From assembly GCA_016219275.1 (NCBI GenBank), contig JACRBM010000037.1:1-58400 (forward strand): a DNA stretch of 58,400 bases. The letters run 5' to 3'. Below, piece after piece: positions 1 through 58,400 of the stretch. Each line of letters starts with the position of its first letter. Position 1 is the first letter of the stretch. Position numbers and translations under genes: made by a program. The notes under the pieces are model-generated. The model was not told the DNA's origin and did not search any database. It worked only from the letters and a program-made list of their open reading frames with translations. This DNA is from Chloroflexota bacterium. Its GTDB lineage: Bacteria; Chloroflexota; Anaerolineae; UBA4142.

Positions 1-142
1 ACCGCTCGGCGTGGGTAACAGTCTTTGAAAAGAAGTCACGAGCCAACATGGAGAAAAAGAACTGCCCACGTGACCCGTCGAAACGCCGAGTCATTTTCTC
101 TGGGACACCCTGTTCGTGCAAATCTATTATACGAGGAGAAAG
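1..142. other. Left-edge non-coding stretch, possibly structured
   Basis: I see no convincing gene here. CTCGGCGT (5-12) can pair with ACGCCGAG (85-92), and CGTGGG (10-15) with CCCACG (66-71), so the segment could fold as an RNA, but I cannot match it to any known RNA family. The left end is cut by the window. Confidence 0.25.
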
Positions 143-193
143 ATGAGCAAATCGGATAAATCAAACGCCCGCGCTCAATTGAGCGCGGGCTAG
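143..193 (+). CDS. Possible 16-residue ORF ending in a terminator hairpin
   Basis: ATG at 143 is preceded by a good Shine-Dalgarno sequence (GAGGAG at 133-138) and a TATTAT-like box near 125. The reading frame encodes only 16 residues (MSKSDKSNARAQLSAG) and its TAG lies just after the 24-bp palindrome at 167-190, so translation would run through the hairpin. It could be a leader peptide, the remnant of a broken gene, or chance. No family is recognisable. Confidence 0.2.
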   Translation: MSKSDKSNARAQLSAG

Positions 194-200
194 TTTTCCG
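167..200. terminator. Perfect 24-bp palindrome, terminator-like
   Basis: GCCCGCGCTCAA followed directly by its reverse complement, then a short T-run (TAGTTTT). It lies 13 bp beyond the stop codon of the leftward SARP gene and could terminate transcription from either side. Confidence 0.6.
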
Positions 201-212
201 TTTGTTTGACTT

Positions 213-3206
213 TCAAGCAGTTGTTTCCACATTCTCCAGCGCGTACTCGATGGCTTGTTCCAACGACATTGCGCGTCCCGCCGCCCGCGCGGTTTCAAAT
301 GCCGCTTCACCTAGTTGTGCGCGCACCGCGCTCACGTCCTCCTCAAACGAGCGGCGGTCTTTGTCGTTCAGCATCTCGCGCAGTGCCGCCGTCGCGCCAA
401 GGAGTCGCGCGGCGTGTTCGTAGCGCTGTTCCGTCGCCGCCACTCGGCTGAATGCCCGGAGACATTCGAGGATTCCGCGCGTATTCCCCATCTCGCGGCG
501 AAGCGCCAACGCTTGCTGATAAAGCGTTTCTGCCTGACGACCATCCTGGCGACGGAGCGCGATGGTTCCCAAACTGAAAAGATCATTCGCCATAGCATTC
601 TTGTTCCCGAGTTCGCGGCGCACCTCCAGACTCTCGGTGAAAAGAGCCGCCGCGTGATCGAGATCACCCTGCGTCAGCGCAACATCGCCCCAGTATTCCA
701 GCGCATTACCGATGAACCACCGGTTGCCTGACCGTCGCGCATGATCGAGCGCGGACGCGTACAGTGTGGACGCGCGTGAGAGATCGCCATGACGATGGGC
801 AAACATGCCGTGCCCGATGTAAGTTCTCGCCGAGAGCCATTCAACGTTCAATTCCTGCGCGAGCGCGTGCGCTTCTTCAAACAACACGTTTGCCCTTGTC
901 GGATCGCGCATGGCGAATCCTCCCAATAAACTCGCCGCGATGGCGATACCTTCTTTGTCTTCGAATTGTCTGTACAGCGCGAGACTCTCCTCAAGCAATC
1001 CCTCACCTTTCGCCGGCTTGCCCATCAAAAATTCCAATCCGCCCAATCCCAAGAGTGTGCCAGCCCTTGCCCACACGATGACGCGATTCTCTAGAGCTCG
1101 TTCCATCCAGGTGTGCGCCTCATTCCAGTAGCCGCGGAAGATCCAGAACCACGCCAGCGCTCTGGCAAGGCGCAGCGCCATCTCGCCCCTAGCGTGATCC
1201 GTTTGCCCAAGCGACCATGTCAGCGCGGCGCGCAAGTTTTCCATATCGCGCTCCAGCCGCTCGCACCATTCCAGTTGTTCGCTGGCGAGCACATGGGGTT
1301 CGGCTTGTTCCGCGAATCGGAGGAACCAATCGCAATGCCGCCGGGCGTAGATTTCGGATTCGTTTGCTTCCGCCAATTTTTCGCGGGCGTACTGCCGCAT
1401 AGTTTCGAGCAAACGATAGCGCGTCGCATTGTCTCTTTGCTCTACAACGATGAGGGATTTGTCCAAGAGTGCGGTGAGCAAATCAAGCACAGTGGACAGG
1501 GGATGGTGGTCAGTGGTCAGATTGCTGTCCACTGACCACTGACCACTGACCACTGCTTCGATTGCTTCCAACGAAAAGCCGCCTGCAAAAACAGACAACC
1601 TCCGAAGCAAAGACCGCTCCGCGTCCGACAGCAAATCGTAACTCCAATCCATCGTTGCGCGCAGCGTTTGATGACGCGGCAATGCGGTCCGACTGCCACC
1701 GGTCAGCAGAGTGAAACGATCATCCAGCCGCGTCGCGATCTGCTCCGCCGATAAAACCTTCAGCCGCGCGGTTGCCAGTTCGATCGCAAGCGGAATGCCA
1801 TCCAACCGCGCGCACACTTGCGCGACTGGCGCAGCGTTTTCCGCAAGTCGCCAATTCGCTGTGACCACCAGCGCGCGCTCGACGAAAAGTTGGATCGCAT
1901 CATACTGTCGAAGTTGCGCAAGCGGCGGAATCCGCGCAGGGTCGGGGAGCGCGAGCGACGGCACGCGCCAAACCGTTTCGCCGCTTATATTCAACGGCTC
2001 GCGGCTCGTCGCCACAATTTGCAACTTGGGACACGCGCTCAATAGGGTTCCGATCAACTGTGCGCACGCGTCGAGCAGATGCTCGCAATTATCAGCGACG
2101 AGCAACAATTCTTTCGCGCGCAAATAATTCGTGAGGACAACCCGCAGCGACATCCCCGGCGATTCGCTCAAATTAAACACCATCGCAACCGATTGTGTCA
2201 CGAGCGCGGGATCGCTCAGTGCGGCGAGATCAACCCACCACACGCCGTGCTGAAAGCGTTCTTCCATTGCGAGTTCAGTTGCCACCTGCAACGCGAGCCG
2301 CGTTTTGCCGCAGCCGCCCGCGCCGGTGAGTGTCAGCAACCGCGTGGTCGTGAGTAATCGCTTGACCTCGACCATCTCGTTTTGCCGCCCGACAAAACTG
2401 GTGAGCGGCAGCGGCACGTTTGTCGGTGCGCGCGTTTTAAGTGTCCCATCGCGGATGCTCTCGTACAACGCGACTGTTTCGCGCGATGGCTCGACGCCTA
2501 ACTCTTGCTTCAACAAACGCCGACAAGTTTCGTACTGCGCGAGCGCGGCGCTGCGCAATCCACTGTACGCGAGCGCGCGCATCAATTGCCCATGCGCGTG
2601 TTCGTCCCACGGTTCAAGTTCGAGTTGTTGGCGCGCGTAGTTCTGCGCGAGTTCGTATTCGCCGCGTTCTTCAGAGTGCGCGGTTAAATCGCGCAGCGTG
2701 CGCAAAACCTGTTGTCCGATTTGCTCGCGCTTGAGCAACAGCCACTCTTCAACCGGCGCGCTGTCGCAGGAGAACCCATCGAGGAATTTGCCGCGATAGG
2801 TAGAGACTAGAGATTGGAGATTAGAGACGCTGTCCTGAACGGAGTGAAGGATTGGAGATTGGACCGTTGTCTGCAGGAGCCAAGTCATGGCATCGAGAGT
2901 GTAATCACTTGCCGCGTTGAATTGAATCGTGTCGCGCGTGATCAGCAAGAAGGGAGGTATGGCGCGGTGGTCGCCGATGGCTTGGCGGAGATTGGAGAGC
3001 GCGAGGCGCAAGTTGCGCAGCGCCTCGCGGTTGGGGAAATCGGGCCACAGCAAGCCCGCCAATGTCTCGCGCGCGTGAGGACGATCGTTTTCGACGGCAA
3101 GGTACGCGAGGAGCGCGCGCACTTTGTGCGATTCAAAGCTCGTGATCGGTTCGCCGTCCAACATTGCCTGAAACGCTCCCAGCAAAGAAAGCGCGAGATG
3201 CGGCAT
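213..3206 (-). CDS. SARP-family regulator with BTAD, NB-ARC ATPase and TPR regions
   Basis: A 997-residue transcriptional regulator of the AfsR/SARP class. An OmpR-type winged helix (about residues 1-95, FESHKVRALLAYLA) leads into a bacterial transcriptional activation domain (to about 250). An NB-ARC/STAND ATPase with P-loop GAGGCGKTR near residue 293 follows, then a TPR-rich C-terminus that probably senses a ligand or partner. I place the start at ATG 3206 because GGAGGAGGG lies just upstream; a TTG 21 bp earlier would put that ribosome site inside the gene. Two repeat insertions are translated: heptad repeats at about residues 114-134 (2803-2865) and a heptad hairpin at about 551-567 (1506-1553). 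It diverges from the 3413 lipoprotein gene, whose promoter has SARP-type direct repeats, so that gene is the likely target. Confidence 0.9.
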   Translation of the reverse strand: MPHLALSLLGAFQAMLDGEPITSFESHKVRALLAYLAVENDRPHARETLAGLLWPDFPNREALRNLRLALSNLRQAIGDHRAIPPFLLITRDTIQFNAASDYTLDAMTWLLQTTVQSPILHSVQDSVSNLQSLVSTYRGKFLDGFSCDSAPVEEWLLLKREQIGQQVLRTLRDLTAHSEERGEYELAQNYARQQLELEPWDEHAHGQLMRALAYSGLRSAALAQYETCRRLLKQELGVEPSRETVALYESIRDGTLKTRAPTNVPLPLTSFVGRQNEMVEVKRLLTTTRLLTLTGAGGCGKTRLALQVATELAMEERFQHGVWWVDLAALSDPALVTQSVAMVFNLSESPGMSLRVVLTNYLRAKELLLVADNCEHLLDACAQLIGTLLSACPKLQIVATSREPLNISGETVWRVPSLALPDPARIPPLAQLRQYDAIQLFVERALVVTANWRLAENAAPVAQVCARLDGIPLAIELATARLKVLSAEQIATRLDDRFTLLTGGSRTALPRHQTLRATMDWSYDLLSDAERSLLRRLSVFAGGFSLEAIEAVVSGQWSVDSNLTTDHHPLSTVLDLLTALLDKSLIVVEQRDNATRYRLLETMRQYAREKLAEANESEIYARRHCDWFLRFAEQAEPHVLASEQLEWCERLERDMENLRAALTWSLGQTDHARGEMALRLARALAWFWIFRGYWNEAHTWMERALENRVIVWARAGTLLGLGGLEFLMGKPAKGEGLLEESLALYRQFEDKEGIAIAASLLGGFAMRDPTRANVLFEEAHALAQELNVEWLSARTYIGHGMFAHRHGDLSRASTLYASALDHARRSGNRWFIGNALEYWGDVALTQGDLDHAAALFTESLEVRRELGNKNAMANDLFSLGTIALRRQDGRQAETLYQQALALRREMGNTRGILECLRAFSRVAATEQRYEHAARLLGATAALREMLNDKDRRSFEEDVSAVRAQLGEAAFETARAAGRAMSLEQAIEYALENVETTA
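1506..1553. repeat. Heptad hairpin repeat inside the SARP gene
   Basis: GTGGTCAGTGGTCAG (1506-1520), an 11-nt loop, then its reverse complement extended by one more 7-bp unit. It is translated in frame as a low-complexity segment (VVSGQWSVDS...TTDHHP) between ATPase and TPR regions. Confidence 0.85.
2803..2865. repeat. Heptad tandem repeat inside the SARP gene
   Basis: GAGACTA, GAGATTG, GAGATTA and GAGAC in succession at 7-bp steps, then GTCCTGAACGGAGTGAAGG and another GGATTGGAGATTGG run. It is translated within the activation domain. Confidence 0.75.
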
Positions 3207-3330
3207 GGCTTCCCTCCTCCGAGTCAAGCGCTAACTGGCTTGAGCAACCGAGTTATAGCGCAACGTGATGGAGTTAAATGCACACTGATTGGCAATCCAA
3301 TTATACCCCAGGGTTATACATTTCTCAATT

Positions 3331-3374
3331 CCCTACATCCTCCCTACGTTCTCCCTACGTTCGCTTGGTATAGT
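3331..3374 (+). promoter_or_regulatory. SARP-type direct repeats upstream of a -10 box
   Basis: CCCTACA (3331-3337), CCCTACG (3342-3348) and CCCTACG (3353-3359) are spaced by exactly 11 bp. They are followed after 9 nt by a -10-like TATAGT (3369-3374), with no recognisable -35. Heptameric direct repeats at 11-bp spacing about 8 bp upstream of the -10 are the known binding architecture of SARP activators, and the divergent gene encodes one. Confidence 0.6.
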
Positions 3375-3412
3375 CAAGCTGAACTTTTGATTTCCAATTC
3401 AAGGGGGAGAAA

Positions 3413-4477
3413 ATGAAAACGAAACTGTTTTTGATTTGTGCCATCGTGCTCTACGTTATCGCATTTGGCGCGTGCGCCACGCCGGCGCCAACGCCCGTGC
3501 CGCCGCCCGATCCCGCGTCGCTGATCAAAGTCCTGGTAGACACGCTCAATGCCGGGAACGTCGATGCGGCAATGGCTTTCTTCGCGGATGACGCGACTCA
3601 AACCCAAACGCCTCCGCCAGCGGGTACGTCGGGCGTGCGGACCGGCAAAGAACAGATCCGTGATTTTTACAAGGGCTTGATCGCCGACCACTTTAGCGTT
3701 GAGTTGAGCAACGTCAGGGCGGTAAGCGACAAGATCACCTACACCTGCACGTTTTCCACGGATTCGTACAAGAAAATGGGTGTCGCCCCGCTCGTCACGA
3801 TTGAGGAAGCCGTGTTCGTGGGAGGCAGGATCAAGTCTCAAACGATTACCGTGACGCCAGAATCGCTTGCAAAGATCCAAGCCGCGATGGCGGCGGCGCA
3901 AGCCAAGACGGCGCCTCCAAAAAAAATCCTGCTGATCCTCGCGTCGGAAAAATCGGAGGACATGGAACTTGTGCTAACCAAAGAAGTTGGCGTGATGGTT
4001 AGTACGCTTGAAAAGGCGAGCTACAAAGTAGTCGTGGCGTCGGCTTCAGGTCAGCCCCTTGTGGGAAGCGCAACAACTCTGAAACCGGATCTGAAATTGG
4101 CAGATGTCCAAGTAGACGACTATGCCGGTGTCATCGTGCCATGCTTGGCGCCCATCTCGTCCGAGTTCAAAGTTCCCCCTGACGCTGCCGAGATTGTAAA
4201 AAAAGCAGTCGCACAAGGAAAGCCGGTTGCTGCCCAGCTCACTGGTGTTTTTACATTGGCCGCCGCCGGTGTTTTGAATGGCAAACAATTCGCGATAAAC
4301 CCCGGTTATGAAAATTACATTCCCAAAGCCGGAGGCATATTCAAAGGCGCAGGCGTCGTCCAAGACGGGAACATCGTCACTTCGGGGACTTGTCCCAAGA
4401 TGGCGTCGGCGGCACGCCCTGATGGAACCACCGAGTTGACCCAAAAGTTCATCGCTTTGCTTGCATCCGCTCGCTGA
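3413..4477 (+). CDS. Lipoprotein with NTF2-like and DJ-1/PfpI-like domains
   Basis: 354 residues. A signal peptide ends in a lipobox (FGAC, Cys at about 21), followed by a short Ala/Thr/Pro linker, so the protein should be anchored outside the membrane. Residues about 35-150 resemble an NTF2/SnoaL-like domain (ALNAGNVDAAMAFFADDA-type start). Residues about 165-350 resemble the DJ-1/PfpI fold (KKILLILASEKSEDMEL, then DDYAGVIVPC, then KPVAAQLTGVFTLAAAGVLNGK). In catalytic PfpI/DJ-1 proteins the last motif reads AAICHG; here it is AAQLTG, so the nucleophilic Cys is missing and the domain is probably non-enzymatic. AAGGGGGAG lies at a good distance from ATG 3413. Its promoter carries SARP-type repeats. 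Confidence 0.75.
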   Translation: MKTKLFLICAIVLYVIAFGACATPAPTPVPPPDPASLIKVLVDTLNAGNVDAAMAFFADDATQTQTPPPAGTSGVRTGKEQIRDFYKGLIADHFSVELSNVRAVSDKITYTCTFSTDSYKKMGVAPLVTIEEAVFVGGRIKSQTITVTPESLAKIQAAMAAAQAKTAPPKKILLILASEKSEDMELVLTKEVGVMVSTLEKASYKVVVASASGQPLVGSATTLKPDLKLADVQVDDYAGVIVPCLAPISSEFKVPPDAAEIVKKAVAQGKPVAAQLTGVFTLAAAGVLNGKQFAINPGYENYIPKAGGIFKGAGVVQDGNIVTSGTCPKMASAARPDGTTELTQKFIALLASAR

Positions 4478-4486
4478 GTTTTTGAA

Positions 4487-4517
4487 AGACCCTTCGGGTC
4501 TTAAACCCGAAGGGTCT
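4487..4517. repeat. Palindromic repeat (AGACCCTTCGGGT family)
   Basis: A 13-bp perfect stem, AGACCCTTCGGGT and its reverse complement, around a 5-nt loop. It lies between the lipoprotein gene and the small gene at 4534 and resembles the 14314 and 39749 palindromes in layout. Confidence 0.8.
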
Positions 4518-4533
4518 GCCACTGGAAACCGCG

Positions 4534-4743
4534 ATGACGACCCAGGAACCGCGCTATCTCGCATATATGTTGCGCTTGTGGCAAGTGCGCGACAACGGAG
4601 AAACGACTTGGCGCGCTTCGCTCGAAGATCCGCACTCCGGCGAGCGGCGCGGTTTTGCGTCGCTGGAAATGCTGTTCGCATTTTTGCGAGAACAGACATG
4701 TACAGAAACGCGGCAGCAAGAAAATAGTCCGAAAGTCAATTAG
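4534..4743 (+). CDS. Small conserved protein of unknown function
   Basis: 69 residues, MTTQEPRYLAYMLRLWQVRD followed by NGETTWRASLEDPHSGERRG and a FASLEMLFAFLREQT helix. Proteins with this WQVRDNGETTWRASLEDP core are common as stand-alone small proteins in Chloroflexota; I know of no assigned function. There is no signal peptide or metal-binding motif. It lies just after a palindromic repeat and is followed by a strong hairpin, so it looks like the last gene of the lipoprotein transcript. Confidence 0.6.
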   Translation: MTTQEPRYLAYMLRLWQVRDNGETTWRASLEDPHSGERRGFASLEMLFAFLREQTCTETRQQENSPKVN

Positions 4744-4772
4744 TCGTCTGGTCAAATCAAGTGCGCGCCATA

Positions 4773-4812
4773 GCAAAACCAAGAGCGGATTCGTCGCCGC
4801 TCTTGGTTTTGC
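4773..4812. terminator. Strong 16-bp hairpin
   Basis: GCAAAACCAAGAGCGG (4773-4788), an 8-nt loop, and the exact reverse complement (4797-4812). The T-rich run is within the stem (GGTTTTGC). It probably terminates the 3413-4743 transcript. Confidence 0.65.
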
Positions 4813-4890
4813 ATAAATTAGAATCCTCATGCCGGGTTTATCCTTCAAATGGTCTCTGATGTTCCACCATTGAGGAGCTACGATCCTATT

Positions 4891-5059
4891 TTGCCCTACC
4901 CGATACGCGTGTTATACTATGATTCAATCAAAGTAGGGACGAACAAAACAAATGCCAATTCAAAAAGCCACCGCTAAAGCGAAAAGTAATATCGCGTTCA
5001 TCAAACAGTCAATTGACAAACATATTGCCCGGTACTTTGACCGCGCGTTTGGTGATTAG
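4891..5059 (+). pseudogene. Decayed copy of the mvaD promoter and 5' end
   Basis: TTGCCC (4891-4896), 16 nt, TATACT (4913-4918), then an ATG (4952) encoding MPIQKATAKAKSNIAFIK before the sequence diverges and stops at 5057-5059 (35 residues). The intact mvaD at 20619 has TTGCCG-N16-TATACT and begins MLQKATAEAKSNIAFIKYWG. The shared promoter spacing, leader and first 17 residues show that this is a 5' fragment of an mvaD copy. Everything after the shared start, including the decarboxylase core, is missing. Expression of the 35-residue remnant is possible, since the promoter looks intact, but function is unlikely. Confidence 0.75.
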
Positions 5060-5119
5060 TCTGGGAACTCGTGGTGCCAGCGTGAATGCCTTTCCTATTC
5101 CGCTGACCTGAAAGGTCAA

Positions 5120-5150
5120 AAATCCGCGCTTCTCCAAGCGCGGATTTTTT
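5120..5150. terminator. Bidirectional rho-independent terminator
   Basis: AAATCCGCGCTT, loop CTCC, AAGCGCGGATTT, then TTT; A-runs flank the other side as well, so it can act on both strands. It lies 65 bp beyond the stop of the MoaD-like gene and probably ends the long leftward operon. Confidence 0.8.
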
Positions 5151-5214
5151 AACTGCATTATTGAAGTTGGCTCGTGTGATTTCTGAGCTTGAGGTCCACG
5201 AAATTCGGATTGAT

Positions 5215-5460
5215 TCAACCGCCAAAGTAGGGGTGTTGGATGCGCACGTCGTCTCCAGCGTTCAAGCGGATTTGATCGAACATGTCCGGTTTGATGACCA
5301 CGCCGTTGATGATAAAGACCAGGTAGCTCTTGCCGGTTTTTGCTTTGAGCGTTTTGATCATAGGATCATCCGCCAGTTTTTCCTCATACGCCGCGACCAG
5401 ATCGGACAGCGGCGCGCCCGGCGGAATATCGCAACCTGGCGACCCGATGAGAACTCGCAT
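5215..5460 (-). CDS. MoaD/ThiS-family sulfur carrier-like protein
   Basis: 81 residues ending in ...RIQHPYFGG. The C-terminal Gly-Gly is the hallmark of beta-grasp carriers that are adenylated and thiocarboxylated by an E1-like enzyme. The middle (SYLVFIINGVVIKPDMFDQI followed by RLNAGDDVRI) fits the ThiS/MoaD pattern. I start at ATG 5460, 8 bp after the stop of the E1-like gene, with AGAGGAAG upstream. As a partner of the adjacent ThiF/MoeB-like gene and a distant neighbour of the aldehyde:ferredoxin oxidoreductase, it probably supplies sulfur for the Mo/W pterin cofactor; a different thio-modification is possible. It is the last gene of the leftward operon. Confidence 0.75.
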   Translation of the reverse strand: MRVLIGSPGCDIPPGAPLSDLVAAYEEKLADDPMIKTLKAKTGKSYLVFIINGVVIKPDMFDQIRLNAGDDVRIQHPYFGG

Positions 5461-5468
5461 AGCTTCCT

Positions 5469-6227
5469 CTATTCGTACGTAGACATCGCGCAGACACAAT
5501 CTTTGGACGGTCCCTGCAAGGGAATGATCTCGAACTCGTTGCGCCATAGATCGAATTGGATCATTCCCTGCGCCAGGGACGTGTGGTTTCCGGACAGAAA
5601 CTTGAGCGCTTCGTTAGCGGCAAGCGTGGCGGCAAAAGTTGGAATGGTTCCGAGAATCCCGACGGTATCAAGCCAAGGGATATTGTCGCTGGGCTGGATA
5701 TTGGGGAAGAGACAACGTAAGCAGGGTGTACGTCCGGGAATCGTAAGCAACACAGTCCCTTTGCTTCCCAGCACGCCGCAGTGAATCCACGGCTTGCGCA
5801 ATCGAATGGCGGCGTCGTTAAGAATGAGCCGGGTCGCGATATTGTCCAAAGCATCGAGAATCAGGTCGGTGTCTGTCATCAGTTGATCGATGTTGCTCTG
5901 CGAAATTTCCAGCACCTCGGCTTGAATCTGAACTTGACTGTTCACCAATCGCAACTTGCGACCCGCCGCTTCCGCTTTGAAAGCGTTCTGTGCCACATCC
6001 TCCTCGTCGAAAAGAATCTGGCGGTGCAAGTTTCCCAGTTCCACACGATCGCGGTCAACCAGTCGCACGCGCCCCACTCCCGCGCGAACGAGCAGGTGCG
6101 CCAGGGTACTGCCGAGTGCGCCTACCCCGGCGATCAACACCGACGACGATCTCAGCCGCGCTTGCCCCTCCAGACCGAGACCGTGAAAAATGATCTGCTT
6201 TTTGTACCGGTCGTTCGCATCGCTCAC
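5469..6227 (-). CDS. ThiF/MoeB/HesA-type E1-like adenylyltransferase
   Basis: 252 residues. A Rossmann nucleotide-binding loop, GVGALGS, near residue 35 is followed by LVDRDRVELGNLHRQILF, the family's ATP-binding segment with conserved Asp and Arg, and by DALDNIATRLILND. Zinc-type cysteine pairs occur in TPCLRC and, near the C-terminus, in DCVC. The enzyme would adenylate the C-terminal Gly-Gly of the carrier encoded next door. I use GTG 6227 as start, with AAAGGTGAG just upstream and 11 nt after the previous stop; upstream codons in this frame merely overlap the preceding gene. Carrier plus E1 in an aldehyde:ferredoxin oxidoreductase operon points to tungsto- or molybdopterin biosynthesis. 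Confidence 0.85.
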   Translation of the reverse strand: MSDANDRYKKQIIFHGLGLEGQARLRSSSVLIAGVGALGSTLAHLLVRAGVGRVRLVDRDRVELGNLHRQILFDEEDVAQNAFKAEAAGRKLRLVNSQVQIQAEVLEISQSNIDQLMTDTDLILDALDNIATRLILNDAAIRLRKPWIHCGVLGSKGTVLLTIPGRTPCLRCLFPNIQPSDNIPWLDTVGILGTIPTFAATLAANEALKFLSGNHTSLAQGMIQFDLWRNEFEIIPLQGPSKDCVCAMSTYE

Positions 6228-6238
6228 GAACTCACCTT

Positions 6239-7498
6239 TCACGATTGGTGCAAGTTGCTCGCCGCAACGACTCCAATTCCCGCGCAAATCAAAGCATCTG
6301 CCGTCAAGTTCACCGAATCGTGTTTGTCTAAATAGTTTCTGAGAAGCGCCGGCATCAATCCTTTCGCTTCGACATCGGCTTTGGCGGCAAAATAATCCAG
6401 AATGTCCGATGGATGCTCGCGACATTTTTCGGTTTCGACTTCGCCGCCTTCGTGCTTCGCTGAGATGTTCGGCACGACCTTTGCCAGTTCCACCAATTCG
6501 TCCCGGCGATTGTACGGCTGCCGCACGATTGATTTCCAGGTTTCCGTGATGTGATGCTCGAAACGCACCTTGTCTTCCAAACCAAGCGCTCGTCTTAGTT
6601 TCGCAGACTGGATGATGGTGTCGTTGTTGACCGAGTTGGAAAGATTGAATCCGATGAGACTGGTTGTGTCGTCCTGCCGCGAAAATAGTTTGGCGGTCAT
6701 CAACGTCCACAACACCGAAAGCGGATTGTCGTTTCCCATGAACACGGAAATCTTGAACTCGATGTCCACACCTAACTTGTAAAGCAAGTATCCGGCGAGC
6801 ACCGTGCCGGGGTTGATGTTGAGGACTTGGCGCACGCCGTAGGTGGTGTAGTGATAGAGAAACTCGTCCACCCATTTGAAAGGATAGTCATTGGGCTGAC
6901 CAACTCCACCAAAGTAGCCGGTGATCGTGTCCGGTCCTCCCAGGTGGATATTGCTGCCATCGGTCCCCTTGGTATCCAGCGTTTCCACGTACGTCGCGCC
7001 GACGATCTGCACCGCCAGCGCGGTTGCCAGAATATCGCCATGGTCCTTGCGTTGCTCTTTCATGTTTCGCACACGGATGTAGCGACCGGGCATCAACTCG
7101 CGTTTTTCAATTGCTTGTTTGGCTTCGGCGATCAACCAGGGAAAATATTGCAGTGCGCTGATTTCCAGCGTCACGGCATTTTTTGTGTTGATTGCGGCAG
7201 GATTGATCCCACGACTCTGGTAGTAGTCGAACATGGAGATGAATGCTCCAGTGTCGCGCTGCGCGGCGAGCCATTCCAGATCAGCCACATAGGGCGATTG
7301 CATCTCTTTCAAACGCGCCATGAGATTTTCCGGCTTGCGCGCGTCGGCGGCTTTAGCGTTGATTGCCTGGGGTCCGCCATAGCGCTCTACGATTTCTAGC
7401 AGCCGGTTGACCGACTCGTTGTTCGGATCGGCGAGAACCGCATTCACTTCGACTAAACGTTCTTCTTCGATACGTACACGATCGCGCAAATTTTCCAT
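6239..7498 (-). CDS. Unrecognised 419-residue protein of the AOR operon
   Basis: I do not recognise a family. The start is ATG 7498 (MENLRDRVRIEEERLVEVNA), with a GAGGA 8 nt upstream; a TTG 15 bp earlier is less likely. There is no signal peptide or membrane segment, and the protein reads as a soluble enzyme. Candidate binding motifs are LGGPDTITGYFGGVGQP, LNINPGTVLAGYLLYKLGVD, VFMGNDNPLSVLWTLMTAK, a His pair in FEHHITETW, HEGGE, and SDILDYFAAKADVEA. The alternation of short hydrophobic strands with Gly/Asn/Asp turns would suit an alpha/beta (TIM-type) barrel, but this is only an impression. It lies between the E1-like gene and the PanB-family gene, so a carbon-chain or C1 reaction in the same pathway is a reasonable guess. 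Confidence 0.6.
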   Translation of the reverse strand: MENLRDRVRIEEERLVEVNAVLADPNNESVNRLLEIVERYGGPQAINAKAADARKPENLMARLKEMQSPYVADLEWLAAQRDTGAFISMFDYYQSRGINPAAINTKNAVTLEISALQYFPWLIAEAKQAIEKRELMPGRYIRVRNMKEQRKDHGDILATALAVQIVGATYVETLDTKGTDGSNIHLGGPDTITGYFGGVGQPNDYPFKWVDEFLYHYTTYGVRQVLNINPGTVLAGYLLYKLGVDIEFKISVFMGNDNPLSVLWTLMTAKLFSRQDDTTSLIGFNLSNSVNNDTIIQSAKLRRALGLEDKVRFEHHITETWKSIVRQPYNRRDELVELAKVVPNISAKHEGGEVETEKCREHPSDILDYFAAKADVEAKGLMPALLRNYLDKHDSVNLTADALICAGIGVVAASNLHQS

Positions 7499-7518
7499 TG
7501 AGTAATTCCTCAAGCCCT

Positions 7519-7601
7519 CCTCACCCCCTTCGCCCCCTCTCCCCTCTCCTGATTGAACTACATCAGGAGAGGGGAGAGGGGGTTGAGGGAGTGGGGTGAG
7601 G
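7519..7601. repeat. Long C/T-rich palindromic repeat
   Basis: CCTCACCCCCTTCGCCCC continuing through a run of CCCCTCTCC to CTGA, a 10-nt loop, then the imperfect reverse complement ending GGGGTGAGG. It fills most of the 112-bp gap between the PanB-family gene and the 6239 gene. A relative with the same CCCTCCCC wording is at 45236. Confidence 0.85.
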
Positions 7602-7610
7602 CAGTGCAGC

Positions 7611-8462
7611 TTATTTTTTCATACGTGCCATGAACTTGTCATGCTCGCCTTCGATCATGCGATAGCAGTGTTCCTCGCCGGGGAACGTGCCGGCGCGAAC
7701 ATCTTCGCAATATGCCTTCATCGCATTGGTGATCACCTCGGCGACGTTGCAATATTTCTTGACGAACTTGGGCGTGAATGCTTGGAACTGCCCGATCAGA
7801 TCGCTCACGATCAACAACTGCCCATCGCAATGCGGACCCGCGCCAATCGAGAGAACCGGGATCGTGAGCGTCTGGGTGATGTATGCGGTGACCTCCGGCG
7901 GCACAGCTTCCACCAGCAGCATCTTCGCGCCGGCTTTTTCGACGGCGAGCGCGTCTTCGACGACGAGTTGCGCGCTGTCCGCGGTGCGACCCTGCGCCTT
8001 GTGCCCGCCGAGTTGCCCGGAACTTTGCGGCGTCAACCCGATGTGTCCGATGACGACGATGCCGGCATTCGTGATCGCTTCGATTTGACGCGCCACGCGC
8101 ACGCCGCCTTCCAACTTGATCGCGTCCATCCCGGCTTCTTTGAAAAAGCGCCCAGCATTAAGGACGGCACCCTCGACCGAAACCTGGTAACTGAGAAACG
8201 GCATGTCGCCGATGACGAATGTGTTCGGCGCGCCGCGACGGACGGCTTCGCAGTGGACGATGCACTGATCCATCGTCACCGGCACGGTGCCCGAATAGCC
8301 GTAGACGCACATGCCGAGCGAATCGCCAACCAGGATCATGTCCATGCCCGCCGCTTCGGCGAACTGGGCGGTGGGATAATCGTAGGACGTGAGCCAGCAA
8401 ATTTTTTCGCCGGCTTGTTTCATGCGATAGAAATCGTGAATCATCAATTTTGTCTTTGCCAC
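7611..8462 (-). CDS. PanB-family (ketopantoate hydroxymethyltransferase-like) enzyme
   Basis: 283 residues of the PEP mutase/isocitrate lyase barrel superfamily. Hallmarks of 3-methyl-2-oxobutanoate hydroxymethyltransferase are present: TSYDYPTAQFAEAAGMDMIL, VGDSLG with the metal-binding Asp, IGDMPFLSY, IKLEGG, GHIGLTPQ, and EAVPPEV. The known reaction transfers a hydroxymethyl group from 5,10-methylene-THF to a 2-oxo acid and is reversible. I start at GTG 8462, which has AGGAGAG 6 nt upstream; an upstream TTG would make the repeat at 8476-8515 part of the protein. No panC or panD neighbour is present. The operon context suggests a catabolic aldol or retro-aldol role rather than pantothenate synthesis, though a housekeeping role cannot be excluded. 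Confidence 0.8.
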   Translation of the reverse strand: MAKTKLMIHDFYRMKQAGEKICWLTSYDYPTAQFAEAAGMDMILVGDSLGMCVYGYSGTVPVTMDQCIVHCEAVRRGAPNTFVIGDMPFLSYQVSVEGAVLNAGRFFKEAGMDAIKLEGGVRVARQIEAITNAGIVVIGHIGLTPQSSGQLGGHKAQGRTADSAQLVVEDALAVEKAGAKMLLVEAVPPEVTAYITQTLTIPVLSIGAGPHCDGQLLIVSDLIGQFQAFTPKFVKKYCNVAEVITNAMKAYCEDVRAGTFPGEEHCYRMIEGEHDKFMARMKK

Positions 8463-8475
8463 GAAAAGCTCTCCT

Positions 8476-8586
8476 GAAAATACGACCGCCGACGGCGGAC
8501 CGCCGACCGTCGCAAAGATTTTCATCTAATCGTTTTACGTTTTACGCTTCACGTTTTACGTTTCACGCATCACGTATCACGCATCA
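8476..8586. repeat. Two arrays of 7-bp tandem words
   Basis: 8531-8586 holds eight consecutive heptads (CGTTTTA, CGTTTTA, CGCTTCA, CGTTTTA, CGTTTCA, CGCATCA, CGTATCA, CGCATCA). About 8482-8510 holds GACCGCC, GACGGCG, GACCGCC, GACCGTC. Together they fill the gap between the AOR and PanB-family genes. Confidence 0.9.
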
Positions 8587-8589
8587 CTT

Positions 8590-10467
8590 TTATTCCGCGT
8601 ATGCTTGCATTCCCAATCGCTCGATCAATTCCTGGGTCGGCTTGCCTTCACTATCCCACTGCCGATGAGCGTAATAGTCGAGGATCGCTTGGTCCAAGCC
8701 CTCGGGTATTTTTCCTGCCGCCGGACCAGAATCCACTGGCTCCATGAATCGTTTTGGATAACTGAAATCGTCTGCCTTCTGCCACCCGTAGCGGATGTTG
8801 AGAATTTTCTGGAGTGTGGTGATGCGCTCGCCGCAATGGCGCAAGTCATCCTGGCTCCACTCGAGTCCGGTGGCAGAGTTGATTACGCCGAGCAGATCGG
8901 TCAGGTTGTAGGAGGCAAATTCCTGGAACTTGCAATGTACCGCTGAGTTGATCACGTTGCAGTAATCATGGAACTTGGCGTTGCGCTCCGCCGCCTTCTC
9001 CCAAGACCAGCGTTCCGCGTTCTCGACATGATCGATTCCCCATTCCGGCAGCATGATGTGACCGACCCAGATGTGCTGGCTGTTGCCGCGTTCGTGGTTG
9101 GGACCCGCCGCGACGCCGGTGCAATAATTCAGCGCGCTGATGTACTGCGCGCGCCAGTTGTGCGCGGCGATTTCTTGTCCCTTCATCGCCACCGCCCAGT
9201 CTTCGGATCCCTTGCCATAGTGCGCCGCGGCGGCTTGGCAACCCTCGCCCAGCCACCAGCCCAATCCTTCCGCGCGCTCGCCGATTTTCTTGACCATCTC
9301 GACCATCGCATCGGCGTTGCCCCAAGTCAGATCGATGCCATACGTATCTTCTTTCGTGAGAACACCCTTTTCGTACGATTCCATCGCCCAAGCGAGGACG
9401 CCGCCGAGACTGATCGTGTCCAAGGAATAGATGTTGGCTAACTCGCCTGCGTATGCCACGGCTTCTTGATTGGAGACCAAGAGGTTGAACCCCATCATCG
9501 CAAACGATTCGTACTCTGGTCCTTTACCCTTGTACGCATAAGGTCCCTCTAGCACCTCGCACTTGTTGTGACATTGGATCACGCAATAGCGGCAGGGCCA
9601 GGGTTTGGCGTTGAGTTTTTCCACGTATGGTCTGCCACCCAGGTTCGCCACGCCTTCCGGAAAATCGGCGAGCTGGTAATTCTTGATCGGCAGATTACCT
9701 TGCGGAGCAAACAATGCGGTTGCCATAGCCGTACCCAACCACGAGATCTGAAACTCTTTGGGTTTGAGCGATTGCTGATCCAACATGCGTTTGTGGAGGG
9801 CTTTGTTCAGTTCCTTGATTTTATCCAGATCGTGATATTCGCATTCCTGGGTTCCGTGTACGGCGATGGCTTTCAAATTCTTGGACCCCATGACCGCGCC
9901 CAAGCCGCAGCGTCCCAGGTACGATTTCTTGGCGGTCTGCACATTCGCATAACGCGCCAGTCGTTCCCCGGCGATCCCGGTGCTGGCGACTTCAAACTTG
10001 TCGCCTTCGGCTGCGCGGATAATGTCCTCCGCTTCGTAGGCATCCTTGCCCCAGATGTGCGCGGCGTCCTTGATCTCCGCGCCATCGTCGGAGACTTTGA
10101 TGTAGACCGGGCTTGCCGCTTTACCCGAAATCACCAGCGCATCAATACCGCACGCCTTCATCTCCATGCCCCAGGAGCCGGTCGCAGACGATTCGACGTT
10201 CATCTTGATCGCCGGACCGATCGCACCGGCGCTCCACTTGGCTGCACCGCTTTGCCGTGAACCGGATAGCGGACCCGCCGCCATGATCAACCGGTTTTCC
10301 GGATCGAACGGTCCCGTGCCGGCTTGGCACTCTTTCCAGAGGTAGTACGCGACGAGACCGCTCCCGCCCATAAAATATTGGTAGACTCCATCCGGCACAT
10401 TCTCGGTGTGACATTCACCTTTCGACAGGTCAACTTTCAAAACCTTGTGCCAAACACCTTTCATCAT
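8590..10467 (-). CDS. aor: Aldehyde:ferredoxin oxidoreductase (tungsten-type) family
   Basis: 625 residues, close to the roughly 605 of characterised AORs. It shows the N-terminal GSGLVAYYLW, the pterin-binding LGRCGLGAVMGSKNLKAIAV motif, and the [4Fe-4S] ligand set CxxCxxxC (CRYCVIQC, about residues 290-297) with a later Cys (AVHCKF, about 511). The family oxidises aldehydes to carboxylic acids with ferredoxin as acceptor and uses a tungsto-bispterin cofactor. I start at ATG 10467, with AGGAGG 7 nt upstream (a second ATG follows immediately). It shares an operon with a MoaD/ThiF pair, a ferredoxin-like protein and an importer. The exact substrate cannot be read from sequence; relatives include enzymes acting on benzoyl-CoA or hydroxylated acids. 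Confidence 0.9.
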   Translation of the reverse strand: MMKGVWHKVLKVDLSKGECHTENVPDGVYQYFMGGSGLVAYYLWKECQAGTGPFDPENRLIMAAGPLSGSRQSGAAKWSAGAIGPAIKMNVESSATGSWGMEMKACGIDALVISGKAASPVYIKVSDDGAEIKDAAHIWGKDAYEAEDIIRAAEGDKFEVASTGIAGERLARYANVQTAKKSYLGRCGLGAVMGSKNLKAIAVHGTQECEYHDLDKIKELNKALHKRMLDQQSLKPKEFQISWLGTAMATALFAPQGNLPIKNYQLADFPEGVANLGGRPYVEKLNAKPWPCRYCVIQCHNKCEVLEGPYAYKGKGPEYESFAMMGFNLLVSNQEAVAYAGELANIYSLDTISLGGVLAWAMESYEKGVLTKEDTYGIDLTWGNADAMVEMVKKIGERAEGLGWWLGEGCQAAAAHYGKGSEDWAVAMKGQEIAAHNWRAQYISALNYCTGVAAGPNHERGNSQHIWVGHIMLPEWGIDHVENAERWSWEKAAERNAKFHDYCNVINSAVHCKFQEFASYNLTDLLGVINSATGLEWSQDDLRHCGERITTLQKILNIRYGWQKADDFSYPKRFMEPVDSGPAAGKIPEGLDQAILDYYAHRQWDSEGKPTQELIERLGMQAYAE

Positions 10468-10487
10468 GGTTTTTCCTCCTTGAAAAA

Positions 10488-10555
10488 TAGACCGCCGACG
10501 ACGCGGACGAATTCCGTCCGAGACCACTGACCGCCGTCCATCGGCTTCTGACATT
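10488..10555. repeat. GACCGCC-type heptad/hairpin repeat
   Basis: GACCGCCGACGACGCGGACG, then GAATTC, then CGTCCG and ACCACTGACCGCCGTCC. The wording matches the 8482 and 34206 repeats. It occupies the gap between the VOC gene and the AOR start. Confidence 0.6.
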
Positions 10556-10562
10556 ATGAATG

Positions 10563-10961
10563 TTACGGGTCGGACAACTCAATAGGAACGTTGTCCAAGA
10601 TTCCGGATTTGATAAACGCGATTCGTTTTCCGCGCAGACCCAGGACTGGCTGTGGCGTCGCCATTTGCGCGCCTTTGCTTTGCAGATTCGCGATATCGGT
10701 TTCGATGTTATCCGACAGCAGACAGAAGTGATGAATGAAACTTCCGCGCTCGCCGACCATGCGCGCGACCGAACCATCCTTCGAGTAATCCTCGACCAAT
10801 TCGAGCATGGCTGCGCCCCAGGAAATCACGGCAACCCTCATGCTTCGGTCCGGCACATCCTTAATCGCCGGCATTTCGAGATCGAAAGTTTTGCAGAATG
10901 ACTCAACCGCCGCTTCGATATTCGTTACAAAAATGCCGATGTGTCCGATACCTTTGATCAT
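10563..10961 (-). CDS. VOC-superfamily protein, methylmalonyl-CoA epimerase-like
   Basis: 132 residues with paired beta-alpha-beta-beta-beta modules. The four expected metal ligands are His 7 (IGHIGIFV), Glu in AMLELVE, His in SFIHHFCL and Glu near the C-terminus (VPIELSDP). The HIGI...ELVE...HH...IEL layout is closest to methylmalonyl-CoA epimerase, which racemises the 2-carbon of a CoA thioester, but glyoxalase or dioxygenase-like activities share the fold. It lies 3 bp from the end of the permease gene region and is cotranscribed. If it is an epimerase, the pathway would pass through a branched acyl intermediate. Confidence 0.75.
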   Translation of the reverse strand: MIKGIGHIGIFVTNIEAAVESFCKTFDLEMPAIKDVPDRSMRVAVISWGAAMLELVEDYSKDGSVARMVGERGSFIHHFCLLSDNIETDIANLQSKGAQMATPQPVLGLRGKRIAFIKSGILDNVPIELSDP

Positions 10962-10964
10962 TAA

Positions 10965-11807
10965 CTAATCCTGGGTCAATCTTCTAGAGCGAACGATAAG
11001 CACAAGCGCCATTACGATGAACACCATTGCGTTGGCTGCCTGCGACCAGAACCGCCCGGTGATCGCCATGACCATCCCCAGCGCCAGCGCGGCGATGAAC
11101 GTACCGTTGAGATTTCCCATGCCGCCGACGATCACCACCGCGAAGGCGAGGAGCAGAATATGAAAACCCATGTACGGTTCTGCGGACGAAATCGGCGCGT
11201 AGAGGATGCCGCCCAGAACCGCGAGCGCGCTGCCTAATACAAAAATGATGCTAAAGTACTTGTTCACGTCCAAACCCAGGCAGCGTACTCCATCGCTGTC
11301 CTCTAACGCGGCGATGACAATTTTGCCGATGATGGATCGTTTGAAGAAAAGCCGGAGCGCGAGAAACAATACCACCGCGCAGATAAAGATCGCGATCCGG
11401 TACACCGGCAGACCAAAATCAGCCACCTCAATCGAAATCCCAACCGGATCGTTGACCGGTTGCGAAGTCGTGCCCCAGAGCATTTTAATCGCGTCGGTGC
11501 CGATCAGCAAAACGCCATACGTCGCAATGATCGCATAATCCAGCCCTTCGCCGTACAAACGCCGAATGATAAATCGCTCGATGAGGTACGCCACCGGCAG
11601 CATGACGATCACACTTGCCGCCAGCGCGAGGAGGAAGGAATCGTCGAAAACTTTTAGAAACGCGATAAAGAGGTAGACGCCGACCGCGTACACCATGCCA
11701 TGCGCAAAGTTGATAATCCGCATCGTGCCGAAGGTGAGCGCAAGTCCAACGGAGAAAAAGTAAAGGATCGCGCCGATGGTGAATCCGTAAACGATCGTCT
11801 GAATCAT
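10965..11807 (-). CDS. livH: Branched-chain amino acid-type ABC permease (LivH family)
   Basis: 280 residues, almost entirely membrane helices. It carries the LivH signatures GFTIGAILYFFSVGLALTFG, MRIINFAHG, and a GGMGNLNGTFIAALALG loop. With LivM it forms the channel of a hydrophobic amino acid (HAAT) importer. ATG 11807 overlaps the LivM stop (ATGA), showing translational coupling; upstream codons in the frame merely overlap livM. HAAT systems also import amides, short carboxylates and aromatic acids, so the family does not fix the substrate. Confidence 0.9.
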   Translation of the reverse strand: MIQTIVYGFTIGAILYFFSVGLALTFGTMRIINFAHGMVYAVGVYLFIAFLKVFDDSFLLALAASVIVMLPVAYLIERFIIRRLYGEGLDYAIIATYGVLLIGTDAIKMLWGTTSQPVNDPVGISIEVADFGLPVYRIAIFICAVVLFLALRLFFKRSIIGKIVIAALEDSDGVRCLGLDVNKYFSIIFVLGSALAVLGGILYAPISSAEPYMGFHILLLAFAVVIVGGMGNLNGTFIAALALGMVMAITGRFWSQAANAMVFIVMALVLIVRSRRLTQD

Positions 11808-12847
11808 GGCGCGTTCCTTGCCACGCGAAAACGATAGTGCCATTGGGTGCGAATCACGCCGACCACACCTTTGCGCATCGCGAATACAATGATCAGTAGG
11901 ATGATGCCTAGCCACATTTCCCATTGCGGCAGTTTTACACCGACAACCTTCGACAATTCTGGGATCGCGACTGGCAAAAAGTTTTTGATGAGCATAAAGA
12001 TCGCGCCACCGATCAACGCGCCGTAGAGATTGCCCGCGCCGCCGATCAACACGGCGAAAATAACTTCCACATTTCCAAAGGGACTGATCACCTGGGGGCT
12101 GAGGAATCCGCGTACCAGCGTGAAGATACCGCCAGCGAGCGCGGCGAGCGTGGAACTGATGACGAAGACAATCCACTTGCTGCGGAACGTGTCGTATCCA
12201 AAAAACGCCACGCGCTTTTCGTTTTCTTTGATCGAACGCACGAGGATGCCGAACGGCGAAGTCGTCAACACTCGCAGAAATGCAAAAACCAGGAGCAGTA
12301 CGATCCCGACAAAGAGAAATGCCGACAAATCGTCGTTGAGATCAACGATCCCGAAAAGCTTTTCGGCGTTGCAAGACAATCCATCGTCGCCGCGCGTGAA
12401 CTTGGCAAGCGGCGACCGGATGATAAAGAATCCAATTTCGTTGAACGCCATGTTGATCAACGCGAACGATGCGCCGTGCGTCCGCATGACGATGAGACCC
12501 AGGACTGCCGACAAGATCGCCGCCACTGCAACGCCAACGAACAGCGCGGCAATCGGATTTTTTCCGGCATTGACGAGAAACAGCCCCGTGCCATACGCGC
12601 CAGCGCCATAGTATAACATGTGACCAAAACTGAGATGCCCCATGTACCCATAAAGCAAATCAAAGCTCAATACAATAATGAAGAAAATGATAAAGTCGGT
12701 GAGCCAGTGCAGTTTGATCGTTGTCGAGAGCAACAGGATACCAACGACGATGAGAGCTAACTCTCCAAAGATTTTCCAACGCGGAGGACGCGAAAGAGGC
12801 GAAAGGGAACGCGCAAGATGCGAAACAGCACGCAAGTCGGCAGGCAT
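11804..12847 (-). CDS. livM: Branched-chain amino acid-type ABC permease (LivM family)
   Basis: 347 residues, polytopic, second channel subunit. It shows DLLYGYMGHLSFGHMLYYGAGAYG-type family residues after a roughly 25-residue cytoplasmic N-terminus, and GGAGNLYGALIGG near residue 280. I start at ATG 12847, 2 bp after the stop of the LivF gene; an overlapping GTG is an alternative. Order livF-livM-livH with minimal spacing supports one transcript. Confidence 0.9.
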   Translation of the reverse strand: MPADLRAVSHLARSLSPLSRPPRWKIFGELALIVVGILLLSTTIKLHWLTDFIIFFIIVLSFDLLYGYMGHLSFGHMLYYGAGAYGTGLFLVNAGKNPIAALFVGVAVAAILSAVLGLIVMRTHGASFALINMAFNEIGFFIIRSPLAKFTRGDDGLSCNAEKLFGIVDLNDDLSAFLFVGIVLLLVFAFLRVLTTSPFGILVRSIKENEKRVAFFGYDTFRSKWIVFVISSTLAALAGGIFTLVRGFLSPQVISPFGNVEVIFAVLIGGAGNLYGALIGGAIFMLIKNFLPVAIPELSKVVGVKLPQWEMWLGIILLIIVFAMRKGVVGVIRTQWHYRFRVARNAP

Positions 12848-12849
12848 GT

Positions 12850-13539
12850 TCACAAGTACGTCTCCAATTGAGCTGAATCGACGATAGCGGCTCTGTCGGC
12901 GATTTCGCAAATGAGGTTGCCTTCCTTCATCACGTAGATGCGGTCTGCCAGCCGCTTGACGATTGACAGATTCTGCTCCACGATGATCGCAGAAACCGCG
13001 TTGCGCATGGAGCTTAGAATCCGGAAAATATCCTGGATCACAATTGCCGCCAAACCCTCGGTGGGTTCGTCAATCAACAAGACCTTGGGATCGCCGACCA
13101 GTGCACGACCAATCAACAAAATTTCGCGTTGCCCGCCGGACAAATTGCCCGCCGGCATGTCGCGGAATTCTTCGATCTTGGGGTAGAGCTGGGTGACCTT
13201 GCTCCACGCCTTGTCCATTGATTCACCCGCGCCGTATGCGGCAAGTTCGATGTTTGAACGTACGGACAATTCGCTGAATACTTTCTTGTCCTGCGCCACA
13301 AAGCGAAAACCCATGCGCGCTAATTTCTCCGGCGGTTGACCGGGGATGGACTGATCGTTGTACGTGATCGTCCCATTGATCGGCTTGAGCAAGCCGGCGA
13401 TGGTTTTGAGCAGCGTGGTTTTGCCCGCGCCGTTGCGCCCCACGATAAAAACCATCTCGCCGGGATTCAGGGTCAAGTTGAGATTGTGGATCACTCGGGC
13501 GTGACCATACGCGACACCCAGGTCACGGATTTGCAGCAC
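12850..13539 (-). CDS. livF: ABC transporter ATPase (LivF family)
   Basis: 229 residues. Walker A GRNGAGKTT (about 37-45), signature LSGGQRE, Walker B VLLIDEP followed by TEGLA, and the H-loop replaced by a Gln (IIVEQNLSIV), as is normal in LivF. It starts at GTG 13539 with GGAGGAG 4 nt upstream, 1 bp after the LivG stop. It powers the LivHM channel together with LivG. Confidence 0.92.
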   Translation of the reverse strand: MLQIRDLGVAYGHARVIHNLNLTLNPGEMVFIVGRNGAGKTTLLKTIAGLLKPINGTITYNDQSIPGQPPEKLARMGFRFVAQDKKVFSELSVRSNIELAAYGAGESMDKAWSKVTQLYPKIEEFRDMPAGNLSGGQREILLIGRALVGDPKVLLIDEPTEGLAAIVIQDIFRILSSMRNAVSAIIVEQNLSIVKRLADRIYVMKEGNLICEIADRAAIVDSAQLETYL

Positions 13540-13540
13540 G

Positions 13541-14296
13541 TTACTCCTCCTTGCCCCAATAACATTCTCGAACTTGCGGGTCGCGCAGCACGACATCGGG
13601 TACGCCATCGCAAATGAGCCGACCCTCATTCATCACAACTAATCGTTCGACCAAATCCACGATCTTGGAAATCTTGTGTTCGATGATCACGACCGTGCGT
13701 TCGGTCTTGATGCGCTGAATCAGCGCGGCGACTTGCGCGATCTCGTGATCGCTCAACCCAGCGAGCGGTTCATCCAACAACAGCAAGCGCGGTTTCAGCG
13801 AGAGGACGACCGCAATCTCCAACATGCGCTTGTCGCCGTACGAAAGTTCGGCGACGCTCGCGTTTGCTTTGTCGGTGAGTCCCACCCAGTCAAGTGCCTG
13901 TGCGCAACTTTCCAGAATTTTGGTGCGCTGCGCCGAACGGAAAAAGAAACGCGGCGGCGACATTTCCGCGCGTTGAAAGCGGACGTTCGTTAGCACCAAG
14001 TTTTCCCACACCGTCAGCGAGGTGAACACCGAAACCAATTGAAAAGTTCGACCGACACCCAGTTTGACGCGCTCGTGAGGCGCAATGCGTGTGATGTCGC
14101 GCCCCTCGAAAGCAATTGCACCATCGGATGGAGGAAAATATCCGGAGAGCAGATTGAACAGCGTCGTTTTGCCAGACCCATTAGGTCCGATTATGCCGGA
14201 GGTTTGCCCTTCGTGAACACCAAAATCAACTTGGTTGACAGCCGTCAAGCCATTAAAGCGTTTGGTCAGTTTCTGAGTGGCGATCAGCGCGTTCAT
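13541..14296 (-). CDS. livG: ABC transporter ATPase (LivG family)
   Basis: 251 residues. Walker A GPNGSGKTT, Q-loop GRTFQLVSVF, a diverged signature LSYGDKRMLE, Walker B LLLLDEP with LAGLS, and a His switch (VVIIEHKI). LivG proteins typically read LSYGQQR, so Q to D is a mild deviation. It starts at ATG 14296 behind a GACGAGAAG site; in-frame codons upstream would translate the adjacent palindromic repeat. Confidence 0.9.
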   Translation of the reverse strand: MNALIATQKLTKRFNGLTAVNQVDFGVHEGQTSGIIGPNGSGKTTLFNLLSGYFPPSDGAIAFEGRDITRIAPHERVKLGVGRTFQLVSVFTSLTVWENLVLTNVRFQRAEMSPPRFFFRSAQRTKILESCAQALDWVGLTDKANASVAELSYGDKRMLEIAVVLSLKPRLLLLDEPLAGLSDHEIAQVAALIQRIKTERTVVIIEHKISKIVDLVERLVVMNEGRLICDGVPDVVLRDPQVRECYWGKEE

Positions 14297-14313
14297 ATCT
14301 TCTCGTCGGGGAG

Positions 14314-14346
14314 AGACCCTAAGGGTTTCCAAAACCCTTAGGGTCT
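14314..14346. repeat. Palindromic repeat (AGACCCTAAGGGTTT family)
   Basis: A perfect 15-bp stem around a 3-nt loop, in the gap between the binding-protein gene and livG. It could also attenuate transcription between the abundant binding protein and the rest of the operon. Confidence 0.85.
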
Positions 14347-14353
14347 GAACACC

Positions 14354-15733
14354 CTAGTATCCCATCGCGCTCAACGGCGGGACGAACGCATCGCCGCTGT
14401 ACACATCAACGATCTTGGCAAAGTCGAACTTGGCATCGTAGCGATCGCTCTTGCGCTCGGCTGCCCCTTTGCCCGCGACGATCCAGGTCGAATATTTGTA
14501 GACGACTGCGCCGTCTTTGCGCCACTTGGCTGGACCTTTCGCACCTTTCCAATCTGGGTTATCCATCAGCGCGGCATACATCTTGTCCGGGTCGGTGGAC
14601 TTGGACAGTTCCATCGCGCGTGCGATTTCCATGACGCCGTAGTACGTGCTCATCGCGTACGGATCCGGCGGCTCTTTCCGACCTTGCATCCATTTCGTGA
14701 CAAATTCTTCGGACGCTTTGACCACATCGGCGTCGCTGAATCCGCGCATGTCATGGTACCAGAACATCTGACCCTTGACGCCTTCCATCGCGTTTGCCGG
14801 GATGCCAGTCGCAAACGCGTTCATCAACCAAAAGTGGAACAGCGGGGCTTTTTTGCCCGCGCCCATTTCCAGGGCTTGCTTGAGGGCGTTGACCGCATCC
14901 GCGCCCCACGATCCGACGAACACCACATCGGGTTTGTATTCAAGCGATTTGATGAGATAGCTTGTCAAGTCCGGGCTATTGACCGGATGCCAGATCGTCG
15001 TAAACTCGACGCCTTTGCGATCCTTCATCACCGCTTCAAAACCCTTCATCGTACCCTGACCGATCGAATAGTCGGGCATAAAGTTGGCGATGCGCTTGGC
15101 TTTCATTTGGTCAACCATGTAAGCAGCCGCGCCACGTCCTGCCCATTCCGATGCGGCGACGATGCAGAGCGATGTGGGGGCTTTGACCTCTTTCTTGAAA
15201 AAGTCTTCGGGCACACCGTTGGTGGCGATGAACAAGGTCTTGGTCTTTTTGACTTCTTCATTGAGCGCGACCGAGATATTCCCCATCGAGCCGGCGACGA
15301 GCGCGGTGGCTTTCTGGTCTTTGACGATTTCGTTAAAGCGCGCCACTGCGACTTGGGGATTGGATTCGTCGTCGCGGAACACGCCTTCGATCTTCATCTT
15401 GACGCCGCCGATGTTGATGCCGCCGTTCTTGTTGATTTCGTCAATCGCCATCTTCGCGCCTTCCATTTGACCGGTGCCGATGGCAGCGCCCGATCCGGTG
15501 AGAGAGTACATCGCGCCGATCTTGACCGTCCCGGCAGGTGGGGGCGGCGCGGTGGGCGCAGTCGTCGGTGCGGCTGTCGCCGCAATCGTCGGCGCACTAG
15601 TGGGCTTGACTGCTGGGACAGGTGTGTTTGGAACAGGGGTGGGAGCCGGGGTAGGTGTTGCGGCGCAAGCTGACAATACGAACAAAATTGTCATTAATAC
15701 GATCATTCCGACAAGTCGTTTCGTGGTACTCAT
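14354..15733 (-). CDS. Periplasmic-binding lipoprotein of the ABC importer (LivJ/K-like)
   Basis: 459 residues. The signal peptide ends in lipobox LSAC (Cys at about 23), followed by a roughly 45-residue Ala/Pro/Thr linker (TPTPAPTPVPNTPVPAVKP and so on). Then comes a type I periplasmic-binding fold starting GTVKIGAMYSLTGSGAAIG with MEGAKMAIDEINKNGGINI. The linker after the lipid anchor is typical of Chloroflexota. ATG 15733 has AAGGAGG upstream. It should deliver the substrate of the operon to LivHMGF. The size and fold leave the ligand open: amino acids, amides and organic acids are all bound by relatives. Confidence 0.9.
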   Translation of the reverse strand: MSTTKRLVGMIVLMTILFVLSACAATPTPAPTPVPNTPVPAVKPTSAPTIAATAAPTTAPTAPPPPAGTVKIGAMYSLTGSGAAIGTGQMEGAKMAIDEINKNGGINIGGVKMKIEGVFRDDESNPQVAVARFNEIVKDQKATALVAGSMGNISVALNEEVKKTKTLFIATNGVPEDFFKKEVKAPTSLCIVAASEWAGRGAAAYMVDQMKAKRIANFMPDYSIGQGTMKGFEAVMKDRKGVEFTTIWHPVNSPDLTSYLIKSLEYKPDVVFVGSWGADAVNALKQALEMGAGKKAPLFHFWLMNAFATGIPANAMEGVKGQMFWYHDMRGFSDADVVKASEEFVTKWMQGRKEPPDPYAMSTYYGVMEIARAMELSKSTDPDKMYAALMDNPDWKGAKGPAKWRKDGAVVYKYSTWIVAGKGAAERKSDRYDAKFDFAKIVDVYSGDAFVPPLSAMGY

Positions 15734-15821
15734 TGTGGTAGCCTCCTTGCTAAGGTGAGATTGCGTTCAATCAAATTCTCGAAGACGGCAGCGTCTCCAA
15801 GACACTTGCAGTTTGTCTTGT

Positions 15822-16334
15822 TTACAAATCGTTCCTGAACTCCATAAGACCGGTGACCTCGCTCTTTTTCTTTTTGACGTTCGAGTTCTTGACGTTGGCG
15901 ATAAAGATTTCGGTTGTGGTGAAAACCTTGGCAGCGACCATGTGCCCGCCGGTCAGTTCGCCTTTGCCGTGGGACAAGAGACAGTGGATGTGCAGCACCG
16001 AGTCGCCGTGCTTCAGGTTGCCAAATTCACCCACCAGGGGAACGATGTTGCCTTCGACGCTCATCAGTTCAAACGGACCCTTCATCTCGATTCGGTTCAG
16101 GTTCTCCGCTGGAATGACCGGAATCGAGAACGCCGGCTTGGGCGCGACAAAGACCACATCTTCGAGACTGCCGATGCCGGAAATGATCGCCGCGCGCTCC
16201 CAGCCCTGGTCTTTGACGGTTTTGGTCAGCATCTGAAACAGATCATCGCCGGGCTGAAAACGGGTGAGAATTACATCGCTCAGGTCAACCTGCTCGATGA
16301 ATCGTGGATCAGCATGGGAATTGTTGTCACTCAT
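15822..16334 (-). CDS. PPC-domain (DUF296) protein
   Basis: 170 residues. The core runs from RFQPGDDLFQMLTKTVKDQG to VLHIHCLLSHGKGELTGGHM and carries the PPC/DUF296 signature, including the H-x-H pair and GGH that bind a metal in bacterial trimeric members. It is a stand-alone domain without an AT-hook, so it is probably not a plant-type DNA-binding protein. The C-terminus is Lys-rich (SNVKKKKSEV). GGAGGAG lies 11 nt before ATG 16334. Its place between the aldehyde dehydrogenase and binding-protein genes suggests an accessory or enzymatic role in the pathway; none is established. Confidence 0.8.
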   Translation of the reverse strand: MSDNNSHADPRFIEQVDLSDVILTRFQPGDDLFQMLTKTVKDQGWERAAIISGIGSLEDVVFVAPKPAFSIPVIPAENLNRIEMKGPFELMSVEGNIVPLVGEFGNLKHGDSVLHIHCLLSHGKGELTGGHMVAAKVFTTTEIFIANVKNSNVKKKKSEVTGLMEFRNDL

Positions 16335-16380
16335 AAATAAATCTTTCTCCTCCTTCGACTTGGTAACTGATGTTACGCAC

Positions 16381-16453
16381 TGTCATTTCGAGCGTAGCGA
16401 GAAATCTATTTTTTCACTAGAGATTTCTCCTCGCTCCGCTCGTCGAAATGACA
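16381..16453. repeat. TGTCATTTCGAG-type hairpin repeat
   Basis: TGTCATTTCGAGCGTAGCGA then GAAATCT, a short loop, and the imperfect reverse complement ending CGTCGAAATGACA. This wording is a known dispersed hairpin family in several bacterial phyla. It lies in the gap between the ALDH and PPC genes. Confidence 0.9.
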
Positions 16454-16470
16454 ATTGGGTATAAGGTGAG

Positions 16471-17967
16471 TTAGTAACCCAGGTTGACGGTGACGCTTTT
16501 GCGCTGAGTGAAACCCTCGAGCATGCCTTCCAGCGACCACTCGCGTCCGATACCGCTCTGTTTGAAACCGCCATACGAGTTGCCGGGGACGATGCCGCCG
16601 CCCTGGTTGACCTGCACGAAACCTGATTCGATTTGGTGAGCGGTGCGCAGCGCTTTGGAAATATCGTGAGTGTAGATGAACGCCGCCAAGCCATAGTGAC
16701 TGTCGTTCGCCATCCGAATGACCTCGGCTTCGTCTTTCCAGGGGATGACGACGAGGACGGGACCAAAAATCTCTTCTCGAACGATCCGCCAGTCATTCTG
16801 CACACCAACAAAAACCGTCGGTTCGACAAAGTACCCTTCCGTGAACGGCAATGTTTTTGGCGGCATCCCACCGCACACGGCTTTTGCGCCCGGTTGTTCG
16901 AGACCATCGGCGATATAGTCCAAGATGGTGTTGTACTGATTTTCGTTGACGATAGCGCCCACCTGGGTCGTGTCATCCAGCGGCTCGCCGATTTTGAACG
17001 CGCGCAGTTTGGTCACGAGCTTTTCGATGAAAGAATCAAAGATGGATTCGTGCAGGTAAAGCCGAGTGCCAGCGGTGCAGGACTGTCCTTGACGCACGAC
17101 GCGCATACCGTTGATCACGTTTGCAACCGTGGCATCATCGTTGGCGTCCGCAAAAACAATCTGCGGACTTTTTCCGCCGAGTTCGAGCGAGACCGGGATG
17201 ATGCGCTCCGTCGCCGCGCGCATGACGTTTCTGCCGACTTCCGTCGAGCCGGTGAAGGTCAGCTTGGCGATCATCGGATGATGGATCAGCGCTTCGCCAC
17301 ATTCGGAACCACTGCCGGTAACGATATTGAGAACACCTTTGGGCAGAAAGCGTTGGCAGAGTTCGACCAGTTTGATCGTCGCGAGAGGCGCTTCTACAGA
17401 TGGTTTGAGAACGAGGGTGTTGCCGGGCGTGATTGCCATCGAGATTTTCAGCGCGCCCAGCGCCAGTGGCGCATTCCAGGGAACGATCCCGCCCACAACT
17501 CCCAGGGGTTCGCGGCGCGAATAACTAAAGAGTTGCTCACCGAGCGGGAGAACTTCGCCTTTGATCTCGCTGGCAACGCCGCCAAAGTAGCGAAAGATGT
17601 CCGCCGTCTGCATCGTCTCATTGCGCGACTGGGTGGCGATGGCGTTGCCCGTTTCAATCGAATACAATCGAGCGAAATCTTCCTTGCAGCTTTCAATCGC
17701 GTCGGCGATCTTGAGCAGTGCTTTGCCGCGTTCGCGCGCAGGGGTGTTTTTCCAGCCGGGGAAGGCATCGGCGGCGGCTTTAACGGCTTGATCAACTTCG
17801 GCGGCACCGGCTTTGGGAACTTGCCCGGCGGCGGTTCCTTTGTGTGCCGGATTCTCAACGGAGAGCCACTTGCCGCTCGCGGCTTCCACGGATTCTCCGT
17901 TGATGATCATCTTGACTTGACCGACACCGTGCTGCCAGTCCGATACGGGTTGGATTGGTTCAATCAT
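16471..17967 (-). CDS. NAD(P)-dependent aldehyde dehydrogenase
   Basis: 498 residues, typical ALDH length. Key residues: catalytic Cys in GQSCTAGTR (about 295), general base Glu in LELGGKSP (about 261), cofactor segment FTGSTEVG, PWNAP with Asn, and EEIFGPVL. It oxidises an aldehyde to the carboxylate; no CoA-acylating subtype features are evident. It starts at ATG 17967 with CTGGAGG upstream. Together with the AOR it gives the operon two aldehyde-oxidising routes, one reducing NAD(P)+ and one reducing ferredoxin. Confidence 0.93.
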   Translation of the reverse strand: MIEPIQPVSDWQHGVGQVKMIINGESVEAASGKWLSVENPAHKGTAAGQVPKAGAAEVDQAVKAAADAFPGWKNTPARERGKALLKIADAIESCKEDFARLYSIETGNAIATQSRNETMQTADIFRYFGGVASEIKGEVLPLGEQLFSYSRREPLGVVGGIVPWNAPLALGALKISMAITPGNTLVLKPSVEAPLATIKLVELCQRFLPKGVLNIVTGSGSECGEALIHHPMIAKLTFTGSTEVGRNVMRAATERIIPVSLELGGKSPQIVFADANDDATVANVINGMRVVRQGQSCTAGTRLYLHESIFDSFIEKLVTKLRAFKIGEPLDDTTQVGAIVNENQYNTILDYIADGLEQPGAKAVCGGMPPKTLPFTEGYFVEPTVFVGVQNDWRIVREEIFGPVLVVIPWKDEAEVIRMANDSHYGLAAFIYTHDISKALRTAHQIESGFVQVNQGGGIVPGNSYGGFKQSGIGREWSLEGMLEGFTQRKSVTVNLGY

Positions 17968-17999
17968 GCGATAGAGACCTCCAGGTGAATTGGTTCGCC

Positions 18000-18038
18000 A
18001 GAAACCAGGTTTCCGCTTCGCGGAGAAACCTGGTTTCT
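18000..18038. repeat. CCAGGTTTC palindromic repeat, copy 1
   Basis: AGAAACCAGGTTTC, loop, GAAACCTGGTTTCT. Related copies lie at 43430 and 45098. It fills the gap between the 18052 gene and the ALDH gene. Confidence 0.85.
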
Positions 18039-18051
18039 GTCTTATTGATTC

Positions 18052-18669
18052 TTAAACAAGTTTCGCAAGCAATCGTTCGGCGCGCTTGGGATTGAAAATG
18101 CCGCACAAACACGGCGCAGCAATTTCAGCAGCGGCAGCGGCGCAGGTCTTTTTCCCTTTTCGAATTAGCTTGACATTTTCGAGGACGAGGTTCGCGGCGA
18201 CGAGTCCATGCCCGCACATGGTGGTGATTTCCAAAATTGGGTCCGGGGCGAGTTGGTCTGTCTTGCCCAAAATGCCGCCGGAGTATTCGACGGTGTGCAT
18301 CGGCAGTCCTGACTTTTGGCACGCCGCTTGTGTGTCGTCGAAGAGACCCGTAATCACCACCGAGAGTCCCAGGTCGGCGGCTTGAAGGTCTTCCAGAACG
18401 CGAATCACGGTCTCTTTATCGGGGAAGACATAATGGAGTACGGAGGTGTCTTGAAAGCCGGCGCGGATGCTTTCAAAATCGGAATTGTATAGACTGCCGG
18501 TCTTGACATCGCCGCAGTTGACATGAGGATGCTTTGCTAAAAGCTCGAACATCTTGCGTTTGGTTTCGGCGGAACCTTTGTGCGTAATGCCGGTCGCCGC
18601 CATTGCGAGGAGAACGTGATCGTCACTCAGATCATGCGCCTCGCCTTTGCGGTGCAGTGTGTGAGTCAC
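18052..18669 (-). CDS. Unrecognised Cys-containing protein of the AOR operon
   Basis: 205 residues, no recognised family. It opens with SDDHVLLAMAATGITHKGSA, has mixed alpha/beta character (GLSVVITGLFDDTQAACQKSG), and ends in a cysteine-rich part: ITTMCGHGLV, KKTCAAAAAEIAAPCLCGIF, NPKRAERLL. The CGHG and PCLCG elements could bind an Fe-S cluster or metal. The stop of the upstream ferredoxin-like gene is 6 bp before its start, so the two are almost certainly cotranslated and may form one electron-transfer unit. Confidence 0.6.
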   Translation of the reverse strand: MTHTLHRKGEAHDLSDDHVLLAMAATGITHKGSAETKRKMFELLAKHPHVNCGDVKTGSLYNSDFESIRAGFQDTSVLHYVFPDKETVIRVLEDLQAADLGLSVVITGLFDDTQAACQKSGLPMHTVEYSGGILGKTDQLAPDPILEITTMCGHGLVAANLVLENVKLIRKGKKTCAAAAAEIAAPCLCGIFNPKRAERLLAKLV

Positions 18670-18675
18670 TGTGGA

Positions 18676-19428
18676 TTATCCTTGTTGTGGATTCTTAAAC
18701 AGAGGGCGTCCCAGTCCAACGTTTGTCTTGCCGGCAAGCGATGGCTCAAAGCCGGCTTCTTTCATCGCATCGCGCGCGGGGATCTTCCCATCAGGAGTTA
18801 CCTTGCCGATCACATCCAGACTAAACACTGTGTCTATTTCCTCGGCAAGTTCTTTGACTGTCTGGAATACGCGCTCGGCGTTCTCTAATGGCACGATGCC
18901 TTCGACAATTGCCGAGAGAACTTTTTCTTCCCGCACTTCGGGTTTCAGCGCACCCGTCTTCGGATCGGCGATCAATTGAGTGAGGGGATTCTTTGGCTCG
19001 AGCACAAAACCCAAGGGCAACAGGCGCTTGAACGCTTTTTCGGTTTCCTTTAATCTACATCCCAGCGCCGGTCGCCCGAACTCCAATCCGATCCCGATAT
19101 AGCCATCCCAAAAGCGACCAGTGACTTCGTTCGTTTTCATCTCCTCCGTACCCCTGCCCGGAATATCGGTGCCGGGGTGGGAGAACCATGGATCGCTGAA
19201 GAGCTGCCGCAAAACTCGCGGATATGGCAGAGTATCACGCACAATCGCGTTTGTGGCGCATAACTTCGCCCGATAGCACGCGCCACATTCAACACATTCG
19301 TCGCTCACGATGATGGCGTGTGCGTCAATCCCCTGGGCTTTATCTCTCTTGAAGGCGATGATCGCACTCACTGGGCAATAGGGAATGCACTTGGCGCATC
19401 CTTTGCATTTTTCCTGATCGATGAACAT
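18676..19428 (-). CDS. Ferredoxin-like protein with two [4Fe-4S] sites and a C-terminal extension
   Basis: 250 residues. The first cluster motif is CKGCAKCIPYCP (about residues 8-19); the second is CVECGACYRAKLC. A roughly 180-residue extension that I do not recognise follows (EFGRPALGCRLKETEKAFKR, then GKVTPDGKIPARDAMKEAG). I start at ATG 19428 behind GGGGAG; a TTG 21 bp upstream is less likely. It would accept electrons from the AOR or pass them on; the C-terminal domain may dock it to its partner or to the Cys-rich protein encoded 6 bp downstream. Confidence 0.75.
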   Translation of the reverse strand: MFIDQEKCKGCAKCIPYCPVSAIIAFKRDKAQGIDAHAIIVSDECVECGACYRAKLCATNAIVRDTLPYPRVLRQLFSDPWFSHPGTDIPGRGTEEMKTNEVTGRFWDGYIGIGLEFGRPALGCRLKETEKAFKRLLPLGFVLEPKNPLTQLIADPKTGALKPEVREEKVLSAIVEGIVPLENAERVFQTVKELAEEIDTVFSLDVIGKVTPDGKIPARDAMKEAGFEPSLAGKTNVGLGRPLFKNPQQG

Positions 19429-19453
19429 TGTTCTCCCCGAATGACTCAATCTG

Positions 19454-20209
19454 TTACTTGGCTTTTGCTCGTTCTTTAGGAGATTGTTGTGCGAGGTCTT
19501 TCTTCATCGCCGCGCCGTAATAGCGTTCGATTGCCTCTTGCACTTCTAGGATGTGGCGGGTCATTTCCTTGATTGCCTTTTCCCGATCCCTGTATTTGAT
19601 CGCTTGATAGATTCGCCGATGCGCGGTCAAGGATCGCTCGGACATGCCGGGAAGGACGCTGAAGGATTCCGTAATGAACTGATCCATGGAATTGCGAACA
19701 TCGGTAAATACATTGGCAATGAAATGATTGTTGGATGCCTCCGCAATGAGATGATGGAAAGCGGTATCCTTTGCGATATATTCGGTGAGGTTGTTACTCT
19801 TGATCGCGTCAGACATTTCCTCGACCAGGTCTCCCATCTGTTGGATTTGGGCGTCAGTCGCTTTTTGGACCGCCAACTCCACCATCCCGACTTCGATGAA
19901 TCGGCGCGCCTCGATCAGTTCTCGCGTTCCTGCCGCATCGGAGACCAGAGGGAGGGCAAAGCGATTGGGCGGCATTTCAGGAACTTGCCGCCGCAGCACA
20001 GTTCCTATTCCCGGCGCCTGCTCGATCACACCCATCAGAGCAAGAGTGTGGAACGCTTCGCGCAAACAGGGGCGGCTAACACCCAGTTTGGCGGCGAGTT
20101 CGTACTGATTGGGCAACTTGTCACCCACTTTCAGCTCGCCGCTTTCCATCATGCGCCGGATCTCGTCAATGACCCCATCGGCCAAGTTTTTTTTGACAAC
20201 GCGTCCCAA
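19454..20209 (-). CDS. FadR-subfamily GntR transcriptional regulator
   Basis: 251 residues. An N-terminal winged HTH (KLPNQYELAAKLGVSRPCLR followed by EAFHTLALMGVIEQAPGIGT) precedes a C-terminal FCD ligand-binding domain with the usual acidic/His residues (DTAFHHLIAEASNNHF, LTAHRRIYQAIKYRDREKA). FCD domains typically sense carboxylates such as lactate, gluconate or fatty acyl-CoA. The start is TTG 20209 with an AGGTG site. It is the first gene of the operon, and a GntR-type palindrome overlaps the likely transcription start, so it should repress its own operon until the substrate is present. Confidence 0.88.
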   Translation of the reverse strand: MGRVVKKNLADGVIDEIRRMMESGELKVGDKLPNQYELAAKLGVSRPCLREAFHTLALMGVIEQAPGIGTVLRRQVPEMPPNRFALPLVSDAAGTRELIEARRFIEVGMVELAVQKATDAQIQQMGDLVEEMSDAIKSNNLTEYIAKDTAFHHLIAEASNNHFIANVFTDVRNSMDQFITESFSVLPGMSERSLTAHRRIYQAIKYRDREKAIKEMTRHILEVQEAIERYYGAAMKKDLAQQSPKERAKAK

Positions 20210-20235
20210 TTGGAAACACCTCTTTCTTCTCTACT

Positions 20236-20246
20236 TTGTAATACAA
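20236..20246. promoter_or_regulatory. GntR-type operator palindrome
   Basis: TTGTAATACAA, a perfect inverted repeat (TTGTA-N-TACAA) matching the general GntR/FadR operator layout. It lies directly downstream of, and touching, the -10 box of the operon promoter, where binding would block initiation. Confidence 0.65.
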
Positions 20247-20274
20247 TCATACCATCATATCATCTGTTTGTCAA
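20246..20274 (-). promoter_or_regulatory. Consensus sigma70 promoter of the AOR operon
   Basis: On the minus strand TTGACA (20269-20274), a 17-nt spacer, TATGAT (20246-20251). This is a near-perfect match, positioned about 40-65 bp upstream of the regulator gene. Confidence 0.85.
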
Positions 20275-20283
20275 GCAGTTAGA

Positions 20284-20554
20284 ATTGCGAATTAGGGCTT
20301 GGTCAATGTCCGACTGTCACTGCGAATCGCGTACTCCAGAATGCCCGCGAGCGCTATTTTTGAGACTGTAGCAAGCCCACCGACGTTTTGTTAACTCACC
20401 ACCGAGACGCACACTTGCCCTGGCGGGAACGCAAGTGCCAGGGGAGAGCGCAGAGTTTTTCAAGATTCGCAGAGCGTCCGCGTTCTCCGCGCCTCTTCGG
20501 TAAAATTGAGCGGTGTTTCGGTAGCGATGCTACACTGTCCTATTTTTCCTTATT
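20284..20554. other. Intergenic stretch with repeat-like wording
   Basis: No gene is visible. About 20396-20510 contains GCACTTGCC/GGCAAGTGC-type inverted words and a CACCGAGAC...GCGCCTCTTCGG run reminiscent of dispersed repeats elsewhere in the window. I see no RNA family. Confidence 0.4.
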
Positions 20555-20582
20555 TTGCCGTGTAATACGAGCGTGGTATACT
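20555..20582 (+). promoter_or_regulatory. mvaD promoter
   Basis: TTGCCG, 16-nt spacer, TATACT. The same spacing and surrounding wording recurs at 4891-4918 in front of the mvaD remnant. Confidence 0.75.
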
Positions 20583-20618
20583 GCTCCAAGAAATTTTTGA
20601 AAAGGTGATCGAGAACAA

Positions 20619-21605
20619 ATGTTGCAAAAAGCTACCGCTGAGGCAAAAAGTAACATCGCGTTCATCAAATACTGGGGCAATCGCGATGCAACGTACCGCG
20701 TGCCGTTGAACAACTCGATTTCGATGAATCTCGATCACGCGACGACGACGACGACGGTTGCGTTTAACGCGATGCTCAACGACGATTCGGTTACGTTGGC
20801 GAATGAACCAGCCAGTGTTGCAGTGCGCGCGCGCGTGATCGCGCATCTCGACCGCATCCGCGCGCGCGCCAAAATCGAAACGCGCGCGCGCGTCGCGTCG
20901 CAAAATAATTTTCCGACCGGCACCGGCATGGCATCGAGCGCCAGCGCATTCGCCGCGCTCTCGCTCGCCGCGACGCGCGCCGCCGGTTTGAGCCTGAATG
21001 AACGCGAGCTTTCGATGCTGGCGCGGCAAGGGTCCGGCTCAGCGTGCCGTTCGATTCCCGACGGGTTCGTCGAGTGGATGGCGGGCACGGAACACGCGAA
21101 TTCGTACGCGGTCAGTCTCGCACCGGCGGATTTTTGGGATTTGCGCGATGTGATCGCGATTGTGAGCACGGAGGAGAAAAAAGTTGGGTCGAGCGATGGG
21201 CATAATCGCGCACAGACGAGTCATTTCATAGACGAACGCCTCCGCGCGTTGCCGTTGCGTTTGCAACGCGTGCGCCGCGCTCTGTTTGCCAAAGATTTAG
21301 CGCTGCTCGGTCCCGCGCTCGAAGAAGACGCAGTCGAGTTGCACATAATCGCGATGACCTCGACCCCGCCGATTTATTATTGGTCGCCCGCGATGGTGCG
21401 CGTGATTCAAGCCGCGCACGCGTGGCGCGCGGAGGGACTCGCGGTTTATTTTACGCTCGATGCCGGACCGAACGTGCATTTGATTTGTGAGGGCAAAGAC
21501 GCGGAGGAGGTCGTTGCACGCGCGCGCCAACTCGCCGAGGTGCAACAGGTAATGATGAACGCGCCGGGCGGACCGGCGCGTGTGGTCGAGGATCATTTGT
21601 TTTGA
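20619..21605 (+). CDS. mvaD: Mevalonate (di)phosphate decarboxylase
   Basis: 328 residues of the GHMP kinase-fold decarboxylases. Motifs are KSNIAFIKYWGNRD at the N-terminus, LNNSISMNLD, the phosphate loop NFPTGTGMASSASAFAA, SGSACRSIPDGFVEW, and FTLDAGPNVHLI. It produces isopentenyl diphosphate from mevalonate diphosphate, or isopentenyl phosphate from mevalonate 5-phosphate: a Chloroflexota relative (Roseiflexus) is known to prefer the monophosphate, and sequence alone does not settle which applies here. The start ATG 20619 follows an AAAGGTGAT site. It is monocistronic, ending at a terminator shared with lgt. A decayed 5' copy lies at 4891-5059. Confidence 0.9.
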   Translation: MLQKATAEAKSNIAFIKYWGNRDATYRVPLNNSISMNLDHATTTTTVAFNAMLNDDSVTLANEPASVAVRARVIAHLDRIRARAKIETRARVASQNNFPTGTGMASSASAFAALSLAATRAAGLSLNERELSMLARQGSGSACRSIPDGFVEWMAGTEHANSYAVSLAPADFWDLRDVIAIVSTEEKKVGSSDGHNRAQTSHFIDERLRALPLRLQRVRRALFAKDLALLGPALEEDAVELHIIAMTSTPPIYYWSPAMVRVIQAAHAWRAEGLAVYFTLDAGPNVHLICEGKDAEEVVARARQLAEVQQVMMNAPGGPARVVEDHLF

Positions 21606-21641
21606 AAAAGAAAAAAGTTCTTCCGATTTGAACTGGAGAAT

Positions 21642-21694
21642 AACCACAGATTACACAGATTTTATGATCAGTGTAATCTGTGTAATCTGTGGTT
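21642..21694. repeat. AACCACAGATTACACAGATT inverted repeat
   Basis: A 20-bp perfect inverted pair around 13 nt, built from 8- to 9-bp words (ACAGATT/AATCTGTG). It lies between the convergent mvaD and lgt genes. Confidence 0.9.
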
Positions 21695-21730
21695 TACAAA
21701 TGCTGTTCCGCTCAAGTCGGGAGAGCCGAG

Positions 21731-21766
21731 AAAAAAAGAGACGGGGCATTCGCCTCGTCTCTTTTC
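21731..21766. terminator. Bidirectional terminator between mvaD and lgt
   Basis: AAAAGAGACG-GGC, short loop, GCC-CGTCTCTTTT with A- and T-rich flanks. It serves both convergent genes. Confidence 0.75.
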
Positions 21767-21769
21767 ATT

Positions 21770-22660
21770 CTAGCGCGATTGTTGTTGGCGTCGGCGTTGG
21801 CGCGCGCGTTGCGCCGCCAGTTCCGCCTTGCTGGGTCCCGTGTGACGATAGATCAACATCACACCACAGACCACCACCATAATCATGCCGATGATTTGCG
21901 CGGTCGCTACGCCGCTAATCAACCACGCATCGGGACGTTGAAATTCGGTGAGGAAACGTACTACGCCGTAGAACATACCCCACAGCAACAGCATATCGCC
22001 AAGCTTGGCGTTCTGCCAGCGGCGCACGATCACGACCAGGGCAATCGTGACGGCGATCATCAGCAACGATTCGTACAAAAACGTCGGATGAAAGCGCGTC
22101 GTGTCCACCGGGTATTTGTCGAGGTCGCTGAAAATCGGCAAGCGATGTGCGGCATCAATCTTGATGCCCCATGCCAAATCGGTCGGGTAGCCGTACAATT
22201 CTTGGTTGAAAAAATTGCCCCAGCGTCCTATCGCTTGACCGAGCGCCAGTCCCGGCATCGCGAGATCAACGAGTTGCAGGAAGTTGATCTTGGTGTACCG
22301 CGCATACAAATAGATACCCAGGATGCCGCCCGCGACCGCGCCATAGATGCCCAAGCCGCCGGAGCGAAAGTTCAAAATCTCGATCGGGTTTTGCAGGTAA
22401 TAGTCGAACCCGATGTTCGTGCCCGTCGGCGATGAGATGACGTGATACAAACGCGCGCCGATCACGCCGAGAATCAACGCGGCAAGCAAGGCATTCCACA
22501 CGTGATCGGGGTCTATCCCGCGCCGCTTGGCTTCGATGCTCGCGATGTATGCGCCGGCGAGCGCGCCGAGCACGATCACAATGCCGTACCAGTAAATCGG
22601 AAACGATCCGCCGTCGGGAAGCGGAATGCTAAACGCGACGGACGAAGGAAAGAAATCCAC
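21770..22660 (-). CDS. lgt: Prolipoprotein diacylglyceryl transferase
   Basis: 296 residues, polytopic. The Lgt signature IGRWGNFFNQELYG is present with YWYGIVIVLGALAG at the N-terminus and GARLYHV. It transfers diacylglycerol from phosphatidylglycerol to the lipobox Cys of prolipoproteins, of which this window encodes at least three. I start at GTG 22660, which has AAAGGAG 5 nt upstream. The C-terminus ends in a basic tail (QRARQRRRQQQSR). Confidence 0.93.
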   Translation of the reverse strand: MDFFPSSVAFSIPLPDGGSFPIYWYGIVIVLGALAGAYIASIEAKRRGIDPDHVWNALLAALILGVIGARLYHVISSPTGTNIGFDYYLQNPIEILNFRSGGLGIYGAVAGGILGIYLYARYTKINFLQLVDLAMPGLALGQAIGRWGNFFNQELYGYPTDLAWGIKIDAAHRLPIFSDLDKYPVDTTRFHPTFLYESLLMIAVTIALVVIVRRWQNAKLGDMLLLWGMFYGVVRFLTEFQRPDAWLISGVATAQIIGMIMVVVCGVMLIYRHTGPSKAELAAQRARQRRRQQQSR

Positions 22661-22734
22661 AGCCACTCCTTTGCTGGACAAGTTCGAGGCGCATTATACC
22701 ACAGGTCGCGGCGATGCGAAAATATCCGCGCGCG

Positions 22735-23178
22735 TCACGCGCGTTCGATACGTCGCTCGATCAACAAGCCGAGAAGAATTCCGAGAATCGCGACCTGTTG
22801 TAACACGCACCAACCGCAGATCGCGTGAAGCACGAACAATTCGATCACCGAGAGATACACGGCGAAAAACAAGCCGACGCCGGTGCACATCAAGCGAATG
22901 TCGGTGAGCCATACCGGCGCATCATCGCGCGCGAAGAACGCCCACCCCGCGAGCGCGAGCAAGGTCGCGTATCCCGCGATGCCAATCGCCGAGACGGGAA
23001 CGCCGAGCAGAGACGAGTACGGACTTGCCTGGACGGTCTCGCATTCACCCAGTCCGCACACGATGAGATTCTGCGTTAGTTTCGTCCACAACAAATAAAT
23101 CGAATCGAGCAAACCGATGAGCGCCAGTACCGCGCTAATCACCTGCAATCGGCGGAGGTCGTTTAACCAATCGCGCAT
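22735..23178 (-). CDS. VKOR-family membrane thiol oxidoreductase
   Basis: 147 residues with four or five membrane helices. Loop cysteines at about 41 and 46 (CGLGEC) and the redox motif CGWC near residue 121 are the conserved VKOR cysteines; Ser in QASPYSSLLGVP is also typical. Bacterial VKOR homologues reoxidise a DsbA-like thioredoxin using quinone and so drive disulfide formation in exported proteins. No DsbA-like domain is fused here. ATG 23178 has AAAGGAG upstream. Confidence 0.88.
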   Translation of the reverse strand: MRDWLNDLRRLQVISAVLALIGLLDSIYLLWTKLTQNLIVCGLGECETVQASPYSSLLGVPVSAIGIAGYATLLALAGWAFFARDDAPVWLTDIRLMCTGVGLFFAVYLSVIELFVLHAICGWCVLQQVAILGILLGLLIERRIERA

Positions 23179-23285
23179 CTGTACTCCTTTGCGAATTTCA
23201 CGACGCGGAGCGCGGCAGATATTTTACACACAATCACGCGGAATGCAAAACGCCGAGCCGCGAATCGCGACTCGGCGTTGCACTG

Positions 23286-23359
23286 CCTCCCCGGCGAGGC
23301 TTGAACTCGCAACCTCAGCCTCCGCAGGGCTGCGCGCTATCCAATTGCGCTACGGGGAG
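23286..23359 (-). tRNA. tRNA-Arg(GCG)
   Basis: A complete cloverleaf: acceptor CTCCCCG/CGGGGAG, D arm GCGC...GCGC with A20 in the loop (an Arg identity element), anticodon arm CAGCC-CTGCGGA-GGCTG, and T arm GCGAG-TTCAAGC-CTCGC. The anticodon at positions 34-36 is GCG, reading CGC/CGU. Discriminator G; CCA is not encoded. Confidence 0.9.
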
Positions 23360-23373
23360 TTAGTTCGAGAGTT

Positions 23374-23444
23374 TGCTAGTGCAATAGTGCGATAGTTGAT
23401 AACGACAGACGATTCAACTATTGCACTATCGAACTATTGCACTA
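23374..23444. repeat. 8-bp-period hairpin between tRNA-Arg and tRNA-Ser
   Basis: AGTGCAATAGTGCGATAGTTGA, a loop, then TCAACTATTGCACTATCGAA followed by CTATTGCACT. It is built from AGTGCAAT/AGTGCGAT-type words and their complements. Confidence 0.85.
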
Positions 23445-23447
23445 AAC

Positions 23448-23546
23448 TGGCGGAGGGGGCGGGATTTGAACCCGCGATAGAAGCTTTTAGGACCCCTATA
23501 GTCACTTAGCAGGCGACCGCACTAGACCAGGCTATGCGACCCCTCC
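23448..23546 (-). tRNA. tRNA-Ser(GCT)
   Basis: A class II tRNA with a long variable arm. Acceptor GGAGGGG/CCCCTCC, anticodon arm GTCGC-CTGCTAA-GTGAC (anticodon GCT), T arm CGGGTTCAAATCCCG, discriminator G and an encoded CCA. Confidence 0.93.
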
Positions 23547-23549
23547 AGG

Positions 23550-23637
23550 TTTTGGATGTTGGAGGTTGGAGATTGGAAAACACCGTCGGAACCGGACGCT
23601 CTAATTTCTAACTTCCAACATCTAACTTCCAATCCGA
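23550..23637. repeat. 7-bp-period hairpin between two tRNA-Ser genes
   Basis: GATGTTG GAGGTTG GAGATTG on one side; TCTAATT TCTAACT TCCAACA TCTAACT TCCAATC, the complementary wording, on the other. Confidence 0.85.
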
Positions 23638-23721
23638 CGGAGGAGGAAGGATTCGAACCTCCGTGGCTTTAGACCCATCCGCTTTCAAGGCGGCGCCGAT
23701 AGTCCACTCCGGCACTCCTCC
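23638..23721 (-). tRNA. tRNA-Ser(TGA)
   Basis: Class II tRNA: acceptor GGAGGAG/CTCCTCC, anticodon loop CTTGAAA (anticodon TGA), a long variable arm, and T arm GGAGGTTCGAATCCTTC. Discriminator G; CCA is not encoded. Confidence 0.92.
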
Positions 23722-23733
23722 AACAGCGCAACC

Positions 23734-23762
23734 AGTATAGCAGAGAGCACGATTTTAGTCAA
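23734..23762 (-). promoter_or_regulatory. Promoter of the tRNA cluster
   Basis: Minus strand TTGACT (23757-23762), 17-nt spacer, TATACT (23734-23739), 12 bp before the tRNA-Ser(TGA) 5' end. Confidence 0.8.
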
Positions 23763-23778
23763 ACTATTGCACGGTGTT

Positions 23779-23807
23779 TTGCGAATCATTAGAACTTGAG
23801 TTATAAT
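23779..23807 (+). promoter_or_regulatory. Promoter of the nucleotide-sugar operon
   Basis: TTGCGA, 17-nt spacer, TATAAT (23802-23807). It diverges from the tRNA promoter. Because it overlaps the upstream part of the open frame, it also argues for the later start at 23838. Confidence 0.75.
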
Positions 23808-23837
23808 GCGCCCGACTTTTTGAATGAGGAGCACCGT

Positions 23838-24794
23838 TTGCGCGCGCTGATCACCGGGTTGAATGGATTTGCCGGCAGTCACCTTGCCGATTTTTTGTTG
23901 GCGCAAGGCGACTGCGAAATTGTCGGCGGCGTGTTTGGCGATTGCGCGAACATCGCCCACTTGGAAGGACGCGCGGTCTTTATCGCGGGCAACCTCACGG
24001 ATCCGCGCTTTGCCGAATCGTTGCTCGAACGCGCGCGCCCGGATCACATTTACCATCTCGCCGGGCAAGCCTTCCCCCCGATTTCCTGGCAAGACCCATG
24101 GACGACCATCGAAATCAATTTGCGCTCGCAAGTGAATTTGCTCAGCGCGGTCGTGCGCCTGGGTCTAACGCCGCGCATCTTGGTCATCGGCTCGATGGAA
24201 GAGTACGGGCGCGTCGAGCCGCACGAGATTCCGGTCACCGAAGAAACACCATTGCGTCCCGATAGTCCGTACGGCGTCAGCAAAATGGCGCAAGATTTTT
24301 TGGGCTTGCAGTATTTTTTGAGCCACCACCTGCCCGTCATTCGCGTCCGACCGTCGAATCACATCGGACCGCGCCAGAACGATCAATTCGTCACCTCGAA
24401 CTTTGCCAAGCAGATCGCCGAAATCGAACTAGGCAAACGCGAACCGGTCTTGCGCGTCGGCAACCTCAGCGCGCAACGCGATTTCAGCGACGTGCGCGAT
24501 ATGGTGCGCGCGTATCATCTCGCGATGGCACGCGGCGCGCCCGGCGAGGTATACAACATCGGCAGCGAGTACGCCGTCTCGATCCAACACATCGTCGAGT
24601 TGTTGCTCGCGCAGAGCCGCGTACCGATTCGCATCGAGCAAGACCCGACGCGCTTGCGTCCCTCGGACACACCGTTGATGTTCTGCAGCGCCGCGAAATT
24701 CCGCGCGCAAACCGGTTGGCACGCGATCGTTCCGCTCGACCAGAGTCTGCGCGATATTCTAGATTACTGGAGAGAACAAGTAAACAAACAATGA
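23838..24794 (+). CDS. SDR-family GDP-6-deoxyhexose reductase-like
   Basis: 318 residues. Rossmann loop GLNGFAGSH at residues 7-15; catalytic YGVSK near 145 and upstream Ser in GSMEEYG; C-terminal [20 protein letters not shown]. With gmd overlapping its 3' end it probably reduces GDP-4-keto-6-deoxymannose to GDP-rhamnose (Rmd type); fucose synthesis would need the longer epimerase/reductase. I use TTG 23838, with GAGGAG 6 nt upstream; codons before it lie in the promoter. Confidence 0.75.
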
Positions 24795-25765
24795 AAAAGA
24801 AAGCAATGATTACCGGCATCACGGGGCAGGATGGTTCATATCTTGCCGAGTTTCTACTGGAACAAGGATACGAGGTCATCGGCATGGTGCGCCGCACCTC
24901 GACGATCAACTTTGAACGCATTCAACACATCCAAGATAAAGTTTGCATCGTGCAAGGCGACTTGCTCGACCAGGTTTCGTTGATTGACATCGTGCGCGAG
25001 CATCGCCCCACCGAAGTGTACAACCTCGCCGCGCAATCGTTCATCCCCACCTCGTTCAAGCAACCAGTACTCACCGGCGAATTCACCGCGCTCGGCGTCA
25101 CGCGTATGCTCGAAGCGATTCGCCTCGTCAATCCGGAAATTCGTTTCTACCAAGCGTCGTCCTCCGAAATGTTTGGCAAGGTCGTTGAGATTCCGCAACG
25201 CGAGACCACGCCGTTTCATCCGCGCAGTCCGTACGGCGTCGCCAAAGTGTACGGTCACTGGATCACCGTCAATTACCGCGAATCGTACAATCTCTTCGCG
25301 GTGTCGGGCATCCTGTTCAATCACGAATCGCCGCGCCGCGGTTTGGAATTCGTCACGCACAAGGTCACGTACAACGCCGCGAAAATCGCGCTGGGGTTGG
25401 CGGATAAATTGCCGATGGGCAATTTGGACTCGCAACGCGATTGGGGCTATGCGCCCGATTACGTGCGAATGATGAACTTGATGCTCCAACAAGATCACCC
25501 CGAAGATTTCGTGATCGCAACCGGTCGCACGCACTCGATCAAACGCCTGTGCGAGGTCGCGTTCGCGTGCATGGACTTAGATTGGCAACGTTACGTGTAC
25601 GTGGACGAAGCGTTCCTGCGCCCCGCCGATGTGGACTTGCTCATCGGCGATCCGAACAAAGCCAAACAAAAACTAGGTTGGGAACCGCACGTGACCTTCG
25701 AGCAAATGATCGAAAAGATGGTCGAAGCGGATCTCGCCGCGTTGAAGAAACAACACAATTTGTAA
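24791..25765 (+). CDS. gmd: GDP-mannose 4,6-dehydratase
   Basis: 324 residues. [19 protein letters not shown] at the N-terminus, [32 protein letters not shown] near residue 148, and [17 protein letters not shown] are all diagnostic of Gmd. It removes water from GDP-mannose to give GDP-4-keto-6-deoxymannose. ATG 24791 overlaps the previous stop (ATGA), so the two are translationally coupled. It supplies 6-deoxyhexose for the surface polysaccharide made by the glycosyltransferases in this window. Confidence 0.94.
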
Positions 25766-27118
25766 ATGGAAAAACTTTTTGGCACGGACGGCATTCGCGG
25801 CATCGCGAATCAATTTCCGTTGACGCCGGAATTCGTCACGCGCATCGGCAGCGCGATCGGTCAGGTGATCGGTCGCGGCGCAACGCGTCCGCGCGCGCTG
25901 CTCGGACGCGACACGCGGATTTCCGGCGCGATGATCGAACACGCGCTTGCCGCGGGCTTGATGGCGCAGGGCTTCGACACGCTGCATGTCGGCGTGCTCG
26001 CCACCCCCGGCATCGCGTATCTCACGCGCGCGCTCGGCGCGCGGTGCGGTATTTCGATTTCCGCGTCGCACAATCCGTTTCAGGACAACGGCATCAAGGT
26101 GTTCGGCGCGGACGGTTTCAAAATTCCGGACGCGCGCGAGAACGAAATCGAAATGCTCGCGCAAACCGAGTTGGGCGCGGGCACGGTCGCCGAGCATATC
26201 GGACAGCGGCACGACGAAACTGCAACGGTCGAACAGTATTTTGACTTTGCGCTCAGCGCGGTCAGCCGTCAACCGATCTTGCGCGGCAAGCGCGTCGTCG
26301 TAGATTGCAACCATGGTGCGACGTTTCGACTCGCGCCGCGCGCGTTGCGCGTGCTTGGCGCCGAGGTCCTCACGCTGAATCACGAACCGGACGGCGTCAA
26401 TATCAATCGCGGATACGATTCGCTCGAACCGAAATTGTTGCGCGAGACGGTGTTGCGCGCGCACGCGGACTGGGGCGTCCAGTTCGACGGCGACGGCGAC
26501 CGCGCGGTGTTCGTGGACGAACGCGGCAACTATGTGGACGGCGATTTTGTGCTCGCGATTCTCGCGCGCGATTTTCAAGCGCGCGGATTGTTCGCGGCGC
26601 GCGGCAACGCCGTCATCTCGACGGTGATGGCGAACGTCGGCTTGGAACAATCTCTGCGCGCGGCTGACATCGCGATGGAGCGCACGCCGGTCGGCGACCG
26701 CTGGGTCACCGAGCGGATGCGCGCGAGCGGCGCGATCCTGGGCGGCGAACAGTCCGGGCACATCGTTCTGTTCGACGGCGGGCACACGACCGGCGATGGA
26801 CTGTACACCGCGATTCGCGTTGCGGATGTGATCGTGCGGAGCGGCAGAACGCTTGCGGAACTGGCGTCGTGCATGACGCGCTATCCACAAGTGCTCGTCA
26901 ACGTGCGTGTGCCGCGCAAACCGCCGCTCGAACAAGTGCCGGTCATTCAGGCGCGCGTCGAACACGCGCGCGAAATCCTGGGCGCGGAGGCGCGCATTCT
27001 GTTGCGTTATTCCGGCACCGAGAATCTCGCGCGCGTGATGATCGAAGGTCTCGACGCGGCAATGATCGCGCACGAGGCAAACGCGATTGCGGACGTGATT
27101 CGGCAAACGATTACCTAA
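25766..27118 (+). CDS. glmM: Phosphoglucosamine mutase
   Basis: 450 residues, usual length. FGTDGIRGIAN at the N-terminus, the phosphoserine loop SASHNPFQDNGIK (Ser about 100), metal loop DGDGDRAVF (about 241), sugar-binding GGEQSGHI, and the phosphate-binding LLRYSGTENLARVM. It converts glucosamine-6-phosphate to glucosamine-1-phosphate for UDP-GlcNAc. It starts at ATG 25766 directly after the gmd stop. GlmM versus PNGM-like phosphomannomutase is judged from the SASHNPFQDNGIK and GEQSGHI wording. Confidence 0.88.
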   Translation: MEKLFGTDGIRGIANQFPLTPEFVTRIGSAIGQVIGRGATRPRALLGRDTRISGAMIEHALAAGLMAQGFDTLHVGVLATPGIAYLTRALGARCGISISASHNPFQDNGIKVFGADGFKIPDARENEIEMLAQTELGAGTVAEHIGQRHDETATVEQYFDFALSAVSRQPILRGKRVVVDCNHGATFRLAPRALRVLGAEVLTLNHEPDGVNINRGYDSLEPKLLRETVLRAHADWGVQFDGDGDRAVFVDERGNYVDGDFVLAILARDFQARGLFAARGNAVISTVMANVGLEQSLRAADIAMERTPVGDRWVTERMRASGAILGGEQSGHIVLFDGGHTTGDGLYTAIRVADVIVRSGRTLAELASCMTRYPQVLVNVRVPRKPPLEQVPVIQARVEHAREILGAEARILLRYSGTENLARVMIEGLDAAMIAHEANAIADVIRQTIT

Positions 27119-27130
27119 AACCCAGTTCCT

Positions 27131-27192
27131 CTATTTCCGATTTCCTTGATTACCCTTATTTCCCTCATTTCCTTTCAGAATGGAAATGAGGG
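27131..27192. repeat. CCCTTATTTCCCTCATTTCC repeat and hairpin
   Basis: A run of 7- to 9-bp pyrimidine words ending in CCCTCATTTCC, then 9 nt, then GGAAATGAGGG. Positions 27151-27174 are identical over 24 nt to 34381-34404, which lies inside a glycosyltransferase gene. Confidence 0.85.
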
Positions 27193-27208
27193 AACTTGAA
27201 GGACATTC

Positions 27209-28630
27209 ATGCCCACAGAGATCAAATTTGGCACCGATGGTTGGCGCGGCGTGATCGCCGATGATTATACGTACGAAAATTTGCGTCGCTGCGCGCACGG
27301 CATGGCGCAGTACTTGATCGCGACCAAGCAAACGACACGCGGGTTGGTGATCGGCTACGACACGCGTTTTTCCGCCGAACTGTTCGCGCAGGTCGTCGCC
27401 GAAGTGATCGCCGCGCACGGCATCAAAGTGTTCATGGTAGATCGCCCAACGCCCACACCAGTCATTTCGTACGCGATTCTCGCGCAGCGCGCGCACGGCG
27501 CGGTCAACCTCACCTCGTCGCACAATCCGCCGATGTGGGGCGGCTTCAAGGTGCGCGCGGATTACGCCGGCGCAATCGGTCCCGAGGGCTTGAAGCAAAT
27601 CGAGTCGTTCATCCCCGCGCCGGAAAACGTCAAGCGCATGCCGTTCAAAGACGCGCAGGCGCAAGGGCTGATCGAAATCTTTGATCCGAAACCGGCGTTT
27701 CGCAAACAACTCGACAAACTCGTGAACATCGAACCGCTGCGCCAAGCGGGTCTCACCCTCGCGGTGGATTCGATGTGGGGCGCGGGGATGGGCTGGTTCA
27801 AGGAATTGCTCGCCGGCGGCGCGACGCGCGTCGTCGAGATTCATAACTATCGCAATCCCAGTTTTCCGGAAATGAACAACCCAGAACCGATTCCGCCGAA
27901 CGTCAACGGGCTGATGGAACTCGTCAAACGCGAGCACGCGCATCTCGGCATCGCGACCGACGGCGACGCGGATCGCATCGGCGGCTCGACCGAACAAGGC
28001 GTGTTCATTCACCAACTGCAAATGTACGCGTTGCTCGCGCTTTACCTGCTCGAAGTGCGCGGGATGCGCGGCGCGATCGTGAAAACGCTCAACACAACTT
28101 CGATGCTCGACAAACTCGGCAAGCGTTTCAACGTGCCAGTACACGAGACCGGCGTCGGATTCAAGTTCGTCGCGCCGAAAATTTTGGAAACGAACGCGAT
28201 GATCGGCGGCGAAGAATCCGGCGGCTATGCGTTTCGCGATCACATTCCCGAACGCGATGGCATCGTCGCCGCGTTGTATCTGATGGATTTCGTCGTGCAG
28301 ACCGGCAAAACGCCGTCGCAGTTGCTCGACCATCTCTTCGAGTTGGTCGGACCGCATTACTACGAACGCATTGACACAGAGTTTCCGGGAGAACAACGCG
28401 GCGAAATCATGGCGCGTTTGCATGACGCGCAACCTAGCACAATTGCCGGATTCAAAGTGACCGAGATCAATTTGATGGATGGGTTCAAATACCTGCTCGA
28501 CGACGGCGGCTGGCTGTGCATCCGCTTTTCCGGCACTGAGCCGATCATGCGCTTTTACGTCGAAACGACCCAGGATCGCAAACGGCAAGAAATTCTCGAC
28601 GCGGGATTGAAGTTGGCGGGGTTGCGCTAG
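27209..28630 (+). CDS. Phosphoglucomutase/phosphomannomutase family protein
   Basis: 473 residues, second alpha-D-phosphohexomutase in the cluster. FGTDGWRGVIADDYT, phosphoserine loop TSSHNPPMWGGFK (Ser about 102), metal loop DGDADRIGG (about 251), sugar loop GEESGGYAF, and CIRFSGTEPIMRFY. The family interconverts hexose-6- and hexose-1-phosphates and would feed GDP-mannose (hence Gmd) or UDP-glucose; specificity is not certain. GAAGGAC lies before ATG 27209, after a repeat-filled gap. Confidence 0.85.
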   Translation: MPTEIKFGTDGWRGVIADDYTYENLRRCAHGMAQYLIATKQTTRGLVIGYDTRFSAELFAQVVAEVIAAHGIKVFMVDRPTPTPVISYAILAQRAHGAVNLTSSHNPPMWGGFKVRADYAGAIGPEGLKQIESFIPAPENVKRMPFKDAQAQGLIEIFDPKPAFRKQLDKLVNIEPLRQAGLTLAVDSMWGAGMGWFKELLAGGATRVVEIHNYRNPSFPEMNNPEPIPPNVNGLMELVKREHAHLGIATDGDADRIGGSTEQGVFIHQLQMYALLALYLLEVRGMRGAIVKTLNTTSMLDKLGKRFNVPVHETGVGFKFVAPKILETNAMIGGEESGGYAFRDHIPERDGIVAALYLMDFVVQTGKTPSQLLDHLFELVGPHYYERIDTEFPGEQRGEIMARLHDAQPSTIAGFKVTEINLMDGFKYLLDDGGWLCIRFSGTEPIMRFYVETTQDRKRQEILDAGLKLAGLR

Positions 28631-29401
28631 TTGATTGACGCGCACTGCCATCTCGACGACGAACAATTCGCGAACGACCGCGACGCGGTGCTCGCGCGCG
28701 CGATGGATGCCGGCGTCGCCGCGATCATCACCGCCGGCACGGATGTGGCGACGAGCCGCGCGGCAGTCGCGCTCGCGGAGCAGTACGCAAGTGTCTACGC
28801 GGTCGTCGGCATTCATCCGCAAGCCGCGCACACATGCGACGCCGAATCGCTCGCGACGATTCGCACATTGGCGCAACATCCCAAGGTCGTCGGCATCGGC
28901 GAAATCGGTTTGGATTTTTACTGGCAACAAAATCCGCCGCGCGAAATCCAGGAACGCGCGTTCATCGCGCAACTCGAACTCGCGGCGGAACTCGACAAGC
29001 CGGTGGTGATTCACGACCGCGACGCGCATGCAGAACTGATGGCAACCCTTGCGAAGGTCGTCAAACCTTCGCAAGGTGGAATCCTGCACTGTTTTTCCGG
29101 CGATCTCGCGATGGCGCAACAGGCGATTGCCCTGGGTTACGCGATTTCGTTTGCCGGGAATCTGACCTTCAAGAATGCGACACGTCTGCAAGAGATCGCG
29201 CGCGCGTTGCCACTCGACAAAATCGTGATCGAAACGGACGCGCCGTACCTCTCGCCGCTACGCGGGCAACGCAACGAATCCGCGAACGTCGCGCGCGTCG
29301 CGGCAAAACTCGCGGAACTAAAAAACCTGACTCTGGACGTGGCACAACAATCCACGTCGCGCAATAGTGAAATGCTGTTTCGTCTGAAAACGGCAGGATG
29401 A
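28631..29401 (+). CDS. tatD: TatD-family metal-dependent DNase
   Basis: 256 residues, amidohydrolase barrel. N-terminal metal ligands in IDAHCHLDD, GEIGLDFYW with Glu near 90, VIHDRDAH, HCFSGDL, and ETDAPYLSP. It acts as a 3'-5' exonuclease or Mg-dependent DNase. The start is TTG 28631, immediately after the previous stop. A perfect 12-bp palindromic repeat (29047-29076) is inserted in frame and encodes LAKVVKPSQGG, lengthening the loop before the HCFSG strand. Confidence 0.9.
   Translation: MIDAHCHLDDEQFANDRDAVLARAMDAGVAAIITAGTDVATSRAAVALAEQYASVYAVVGIHPQAAHTCDAESLATIRTLAQHPKVVGIGEIGLDFYWQQNPPREIQERAFIAQLELAAELDKPVVIHDRDAHAELMATLAKVVKPSQGGILHCFSGDLAMAQQAIALGYAISFAGNLTFKNATRLQEIARALPLDKIVIETDAPYLSPLRGQRNESANVARVAAKLAELKNLTLDVAQQSTSRNSEMLFRLKTAG
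29047..29076. repeat. CCTTGCGAAGGT palindrome inside tatD
   Basis: CCTTGCGAAGGT, 6-nt loop, ACCTTCGCAAGG. It is translated in frame and its layout matches the intergenic palindromes at 4487, 14314 and 39749. Confidence 0.85.
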
Positions 29402-29408
29402 GTGAACT

Positions 29409-30356
29409 TTGGGTCTCAATTCGATTTTGTCCCCGATTCAAACCGAGTTACAAGAAGTCGAAGTGCGTCTGCGCGACGCGGTGCGCGTAGATTATGCGCC
29501 GTTGGGCAGCGTGTTCGAATCGCTGATCGAGAGCGGCGGCAAACGAGTTCGTCCCGCGCTCGCGATTCTCGCGACCAAGTTCGGTCCCGCCGATCCGAAC
29601 AAGGCGTATACACTCGCGATCACCGTCGAGCTGGTGCACGCGGCGACGTTGATTCACGACGACTTGATTGACAAATCGCCGGTGCGCCGCGGCAGTCCGA
29701 CGATCAACTCGCGTTGGAGCGGCACGGCGACCGTGCTCGCCGGCGATTTTCTCCTCGCGCGCGCGGCGGACATCGCCGCGAGCATTGACGATTTTCGCGT
29801 GATGCGGATTTTCGCGCGCACCTTGATGGCGATTTGCGAAGGCGAGATTCGCCAGGATTTTGGCGGCATGCATTGGCCCCCCAATCGCGCAGAATACTAT
29901 CGCCACATTGACAGCAAGACCGGCTCGTTGTTCGTCGCGAGCACCGAAGGCGGCGCGGTGTTGGCGGGCTTGTCCGAAAAAGAGATTAGCGCGATGACAG
30001 TGTACGGGCACAGTCTGGGACGCGCGTTCCAAATCGTGGACGACATTCTCGATTTCACGTCCGACGAGCAACAGTTGGGCAAGCCGGTTGGCAGCGATTT
30101 GCGGCAAGGCACGTACACCTTGCCGGTGTTTTATTTTATGGAGCAAGACCCGCGCGGCAACAACATCCCGGAATTGATGAACGCGATAGACGAGTTGGTG
30201 GACACGATTCGCCGTTCGCCGGCGATTGCCACGTCAAAAGCCGAAGCGCGTGCGACTGTACAACAAGCCATAGATGCGCTCACGATTTTTCCGGACACTT
30301 CATTCCGCCGCGCGTTGATTGATCTCGCCAATTTCGTGGTGGAGCGAACTCTCTGA
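29409..30356 (+). CDS. Trans-polyprenyl diphosphate synthase
   Basis: 315 residues. First Asp-rich motif DDLID near 84, GGKRVRPAL at about residue 38, second Asp-rich motif DDILD near 211, and KPVGSDLRQGTYTLP. It elongates allylic diphosphates with isopentenyl diphosphate, for quinone side chains or carotenoid/carrier precursors. The window's mvaD supplies isopentenyl units. The start is TTG 29409, 8 bp after the tatD stop; the ribosome site is weak, and a start slightly upstream cannot be excluded. Confidence 0.92.
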   Translation: MGLNSILSPIQTELQEVEVRLRDAVRVDYAPLGSVFESLIESGGKRVRPALAILATKFGPADPNKAYTLAITVELVHAATLIHDDLIDKSPVRRGSPTINSRWSGTATVLAGDFLLARAADIAASIDDFRVMRIFARTLMAICEGEIRQDFGGMHWPPNRAEYYRHIDSKTGSLFVASTEGGAVLAGLSEKEISAMTVYGHSLGRAFQIVDDILDFTSDEQQLGKPVGSDLRQGTYTLPVFYFMEQDPRGNNIPELMNAIDELVDTIRRSPAIATSKAEARATVQQAIDALTIFPDTSFRRALIDLANFVVERTL

Positions 30357-31307
30357 GTGGACGTTTCGATCCTCATCGTCAGTTGGAATGTGCGCGAGTT
30401 ATTACGACGATGCTTGCAGTCAGTTGCAAGTCAACAGTCTAGTCTGTCTACCGACGACCGGCGACTGGCGACTGAAATCATCGTCGTGGACAACGCGTCG
30501 CGCGATGACACCGTCGCCATGTTACGCGATGAATTTCCCAGGGTGCGCGTGATTGCAAATACCGAAAACCTGGGATTCACGCGTGCGAACAATCAAGCCC
30601 TTGCGCTAGCGCAGGGGCGTTATCTTTTTTTGCTCAACCCCGACACCGAACTACGCCCCGGCGCGTTGCAAACGCTGTACGAGTACGCGGAGCAAAACCC
30701 GCGCGTCGGCATCATCGGTCCGCAGTTGTTTTACGGCGACGGTGCCGTGCAATCCTCGCGCCGCCGCTTCCCCACACTCGCCACGGCGTTTCTCGAATCC
30801 ACGCTTCTGCAACAATGGTTTCCGCGCAATCGCGTGCTCGCGCGCTATTACATGTTGGACACGCGCGACGACGCAACGCAACAAGTAGACTGGATCAACG
30901 GCGCGGCGATGTTTGTGCGGCGGCAAGTGTACGAGCAGATTGGTGGATTGGATGAAGCGTTTTTCATGTACTCGGAAGAACTCGATTGGTGCTATCGCGC
31001 GAAAAAAGCCGTTTGGCAAATCGTGTACTTGCCAACCGCGCAGATCGCGCATTACGAGGGCAAATCGTCCGAGCAAGCGGTCGCGGCGCGCGACATTCAT
31101 TTCAACACGAGCAAGATTCGGTACTGGCGGAAATATCGCGGCGCGTTCTTCGCGGAAATTCTGCGCGTGTTTTTGCTGGCGACGTTCGCTTTTCAAATCG
31201 CGCGGGAAAGTGTAAAATGGGTGCTGGGTCACAAGCGCGCGTTGCGCGCGCAGAGAGTCAAGGCGTATTGGCAGGTGCTCAAAAGTCGCTTGGTTCGTGC
31301 TAATTGA
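30357..31307 (+). CDS. GT2-family glycosyltransferase
   Basis: 316 residues. N-terminal GT-A fold: VSILIVSWN, IIVVDNASRDDT, NTENLGFTRANNQAL and LNPDTELRPGAL (the DxD-type metal site). VDWINGAAMFVRRQVYEQIG and FFMYSEELDWCYRAKKA follow, as in rhamnosyl-type transferases (WbbL-like). A C-terminal hydrophobic helix may attach it to the membrane. GTG 30357 abuts the previous stop. Given the Gmd/Rmd-like pair upstream, GDP-rhamnose or another deoxysugar is a plausible donor. A heptad repeat is inserted at about residues 21-40. Confidence 0.88.
   Translation: MDVSILIVSWNVRELLRRCLQSVASQQSSLSTDDRRLATEIIVVDNASRDDTVAMLRDEFPRVRVIANTENLGFTRANNQALALAQGRYLFLLNPDTELRPGALQTLYEYAEQNPRVGIIGPQLFYGDGAVQSSRRRFPTLATAFLESTLLQQWFPRNRVLARYYMLDTRDDATQQVDWINGAAMFVRRQVYEQIGGLDEAFFMYSEELDWCYRAKKAVWQIVYLPTAQIAHYEGKSSEQAVAARDIHFNTSKIRYWRKYRGAFFAEILRVFLLATFAFQIARESVKWVLGHKRALRAQRVKAYWQVLKSRLVRAN
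30417..30475. repeat. Heptad repeat inside the GT2 gene
   Basis: CAGTCAGTTGCAAGTCAACA, then ACCGACG ACCGGCG ACTGGCG ACTGAAA at 7-bp steps. It is translated as SVASQQSSLSTDDRRLATE between the first strand-helix unit and IIVVDN. Confidence 0.75.
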
Positions 31308-31321
31308 AAGTCAGCTCGCCT

Positions 31322-31420
31322 GAGCCGTTCCGTTGGGCGTCCACTTACGCGGACGCAATGCTTCGCCCGCGTAGGCGGGCGACCGGCGCAAGCCCATCAA
31401 AGGCGATTTCAATCGCCCCA
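31322..31420. repeat. Composite of small palindromes
   Basis: GCGTCC/GGACGC, CGCCCGCGTAGGCGGGCG and GGCGATTTCAATCGCC occur in succession in the 127-bp gap before the channel gene. Confidence 0.65.
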
Positions 31421-31434
31421 TCCAGGAGATCATA

Positions 31435-33357
31435 ATGAAACAACCCACCTTCACCGACCGTTTGCGTTACGCGTTCGACAACACGCTGTCGAGAGGACCG
31501 ATCGCGCTGATCGCGTGGCTCGCGGTCGTCTCGGTCGTCTTTATTCTCGTGATGGCAACCGTCATCACCGTCACCGGTGTCGCGAATCCTCCCACGGAAG
31601 ACGCCGAATCAGGTGTCGTGAGCCTGGATCCGGTCCCGGACTTTTTTGAAATCGCGTGGCGCAGTTTGATGCGCACGATGGATGCGGGCACCATGGGCGG
31701 TGACACCGGCACGCCCGGCTATTTGATGGGCATGTTCGTCGTCACGCTCGGCGGTGTATTCATCATCAGCATCCTCATCGGCGTGCTCACCAGCGGCATC
31801 GAAGCCAAACTCGAAGAACTGCGCAAAGGTCGCTCGTTCGTCATCGAGCAGGACCACACGTTGATCCTGGGTTGGACGCCGCAAATTTTCACGATCATCT
31901 CCGAACTCGTCGCGGCAAACACCAATCTGAAAAAATCGTGCGTCGTCATCCTCGCAGACAAGGACAAGATCGAGATGGAGGACGAACTGCGCGCGCGCGT
32001 GCCGCGCACGGGACGCACGCGCGTCGTGTGCCGCACCGGCAGTCCGCTCGATCCAACCGACATTGAAATCGCAAATCCGCACGCCGCGCGCTCGATCATC
32101 GTCCTCGCGCCCGACGTGGACGAGCCGGACACGCACGTCATCAAAACGATTCTCGCGATCACGAACAATCCGCAGCGCAAGCCGGGCAAGTACCACATCG
32201 TCGCCGAAATTCGCGACCAGAAAAATATTGAGGTTGCGAAAATGGTGGGGCGCGATGAAGCCCAGGTCGTCCTCGTCGGCGATTTGATCTCGCGCATCAC
32301 GGTGCAAACGTGTCGCCAGTCCGGTCTCTCGGTGATTTACACCGAACTGCTCAACTTTGGCGGCGACGAAATATATTTCAAGGAAGAACCTGCGCTGGTC
32401 GGCAAGGCGTTCGGTTCGGCGCTGCTGGCGTACGAAGATTCCACCGTTATCGGCGTGCAAGCAAAAGATGGGACGGTGCGGCTCAATCCGCCGATGGACA
32501 CGCGCGTGCTCGCCGGCGACAAGATCATCGCGATTTCCGCGGATGACGACACGATCAGGTTGAGCGGGCAAACGAGTCTCGGCATTGACGAAACCGCGAT
32601 GCAATCCAAACACTCTGCCGCGCCAGCGCCCGAGCGCACGTTGATCCTGGGTTGGAATCATCGCGGGCATTCCATCATTCGCGAACTGGATCACTATGTC
32701 GCCGCCGGTTCGCAGACGAAGGTCGTCGCCCATGTCGCGGATGTGACGAAAGAACTCGAACAAAATAAAAATCAAACCGTCACTTTTCTGCCAAGCGAAA
32801 CGACCGACCGCCAAACGCTCGACGCGCTCGACGTCGCGTCGTACGATCACATCATCGTGCTCAGTTACTCGGATTTGATGGACGAACAACAAGCGGACGC
32901 GCAAACGCTCATCACGCTCCTGCACTTGCGCGATATGAGCGAACGCGCCGGCAAGGACCTGGCGATTGTCAGCGAAATGCTCGACGTACGCAACCGCGAA
33001 CTCGCCGAGGTGACGCGCGCGGACGATTTCATCGTCAGCGATCAACTCGTCAGTCTGATGCTGTCCCAGGTTTCGGAGAACAAGCATCTCAACGCGGTCT
33101 TTGCCGATTTATTCGATCCGGAAGGGTCGGAGATTTATCTCAAGCCGGCGACCGATTACGTGAAACCTGGCATGCCGACAAACTTTTACACGATTGTCGA
33201 AGCGGCGCGGCGGCGCGGCGAAGTTGCGATGGGCTATCGGCTCAAGCGCGACGCGCACGACGCGGCGAAATCGTACGGCGTCGTCGTCAATCCGGCAAAA
33301 TCGAAAAAAATCGAATTCTCCGCCGCGGACAAGATCATCGTCATCGCGGAAAGTTGA
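31435..33357 (+). CDS. CASTOR/POLLUX-type ion channel with RCK-like domains
   Basis: 640 residues. Two N-terminal membrane helices (LSRGPIALIAWLAVVSVVFI; YLMGMFVVTLGGVFIISILI) flank a pore region reading WRSLMRTMDAGTMGGDTG, which lacks the TxGYG potassium filter. Two TrkA-N/RCK-like Rossmann regions follow: HTLILGWTPQIFTIISELV near 140 and RTLILGWNHRGHSIIRELDH near 400. This is the layout of the CASTOR/POLLUX (DMI1/SYM8) family; plant members conduct cations, including Ca2+, at the nuclear envelope. The bacterial members' ion and ligand are not established. A hairpin-rich repeat region precedes it; an AGGAG lies before ATG 31435. Confidence 0.85.
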   Translation: MKQPTFTDRLRYAFDNTLSRGPIALIAWLAVVSVVFILVMATVITVTGVANPPTEDAESGVVSLDPVPDFFEIAWRSLMRTMDAGTMGGDTGTPGYLMGMFVVTLGGVFIISILIGVLTSGIEAKLEELRKGRSFVIEQDHTLILGWTPQIFTIISELVAANTNLKKSCVVILADKDKIEMEDELRARVPRTGRTRVVCRTGSPLDPTDIEIANPHAARSIIVLAPDVDEPDTHVIKTILAITNNPQRKPGKYHIVAEIRDQKNIEVAKMVGRDEAQVVLVGDLISRITVQTCRQSGLSVIYTELLNFGGDEIYFKEEPALVGKAFGSALLAYEDSTVIGVQAKDGTVRLNPPMDTRVLAGDKIIAISADDDTIRLSGQTSLGIDETAMQSKHSAAPAPERTLILGWNHRGHSIIRELDHYVAAGSQTKVVAHVADVTKELEQNKNQTVTFLPSETTDRQTLDALDVASYDHIIVLSYSDLMDEQQADAQTLITLLHLRDMSERAGKDLAIVSEMLDVRNRELAEVTRADDFIVSDQLVSLMLSQVSENKHLNAVFADLFDPEGSEIYLKPATDYVKPGMPTNFYTIVEAARRRGEVAMGYRLKRDAHDAAKSYGVVVNPAKSKKIEFSAADKIIVIAES

Positions 33358-33369
33358 GCGAAGATTGAA

Positions 33370-33398
33370 TTGCGATTCAGTCCGGGCTGTGATAGAAT
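33370..33398 (+). promoter_or_regulatory. Promoter of the VapBC-like pair
   Basis: TTGCGA, 17-nt spacer, TAGAAT (33393-33398), about 29 bp before the antitoxin ATG. Confidence 0.7.
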
Positions 33399-33426
33399 TA
33401 CGTTGCTGATTCAAGCGAGGTAAAAA

Positions 33427-33666
33427 ATGCAGGAAACGGTAACGTTGAACGAGGTTCTCGACTTGGTCGCGCGTCTATCACCGCGCGACCAAGTGCGCTT
33501 GATCGAACGAGTCGCACCGCAAATCGAACGCGATTTGAGCCGCACCCGTACGCGCGCGTCACGCAAATCGTTACGTGGATTGTGGCGGGGTTTGGATATC
33601 ACCGAAGAAGAGATTGCTCAAGCGCGCCGCGAAATGTGGGCGAGTTTTCCCCGCGAGGATATATAA
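33427..33666 (+). CDS. Putative VapB-type antitoxin
   Basis: 79 residues, highly charged. MQETVTLNEVLDLVARLSPR starts with a short strand and helix typical of small antitoxins; the C-terminus (LWRGLDITEEEIAQARREMW) resembles the toxin-wrapping tail of addiction-module antitoxins paired with PIN toxins. Its stop codon abuts the toxin ATG. It should neutralise the toxin and repress the pair from the promoter just upstream. Confidence 0.75.
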   Translation: MQETVTLNEVLDLVARLSPRDQVRLIERVAPQIERDLSRTRTRASRKSLRGLWRGLDITEEEIAQARREMWASFPREDI

Positions 33667-34068
33667 ATGCCGGATGTCGTGACCGATACACATGGCTTGA
33701 TCTGGTATTTGGAAGACAGTCCACGGCTCAGTCACGCCGCGCGAGATGCATTTGACGCGTGCGATCGCGGCGAAAGTCTGGTTTACGTTCCTACGATTTG
33801 TTTGGTGGAAATCATCTATCTGCAAGGGAAGGGACGAATCTCGTCGGATCTCATGTCTCGGCTTGATGAGGAATTGCAGTCCGGAACTAGCAGCTTGGTT
33901 CTAGTAGACTTGACCACCGAGGTTGTGAATGCGCTCGTGCAAGTGCCGCGCGCTCACGTACCCGATCTACCTGATCGTATCATCGCCGCAACCGCACCCC
34001 ACCTTGGATTGTCTTTGATCAGTCGCGATCGCAAGATTCAGTCTTCCAACATCGCGACAATTTGGTAG
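33667..34068 (+). CDS. PIN-domain toxin (VapC-like)
   Basis: 133 residues. Acidic active-site residues of PIN ribonucleases are visible: Asp in VTDTHGLIWY, Glu in ICLVEIIYL, and Asp in VPDLPDRIIAATA; LSLISRDRKIQ near the end is also typical. VapC toxins cleave tRNA or rRNA. It is coupled to the antitoxin gene with no gap. Confidence 0.85.
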   Translation: MPDVVTDTHGLIWYLEDSPRLSHAARDAFDACDRGESLVYVPTICLVEIIYLQGKGRISSDLMSRLDEELQSGTSSLVLVDLTTEVVNALVQVPRAHVPDLPDRIIAATAPHLGLSLISRDRKIQSSNIATIW

Positions 34069-34076
34069 CCGGTTGT

Positions 34077-35261
34077 ATGCGCGTTCTCTTCATCACCGGC
34101 GAATTTCCGCCGATGCAAGGCGGCGTGGGCGCGTGCACTCTTGAGATTGCGCGCGCCCTCATCGCGCTGGGCGTTGAGGTGGGCGTACTAACTTCGACCA
34201 GAGCGGTCGGCGGTCAGTGGTCGGCGGTCAAGGTCTTGCCGGTCATTCATCACTGGGGCTGGTCGAGTTGGCGCAACATCGCGAAAACAATTCGCGAATT
34301 TGCCCCGGACCTCGCGCATATCCAATACCAAACCGGCGCGTTCGGAATGCACCCCGCCATCAACTTGCTCCCGCACCTTTTACCCTTATTTCCCTCATTT
34401 CCTTCCCACCCCCGCTTTGTCACCACCTTCCACGACCTCCGCGTTCCGTACCTCTTCCCCAAAGCCGGTCGCGTGCGCGACTGGGTCACGCGTGAACTCG
34501 CGCGTTCATCCGACGCGGTCATCGCGACGAACGACGAAGATTGCTCGAATCTCGAAACCTGGAACCTCAAACAACTTGCGCTGATTCCGATCGGGTCGAA
34601 CGTTCAAACTAACTTGCCAACCAACTATCAACGAACCGCATGGCGCGCGCAACTGGGAGTACGTGAGGATGAATCGCTCCTCTGCTACTTTGGTTTTCTC
34701 AACCAGAGCAAGGGTGGCGAGACGTTGATGCGCGCGCTCGCGCGCGTGCTGAACGCGAAACTGTTGATGATCGGCGGACAAACCGGCGCGAGCGACCCAA
34801 CGGATGTGGCGTACCTCGCACACGTGAAAGCGCTCATCGCCGAACTGGGGTTGACCGGCCGCGTGCTGTGGACCGATTTCACACCGGACGACATCGTTAC
34901 CGCGAATTTCCGCGCGTCCGATGTATGTGTTTTGCCGTATCGCGATGGCGCGTCGTACCGGCGTGGAACGTTGATGGCGGCGTTGGCGCATGGGTGCGCG
35001 ATTGTGACCACAGCCGTCAGTCGTCACTCGCCAGTCGCCAGTATGTTACCGCAGTTAAGTGATGGTGAAAATTGTTTGCTTGTGCCGCCGGATGACCCGG
35101 TTGTGCTCGCCGATGCGATTCAGCGCGCGCTGGCATCGTCTGAACTACGCGCGAAAATTGGCGCGGGCGCGCGCGAACTCGCGCAGCATTTCGCGTGGGA
35201 CAAGATCGCGCGGCAACATCTCGATTTGTACGCGCGGATGTTGGGGCAAGCAATTTCCTGA
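34077..35261 (+). CDS. GT4-family glycosyltransferase
   Basis: 394 residues, GT-B fold. FITGEFPPMQGGVGACTLEI at the N-terminus, DLAHIQYQT, LCYFGFLNQSKGGETLMRAL and VCVLPYRDGASYRRGTLMAA with AHGCAIVTT are GT4 hallmarks. I start at ATG 34077; an upstream TTG overlaps the vapC stop. At least four repeat-like segments are translated: 34206-34236, 34378-34407, 34547-34630 and 35015-35045. They sit in loops between fold elements. Likely role: assembly of surface polysaccharide. Confidence 0.85.
   Translation: MRVLFITGEFPPMQGGVGACTLEIARALIALGVEVGVLTSTRAVGGQWSAVKVLPVIHHWGWSSWRNIAKTIREFAPDLAHIQYQTGAFGMHPAINLLPHLLPLFPSFPSHPRFVTTFHDLRVPYLFPKAGRVRDWVTRELARSSDAVIATNDEDCSNLETWNLKQLALIPIGSNVQTNLPTNYQRTAWRAQLGVREDESLLCYFGFLNQSKGGETLMRALARVLNAKLLMIGGQTGASDPTDVAYLAHVKALIAELGLTGRVLWTDFTPDDIVTANFRASDVCVLPYRDGASYRRGTLMAALAHGCAIVTTAVSRHSPVASMLPQLSDGENCLLVPPDDPVVLADAIQRALASSELRAKIGAGARELAQHFAWDKIARQHLDLYARMLGQAIS
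34206..34236. repeat. Heptad repeat in the GT4 gene (GGTCGGC)
   Basis: GGTCGGC GGTCAGT GGTCGGC GGTCAAG GTC; translated as RAVGGQWSAVKV. Confidence 0.85.
34381..34404. repeat. 24-nt pyrimidine repeat in the GT4 gene
   Basis: Identical to the intergenic sequence at 27151-27174. It is translated as LLPLFPSFPS. Confidence 0.9.
35015..35045. repeat. Heptad repeat in the GT4 gene (CAGTCGC)
   Basis: CAGTCGT CACTCGC CAGTCGC CAGTATG; translated as AVSRHSPVASM. Confidence 0.75.
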
Positions 35262-35349
35262 TTGAATCGCTGAATCTCCAAGATTGGGACGGACATGCGC
35301 AAAGAGCCAACCGCTCGCCTAAAATCATGCTCCACATTTTGATACGCTG

Positions 35350-37209
35350 ATGCGTTCTCTCATTTTGAAAATTGCGCTCGGTTTTCTCGTCGCACTCGCG
35401 ATTGCGCTGTTCGCGTTCGCGGAGCCCGCGGCAGATTTGCCCATCATCGCGGAATTGCCGACCGCGACGATGGTCGCGCCCACCGAAAGCGCGCGCGCCG
35501 AAAACACGCCCACGCCGCGCGGCGAACCGACGCTCGCGCCGCGCGCCACGCCGACGAAAGCGATCCCCGTTTACGCGTCGCTCGATTTCCTGACCGATTA
35601 TCTCACGAATCGCACGCGCCCCAACATCTTGGAAGGCAAACCGTGGATCAACTCGTCCATCAACGTCGCACAACTCCAAGAGCAATTCAACGGCACAACG
35701 TTCTGGGATTTTTGGGGCGAAGAGGAAAAGTGGGAAACGACGAACCACATGTGGCAGGACGACGATGGCAAGTGGTCGCTCTACAAACAAGAGACGCTCA
35801 AGTTTCAGGGACGCGATGTGCCGGCGTACGTGCTCGTGGATCGCAAGGGACCGGGCGTGATGGATACGTTGTGGTTCACGCACGAAACGATTATTTTTCG
35901 CGGCGATGTGCGCAATCATTTGAACATCCTGGGTAAAGCCGGTCTGGAAGACATGGTGGACTGGGGCAACCTGCACAAGCTAGGAAATCTGCGCGTCGAG
36001 ATTGACGATCGCGTCGCGTACGATGGCGCGATTCGCGAGTGGTTTTCCGGCAACGCGCAACGGTTATCGCCCGACCTCGCCAGGATGTTCGTGTGGCGGT
36101 ACGGGCAGTACGGCGCATTCGGCAACATCATTCCACTGCCGTATCAAACACGACTCAAGGTTTCGGTGTACGGCGGCATGGATAAACCCAAGTGGTTCAT
36201 GGCAACCGGCATCACGCTCCCGCGCGAGACGCGCGTTAAACCGTACAGCGTGAACGATCTGCCGCGCGAAGAGATGGCTCAACTCGCGCAAAATGTTTTG
36301 CAACCAGAAAATTTCATTACTCAATTTCCGAATCTCCAGACACGCGAGCATACCACGCCCGCGCGCATCGAACTGAACGGCGCGGGCACGCTCCACGCGC
36401 TTCAATTCACGATTCCAAAGCAATCCGATCCAAAACAACTCGCGCTGCGCGTGCGGTACGGCGACGAGATCGGAATAGATTTGCCGTTCATCGCGTTCTT
36501 CACCGATCACGATTATATCGTCGCGCACCGCTCGACGCCCATCGGCGTCATCGAATCGCGCGACGCGTACATCTTCTACTGCAATTTTCCGATGCCGTAT
36601 CAAACCGGTATGACGATTGAACTCACGAGCAAGAGCGCGACGCCCATCACCTTGACTGCGCGCTTTGCCGCGTCGAACGAAACCGCGAACACACAGTTGC
36701 GCGCGGATTACAAATCGAATCAACGTCTGCAACCCTTCACGCCGGACTATCAGGTGAAATTGCCGGGGAATGGTAAACTCGTCGGCATCGTGTTCGTGAC
36801 CAAGGATCAAGATTTCAAAAAAGTACCGACGCGCAATTTGCCCGGCACGAATCAAGAAGACCCAGCCACGCATTCGTGGCCCAACGGGTATCTCGAATCC
36901 AATTTGAGTTTGGTAGATGGCGCGGGTAACGCGCGTCTGTACGGCGGCGATGAAGATTGGGCGGGCGGCGGTTATTACTTCAACCTGGGTTACACCGTTC
37001 CGAGCGGCGGCGGCAATCGTCCGTTCGCCGGCATCTTGCGTTATCGCGAAGCGGAAGACGGCTACGCGACGATCTATCGTTACTTTAGCGATCTCGCCGC
37101 GTTTCGTTTCAAGCGCGGTCTCACGCTGTCGTTTGGTCATGGCACCTGGCGCAACAATTACCCGGTAACGTATGGGACAACCGTGCTGTACTATCGCGAA
37201 CGCGAATGA
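35350..37209 (+). CDS. Exported DUF2961/GH172-like protein
   Basis: 619 residues. An N-terminal signal sequence (MRSLILKIALGFLVALAIAL) without a clear lipobox is followed by a Thr/Pro/Ala-rich linker to about residue 75. The body resembles DUF2961/GH172: KGPGVMDTLWFTHE, a strand-rich DLP...IELNGAG segment, LYGGDEDWAGGGYYFNLGY and the closing YRYFSDLAAFRFKRGL with SFGHGTW. In many family members the closing motif reads EHG; here the residue before HG is Gly. GH172 enzymes act on fructofuranosides and arabinofuranosides. It could be a polysaccharide-modifying enzyme or a binding protein. Confidence 0.65.
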   Translation: MRSLILKIALGFLVALAIALFAFAEPAADLPIIAELPTATMVAPTESARAENTPTPRGEPTLAPRATPTKAIPVYASLDFLTDYLTNRTRPNILEGKPWINSSINVAQLQEQFNGTTFWDFWGEEEKWETTNHMWQDDDGKWSLYKQETLKFQGRDVPAYVLVDRKGPGVMDTLWFTHETIIFRGDVRNHLNILGKAGLEDMVDWGNLHKLGNLRVEIDDRVAYDGAIREWFSGNAQRLSPDLARMFVWRYGQYGAFGNIIPLPYQTRLKVSVYGGMDKPKWFMATGITLPRETRVKPYSVNDLPREEMAQLAQNVLQPENFITQFPNLQTREHTTPARIELNGAGTLHALQFTIPKQSDPKQLALRVRYGDEIGIDLPFIAFFTDHDYIVAHRSTPIGVIESRDAYIFYCNFPMPYQTGMTIELTSKSATPITLTARFAASNETANTQLRADYKSNQRLQPFTPDYQVKLPGNGKLVGIVFVTKDQDFKKVPTRNLPGTNQEDPATHSWPNGYLESNLSLVDGAGNARLYGGDEDWAGGGYYFNLGYTVPSGGGNRPFAGILRYREAEDGYATIYRYFSDLAAFRFKRGLTLSFGHGTWRNNYPVTYGTTVLYYRERE

Positions 37210-37500
37210 CGCGGCGACTGCGCGCATAGCACTATCGCCCGCCAAGTGCCAGACTCGTTCGGCAATGTCGCATTTGTTTTTGCCACAGAAGCACACGGAA
37301 GCACACGGAAAATTATTTTCTCTTTCTGTGTGGCGCGAAGTGTGTGGCTAATCCAGAATTGGCAAACTTGCGACTTGGATTTCCCCGCAATTTCCATCGT
37401 TTTTTGCGCTTCCATTGGCAAATTCTGTCCCCGCTCGGCTTAACCGATTTTGATTTGCTTTGACACCGATTTGCAATCGGCGGCGACTGTGCGTGGACTC
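37210..37500. repeat. Gene-free stretch with a CACAGAAGCACACGGAA repeat
   Basis: No gene is visible. About 37281-37350 contains GCCACAGAAGCACACGGAAG followed by CACACGGAAA, then TTTCTGTGTGGC and GTGTGTGGC, a partial inverted repeat of dispersed-repeat type. Confidence 0.6.
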
Positions 37501-37506
37501 TAACTC

Positions 37507-37534
37507 TTGACAAAATCTATTTTTGTGGTATATT
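37507..37534 (+). promoter_or_regulatory. groESL promoter
   Basis: TTGACA, 16-nt spacer, TATATT (37529-37534), immediately upstream of the CIRCE element. Confidence 0.85.
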
Positions 37535-37544
37535 TTGCATCGTC

Positions 37545-37571
37545 TTAGCACTCATATCGGCAGAGTGCTAA
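37545..37571. promoter_or_regulatory. CIRCE operator (HrcA site)
   Basis: TTAGCACTC, exactly 9 nt, GAGTGCTAA: a perfect consensus CIRCE. It lies at the expected transcription start, so HrcA should repress groESL outside heat stress. Confidence 0.97.
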
Positions 37572-37609
37572 TAAATAAAACAACACCAAAATTTTTAAGG
37601 AGGTTTTGT

Positions 37610-37915
37610 ATGGCAGACAAGCTCAAACTTCGCCCTCTCGGAGATCGTTTGATCGTCGAGCCGCTCGATCAGGAAGAGAAAACCGCGGGCGGCATTTTGC
37701 TTCCCGAGACGGCGAAGGAAAAACCGCAAGAAGGTAAAGTGATCGCGGCGGGCGCGGGTCGCTGGGACGACGAAGGCAAAAAGCGCGTCGAGATGGATGT
37801 CAAGACGGGCGATGTCGTGATCTTCGCCAAGTACTCGGGCACCGAAATCAAGCTCAACGACAAAAAGGTTTTGATCTTGAGCGAAAAAGACGTGCTCGCA
37901 ATCGTCGAAAAGTAG
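37610..37915 (+). CDS. groES: Co-chaperonin GroES
   Basis: 101 residues. [20 protein letters not shown], the mobile-loop sequence [20 protein letters not shown] and the closing [15 protein letters not shown] are diagnostic. It caps the GroEL chamber. ATG 37610 has AAGGAGG upstream. The gap to groEL contains a dispersed hairpin repeat. Confidence 0.98.
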
Positions 37916-37921
37916 CCATGT

Positions 37922-37973
37922 CATTGCGAGTCGTGATGGCTTCGTCACAAACGCTCCGCGGCTCCTCGCAATG
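37922..37973. repeat. CATTGCGAG...CTCGCAATG repeat between groES and groEL
   Basis: A 9-bp outer stem with an internal GTGATGGCTTCGTCAC hairpin. It belongs to the same general class as the 16381 repeat. Confidence 0.85.
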
Positions 37974-38007
37974 TCAATTGAAGAAATAATTCAGGAGGAA
38001 TAAAACA

Positions 38008-39642
38008 ATGCCTGCCAAGCAACTGGCGTTCTCGGAAGAGGCACGCCGTCATTTGAAAATCGGTGTGGACACGATGGCGAACGCCGTCAAGACCACGCTC
38101 GGACCCAAGGGTCGCAACGTCGCGCTCGATAAAAAATTCGGCGCGCCGACCATCACGCACGATGGGGTGACCGTCGCGAAAGAAATCGAACTCGAAAATC
38201 CGTACGAAAACATGGGCGCGCAACTCCTCAAAGAAGCCGCGACCAAAACGAACGACGTCGCCGGTGATGGCACGACCACCGCGACCGTCCTCGCGCAAAC
38301 CATCGTCAACGAAGGTTTGAAGAACGTCGCCGCCGGCGCGAACCCGATGCTGTTGAAACGCGGCATCGAAAAAGGTACTGCCGTGCTCGTCGAAGCGATC
38401 AAAAAGATGGCGGTCCCGGTCAAGGGCAAGGAAGAGATCGCGAACGTCGCGGCGATTTCCGCGGCGGATCCCGCGATTGGTCAATTGCTCGCGGACGTGA
38501 TGGACAAGGTCGGCAAGGACGGCGTCATTACCGTCGAAGAAAGCAAGACCGGTCTCGCGTTCGAAACCGAGTACGTCGAAGGTATGCAAATTGATCGCGG
38601 CTACATCTCGCCGTATTTCGTCACGAATCCGGAACGCATGGAAGCGGTGCTCGAGAACGTTTACATTCTCATCACCGACAAGAAAATTTCCGCGCACACC
38701 GACATCGTGCCCCTGCTCGAAAAATTGGTGCAGATGGGCAAGCGCGAACTCGTCATCGTCGCAGAAGATGTGGACGGCGAGGCGCTCGCCACGCTCGTCT
38801 TGAACAAACTGCGCGGCATGTTGAACGTGATCGCAGTCAAGGCGCCCGGGTTTGGCGACCGCCGCAAGGAAATGTTGCGCGATATGGCGATCCTCACCGG
38901 CGGCAACGTCATCACCGAAGAAATGGGTCGCAAGTTGGAAACCGCGCAGATCAGCGATCTCGGCGTTTGCCGCAAGATCATCGCGACCAAGGACGACACG
39001 ACCTTTATCGAAGGCAACGGCTCGGACAAGGACATCAAGGGTCGCATCAACGAAATCAAAGCGCAAATTGACAAGACGACCTCCGATTACGACCGCGAGA
39101 AATTGCAAGAGCGACTTGCGAAACTCGCCGGCGGCGTCGCGGTGATTCGCGTTGGCGCGGCGACCGAGACCGAGTTGAAAGAAAAGAAACACCGCGTCGA
39201 AGACGCGTTGAGCGCAACCCGCGCGGCAGTCGAAGAAGGGATCGTGCCGGGTGGTGGCGTGGCGCTCGTGAACGTCATCTCCGCGCTCGACGGCGTGACC
39301 GCGTCCGGCGATGAGGCGACCGGCGTCGCGATCTTAAGGCGCGCGCTCGAAGAACCGCTTCGCCAACTCGCGGAAAACGCGGGACACGATGGCGCGGTAG
39401 TCATCCAAGACGTACGCCGGATGCAGAAGGACAAGAACAGCAATCACTACGGCTTTGATGTTCTCGCGGAAGATTACGTGGACCTGGTTGCCGCCGGCAT
39501 CATTGACCCGGCGAAGGTGACGCGCAGTGGTTTGGAAAACGCGGCATCCATCGCGGCGATGATCCTGACGACCGAAGCGTTGATCACGGACAAACCGGAG
39601 AAGGAAAAACCTGCTCCGATGCCGCAAATGCCCGAGTACTAA
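38008..39642 (+). CDS. groEL: Chaperonin GroEL
   Basis: 544 residues. ATP-site [23 protein letters not shown]-type N-terminus, [29 protein letters not shown], and [13 protein letters not shown]. The C-terminus ends [10 protein letters not shown] rather than a GGM-repeat tail, which is common outside Proteobacteria. It forms the double-ring folding machine with GroES. AGGAGG precedes ATG 38008. Confidence 0.98.
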
Positions 39643-39670
39643 ATCGGTGAACGGCAAACAGTAAGCAGTA

Positions 39671-39712
39671 CACAGAAACCCCTCTCGCGATTGCGGGAGG
39701 GGTTTCTGTGTT
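39671..39712 (+). terminator. Terminator after groEL
   Basis: CACAGAAACCCCTC (39671-39684), 12-nt loop, exact reverse complement (39697-39710), then TT. It is preceded by heptad-like GTGAACG GCAAACA GTAAGCA GTACACA (39646-39673). Confidence 0.75.
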
Positions 39713-39730
39713 AGAGCGAATTCCACATTG

Positions 39731-39790
39731 GTTTACGGTGTGTATTTGAGACCTGTCAGGTTTTGAAAACCTGACAGGTCTGCCGTAAAC
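39731..39790. repeat. 33-nt perfect palindrome nested in an 8-bp inverted repeat
   Basis: AGACCTGTCAGGTTTT-G-AAAACCTGACAGGTCT (39749-39781) lies between GTTTACGG (39731-39738) and CCGTAAAC (39783-39790). It is located between the convergent groEL and HhH-GPD genes. Confidence 0.9.
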
Positions 39791-39804
39791 GCTACAAGAA
39801 TTTG

Positions 39805-40476
39805 CTAGGCGTGCGTATTCTTGCCGGTAGGACAGATCAAATGCAACGGACAGACGCCACACCGCGGCTTGGTCTTCTTGCAAATGTTTTTTCCCAGGGT
39901 GACGATGAGCGCGTGGTACTCGTTGAACAATTTTTCCTCGCGCGCGAGGTTCTCCATAAAAAGCGTTTGTAGTTCATCGTACGTCGCGTCCGCGCGCGCC
40001 AGACCCAGCCGCGCGAAAATCCGGCGTGTGTACGCGTCCACGACAAAGATCGGCTGGTGCGCCGCGTAGAGAATGATCGAGTCGGCGGTTTCGGGACCGA
40101 TGCCGTACACGCCGAGCAGTTGCTCGCGCAACGCTGCCGGGTCGCGCTGAAACAATCGCGCGAGATTGCCGCGATGTTCGTCAAACAGAAATCGAGTGAA
40201 CGCGTGGAGTTTCTTGGCTTTGAGGTTGAAATAACCGGACGGATGAATCAACTGCGCGAGCCGCGCCGTGGGCACACGATGCAACGCGGCAGGCGTGAGC
40301 AAGCGCGCCGCGCGCAAATTCGCCAACGCCTTTTCGACGTTCGTCCACGCGGTATCCTGCGTCAGAATCGCGCCGACGATGATCTCGAACGCGCCGCCAG
40401 TCGCGTGGGGCCACCAATGTTGCGCGCCAAAATGCGCGAACAAGCGCGCGTAAATATCGTTGAGATGATTTTGCAT
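39805..40476 (-). CDS. HhH-GPD DNA glycosylase of the endonuclease III type
   Basis: 223 residues. Helix-hairpin-helix LLGVYGIGPETADSIILYA, catalytic Asp in FVVDAYTRR, and a C-terminal [4Fe-4S] loop with the canonical C-x6-C-x2-C-x5-C spacing. Bifunctional Nth enzymes have GVGRKTA with the lyase Lys at this hairpin; here it is GPETA, so this is likely a monofunctional glycosylase, closer to the 3-methyladenine (MagIII-like) branch. ATG 40476 is chosen over an upstream TTG; neither has a strong ribosome site. Confidence 0.85.
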   Translation of the reverse strand: MQNHLNDIYARLFAHFGAQHWWPHATGGAFEIIVGAILTQDTAWTNVEKALANLRAARLLTPAALHRVPTARLAQLIHPSGYFNLKAKKLHAFTRFLFDEHRGNLARLFQRDPAALREQLLGVYGIGPETADSIILYAAHQPIFVVDAYTRRIFARLGLARADATYDELQTLFMENLAREEKLFNEYHALIVTLGKNICKKTKPRCGVCPLHLICPTGKNTHA

Positions 40477-40555
40477 TGCGCAAGATTGTAGCAAGGCAAA
40501 AGTGAAAAGTCAAAAGCTAAAAATCATCGCGCGGTCAGAATCACTTTTTAGTTGA

Positions 40556-40583
40556 TTGACACATTTCTCATTCGCGCTAGAAT
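40556..40583 (+). promoter_or_regulatory. Promoter of the HD hydrolase gene
   Basis: TTGACA, 16-nt spacer, TAGAAT. A GTGAAAA GTCAAAA GCTAAAA heptad run (40502-40522) lies just upstream. Confidence 0.75.
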
Positions 40584-40601
40584 GGCGGTACGGAGGCGAG
40601 G

Positions 40602-41231
40602 ATGAATCAACGCGCAAGGTACCTGCACGAAGTCGGCATGCTCAACCTGACCCCACGCTCGGGCTTGGCGTTTCTCGGCAGCGGCGCGCAATCCGTGTCC
40701 GAGCACACACTGCGGATGTTGCACGTCGCGTTCGTCCTCGCGCGGATGAGCGATCAACCGATAGACGAATTGCAGTTGTTGCATCTCGTCATGTTCCACG
40801 ATTTGCCCGAAGCGCGCACCGGCGATCACAACTATGTGAACCGCAAGTACGTGCACGAAGATCTGGACCAACTGCTCGCCGATGGCGCGCGCGAGTGGGC
40901 GCACGGGGACGAACTCGTCGCGTACATCCGCGAATTCGAGGACGCGCAAACTCCCGCTGCACGGCTCGCCAAAGACGCCGACCAACTCGAACTCTTGCTC
41001 GTCCTCAAACGCGAAGCCGACCTGGGCAACCCGCACGTCGCCGACTGGGTCACGCCGTTACTCGCGCGATTAAAAACGGACGCGGGCAAGCAACTCGCGC
41101 AGGAAATTCTTGCGACGCGCTGGGACGAATGGTGGTTCAACAACAAGGACGATCCGCATTGGGTGCATGGCAAGGCGAGTCAGTCCTCCGCCCAACATCC
41201 CAAACGTCGCCGCCAGAAAATCAAACCGTGA
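40602..41231 (+). CDS. HD-domain hydrolase (HDDC2/5'-nucleotidase-like)
   Basis: 209 residues. Metal ligands are His in SVSEHTLRML, His-Asp in MFHDLPEARTGDH and a later Asp in KDADQLELLL. This spacing and the EARTGDH motif match the HDDC2/YfbR-type nucleotidases, which dephosphorylate deoxynucleoside 5'-monophosphates. The C-terminal tail is basic (HPKRRRQKIKP). GGAGGCGAGG lies before ATG 40602. Monocistronic by spacing. Confidence 0.82.
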   Translation: MNQRARYLHEVGMLNLTPRSGLAFLGSGAQSVSEHTLRMLHVAFVLARMSDQPIDELQLLHLVMFHDLPEARTGDHNYVNRKYVHEDLDQLLADGAREWAHGDELVAYIREFEDAQTPAARLAKDADQLELLLVLKREADLGNPHVADWVTPLLARLKTDAGKQLAQEILATRWDEWWFNNKDDPHWVHGKASQSSAQHPKRRRQKIKP

Positions 41232-41236
41232 TTAAC

Positions 41237-41282
41237 TTGACCTCTTAGGTAACGCGTGCTATAATATCTCTAGTTACCTAAG
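41237..41282. promoter_or_regulatory. Promoter bracketed by a 10-bp perfect inverted repeat
   Basis: TTGACC (41237-41242), 17-nt spacer, TATAAT (41260-41265). CTTAGGTAAC (41244-41253) and GTTACCTAAG (41273-41282) are exact inverted copies flanking the -10, as an operator would. Confidence 0.75.
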
Positions 41283-41304
41283 CAATTTCTCCCATTTCAC
41301 CGCG

Positions 41305-41337
41305 CGTTGAATTCGTTCCAACGCGCGGGTGAGTCTT
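41305..41337 (+). other. 5' leader hairpin of the 41360 gene
   Basis: CGCGCGTTG and CAACGCGCG with flanking CACC/GGTG form a stable hairpin in the leader, shortly before the ATG. It may be structural or regulatory. Confidence 0.45.
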
Positions 41338-41359
41338 CGCCACTGGTGAGAGGCAAGCT

Positions 41360-41710
41360 ATGCCGCGTGCAAAGAAATCACCCAGTCCACTCGAAAAACT
41401 AAGCGAAAAAGAAATCGAAAAACTGCGCGAGATTGACGACCGCTTGCGTCGCGTCGTGCAAGAACGCCGCACCAGTCTCCCGCGTCCCGCCGTGCATGCC
41501 GAGCAAAGTTTCGGCTCGATTACGTTTCGCTACGAGACGGTGCGCTGCGGCAAAGCGAATTGCACGCGTTGCCCGCACGGTCCATACTGGTACGCGTACT
41601 GGAAAGAAAATGGGCGCACGCGCTCGCGCTATGTCGGACGCGTACTGCCGGACAAGGCGCGCGAAGCGTATGAAGCGAAACAACGCGCGCGGTTGGAGAA
41701 AAAGTCGTAA
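41360..41710 (+). CDS. Small Cys-containing protein, DUF6788-like
   Basis: 116 residues. A charged N-terminal helix (EKLSEKEIEKLREIDDRLRR) is followed by a compact domain FGSITFRYETVRCGKANCTR with CPHGPYWYAYWKENGRTRSR and YVGR. The Cys residues (VRCGKANCTRC) and His could bind zinc. Proteins with this core are frequent in Chloroflexota and cyanobacteria next to mobile or regulatory genes; no function is known to me. Its promoter has a conspicuous inverted repeat. Confidence 0.65.
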   Translation: MPRAKKSPSPLEKLSEKEIEKLREIDDRLRRVVQERRTSLPRPAVHAEQSFGSITFRYETVRCGKANCTRCPHGPYWYAYWKENGRTRSRYVGRVLPDKAREAYEAKQRARLEKKS

Positions 41711-41712
41711 AA

Positions 41713-41759
41713 GGCAAAGCGTAAAACGTCAGTGGGGCGTTTTACGTTTTGCGTTTTTC
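41713..41759. repeat. Heptad hairpin (AAACGTC/CGTTTTA)
   Basis: AAAGGCA AAGCGTA AAACGTC on one side, CGTTTTA CGTTTTG CGTTTTT on the other; it forms a stem across about 10 nt. Confidence 0.85.
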
Positions 41760-41771
41760 CCGGAGTCACGG

Positions 41772-43415
41772 ATGAAAAAAACAAACTGGCTCTACATCGG
41801 CTTGAGCATCGGGTTGCTCGCACTTGCGCTCGTGTGCCTCCCGGCAACGACCGACGCCGGCGGATTCGGCGAGCGCATCAGCAACGGAAGTTTCGAAGAA
41901 GGATTTTCCTACAACGGCGTCGCGCTCAATTGGAACGCCTTCAACAATGGCGGGCGCGCGCTCTACGGCTACCAAGACGACACCGATCACTTGCTCGTTT
42001 TTGATGGCAGGCATTCGCAACTCGTCGAGATCAACACGTTGCACAATAACCAGACCGATGCCGAGCGCATCTCCGGCATCTATCAAACAGTCTCCGTCGT
42101 CGCGGGCACGCCGTACACGTTGACGATGCGCGGCATGATTCGCATCATGGAGTACGACCTCGACAAGGACAACTGGAGTTACGTGGTCGAGTGGGGTATG
42201 GATCCGAACGGCACAGGTGATTGGACTAAAGTGACGCAGTGGAACACCTTGCCCTGGCAAACGACGTATCAGCAAACCAAGCCCGGCAAGTTCCTCGAAT
42301 TCACGACGACGATCAAACCAACCACGAACAAGATCACATTGTTTTTCATCGCGCGCAAAAAATTCGCGGTGCCGAACCGACTCCTCGACGTGAACCTGGA
42401 CGGCATCAGTCTCTTTGGGATGCGTCCCCCGGACACCGGCGCGCCAAAACTCGAAGTCGTCCCGCCAACCTACGTTTACACGACCAAGCCATTCCCGGTG
42501 CACGTCACCACGTCGGATGGCATCGGCGTTAAAGAACTCCGCTTGTACGATAACAACACGCTCGTCGTCACACAAACGCACGTCGCCGGACCGTTGAACA
42601 AAGAAACCGATCTCGTCTGGACGCCGACCGTCACCGGCACGCGCGTGCTCAAAGTCGAAGCGGTCAACGATGTGGGTCAAGTCCGCACCGTGACCAAAAC
42701 GGTCGAGGTCGTACCGATTGCCGAATTTCTCAAGAACGGTAATTTCGAAAGTGGCTTTGACCCGAACGGCGTCGCGTTGAATTGGAACACGTTCAACAAT
42801 GGCGGGCGCATCACCTATGCGTTCTATGACGATACGTGGCAACCCGCCGTCCCTGAGGGCAAGCACTCGCAGTTGATCGAAATCTGGAACCTGGGTCTCT
42901 CCGAGTTCGATCCGACCCAGGAACCGGATCGGTACGCCGGCATTTGCCAGGCGGTCACCGGCTTGACGCCGAACGCGCAGTACTATCTCGACGCGAAAGG
43001 ACTCGTCCGGATCAGCGCGACCGAAACCGTCTCGACCACACTCACCGATTGGAGTTACTCGGCGCAAGTGGGTATGCTGAACGGCGCGAGCGCGGATTGC
43101 GGCGCGTGGACGCGTGTGACGAATTGGCAGACGATGCCCTGGACGACCGAGTATCGCGACCTGCCGACCAAAATCAATTCGTACTCTGCGATCTTTTTCG
43201 CGCCGAGCGACACTGTCACGCTCTTTTTCCGCGCGTGGAAGAAATGGCCCACCGGCAATCGCGAGTTTCTCGTCAATCTCGATGCGCTGAGCGTTGCCGG
43301 TTACAAACCACTGCCGCCGCCCGCGACGATCATTACGCCCACCGCGACGATCACCGCGACGGCAACACCCACGGCGACTCCACCGATCACCTCGACGATT
43401 ATCGTCACCAAGTAA
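41772..43415 (+). CDS. Secreted protein with two CBM-like domains and an Ig-like domain
   Basis: 547 residues. The signal peptide MKKTNWLYIGLSIGLLALAL ends near ATTDAGG. Residues about 37-215 and 320-510 are homologous copies: NGSFEEGFSYNGVALNW and NGNFESGFDPNGVALNW, both followed by NxFNNGGR, HSQLxEI, a W-rich segment and VNLDxxSxxG. These resemble jelly-roll carbohydrate-binding modules. Between them is an Ig-like strand-rich domain (PFPVHVTTSDGIGVKELRLY). The C-terminus is Thr/Pro/Ala repeats. I start at ATG 41772; the frame is open upstream only by overlapping the previous gene. Confidence 0.7.
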   Translation: MKKTNWLYIGLSIGLLALALVCLPATTDAGGFGERISNGSFEEGFSYNGVALNWNAFNNGGRALYGYQDDTDHLLVFDGRHSQLVEINTLHNNQTDAERISGIYQTVSVVAGTPYTLTMRGMIRIMEYDLDKDNWSYVVEWGMDPNGTGDWTKVTQWNTLPWQTTYQQTKPGKFLEFTTTIKPTTNKITLFFIARKKFAVPNRLLDVNLDGISLFGMRPPDTGAPKLEVVPPTYVYTTKPFPVHVTTSDGIGVKELRLYDNNTLVVTQTHVAGPLNKETDLVWTPTVTGTRVLKVEAVNDVGQVRTVTKTVEVVPIAEFLKNGNFESGFDPNGVALNWNTFNNGGRITYAFYDDTWQPAVPEGKHSQLIEIWNLGLSEFDPTQEPDRYAGICQAVTGLTPNAQYYLDAKGLVRISATETVSTTLTDWSYSAQVGMLNGASADCGAWTRVTNWQTMPWTTEYRDLPTKINSYSAIFFAPSDTVTLFFRAWKKWPTGNREFLVNLDALSVAGYKPLPPPATIITPTATITATATPTATPPITSTIIVTK

Positions 43416-43429
43416 ATAAATAGTCGTTC

Positions 43430-43455
43430 GACAGATACCAGGTTTCTTGAAGTAA
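43430..43455. repeat. CCAGGTTTC palindromic repeat, copy 2
   Basis: ATACCAGGTTTCTTGAAGTAACCTGGTAT-type hairpin after the 41772 gene; may act as its terminator. Confidence 0.8.
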
Positions 43456-43573
43456 CCTGGTATCTTGTTAATGGGAGATAATCCCCATCACTCCCCCCTT
43501 GTCAGCGACGCGCGTTCTGCGTAGAATGCGCCGCAACGTCCAGCGACAATCGGCAGTCATCCAGGGAGGGAGC

Positions 43574-45088
43574 ATGAACATTCGCCCAATTCTCGAATCG
43601 GATATCGAAAACGTCATCCAGTTGTTTCGCGCGAACTACGGCGACGATTACGCGATGCCGGAATTTTACGATCCGCAATGGGTCAAGCGCGGCATCTATT
43701 CCGACCACATCATTTGGCTCGTGATGGAAGAAGGCAATCGCATTGTCGCCTCGGGCGCGTGCATCCTCAACTTTGGCGACTATAACGATCAAATCGGCGA
43801 GATCGGACGCCTGGTCGTTGATCCCCAGGTCGGCGGCAAGGGCTTGGGCAAACAGATGCTCACCGCGCTCGTGGACGCGTCGGATGATCGCGTCGAGTTT
43901 GCGTTTGCCGAAGCGCGCACCGTTCATCCGAAAACCCAAAAGATCGTGGACAACCTGGGTATGCCGCCGCTGGGTTTTCTCCCGCTGTTCTACAAAATGT
44001 CGTGGCGCGAAAGTTTTGTCTTGAACGGGCAACTGTTCGGCAACGGGCGCAGTCTGCGCCACCCCGGCACTGCCGAAGTGATTCCCGCGATCGCGCCGCT
44101 CGCAAAACTTTCGCTCCGCAATCTCGAATTGGATGAACCATTGGCAATTCGCGATAATGTGCGCGGCTATCCGATTGATCAAAACGTCGCGATTACGCCA
44201 TTGACCGGCACGTCGTTGTTGCGTTTGATGAAAATCGAACATGGTCGCGTCATCGAACCGGAAATTTTCGGCGGCATGCACGTGGATCAGGGCTTGCCGC
44301 AATTGCAAGCGCGCAAGGCGTGGTATTTTGTCGCCTCAGAAGGCGAGCACACGCTCGGCGCGATTGGTTATTTGTACGAGGCACATCACGAGAGCGTCCG
44401 CATCATCGAATTGATCGCGCAAGACAACACGATCAAGGGCAGTCTCTTGCGCTTTGCCGTCGAACAAGCCGAGCAAGTCCAACAAGCCCAGGTGATCGAG
44501 TGCGATGTGAGCGCGACGAGTCCGGCGATTCAGCAAACGTTTTTCGAAATGGGCTTTTTGCCGGCGGCGTACGTCCCAGGCATGGTGTTTCACAACACGC
44601 ATCGTCCCGATGTCGTGCGCATGATCAAATTGAATCAACCCTGGGATTTGGGTCCGCTCGTCTTGACCGAACCTTCGCGCGAGTATTTCGAAACCGTGAC
44701 GCCCATGTTCGAGCGCGCCGCGGCAGAGCGCATGAAGAAACTCCCCGCACTGAACACGCCGACGCTCAAAGGATTCACGACGCTCGAAGGATACCTGTTC
44801 CAACGCGCGGGCGACGAGACGACCCCGGCATCGGGCGCGCCGCTCGACGCGGACGCCTTGCACCTGGTGCTGTCGGGGTCGGTGCGACACGGCGAAGAAA
44901 CGATCACCGCTGGCAGTTGCGTGAATCCAGACATTTTGTTCGGTCATGCCGACGCGATCATCCCCATCGCCGGACCCGCCACGCGTCTGCTCACGATTAC
45001 ACACGCGCGCCTCACCGACCTGTGCGACCGCTACCCGCGCCTGGGAATGAAATTGTATCAAAACCTCGCGGGGTTACGCAAAAGCTAA
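43574..45088 (+). CDS. GNAT-type acetyltransferase fused to a cyclic-nucleotide-domain-like C-terminus
   Basis: 504 residues. The N-terminus is a GNAT domain (MNIRPILESDIENVIQLFRA; acetyl-CoA loop VVDPQVGGKGLGKQML near 85-100). A second, less conserved GNAT-like unit follows (TLGAIGYLYEAHHESVRIIE, then FFEMGFLPAAYVPGM). The last roughly 90 residues resemble a cNMP-binding jelly roll (LHLVLSGSVRHGEETITAGS, then LGMKLYQNLA as in Crp-family effector domains). ATG 43574 has GGGAGGGAG upstream. Substrate unknown; a signalling-regulated acetyltransferase is one reading. Confidence 0.65.
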   Translation: MNIRPILESDIENVIQLFRANYGDDYAMPEFYDPQWVKRGIYSDHIIWLVMEEGNRIVASGACILNFGDYNDQIGEIGRLVVDPQVGGKGLGKQMLTALVDASDDRVEFAFAEARTVHPKTQKIVDNLGMPPLGFLPLFYKMSWRESFVLNGQLFGNGRSLRHPGTAEVIPAIAPLAKLSLRNLELDEPLAIRDNVRGYPIDQNVAITPLTGTSLLRLMKIEHGRVIEPEIFGGMHVDQGLPQLQARKAWYFVASEGEHTLGAIGYLYEAHHESVRIIELIAQDNTIKGSLLRFAVEQAEQVQQAQVIECDVSATSPAIQQTFFEMGFLPAAYVPGMVFHNTHRPDVVRMIKLNQPWDLGPLVLTEPSREYFETVTPMFERAAAERMKKLPALNTPTLKGFTTLEGYLFQRAGDETTPASGAPLDADALHLVLSGSVRHGEETITAGSCVNPDILFGHADAIIPIAGPATRLLTITHARLTDLCDRYPRLGMKLYQNLAGLRKS

Positions 45089-45097
45089 CGCCTCCCA

Positions 45098-45127
45098 GAA
45101 TCCAGGTTTCTTGGAGAAACCTGGATT
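45098..45127. repeat. CCAGGTTTC palindromic repeat, copy 3
   Basis: AATCCAGGTTTCTTGGAGAAACCTGGATT, downstream of the GNAT-like gene. Confidence 0.85.
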
Positions 45128-45235
45128 ATTTATCTTCGTGGAATGGATTTGACGAAAGCATGACACCCCTTCGGGTTTGCATTCCACCGTTCGCGCCATG
45201 ACACAGCGCGAAGAAATTTTGCGGTCAGGTCTGTC

Positions 45236-45275
45236 ATCGCCCTCCCCTTGATAAGGGGAGGGTTGGGCGGGGTAA
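45236..45275. repeat. CCCTCCCCTTGATAAGGGGAGGG hairpin
   Basis: CGCCCTCCCCTT, GATA, AAGGGGAGGG then GGGCGGGG; related in wording to the 7519 repeat. Confidence 0.8.
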
Positions 45276-45284
45276 ATTTTTCGA

Positions 45285-45313
45285 TTGACGCGCGACTCGA
45301 TTTCGAGTATGAT
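45285..45313 (+). promoter_or_regulatory. Promoter of the FtsB-like gene
   Basis: TTGACG, 17-nt spacer, TATGAT (45308-45313). TCGATTTCGA, a short palindrome, lies in the spacer. Confidence 0.8.
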
Positions 45314-45353
45314 GAGCGCGTCCTTCCATATCTGGGTTGCTCAGGATAAAACT

Positions 45354-45722
45354 ATGGCTCGCTTTCCCTTTCAACTCCTGGTCGTCATCGCGATTACACT
45401 CGGCGTGTTCTTTGCATGGGACCTCAGCCAACGGATCATCAGCGGCGCGCGGTTGAACGATGTGCAGACCCAAGCCGAAGTTCAGCGCGCTCACGCCCAA
45501 GCGACCCAGGTCGCGCTCGTCGCGCTCAAGACGCGCATCGCGACGAACGAGTTCGTCGAAGATAAAGCGCGCCGCGAGTGGGGCTGGTCGCGCGACGGCG
45601 AAACCGTCGTGCAAGCCATCGTCACGCCCGCGCCCACACCGACGCCCACTCCGCCTCCGTTCCCCACCCCAACACCTGAGCCATCGTTGCTTGAAACGAT
45701 TCTACGTTTTCTGATTCCTTGA
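45354..45722 (+). CDS. FtsB/DivIC-like septum protein with a Thr/Pro tail
   Basis: 122 residues. A single N-terminal membrane helix (LLVVIAITLGVFFAWDLSQR), a coiled-coil stretch (QTQAEVQRAHAQATQVALVA), then a short conserved-type segment ATNEFVEDKARREWGWSRDG (FtsB/DivIC proteins have the same EDxARREWG pattern) and a tail rich in Pro and Thr. It would act in divisome assembly. ATG 45354 is chosen because codons upstream overlap the promoter. Confidence 0.78.
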   Translation: MARFPFQLLVVIAITLGVFFAWDLSQRIISGARLNDVQTQAEVQRAHAQATQVALVALKTRIATNEFVEDKARREWGWSRDGETVVQAIVTPAPTPTPTPPPFPTPTPEPSLLETILRFLIP

Positions 45723-45727
45723 CGCCT

Positions 45728-46936
45728 GTGAACATTCGCTCCGTCACCGGGTTTGTCTCGCTTGCCGATCCGCTGGAGGACACTCCCTTGCGCGTCCTCG
45801 GCGATCTGGTGCGCGCGGCGCGCGATGAATTTTCTCGCGCCGGTTTTCCGGCCCAAACCACGCGCGTTGCCACGCAATCGCTCACCGATATTTCTCCGCG
45901 CGACGTGACCCAGTTCGCGCGCGATCTGGATGGCGCGATTCGCGCGCACGGCATTGACTATGCCGCGCTCGGCGCGGTGCGCGCCGACGATCCCAATGCC
46001 TCACTCGATTTGATTGACACGCTCCCCAACGCACTCGGCGCGACCGAAAACATTTTTGGCGCGATTCAAATCGCGTCGCACATGTACGGCATCAATCTAC
46101 GCGCGATTCAAGCCGCCGCACGCGTGATTCGCGCGCTCGCCGACACGACGCCGGACGGCTTCGGCAATTTCAAATTCAGCGCGCTCGCCAACTGTCAGCC
46201 CCACGCGCCATTTTTCCCGGTCGCGTACCACGACGGCGGTGCAAACGCGTTCGCGCTCGCGGTACAAGCTGCGCCGCTCGCCGTCGAAGCGTTCACCAAC
46301 GCGCAATCGCTCGACGACGCGCGCGCCAATTTGGTCGGCGCGATTGAACGCGCGGGGCAAACGCTTGCGCGCATCGCCAACGATCTCGCCGCGCGATTCG
46401 ATTTTCGATTTGCTGGGATTGATTTTTCGATGGCGCCGTTTCCCGCCGTCGAGCAAAGCATCGGCACGGCGATCGAGCGATTGATCAGCGTCGAGTTTGG
46501 TTCGCGCGGGACGCTCTTCGCCGCCGCGTTCATCACCGATTGCATCCGCCGCGCGAATTTCCCACGCGCCGGTTTTTCCGGCTTGATGCTTCCGGTGCTC
46601 GAAGACGCGACGCTCGCCGCGCGTTCGGCAAACTACTCGCTCGACTCGCTCTTGCTTTACTCGACCGTGTGCGGGACCGGACTCGACACGGTGCCATTGC
46701 CGGGCGACACGCGTGTCGAACAACTGTCCGCGATTCTGCTCGACCTCGCGACGCTTGCAGTGAAACTAGACAAGCCGCTCACCGCGCGCCTCATCCCGAT
46801 TCCTGGTTTACGCGCCGGCGACATGACTCAATTCGATTTTCAGTACTTTGCGAATGCGCGTGTGCTCAATGTGAAGGCGAATGAATTGAAGGTGTTTGAA
46901 TCGGATACTCAAGTGGAGTTCAAGGAGTCGCTATGA
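45728..46936 (+). CDS. DUF711 (UPF0210) family protein
   Basis: 402 residues. MNIRSVTGFVSLADPL at the N-terminus and the signature STVCGTGLDTVPLPGDT near the C-terminus are DUF711 hallmarks. Structures of the family show a glycyl-radical-enzyme-like barrel without the radical, and the function is unestablished. I choose GTG 45728; an alternative TTG 45719 overlaps the upstream stop. It is coupled to the next gene by a 4-bp overlap (ATGA). Confidence 0.85.
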   Translation: MNIRSVTGFVSLADPLEDTPLRVLGDLVRAARDEFSRAGFPAQTTRVATQSLTDISPRDVTQFARDLDGAIRAHGIDYAALGAVRADDPNASLDLIDTLPNALGATENIFGAIQIASHMYGINLRAIQAAARVIRALADTTPDGFGNFKFSALANCQPHAPFFPVAYHDGGANAFALAVQAAPLAVEAFTNAQSLDDARANLVGAIERAGQTLARIANDLAARFDFRFAGIDFSMAPFPAVEQSIGTAIERLISVEFGSRGTLFAAAFITDCIRRANFPRAGFSGLMLPVLEDATLAARSANYSLDSLLLYSTVCGTGLDTVPLPGDTRVEQLSAILLDLATLAVKLDKPLTARLIPIPGLRAGDMTQFDFQYFANARVLNVKANELKVFESDTQVEFKESL

Positions 46937-47925
46937 AACTAGACGTTGCGATTCTCGCGCCAAACCTGCTCGACATTCCGCGCGTGGCGCGCGCCGTAGA
47001 AGAGATCGGCTTTGACGGTTTGTGGACAAGCGAGACGCAACACGAACCATTCCTCCCGCTCGCGCTCGCAACCGAACACACGACGCGCATCGAACTCGGC
47101 ACCGCGATTGCCGTCGCGTTCGCGCGCAGTCCGACCTTGCTCGCGCACCTCGCCTGGGATTTGGCGAACGCGTCGCAAGGACGCTTTATCCTGGGGCTGG
47201 GCACGCAGGTCAAGGCGCACATCGAACGCCGCTTTGGCATGACCTGGGAATCGCCCGCGCCCAAATTGCGCGAGATGATTCTCGCGATGCGCGCGTTGTG
47301 GGAATGTTGGCAGAACGATACCAAGTTGAATTTTCGCGGCGAGTTTTACAAACTCACCTTAATGTCGCCGTTCTTCAACCCCGGTCCGATCGAGCATCCG
47401 CACATTCCGATCTACATCGCGGGCGTGAACGAACATCTCTGCCGCGTCGCCGGCGAGTTGTGCCAGGGTTTCCACGTTCATCCCTTCCACACGGCGAAAT
47501 ATCTGCGCGAGCTGGTTCTGCCGAACATCGAACGCGGCGCACGTGGCGCGCAACGCACGCGCGCGGACGTGCAACTATCGTCTTCGATTTTTATCGCGAC
47601 CGACGAGGCGGAACGCGAAGCGGTGCGCGCACAGATTTCGTTCTACGCGTCCACGCCGACGTACCGCGCGGTGCTCGACATGCACGGCTGGGGCACGGTC
47701 GGTGAAAAGTTGAGCGCGCTCGCCGCGCATGGCAAGTGGGACGAAATGCCTGCGCTCGTCGGCGACGATTTGCTGAACGAAGTTGCGATTATCGCGCCAC
47801 GCGCAGAAATTCCGGCGCGTGTCCAGGCGCGTTACGCCGGCTTGCTCGACCGCATCGCGTTCTACAAGCCATTCCTGCTCGAAGACGCGGACGAGTGGCG
47901 CCCGTTGGTGCGCGCGTTCAAGTAG
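46933..47925 (+). CDS. Luciferase-like F420-dependent oxidoreductase
   Basis: 330 residues of the LLM flavin/F420 superfamily, closest in wording to the TIGR03617 group: LAPNLLDIPRVARAVEEIGF, FDGLWTSETQHEPFLPLALA, TTRIELGTAIAVAFARSPTL and FILGLGTQVKAHIERRFG. Such proteins transfer hydride from F420H2 or FMN to unknown substrates. It overlaps the end of the DUF711 gene, so it is cotranslated, and ends at a strong terminator. Confidence 0.85.
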   Translation: MKLDVAILAPNLLDIPRVARAVEEIGFDGLWTSETQHEPFLPLALATEHTTRIELGTAIAVAFARSPTLLAHLAWDLANASQGRFILGLGTQVKAHIERRFGMTWESPAPKLREMILAMRALWECWQNDTKLNFRGEFYKLTLMSPFFNPGPIEHPHIPIYIAGVNEHLCRVAGELCQGFHVHPFHTAKYLRELVLPNIERGARGAQRTRADVQLSSSIFIATDEAEREAVRAQISFYASTPTYRAVLDMHGWGTVGEKLSALAAHGKWDEMPALVGDDLLNEVAIIAPRAEIPARVQARYAGLLDRIAFYKPFLLEDADEWRPLVRAFK

Positions 47926-47939
47926 CACATTCGAAAATG

Positions 47940-47976
47940 AAACCGCCGACGCGAATAGTTCGCGTCGGCGGTTTTG
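47940..47976. terminator. Terminator between convergent genes
   Basis: AAACCGCCGACGCGAA, TAG, then the exact reverse complement and TT. It serves the oxidoreductase (+) and HigA (-) genes. Confidence 0.85.
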
Positions 47977-47986
47977 GTTTGCGATA

Positions 47987-48460
47987 CTATGGACGACTGG
48001 ATGCTTTGGCAAACACGCGCGGCTTGGATGTCAACCCCTTGCCCAAACGGCGTTTTGGCGGAACCGGTTGGGCACGTTGCCGCGCGAGCGGTTTAGCTAC
48101 GCGATACGATTGCAAAAGAACATCGGCAGAAATACCCAGACCCTGATTCAGGTTGCGAACCATCGTAATCGAAAGCGCGCGCCGACGATTCAGCACCTCG
48201 GCAACCCGCGCGCGACTGCCGATAAACGGCTCCAAATCACGCCGCGATAATCCACGACTTTCAAGGTGGTACAAGATCGCTTCAATCGGATCAGGCAACG
48301 GAATGACGTATTGACGCGACTCGTACGCCTCGATCAACGTTGTCCAAATCTCAAGACGATTTCCCGCCGGCGTGCCGGGCTTGGCGTCGAACAAGCGCTC
48401 TACCTCTGCCAACGCGGCGCGATGTTCGGTTTCTGTTTTGATCGGTTTGATTTCTAACAT
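47987..48460 (-). CDS. higA: HigA-type antitoxin with helix-turn-helix
   Basis: 157 residues. An N-terminal HigA-like region (MLEIKPIKTETEHRAALAEV, then PGTPAGNRLEIWTTLIEAYE) is followed by an XRE-type HTH (LSRRDLEPFIGSRARVAEVL) and a basic C-terminal tail of about 45 residues (PVPPKRRLGKGLTSKP). It binds HigB and represses the pair. It lies 13 bp downstream of the toxin gene, the usual toxin-first order. Confidence 0.88.
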   Translation of the reverse strand: MLEIKPIKTETEHRAALAEVERLFDAKPGTPAGNRLEIWTTLIEAYESRQYVIPLPDPIEAILYHLESRGLSRRDLEPFIGSRARVAEVLNRRRALSITMVRNLNQGLGISADVLLQSYRVAKPLARQRAQPVPPKRRLGKGLTSKPRVFAKASSRP

Positions 48461-48473
48461 ACTTTACCTCTAA

Positions 48474-48767
48474 TCAAATTGTCGTAGCATCAATTTGATC
48501 ATACTCGGCATGAGTTCCCACAAATCGGATGTACACAATCCCAAAGCGATACTGAATCGCGACAATCAAACGATAGCGGTTTCCTTTGATGTTAAAGACA
48601 ACCCGCTGATCATTCACGATACTTGCATTTCGATACGTCGCTTTGATCTCGGACGGATTTGCCCATGTCGAATGCCTGACATCATGGTACCACGCCTGCA
48701 ACACTTGGCGTGAATCAGGGTGTCTCTCCCAAAACGCACGCAATGTTTTGACTGCAATGACTCGCAT
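48474..48767 (-). CDS. higB: HigB-type mRNA interferase toxin
   Basis: 97 residues. AFWERHPDSRQVLQAWYHDV, then STWANPSEIKATYRNASIV, and KGNRYRLIVAIQYRFGIVYI with FVGTHAEYDQID are diagnostic of the RelE-like HigB fold that cuts mRNA on ribosomes. The closing FVGTHAEYDQID is the usual family end. Transcribed from its own promoter. Confidence 0.92.
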   Translation of the reverse strand: MRVIAVKTLRAFWERHPDSRQVLQAWYHDVRHSTWANPSEIKATYRNASIVNDQRVVFNIKGNRYRLIVAIQYRFGIVYIRFVGTHAEYDQIDATTI

Positions 48768-48773
48768 ACGTTT

Positions 48774-48802
48774 ATTATATCATGATCCCGTTTTGGGAGC
48801 AA
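48774..48802 (-). promoter_or_regulatory. higBA promoter
   Basis: Minus strand TTGCTC (48797-48802), 17-nt spacer, TATAAT (48774-48779), 6 bp before the higB start codon, so the transcript leader is very short or absent. Confidence 0.75.
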
Positions 48803-48815
48803 GCGCAGTTTTCAC

Positions 48816-51800
48816 TCAACGAATCTCCACAATCACCACCTCACCCTCACGTTTGAACTCGACGGGCTTGCCGTTCACGTTCACTTGCGTCGCGTTCGGC
48901 GCGAGGACGCGCAGCGTCACGCCGCGCGTTTCGGTCGTGAGCGCAAGCGCGTTGCCGGCGAATCCCAGTTGCGCCGTCACTGGTGCGGAACTTGTGAGCA
49001 ACACGCGGATCCCCTCCGCCACAAACTTGGTCGCGTTCGCGACGACGAGCGTTTGCATTTGATTTGACGCGTTCTGCCGAACGTACGCCACCGATGCATC
49101 CGTCGAGTACACACCGAACAAACGCTCGCTCGACGTGCCATCCGCGAACATGATCGAATCGGCGAACGCGCCGGGCGCGACAACACGCACGCCCTCGCCG
49201 AGCGGTTCGAACGCAGTAATGCGCGGCGTGGCGCGATACGGCTCGAACAACGCGGTAAAGGTCGTCGCGGTCATTTGACGCCGCGCCAACGCGAATGGAA
49301 CCGCCGCGTTGCGTTCGTCAATCCCCGTACCGAACACAATCGTCGTATCGGGCGCGCCGAGCATCCGCACCTGCACACGCGCGAGACTGCCTTCGAAATC
49401 TTCGATCACGCGTCGCCCCGAAGGAAACGTCAAGGCGAGATTGTCGGCGAGAATTGTTCCCGCGCGCTTGCCATTCGCCGTGCGATTGATCTGCAACGCG
49501 ATTTGCGTGATCGGCAAATCCATCACGCGGTCATTGTTGCCCGCGCCCGCCGTGCCCCACGACTTGTCCACGATCAACGCGATCGTTTGCCAGCCACTCC
49601 AGTTGATCGCGCCGACTTCTTTCGTGAACTTTTCGCCGGTCGCATCCATAATGCGAAGCGTGAGTCTATTGTTCGACGCGTCGCCGAACACGCGCGCTTC
49701 GATGCGCGTCGGCATTTCATTCGGCACATCGAGATGGTTGGAGAGGTACACCGCGTACCCATCGGCGACCAACGCAAAATCGTAATCGAGTTGTCCGGCG
49801 AACGTGTCTTGCGTGCGCGTGATCGTGAACGACGAGGTGATGCCCTCGCGTCCGTTGAACACGCTGCCGTACCGTTCGCCAACCGCGCTCAAATCCCAGG
49901 TCGCGTTCCACGCGTCATTCGTCAGCGCGGCGCGCGGATTCGCGAGATGTTCGTAGCCGTTCTTTTTCGGCAGCGCCGTGTACGGCGCGAGCGAAATTGG
50001 CGTCGTTAGTGAACCAGGGTTGTGATAAATCCAATCGAACCGATGCGCCGCGCGGTCGAGCGATGTCACGCGCGTGAGATCGAGCCAATAGTCCGGCGTA
50101 AGCGCGAGTGTGCGCGTGATCGCCGCGGTTTTGTACGCCGCACCCGCATCCGCCGTTGCCAGACTGAACGCGGGTAAACCGACAAAGCGTTGTAAGTTGC
50201 CGGTCGCTTCGGCTTGATTCTGTTCGTCCACGACAATCGTGTTGTGCGCGACGGTCATCTTGTCCCAGGTGTTGTGCGATGCCGCCGCGTACGAGTGCGT
50301 CCCAGGATCGAGCGCGAGCGTACGACCCAGCCCAAATGTAATGTAACCCAGTTTGTCGTAGTGCCCGTGCCCGCCGCCGTGCGGACCGAAATCGAGCGCG
50401 AGGTAACGCTCATCGCCCGCGCGGAGAATCGCGTAACCGGCTTTGGGTAATGCAATACTCGCTTGCGCCGGCGCGCTCGCACTCGGCAGATTGTCCGCGC
50501 CCCACAGCAACGCTTGCCAACTGCGCGCGCCGCGCAAAACCGCGAGCATCGCCGGGTCGCGATAACGTTGATAGCCAATCTCGTACAGCCACGCGCGCGC
50601 GGAAAGCGTCGTGCCGCTATCGTCGTTGAACGGCGGAAGCATTCCATCAGGCATCGCCATCGCGATGGGCGCAGTCAGCATCGCGCGCAGATTCGGTTGC
50701 GCGTACGGCTCCAAGCCGACGCGGTCGCCCATCTCGGCGAGATACAACATCGGCTGCAACGTAAAATAGTGATAACCCCACGATCCTTCCCACCAAAAAC
50801 CATCCGCCGCCGCGCCCTGCGCGATTTGAACCAGGAATCCATTTTCCGGATCCGCGTACGCGTCCGAGACGAGTTTGTCATCTTCGAGTGCGAATCCCGC
50901 GGCGGCAAGCGCGGCATTGTGCCAGGTCTGCCAGTTGCTCAACTTGACACGATTGCCCTGGATGTTCGCGGCCGCCTGACGCAAAACATTGTCCGCGATT
51001 TTCGTGCGGTCTGCCGGCGTGAGTGCGTCGTTAATCAAATCGAACGACCATGCAACTTGGATGAGCCACTCTGCTTCGTCCAGCGTTTGCGCGGTCGCCT
51101 TGCCGCCGCTGCGCGCCTTGCCGCCGTCTTTATCGTGTTGCGCGTACGCTGGATACGCATTGGCATACGCGCGCAAAATCGTCGCGGCGTTCTCCGCGTA
51201 TTTCTTGTCGCCGGTGAGTTGATACGCCAAACCCAGGTCGCGCGCATACTCGGCGAGGTCGAGATGGCGGTTCTGGTAAATCACTTCGTCGTACAACGTC
51301 GGACGGTTCGTAAACGTGGGCGACGCGTAATACTTGCCGTCGCTCGGACAAAAATGCGGCGGCGTGTGCGTGGGATCGTACTTGAGACGCAAACCGTCCG
51401 GGCAAATGTACCACAACGACCACTGCCCGCCGGTCGGCGGCAAATCGGGCGATTTGAGGTTGTACTGTCGGAGGTAGTTCGCCGGGTACGCATCCGCGTT
51501 GCGCATGATTTGATCGCGCGCGTCGCGCGCCCACGCGGATTGTTCGACCCAGGTCTTGATGCGCGCAAAATCGTGCGCGTCGAGGAGCGTGCGCGGCGCG
51601 TTGCGTTTCGGCAGCGCCGCGCCGATTTTGTACGCCGCGCGCGTCGGCACCGGCAACGAGGTCGCGGTCGGTGCAGCAGTCGTCGCGGTCGCGAGGGTCG
51701 CGGTCGGCGCGACGCGCGTGGGCGATGGCGCGGTTGTGACTGTCGGACTCGCGCGCGTTGGTACGCTCGTCGGCGTAGGCGTCGCGCACGCGGTCAGCGC

Positions 51801-51911
51801 GATTAAAACTAGGACGCAGACGCGCGCAGATCGCTTCGCGCGCGCATTGAAGAAATAATCCGCGTTGATCCGCGTTGATCCGCGTCCCAATTTCGCGCGC
51901 GTAAATTTCAC
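48816..51911 (-). CDS. Heparinase II/III-like lipoprotein
   Basis: 1031 residues. Lipobox LTAC near residue 43 and a long Thr/Pro/Ala linker, then an alpha/alpha-toroid region with YICPDGLRLKYDPTHTPPHF, DDSGTTLSARAWLYEIGYQR and the heparinase II/III motif LALDFGPHGGGHGHYDKLGY (His-rich), plus beta-sandwich regions to the end. It likely depolymerises an acidic polysaccharide by lyase chemistry at the cell surface. GTG 51911 overlaps the DegV stop. A 10-bp tandem repeat (51860-51885) is translated between the start codon and the signal sequence, giving an unusually long basic n-region. Confidence 0.78.
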   Translation of the reverse strand: MKFTRAKLGRGSTRINADYFFNARAKRSARVCVLVLIALTACATPTPTSVPTRASPTVTTAPSPTRVAPTATLATATTAAPTATSLPVPTRAAYKIGAALPKRNAPRTLLDAHDFARIKTWVEQSAWARDARDQIMRNADAYPANYLRQYNLKSPDLPPTGGQWSLWYICPDGLRLKYDPTHTPPHFCPSDGKYYASPTFTNRPTLYDEVIYQNRHLDLAEYARDLGLAYQLTGDKKYAENAATILRAYANAYPAYAQHDKDGGKARSGGKATAQTLDEAEWLIQVAWSFDLINDALTPADRTKIADNVLRQAAANIQGNRVKLSNWQTWHNAALAAAGFALEDDKLVSDAYADPENGFLVQIAQGAAADGFWWEGSWGYHYFTLQPMLYLAEMGDRVGLEPYAQPNLRAMLTAPIAMAMPDGMLPPFNDDSGTTLSARAWLYEIGYQRYRDPAMLAVLRGARSWQALLWGADNLPSASAPAQASIALPKAGYAILRAGDERYLALDFGPHGGGHGHYDKLGYITFGLGRTLALDPGTHSYAAASHNTWDKMTVAHNTIVVDEQNQAEATGNLQRFVGLPAFSLATADAGAAYKTAAITRTLALTPDYWLDLTRVTSLDRAAHRFDWIYHNPGSLTTPISLAPYTALPKKNGYEHLANPRAALTNDAWNATWDLSAVGERYGSVFNGREGITSSFTITRTQDTFAGQLDYDFALVADGYAVYLSNHLDVPNEMPTRIEARVFGDASNNRLTLRIMDATGEKFTKEVGAINWSGWQTIALIVDKSWGTAGAGNNDRVMDLPITQIALQINRTANGKRAGTILADNLALTFPSGRRVIEDFEGSLARVQVRMLGAPDTTIVFGTGIDERNAAVPFALARRQMTATTFTALFEPYRATPRITAFEPLGEGVRVVAPGAFADSIMFADGTSSERLFGVYSTDASVAYVRQNASNQMQTLVVANATKFVAEGIRVLLTSSAPVTAQLGFAGNALALTTETRGVTLRVLAPNATQVNVNGKPVEFKREGEVVIVEIR
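51860..51885. repeat. 10-bp tandem repeat in the heparinase-like gene
   Basis: CCGCGTTGAT CCGCGTTGAT CCGCGT. It is translated near the N-terminus as GRGSTRINAD. Confidence 0.9.
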
Positions 51912-52771
51912 GGAATCTCCGGGAAGGCGTCGAGCGGCGCGTACGCAATGCCGACCAAACTCGGTCCGGTGTGCGCGCCGAGCACCGGCGCAATTGGTCC
52001 GACCGGGAGCCACGTGCACTTGAACAGTTCGTCCATGCGCTGGCGGAGGAATTGCGCGCCGTCGGGATTGAACGCGTGCATGATTTGCGCGCGCAACGCG
52101 ATCCCCGGTTTGTACTGTGACGCGATGTGATCGGCAAGTTTGAGAATCGCTTTTTCGAACGAGCGCGCTTGACCGTACTGCGCGTACTTACCCAACACTT
52201 TTTCGACGCCGATGATCGGTTTGATGTTCAACACGGACGCGATCAGACCTTTCATGTGACTGATGCGCCCGCCGTGAATCAGGTACTTGAGTTCAGCGAG
52301 CGTGTAAATCGTATCCGTCACCGCGCGGATGCGGTCGAGCAATTCGATAATTTTGTCCATCGCCCAACCGGCTTGCGCCGCGCGCGCGGCGGCGAACACT
52401 TGCCACCCTTCCGCGCCCGACAACGTTTTCGTGTCCACGAACGTCACGCGCGCTTCGGGTACCATCTCCGCGCCGGCGTGCGCCGAATTGAGTGTACCGC
52501 TCAAGCCGGACGAAATGTGAATCGAAAGAATTTCCGGATCGGTCTTGGCAAGTTCGCGATACAGGTCGGCGAAATCGCCGGGCGAGGGTTGCGAGGTCGT
52601 CGGAAAACTTTCCGTGGACGCGAGTAATTTGTAAAACTCGGTCGGCTGAATGTCCACGCCGCTCCGATACGTTTTGCCGTCGAGCGTAAAGGTGAGCGGG
52701 ACGAGGTGAATGTTCAATCCTTGCATTTGCTCAAGGGCAAGGTCCATTCCGCGATCACTGACGATGTGCAT
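51908..52771 (-). CDS. DegV-family fatty-acid-binding protein
   Basis: 287 residues. SDRGMDLALEQMQGLNIHLVP, TTSQPSPGDF, SIHISSGLSGTLNSA with the conserved Ser/Thr, and KYLIHGGRISHMKGLIASVL (GGRI motif) are hallmarks. Family members bind fatty acids (FakB type) and present them to a kinase. It lies upstream of the heparinase-like gene with overlapping stop/start codons; AAAAGGAG precedes ATG 52771. Confidence 0.92.
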   Translation of the reverse strand: MHIVSDRGMDLALEQMQGLNIHLVPLTFTLDGKTYRSGVDIQPTEFYKLLASTESFPTTSQPSPGDFADLYRELAKTDPEILSIHISSGLSGTLNSAHAGAEMVPEARVTFVDTKTLSGAEGWQVFAAARAAQAGWAMDKIIELLDRIRAVTDTIYTLAELKYLIHGGRISHMKGLIASVLNIKPIIGVEKVLGKYAQYGQARSFEKAILKLADHIASQYKPGIALRAQIMHAFNPDGAQFLRQRMDELFKCTWLPVGPIAPVLGAHTGPSLVGIAYAPLDAFPEIP

Positions 52772-52878
52772 AAGTCTCCTTTTCCCTTCGGGTCATTCGG
52801 TATGTCAAAGTTCCAGGCACGCGTCTGCCGCGAGCCAAAATAGTTTCGCTCGTTCCAAAACAGGATAGCGTTTTCGCA

Positions 52879-53739
52879 TCAGGTTTGCTTCACGGGTGGA
52901 CACGCGGATTTTAGCGCGCGACGCGCCTGGGTATAGTACGTCGCGTCCATTTCAAAGCCGACAAAATCCACGCCGAGTTCGACGCACGCGCGCGCGGTGT
53001 GCCCAATACCCAGGAACGGATCCACCACGAGTTGTGCGCGCGCCAAGCCGTGTAACTGAATACACTGCTTGGGAATTTTTACCGGGAACGTCGCAGGGTG
53101 CGGGCGTTCCTCCGTGCGGTCGCGAATCGTTTTGTACGGCACGAACCAGGTATTGCCGCGACAACGCTTGTCGCGCTTGCCGCCCCAGCGCGCGATATTT
53201 GTCTTGTCTTGGTACGCCACGCCGATGGCGAGACGATCCAATTTCACGTCACCGCGTTTGGTCAGATGAAAAATGTACTCGTGGCAATCGTTCACATAGC
53301 GCGGGCTGTTGATCGGTTTGTAATGTCCAAGCGCAACATCCTGGGTGATCCCAGGATAATTGCCCACGTCCGCTTTTTCAATCGCAATGGACTTGATCCA
53401 GTGAATTACGTTTTGCAATACGAAATACTTTTGCATCACGGCAAGTACCTGGAACGGCACCCCTGGATCGGTCGGTTTGCTGCCGACGTTCAGAAACAAC
53501 GCGCCGTCGTCGCGCAACACCTCGCACACGATTTGCGCCCACTCGCCCAGCCACGCGAGGTACGCGTCGCGCGGCAGCGTGTCGTCGTATTTTTTATAGC
53601 GAATGCCGAGATTGTACGGCGGCGACGTGACGACCACATCCACCGCCTGCGGCGCGAGGTGTGCACGCATGCCGGCGAGACAATCCTCGTTGTAGAGCGT
53701 GAACGTATGCCCGTTGTGTTTACACGAGTACGATTTCAT
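52879..53739 (-). CDS. Amino-type DNA methyltransferase (TSPPYN)
   Basis: 286 residues. Catalytic motif IV TSPPYN near residue 39 comes before the AdoMet motif DPFLGIG near 247, the beta-class order of N4-cytosine or N6-adenine methyltransferases. The CHEYIFHLTK stretch and NTWFVPYKT are typical of the family. It could be an orphan enzyme or the partner of the PmeII-type restriction gene about 4 kb away, which has been truncated. Confidence 0.88.
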   Translation of the reverse strand: MKSYSCKHNGHTFTLYNEDCLAGMRAHLAPQAVDVVVTSPPYNLGIRYKKYDDTLPRDAYLAWLGEWAQIVCEVLRDDGALFLNVGSKPTDPGVPFQVLAVMQKYFVLQNVIHWIKSIAIEKADVGNYPGITQDVALGHYKPINSPRYVNDCHEYIFHLTKRGDVKLDRLAIGVAYQDKTNIARWGGKRDKRCRGNTWFVPYKTIRDRTEERPHPATFPVKIPKQCIQLHGLARAQLVVDPFLGIGHTARACVELGVDFVGFEMDATYYTQARRALKSACPPVKQT

Positions 53740-53751
53740 CGGAAACCTGGC

Positions 53752-55935
53752 TCATTGATTTGTCACCCGTACATTCGTCAACACAACTTGACCATTCTCC
53801 GCGACCCACTTGCCGGGCGGCGCATCGAGCGGCTCGTTCGTGCGCGGATCGTACAGCGCGACGCGCAACGTGTAATCGCCCGGCGCAGTTTTCGCCGGCA
53901 CGCGCACGCGAATCGGTTCGCGCAGAATTTCGCCGGGCGTCCAACGCGACGTGCCGAGCGCGTTGCCAATCGGCAATTCATCGGACGAGGCAACAAGTGT
54001 GCCGTCCGCCGCGAACAATCCGACGAACATGCGCGCGTCCACGTTCGTCGGTTCTTGAGCGCGCCAGTAAATCGTCACGTCGAGCGGCTCGCCCGCGCGG
54101 ACAATCGTCGTCGCCGGCTCGAACGCGAGCAGCGCGATGCGATTGCCGAGCAAAATCTCGCGACGCGTCGCGCGCGTGGGCAGTTCGCGCAGTCCGGTAC
54201 GTCGCGTGATATAACCCTGCACCCGCGCAAACGATTCGCCGGCGAAACCTTGATCATCAATAATTCGTCCGCGCGTGGCGAGGTAATCGCGCACAACGCC
54301 GTCCGGGTCCACGACCGTATCGTACAAGCGCAACATCCACACACGCTCGTGCGCGGCAAATACGCGGTCGAGCGCGGCGCGGGTCGCATCCGCCGTCGTC
54401 GCGTAGAAATCGGACTCGGCGCTACCCCAACCCAGACTCGCGCTGCCACCAATTGAGCCGGTTTGTAGAACAATCGGCGCGGCGCGCTGGTCCACCAAAC
54501 GCTGAATTGTGCCGAGCGAAATATTGCTGGGCGGATATTCTGTCACACGTCCGCGCCACGCGACGGGCTGATCGAAATAGACCACGAACGCGGTGTAGGT
54601 GTAACCGGCGTTGATGAGAATTGCGTCGCCGGGTCGCCAGTGTTCGGAAAGGTAATGCACCGCGCCGCGTAGATCGTCTTTGGCATAACGCGGCTCGAAC
54701 CAAAAATTGTAATCCGAGTACACCACTGCCGCGCCGAACACGAGCGCGCCGAGCAACAACGAAATCGCGTACTTGCGCCATTCGATATTCATCGCGCTCA
54801 AGCGCGCGATGCCCACGGCAAGCAAAATGTAAAACGCGGGTGAGTAGGTAAACACGTAGCGGACGTGATACAGCGGTTTCCAGAGCGAGAGCGCGTAGAT
54901 GATCGCGAGGGGAACGAAGGTGTAGCCGAGCAAGAACCAAGCAGCCGTGAAGCGAATGGCGAATGGCGGATTGTGTGTACCGTCGTCAGCGGTCGGCGGT
55001 TGGCGGTCGGTAATGAGCGTGAACACGATGAGCGCGGCGAGCAACAATAACAAGAGCCAGGTCAGCGACGCGTCGAGCGATTGACCGAACACGAGTGCGG
55101 AGAACGCTTCGGCGAACGCGGTGGGCAACGCGATGAGCGAACGCCAGGGCGGCACCGGCGGATCGGTTGCCTGGCGGAACGCGATGGGAAGCCAGGACGC
55201 GAAGAGGAGCACGGTAGAGAACTGGGACGCGAGCCAGGCGCGGATGGCAAATGGCGAATGGCGAATGGCGGTTTGTGCGCGAATGAACCAGACGAGCGCG
55301 GCGAGGTTTTGAAAGACGAGGAGAAACGCGAAATAGTACAGCGTGTACATTCCCAACGCGCTGATGAGAGCGTACGCGATCAAGATGCGGCGGGACTGTT
55401 GACTGTTGACTGTTGACTGTTGACTGATCAACCGCACGAACAAGAACGTGGACGCGAGACCCAGGGTTGCGCCGAGCGTGTACATCCGCACTTCTTGCGA
55501 GTACCACAAATTGTACGGCGACAGCGCGACGAGCAACGCGGCGACAACCCCCACGCGTTGATCGAACCATTCGCGCGCGACACGATACGTGAGCGCGATG
55601 AGAAGCACGCCGAAGAAGAGCGAGAGAAACGCCATCGCAAATTCCGACCACCCGGCGAGTTGTCCCCAGAAATGCAAAAGATAATAGTAGAGCGGCGGAT
55701 GAATATCACCGGCGGTGTGACGCGTGAGCGCGAGCAAATCTTTTTGCGCGAGGAACACGCTCACCGTTTCGTCGTACCACAAACTTGCGATGCCGAGGCG
55801 ATAGAGGCGCAACGCGAATGCGGCGAGCAGAATCAGTGGGAGCCAGACGCGCGCGGAGAGCAGATTGCGGATGGCAAATGGCAAACCTGGGTGAGAACTG
55901 GGATGGGAAATTCCGGCAGAGGGGAGACTATTCAC
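53752..55935 (-). CDS. GT39-type membrane glycosyltransferase
   Basis: 727 residues. N-terminal helix LPLILLAAFALRLYRLGIAS followed by SLWYDETVSVF with the Asp-Glu acceptor-site pair, DIHPPLYYYLLHFW, and about ten more helices: the ArnT/PMT (GT-C) layout using polyprenyl-linked sugars. A soluble domain of about 280 residues follows (DQPVAWRGRVTEYPP to VLTNVRVTNQ). Four translated repeat insertions are visible, three of which produce the peptide PFAIR. The start GTG 55935 overlaps the neighbouring gene; it may begin slightly later. Role: transfer of sugar to lipid or protein at the cell surface. Confidence 0.82.
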   Translation of the reverse strand: MNSLPSAGISHPSSHPGLPFAIRNLLSARVWLPLILLAAFALRLYRLGIASLWYDETVSVFLAQKDLLALTRHTAGDIHPPLYYYLLHFWGQLAGWSEFAMAFLSLFFGVLLIALTYRVAREWFDQRVGVVAALLVALSPYNLWYSQEVRMYTLGATLGLASTFLFVRLISQQSTVNSQQSRRILIAYALISALGMYTLYYFAFLLVFQNLAALVWFIRAQTAIRHSPFAIRAWLASQFSTVLLFASWLPIAFRQATDPPVPPWRSLIALPTAFAEAFSALVFGQSLDASLTWLLLLLLAALIVFTLITDRQPPTADDGTHNPPFAIRFTAAWFLLGYTFVPLAIIYALSLWKPLYHVRYVFTYSPAFYILLAVGIARLSAMNIEWRKYAISLLLGALVFGAAVVYSDYNFWFEPRYAKDDLRGAVHYLSEHWRPGDAILINAGYTYTAFVVYFDQPVAWRGRVTEYPPSNISLGTIQRLVDQRAAPIVLQTGSIGGSASLGWGSAESDFYATTADATRAALDRVFAAHERVWMLRLYDTVVDPDGVVRDYLATRGRIIDDQGFAGESFARVQGYITRRTGLRELPTRATRREILLGNRIALLAFEPATTIVRAGEPLDVTIYWRAQEPTNVDARMFVGLFAADGTLVASSDELPIGNALGTSRWTPGEILREPIRVRVPAKTAPGDYTLRVALYDPRTNEPLDAPPGKWVAENGQVVLTNVRVTNQ
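54955..55012. repeat. Heptad repeats in the GT39 gene (site 1)
   Basis: GAATGGC GAATGGC GG, then GTCAGCG GTCGGCG GTTGGCG GTCGGTA. It is translated as TDRQPPTADDGTHNPPFAIR. Confidence 0.85.
55242..55271. repeat. Heptad repeats in the GT39 gene (site 2)
   Basis: GGATGGCAA then AATGGCG units; translated as IRHSPFAIRA, a 7-residue period. Confidence 0.9.
55394..55428. repeat. Heptad repeats in the GT39 gene (site 3)
   Basis: GACTGTT four times and a partial copy; translated as SQQSTVNSQQS. Confidence 0.92.
55869..55887. repeat. Heptad repeats in the GT39 gene (site 4)
   Basis: GGATGGCAAATGGCAAACC; translated as GLPFAIR. Confidence 0.75.
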
Positions 55936-56281
55936 GGGGAAGTTTAAAGTTTTTCGGAAGCAATTCGTTGATTATTTTCGGATCATTGCCAAATGCGTCA
56001 GTGGGAGTATCTTTGCTCCACACTTCTATTGCAAATTCCCAGGTCAGTCGCAACTCACGGCGAAGCTTGGGAAGAATTTCATGCCAATAAGCACGAATTT
56101 GTTTCAGCGTCAGATAATTCCAAATGTCTTCCCAGCGCGCGGATTCCATAGTCCGCACCATCATCTGAACTTTTTCGTACTCGTTATCGCCACGCAAAAT
56201 CGCGCGCACGTCTTCTTCGCTGAGATCGTAATCCCAGATAAAGTACGGACGTTGTTTGCCGCTGGTGGTTTGCTCGCCCAT
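55928..56281 (-). CDS. DUF6922-like small protein
   Basis: 117 residues. RPYFIWDYDLSEEDVRAILR resembles the DUF6922 core, followed by ESARWEDIWNYLTLKQIRAY and WHEILPKL. The family often accompanies AbiEii-type or nucleotidyltransferase genes; none is visible here. ATG 56281 is followed by an open frame ending inside the start of the GT39 gene (8-bp overlap). Confidence 0.6.
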   Translation of the reverse strand: MGEQTTSGKQRPYFIWDYDLSEEDVRAILRGDNEYEKVQMMVRTMESARWEDIWNYLTLKQIRAYWHEILPKLRRELRLTWEFAIEVWSKDTPTDAFGNDPKIINELLPKNFKLPRE

Positions 56282-56290
56282 GGCAACATT

Positions 56291-57733
56291 CTAAGTCAGA
56301 GTATCGGGCTTGTCAACGCGCGACGCCAGCGCCATCGTCGCCATGCCCAAGCCAACGTAGAGCCAAAAGAGCGCGGCGGCGTGCACAAATTTCAAGTTGA
56401 AGAAATAGTGATCCACCAATCCGCCGATCATCGCGCCGAGTAACGCGCCGGCGAGTCCCAGCAAAATCGGCGCGAGTTCTTCGTCGCGCGCGAGTCCGGC
56501 GAACCAGGTTTGCGCCGCGCGATTAAAAAACATCCCCATCGTGATGAGAAACGCGCCCAAGCCCAGCAACCCCATCTCTTCCGCCATCAGCAAGTATACC
56601 GACGACACGCCGATGTACGTGTCAATGTCCGGCGAACTGCCAAAGCCGACTCCGAAAAACGGATAGCGCGCGATCAACGTGAACGCGTCCTTGTACTCGC
56701 CGAGTCGCATCTGAGTCGCGCGGTCGCTCGCGGTGAATGCATCCAACAAGTGCCCGACGTACTCTTGCGTGAACGGTAAAAACAAGAACACGACGCCGCC
56801 CAGTAAAATCACCGCGATGATCGGACGATAACGCACCGTCGCGATGACGACGAGCGCCATCACCAAGCCGAGCAACGCGCCGCGCGAAAAGGTCAGCACC
56901 AAGCACAGGAACATCGTGCCCGCCATCGCGATGGCGAGCGGACGCGGGAGAATCGGCTTGCGCGCGAAAATTTGCGGCGCGGACAGAGCGGTCACGAGAA
57001 TCAGCAAACCGCCGAGCACGTTCGGGTCCACCGACGTTGAAATCGCGCGCATCGGATTCGCCGGGTCGTCTTCGATAAACCGCAGAATCCCATCGCCGCT
57101 CGGATACTTGAACACGCGCAGAATCGAGAGCAAATAGATCGTCGTGTTGCGCGGCAGGACGTAAAACACGATACCGATTGCCGCCGCCAAAAATCCGGCG
57201 AGGATGAGCGCGATGATTACGCGCTTGAGCGTCTCACGCGATTGCACCGTGTTGACGACGACAAAGAACATTGTGATCGCGATGAGCACCTCGACGAACT
57301 GGCGCAACACCTGGGTCGTGACGGACGAGTGACCCAGCCCGGCGATGAACGAGAATACGGCGAGCACGAGGAACACCAGCACTGGCACGCCGAGCGGCGT
57401 CGCGACAAAATCGCCGCCCTGCCGCGTGACGCCGCGCATGACCCACATCGCGAACAACGCGATGAGCGCGAGATCGAGAAACGTGGGATTGAAACCCAGG
57501 TTGATCGGCAACGCGCCGAACGGCAACAGCACGGCGACCGCGATCACCGCGTACAGTCCGTATTCGATATTCGAGAGCACGATGGCGGCGGCGATGACGC
57601 CGAGTACGAGCGCGAACGCGATGACCGGCGAACCGAACGCGACGAGCGCGCCGAGCGCAACTGCGAGCGCGATGCCGAGGATGGTGAGTACGGTAGTTAG
57701 TTTGGTACTGTTTTCGGAAAGGGTTGAGAGCAT
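56291..57733 (-). CDS. O-antigen ligase-like membrane protein (Wzy_C)
   Basis: 480 residues with about a dozen membrane helices. The conserved periplasmic-loop region (LRLGEYKDAFTLIARYPFFG, then VGFGSS, then YIGVSSVYLLMAEEMGLLGL) and CLVLTFSRGALLGLVMAL match the O-antigen ligase/polymerase superfamily; the His usually found before the xxYL motif (HNxYL) is Ser here. It would join polysaccharide to a lipid or peptidoglycan carrier. It lies beside the GT39 gene on the same strand. Confidence 0.82.
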   Translation of the reverse strand: MLSTLSENSTKLTTVLTILGIALAVALGALVAFGSPVIAFALVLGVIAAAIVLSNIEYGLYAVIAVAVLLPFGALPINLGFNPTFLDLALIALFAMWVMRGVTRQGGDFVATPLGVPVLVFLVLAVFSFIAGLGHSSVTTQVLRQFVEVLIAITMFFVVVNTVQSRETLKRVIIALILAGFLAAAIGIVFYVLPRNTTIYLLSILRVFKYPSGDGILRFIEDDPANPMRAISTSVDPNVLGGLLILVTALSAPQIFARKPILPRPLAIAMAGTMFLCLVLTFSRGALLGLVMALVVIATVRYRPIIAVILLGGVVFLFLPFTQEYVGHLLDAFTASDRATQMRLGEYKDAFTLIARYPFFGVGFGSSPDIDTYIGVSSVYLLMAEEMGLLGLGAFLITMGMFFNRAAQTWFAGLARDEELAPILLGLAGALLGAMIGGLVDHYFFNLKFVHAAALFWLYVGLGMATMALASRVDKPDTLT

Positions 57734-57757
57734 TTGGTTGGGTGGTTGGACGAATCG

Positions 57758-58260
57758 CTAATCTTTGCCGCTGTTAAAATGGAGGAGTTTTGCCCAGTCA
57801 ATTGTGCCATCATCCTGGCAGAAATCGTTGGTGAATTCGCGGACATAACGATTCACTGCCTTTTGATACGCTGACCGATATTCCTGACGATGTTTCTTGA
57901 TAATCTCCTCTTCCATTAAATCAATCAACTTCTGATAAAATTCTGGGTCGCCAGTCAATTCTTCCCAAAATGCTTGACCGGAGATGTCACGATAGACTTT
58001 GGCTTTGGTAGCCGGAGTCTGCTTTTTGCCGTACGCGTGTCCCAGAATGGGATCGAATTGCTTGCGGAGTTTTGCTACACGCCTGCGAAGCGTTTCAAAT
58101 TCGTCGCTCTGCCGTTTAACCTGACTGGAGTTGAAAGGATTGGGCCCCGACTTGACCGAAATAGCAATGTAGCGATCTTGCGTTTCAATTTGTATGTCCA
58201 TGCCCTCATTTGGGGAAACCACTCCACCTGAAACCGCTTTGGCAATCGGTTCAAAAAAAG
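57758..58260 (-). pseudogene. PmeII-type restriction endonuclease, 5'-truncated
   Basis: The visible part contains GMDIQIETQDRYIAISVKSG, PNPFNSSQVKRQSDEF and KQFDPILGHAYGKKQTP, the catalytic core wording of PmeII-family type II restriction endonucleases. The N-terminus is missing: the family-like sequence stops where the IS66-like transposase frame begins. ATG-like codons further upstream lie inside the transposase reading. It is probably non-functional. Confidence 0.65.
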
Positions 58261-58400
58261 GTAACTGCTCAGGCGGTTGATGCAGGTTGCGTAGCCAAGA
58301 TGGGCGGCACATAGGGTGTTCCTTGCAACGCCGACTTGAGTGCATCCAAGACCCGCTGTCCGTTTTTCTGCGCGGTGGAAATGTAACTGCGAACTTGGCA
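58261..58400 (-). mobile_element. Right end of an IS66-like insertion sequence
   Basis: On the minus strand a frame runs from the window edge to TGA at 58269-58271 and encodes [20 protein letters not shown] followed by [20 protein letters not shown], which resembles the C-terminus of IS66-family transposases. GTAACTGC at 58261 may be the terminal inverted repeat (IS66 ends begin GTAA). The element continues outside the window and interrupts the restriction gene. Confidence 0.6.

Follow-up and report, generated by a model that had tools for sequence, protein, structure and literature searches.

The window analysed here, a 58,400-nucleotide stretch of a Chloroflexota genome (contig JACRBM010000037.1), contains a run of 16 genes on the minus strand, from 5215 to 20209, in which every intergenic gap is below 140 bp. 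The gene on its left (3413-4477, plus strand) is convergent to the run and the gene on its right (from 20619, plus strand) is divergent from it, so that the operon is cleanly bounded. Every part named in the original prediction is present, on the minus strand and in a single run, including its two unrecognised proteins of 419 and 205 residues (hereafter U419 and U205), but the number of genes is 16 and not 15, as the PCC/DUF296 gene had been omitted. The pairing of the PanB gene with U419 and that of the ferredoxin gene (Fdx) with U205 had also been overlooked. The features are, in the direction of transcription:

20246-20274, minus strand: promoter TTGACA-17-TATGAT, 11/12 consensus positions, TG before the -10 box
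20236-20246, minus strand: predicted operator TTGTATTACAA (FCD-type TNGTNNNACNA), a motif common to operon heads
19454-20209, minus strand: first gene, GntR regulator with an FCD ligand-sensing domain (Pfam GntR 4.1e-15, FCD 1.1e-29)
18676-19428, minus strand: Fdx, N-terminal two-[4Fe-4S] ferredoxin and an unrecognised C-terminal domain (Fer4 Pfam matches)
18052-18669, minus strand: U205, unrecognised, with three invariant cysteines in the alignment (TMCGHG, CxCG)
16471-17967, minus strand: NAD(P)-type aldehyde dehydrogenase, ALDH (Aldedh 1.1e-156)
15822-16334, minus strand: PCC/DUF296 domain protein, PCC (PF03479 8.2e-22)
14354-15733, minus strand: importer binding lipoprotein, SBP (Peripla_BP_6 1.1e-54; nearest PDB entry 3i09, 9.7e-17)
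13541-14332, minus strand: LivG-type ATPase (ABC_tran 7.6e-32 and BCA_ABC_TP_C)
12850-13629, minus strand: LivF-type ATPase (ABC_tran 3.8e-33)
11804-12847, minus strand: LivM-type permease (BPD_transp_2 1.5e-40; inferred start, longest ORF from 12910)
10965-11813, minus strand: LivH-type permease (BPD_transp_2 1.3e-31)
10563-10961, minus strand: VOC/glyoxalase-fold protein, VOC (Glyoxalase_4 1.9e-12)
8590-10476, minus strand: AOR/WOR large subunit of a distinct subfamily, AOR (AFOR_N and AFOR_C above cut-off, 219 and 325.8 bits)
7611-8525, minus strand: PanB-family hydroxymethyltransferase of a subfamily here called PanB2 (TIGR00222, 321 bits, cut-off 207.55)
6239-7498, minus strand: U419, unrecognised, predicted N-terminal helices and TIM barrel (AF2 pLDDT 89.3; Foldseek, VIA)
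5469-6224, minus strand: ThiF/MoeB-type adenylyltransferase, ThiF (1.4e-69 on a longer ORF)
5215-5457, minus strand: MoaD/ThiS-like sulfur carrier, MoaD (C-terminal Gly-Gly; weak ThiS match, below cut-off)

The same gene order (GntR, Fdx, U205, ALDH, PCC, SBP, LivGFMH, VOC where present, AOR, PanB, U419) recurs in two further Chloroflexota and five Desulfobacterota genomes, which shows that the cluster is not due to chance. These copies also carry MoaD, found in every one that extends far enough, and sometimes ThiF; ThiF is missing from some of them, and so is VOC (it was not found in copies L161 and L191). Between the two phyla, most enzymes and transporters share 64-86% identity, with lower values for GntR, Fdx and U205 (about 47-66%), VOC and MoaD (about 45-49%) and ThiF (40%), while PCC is among the most conserved genes (79-93% across operons). 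The operon is headed in the other genomes by GntR orthologues of 47-88% identity, and the operator TTGTNNNACAA lies 33-57 bp upstream of GntR in all seven operon upstream regions examined, for a chance expectation of 0.009 per 260 bp. Genome-wide, an exact match to the full promoter-operator pattern occurs at the operon head only. An Rfam scan returned three tRNAs and nothing else, so that none of the known riboswitch families is represented at the head of the operon. The right edge that had been given to the locus (20274) coincides with the -35 box of this promoter.

There is thus good support for the original prediction of a single catabolic operon that includes an importer and is controlled by one GntR regulator: the gene order is conserved in two phyla, and the single promoter carries an FCD-type operator that is conserved as well. 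Conservation of the gene set, which had been posed as one test of this claim, was observed across genomes, and the claim stands. The run almost certainly constitutes one functional operon, and a catabolic role is very likely. No published description of the gene set was found in the literature on PanB with AOR, on PanB with 4-hydroxy-2-oxobutanoate or on pantothenate catabolism. What appeared as odd neighbour genes becomes a defined and testable pathway unit, common to two phyla.

The importer has the full composition of the HAAT (LivFGHM) systems, with two ATPases, two permeases and a Peripla_BP_6 lipoprotein, but its binding protein matches leucine-binding protein only at about E 1e-12. In the latter, a glutamate holds the amino group of the ligand; in a weak pairwise alignment, this acidic, amine-binding LivK residue is not conserved in the operon protein. 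The true start of LivF probably lies later than annotated, as its relatives align from residue 22-30.

The operon AOR keeps the cluster ligands C288, C291, C295 and C494 of the Pyrococcus furiosus enzyme and the active-site residues E313 and H448 (Pyrococcus numbering). Both AFOR domains, these residues and the adjoining MoaD-like gene make it similar to known AOR/WOR enzymes, a MoaD-like gene also lying beside the AOR of Aromatoleum (PMC6365974), but it shows at most 35% identity to Pyrococcus AOR, as well as to the seven further AORs that this genome contributed to the comparison, and its operon company is new. It is a predicted tungsten aldehyde oxidoreductase of its own subfamily. In the scheme that defines class I WORs (PMC13328260) and in which classes II and III have an extra, four-cluster S subunit, gene content tentatively suggests class I, as the only ferredoxin gene of the operon encodes two clusters and pairs with U205. 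One AOR subfamily hereby gains a pathway context, at a time when a role is reported for only 5 of the 92 WOR clades (PMC13328260). For ALDH, the best NCBIfam model is betaine-aldehyde dehydrogenase, below cut-off. VOC had been described as epimerase-like; it falls below the TIGR03081 cut-off (69.7 versus 114.95 bits) and, judged on this score, is only distantly like methylmalonyl-CoA epimerase.

PanB2 scores above the curated PanB equivalog cut-off, and the seven catalytic and metal residues checked (D45, S46, D84, K112, E114, H136 and E181 in E. coli numbering) are intact in the window protein as in all 68 of 68 subfamily members. It thus resembles PanB (PDB 1m3u, 1oy0, 1o66) by family and by these residues, but it forms a separate subfamily in which about 40 near-fixed positions differ from canonical PanB, and it is linked to U419 or Fdx-U205. 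PanC (PF02569) was not found in this 97.9% complete genome, in which assembly gaps could hide one, and PanB would therefore not serve canonical pantothenate synthesis here; two FTHFS genes are present. Among the 80 best loci, PanB and U419 are neighbours in 68, and such pairs occur in Desulfobacterota, Spirochaetota, Bipolaricaulota, Planctomycetota, Myxococcota and other phyla. Outside the operon, the pair, or U419 alone, lies near genes that we assigned by eye to Lrp, amino-acid dehydrogenase and aminotransferase families, to FTHFS with a MetF-like gene, or to 2-oxoacid oxidoreductase. Two clusters, L193 and L194, combine PCC, PanB2, Fdx-U205 and a beta-hydroxyacid dehydrogenase-like gene without U419, one of them with AOR and MoaD in addition. 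The (retro-)aldol role first proposed for PanB is plausible, given the intact residues, the link of the subfamily to C1-folate genes and the missing PanC; we would give the retro-aldol direction rather less than an even chance. The PanB2-U419 pair is far commoner without importer or AOR than in the full operon, so that its role may be anabolic or one of housekeeping. These results suggest that many genes annotated as panB may not be vitamin genes.

U419 has no sequence match in Pfam, NCBIfam or PDB. Its AF2 model is confident and, on this basis, a TIM-barrel fold is confidently predicted. Barrels are matched by Foldseek as well as by VIA, in which the highest score is obtained with ThiC (Z 13.3, rmsd 4.3, 259 residues aligned), next to cis-epoxysuccinate hydrolase (Z 12.6, rmsd 3.5, 218 aligned); as many barrels are tied in this comparison, no family can be assigned. 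A single scan matched 581 relatives. The operon copies of U419 do not form one clade (three changes, at least two of them forced), and U419 may thus have joined the operon, or been exchanged, more than once. A motif noticed by eye had raised the idea of a relative of the alpha subunit (KamD) of D-lysine 5,6-aminomutase, a B12/PLP enzyme, which is unsupported: against a true KamD of the phylum, hhalign gives a probability below 1%, and local alignment is no better than with shuffled sequences.

In Fdx, cysteines 8, 11, 14, 18, 45, 48, 51 and 57 are invariant in 15 homologues. U205 has no Pfam match, no NCBIfam match above cut-off and no PDB match, and its AlphaFold model, computed alone without alignment, is unusable (pLDDT 46.5). 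Fdx adjoins U205 in the loci read, as a constant gene pair across varied catabolic clusters, and some genomes hold 8-10 copies. That the two, together with PCC, carry out a redox or dehydration step on the substrate is a tentative proposal, to which we give about one third of our belief.

All these results lead us to propose that the operon very probably imports and breaks down a small acid. Its conservation and its use of U419 and Fdx-U205, families for which no description was found, point to an undescribed metabolic pathway, and both families gain a functional setting. As a whole, the best explanation, to which we give not quite an even chance, is a substrate-induced catabolic operon of anaerobes that has spread horizontally among them and ends in a PanB2 retro-aldol step. 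The FCD regulator would repress until the substrate arrives, and the importer would take up a small polar acid or amide, probably no ordinary alpha-amino acid, on which Fdx-U205 and PCC would perform their redox or dehydration step. Aldehyde intermediates would be oxidised by AOR with ferredoxin and by ALDH with NAD, MoaD and ThiF helping to build the AOR cofactor, and the chain would end in a 4-hydroxy-2-oxo acid. PanB2 would then transfer its hydroxymethyl group to tetrahydrofolate, leaving a shorter 2-oxo acid and 5,10-methylene-tetrahydrofolate, which would feed C1 metabolism, and U419 could act at the same 2-oxo-acid node. This logic is like the C1 release of the serine hydroxymethyltransferase type, although that enzyme belongs to another family and the direction of PanB2 is a proposal.

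A bolder reading, rather unlikely in our estimate, is that PanB2-U419 is an unrecognised C1 route, widespread in anaerobes, which would split (or make) 4-hydroxy-2-oxo acids against tetrahydrofolate as a 2-oxo-acid counterpart of serine hydroxymethyltransferase, and that it is combined in the operon with Fdx-U205, which would be a two-gene iron-sulfur complex and a new enzyme, so that anaerobes could live on a substrate without known anaerobic degradation. The pair could alternatively work in the building direction, from methylene-tetrahydrofolate and pyruvate or another 2-oxo acid to a 4-hydroxy-2-oxo acid and then an amino acid, for example homoserine. In that case, amino-acid dehydrogenases or aminotransferases would finish the product and the operon would exploit the pair for a mixed purpose. 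The Lrp, amino-acid dehydrogenase, aminotransferase and FTHFS/MetF-like neighbours seen in many Desulfobacterota and other genomes would fit, but breakdown is favoured by the presence of an importer and of two enzymes that oxidise aldehydes, all controlled by an FCD regulator, and the window operon has no amino-acid enzyme, so that this direction seems improbable.

Breakdown of pantothenate, pantoate or pantolactone, in which vitamin B5 or its pantoyl part would, after import, yield ketopantoate by oxidation and PanB2 would convert the latter back to 2-oxoisovalerate and methylene-tetrahydrofolate, would make use of the most certain reaction type of the operon. It would also agree with the missing PanC, with a PanE/ApbA-like gene beside a Fdx-U205 pair in L199 and with a class-III aminotransferase gene in the vicinity of L193, both seen by eye. 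We nevertheless consider it quite improbable: the window operon has no pantothenase, amidohydrolase or pantoate dehydrogenase, PanB2 differs from canonical PanB at the positions noted above, and AOR and U419 are left unexplained. The anaerobic nicotinate pathway of Eubacterium barkeri has a ferredoxin-linked step, aldehyde-level intermediates and a late C-C cleavage. It offers a loose analogy only with the operon logic, none of its enzymes being identified here by sequence. By this analogy, an N-heterocycle or cyclic amide could be broken down, with Fdx-U205 using ferredoxin to reduce the ring or a C=C bond. Ring opening would then provide ALDH and AOR with a semialdehyde, and PanB2 would take off the extra carbon. 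In other genomes, the neighbours of Fdx-U205 pairs do include amidohydrolases, amidases, a nitrilase-like gene and FdrA/DUF1116-type genes (by eye), but other pairs are near sugar-acid genes instead, the window operon has no ring-opening hydrolase, and neither protein matches an NCBIfam reductase model above cut-off, all of which leaves little probability to such a substrate. Finally, unrelated units could merely share a strand: some genes are separated by gaps of 64-136 bp, and weak promoter-like matches occur within the run (15 in all versus 9.8 expected). Colinearity in two phyla and the one conserved operator at the operon head contradict such an accidental neighbourhood, which is very improbable indeed.

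The 6-hydroxynicotinate reductases of proteobacteria and E. barkeri are alike (PMC3511419). Fdx and U205 were considered as a split form of this enzyme, an idea dropped as unsupported, no NCBIfam model of that name being matched. A plasmid search with Fdx and U205 gave no match, and the same search with U419 gave a single one, in Polaromonas, next to a reading frame that looks SDR-like by eye.

The sixteen genes of the operon follow one another on the minus strand in a single run, between a convergent and a divergent gene:

3413-4477, plus strand, convergent lipoprotein-like gene, one bound of the operon
5215-20209, minus strand, operon, in the order (from 20209 down to 5215) GntR/FCD regulator, Fdx (two-[4Fe-4S] ferredoxin), U205 (205-aa protein), ALDH, PCC, binding lipoprotein, LivG, LivF, LivM, LivH, VOC, AOR, PanB, U419 (419-aa protein), ThiF, MoaD
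15822-16334, minus strand, PCC/DUF296 gene, operon member
20619, plus strand, divergent diphosphomevalonate-decarboxylase-like gene, other bound of the operon

The original prediction had correctly named fifteen of these genes, its list lacking the PCC/DUF296 gene. Farther downstream, on the strand of the operon and outside it, lies a large regulator-like gene (213-3227), by eye of the BTAD/ATPase type; the putative lipoprotein at 3413-4477 combines SnoaL-like and DJ-1/PfpI domains.

Our comparisons show the operon to be one conserved unit, with a putative regulation site. The conservation of the gene set, on which the original prediction hung, is found in Chloroflexota and Desulfobacterota genomes. 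The operon is present in two further genomes of the window genome's family, at 78-96% identity (loci L029/L062 and L030), and in the same order in five Desulfobacterota genomes (L160, L161, L162, L191 and L192), L162, L192 and L030 ending at contig ends. The only changes in order are that the Desulfobacterota MoaD sits between AOR and PanB, and that VOC or ThiF is absent in some. Between the phyla, ALDH, PCC and the binding protein are 73-86% identical, AOR 69-72%, PanB 66-80% and U419 65-70%. The promoter, at 20274-20246, has 11 of 12 consensus bases, and TTGTNNNACAA, which fits the pattern expected for FCD regulators, lies at or directly behind the -10 box in all seven regions examined upstream of GntR, those of L162 and L192 looking nearly identical. 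Across the 6.16-Mb genome, the full pattern of promoter and operator has a single exact match.

At more than 50% identity, U205 is found in the window genome alone among 301 genomes sampled from the phylum, and in 4 of 291 genomes of a Desulfobacterota class (G349, G350, G372 and G588). As copies are sparse yet well conserved in two phyla, their distribution suggests that the operon spread by horizontal transfer. In the U419 tree, the three Chloroflexota operon copies nest in a mostly Desulfobacterota/Spirochaetota clade, apart from the copies native to Chloroflexota; the window genome also retains one of these native copies. The operon copies from the two phyla do not form a single clade; U419 would therefore have joined, been swapped or been lost more than once.

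A scan of the genome collection gave 581 U419 relatives; of the 80 best loci, 68 have PanB as a neighbour of U419. Most of these PanBs are 62-80% identical to the window PanB, those next to native Chloroflexota U419 only 42-49%. The subfamily, PanB2 (n=68), keeps all checked catalytic residues, with about 40 positions setting it apart from canonical PanB. Elsewhere, PanB2-U419 or lone U419 is flanked by an Lrp-type regulator and a Glu/Leu-dehydrogenase-like gene, other neighbours being an aminotransferase, FTHFS with a MetF-like gene, a 2-oxoacid oxidoreductase and a glutamine-synthetase-like gene, all assigned to families by eye. These neighbours would place the pair where 2-oxo acids and folate-bound C1 units meet. 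The glutamine-synthetase-like gene is near U419 in L100, L133, L143 and L147 (Bipolaricaulota, Atribacterota, Desulfobacterales).

The predicted structure of U419, of high confidence (pLDDT 89.3), consists of a helical N-terminal part and a barrel, its sole uncertain stretch being a strongly conserved loop (176-199). The top Foldseek match is class II fructose-bisphosphate aldolase (E 3e-5), with a TM-score of only 0.35-0.43; VIA gives ThiC (Z 13.3), cis-epoxysuccinate hydrolase (12.6) and glutamate mutase (12.3), a spread of about 1 Z unit, too close to single out one family.

Fdx and U205 adjoin each other in the loci read. Eight cysteines, accounting for two clusters, are invariant in Fdx, which also contains an unrecognised domain; the three invariant cysteines of U205 lie in TMCGHG and CxCG. 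Three-cysteine clusters with one open iron are seen in aconitase-type and reductive dehydratases, and U205 could, by analogy, hold such a cluster. G145 and G538 each carry 8-10 copies of the pair (L067, L069, L070, L072, L074, L075, L195-L199), in several differing catabolic clusters. In these and other genomes, its neighbours, by eye, are tripartite carboxylate transporters and MmgE/PrpD-like, amidase-like, amidohydrolase-like, FAH-like, beta-hydroxyacid-dehydrogenase-like, CooS-like and NADH-oxidoreductase-like genes. Fdx-U205 may be a new family of enzymes acting on many substrates. U205 is fused to an extra multi-cluster ferredoxin domain at L066:129-1367, beside a flavoprotein-like gene, and at L068:3745-4980.

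Two Desulfobacterota clusters (L193 and L194) group PCC, PanB2, Fdx-U205 and a beta-hydroxyacid-dehydrogenase-like gene; one also carries operon-type AOR and MoaD, with an incomplete PanB frame. No U419 was found in either genome, and the operon therefore joins two modules, PanB2-U419 and PCC-PanB2-Fdx-U205-AOR-MoaD.

For the order of reactions and the substrate class, we infer that the importer would take in a small polar acid or amide, Fdx-U205 and PCC would perform a redox or dehydration step, AOR and ALDH would handle aldehydes, and PanB2 in reverse would yield a 2-oxo acid and methylene-THF. Among the closest alternatives, PanB2 could work in the building direction; breakdown is favoured because an importer, two aldehyde oxidisers and an FCD regulator are present. 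The other closest alternatives are breakdown of pantoate and breakdown of an N-heterocycle. A role of PanB2 outside vitamin synthesis is favoured by its C1-folate/2-oxo-acid neighbours, its intact catalytic residues and the missing PanC, which was looked for in the window genome and not found. Since PanC was not found in this genome and both its PanB genes (in the window and on contig C41) have a U419 neighbour, PanB annotation in the group may mislead reconstruction of the pantothenate pathway. The operon would belong to a known general kind, the inducible anaerobic catabolic operon. Its enzyme classes are all known, save U419, U205 and the C-terminal domain of Fdx. The open-access papers searched hold no description of the gene combination, of the PanB and AOR subfamilies or of the two protein families, and the PanB2 route could turn out to be chemistry new in nature.

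The operon AOR shares Glu313 and His448 (Pyrococcus numbering) and all four cysteines of the cluster with the Pyrococcus AOR, to which it is no more than 35% identical. An AOR adjoined by a MoaD-like gene is known from Aromatoleum (PMC6365974), and a role in pterin synthesis is predicted for WorX, an accessory protein of class I WORs (PMC13328260). The window genome has AOR-family matches at ten places (L001-L008 included); the operon AOR is 24-35% identical to the seven others compared.
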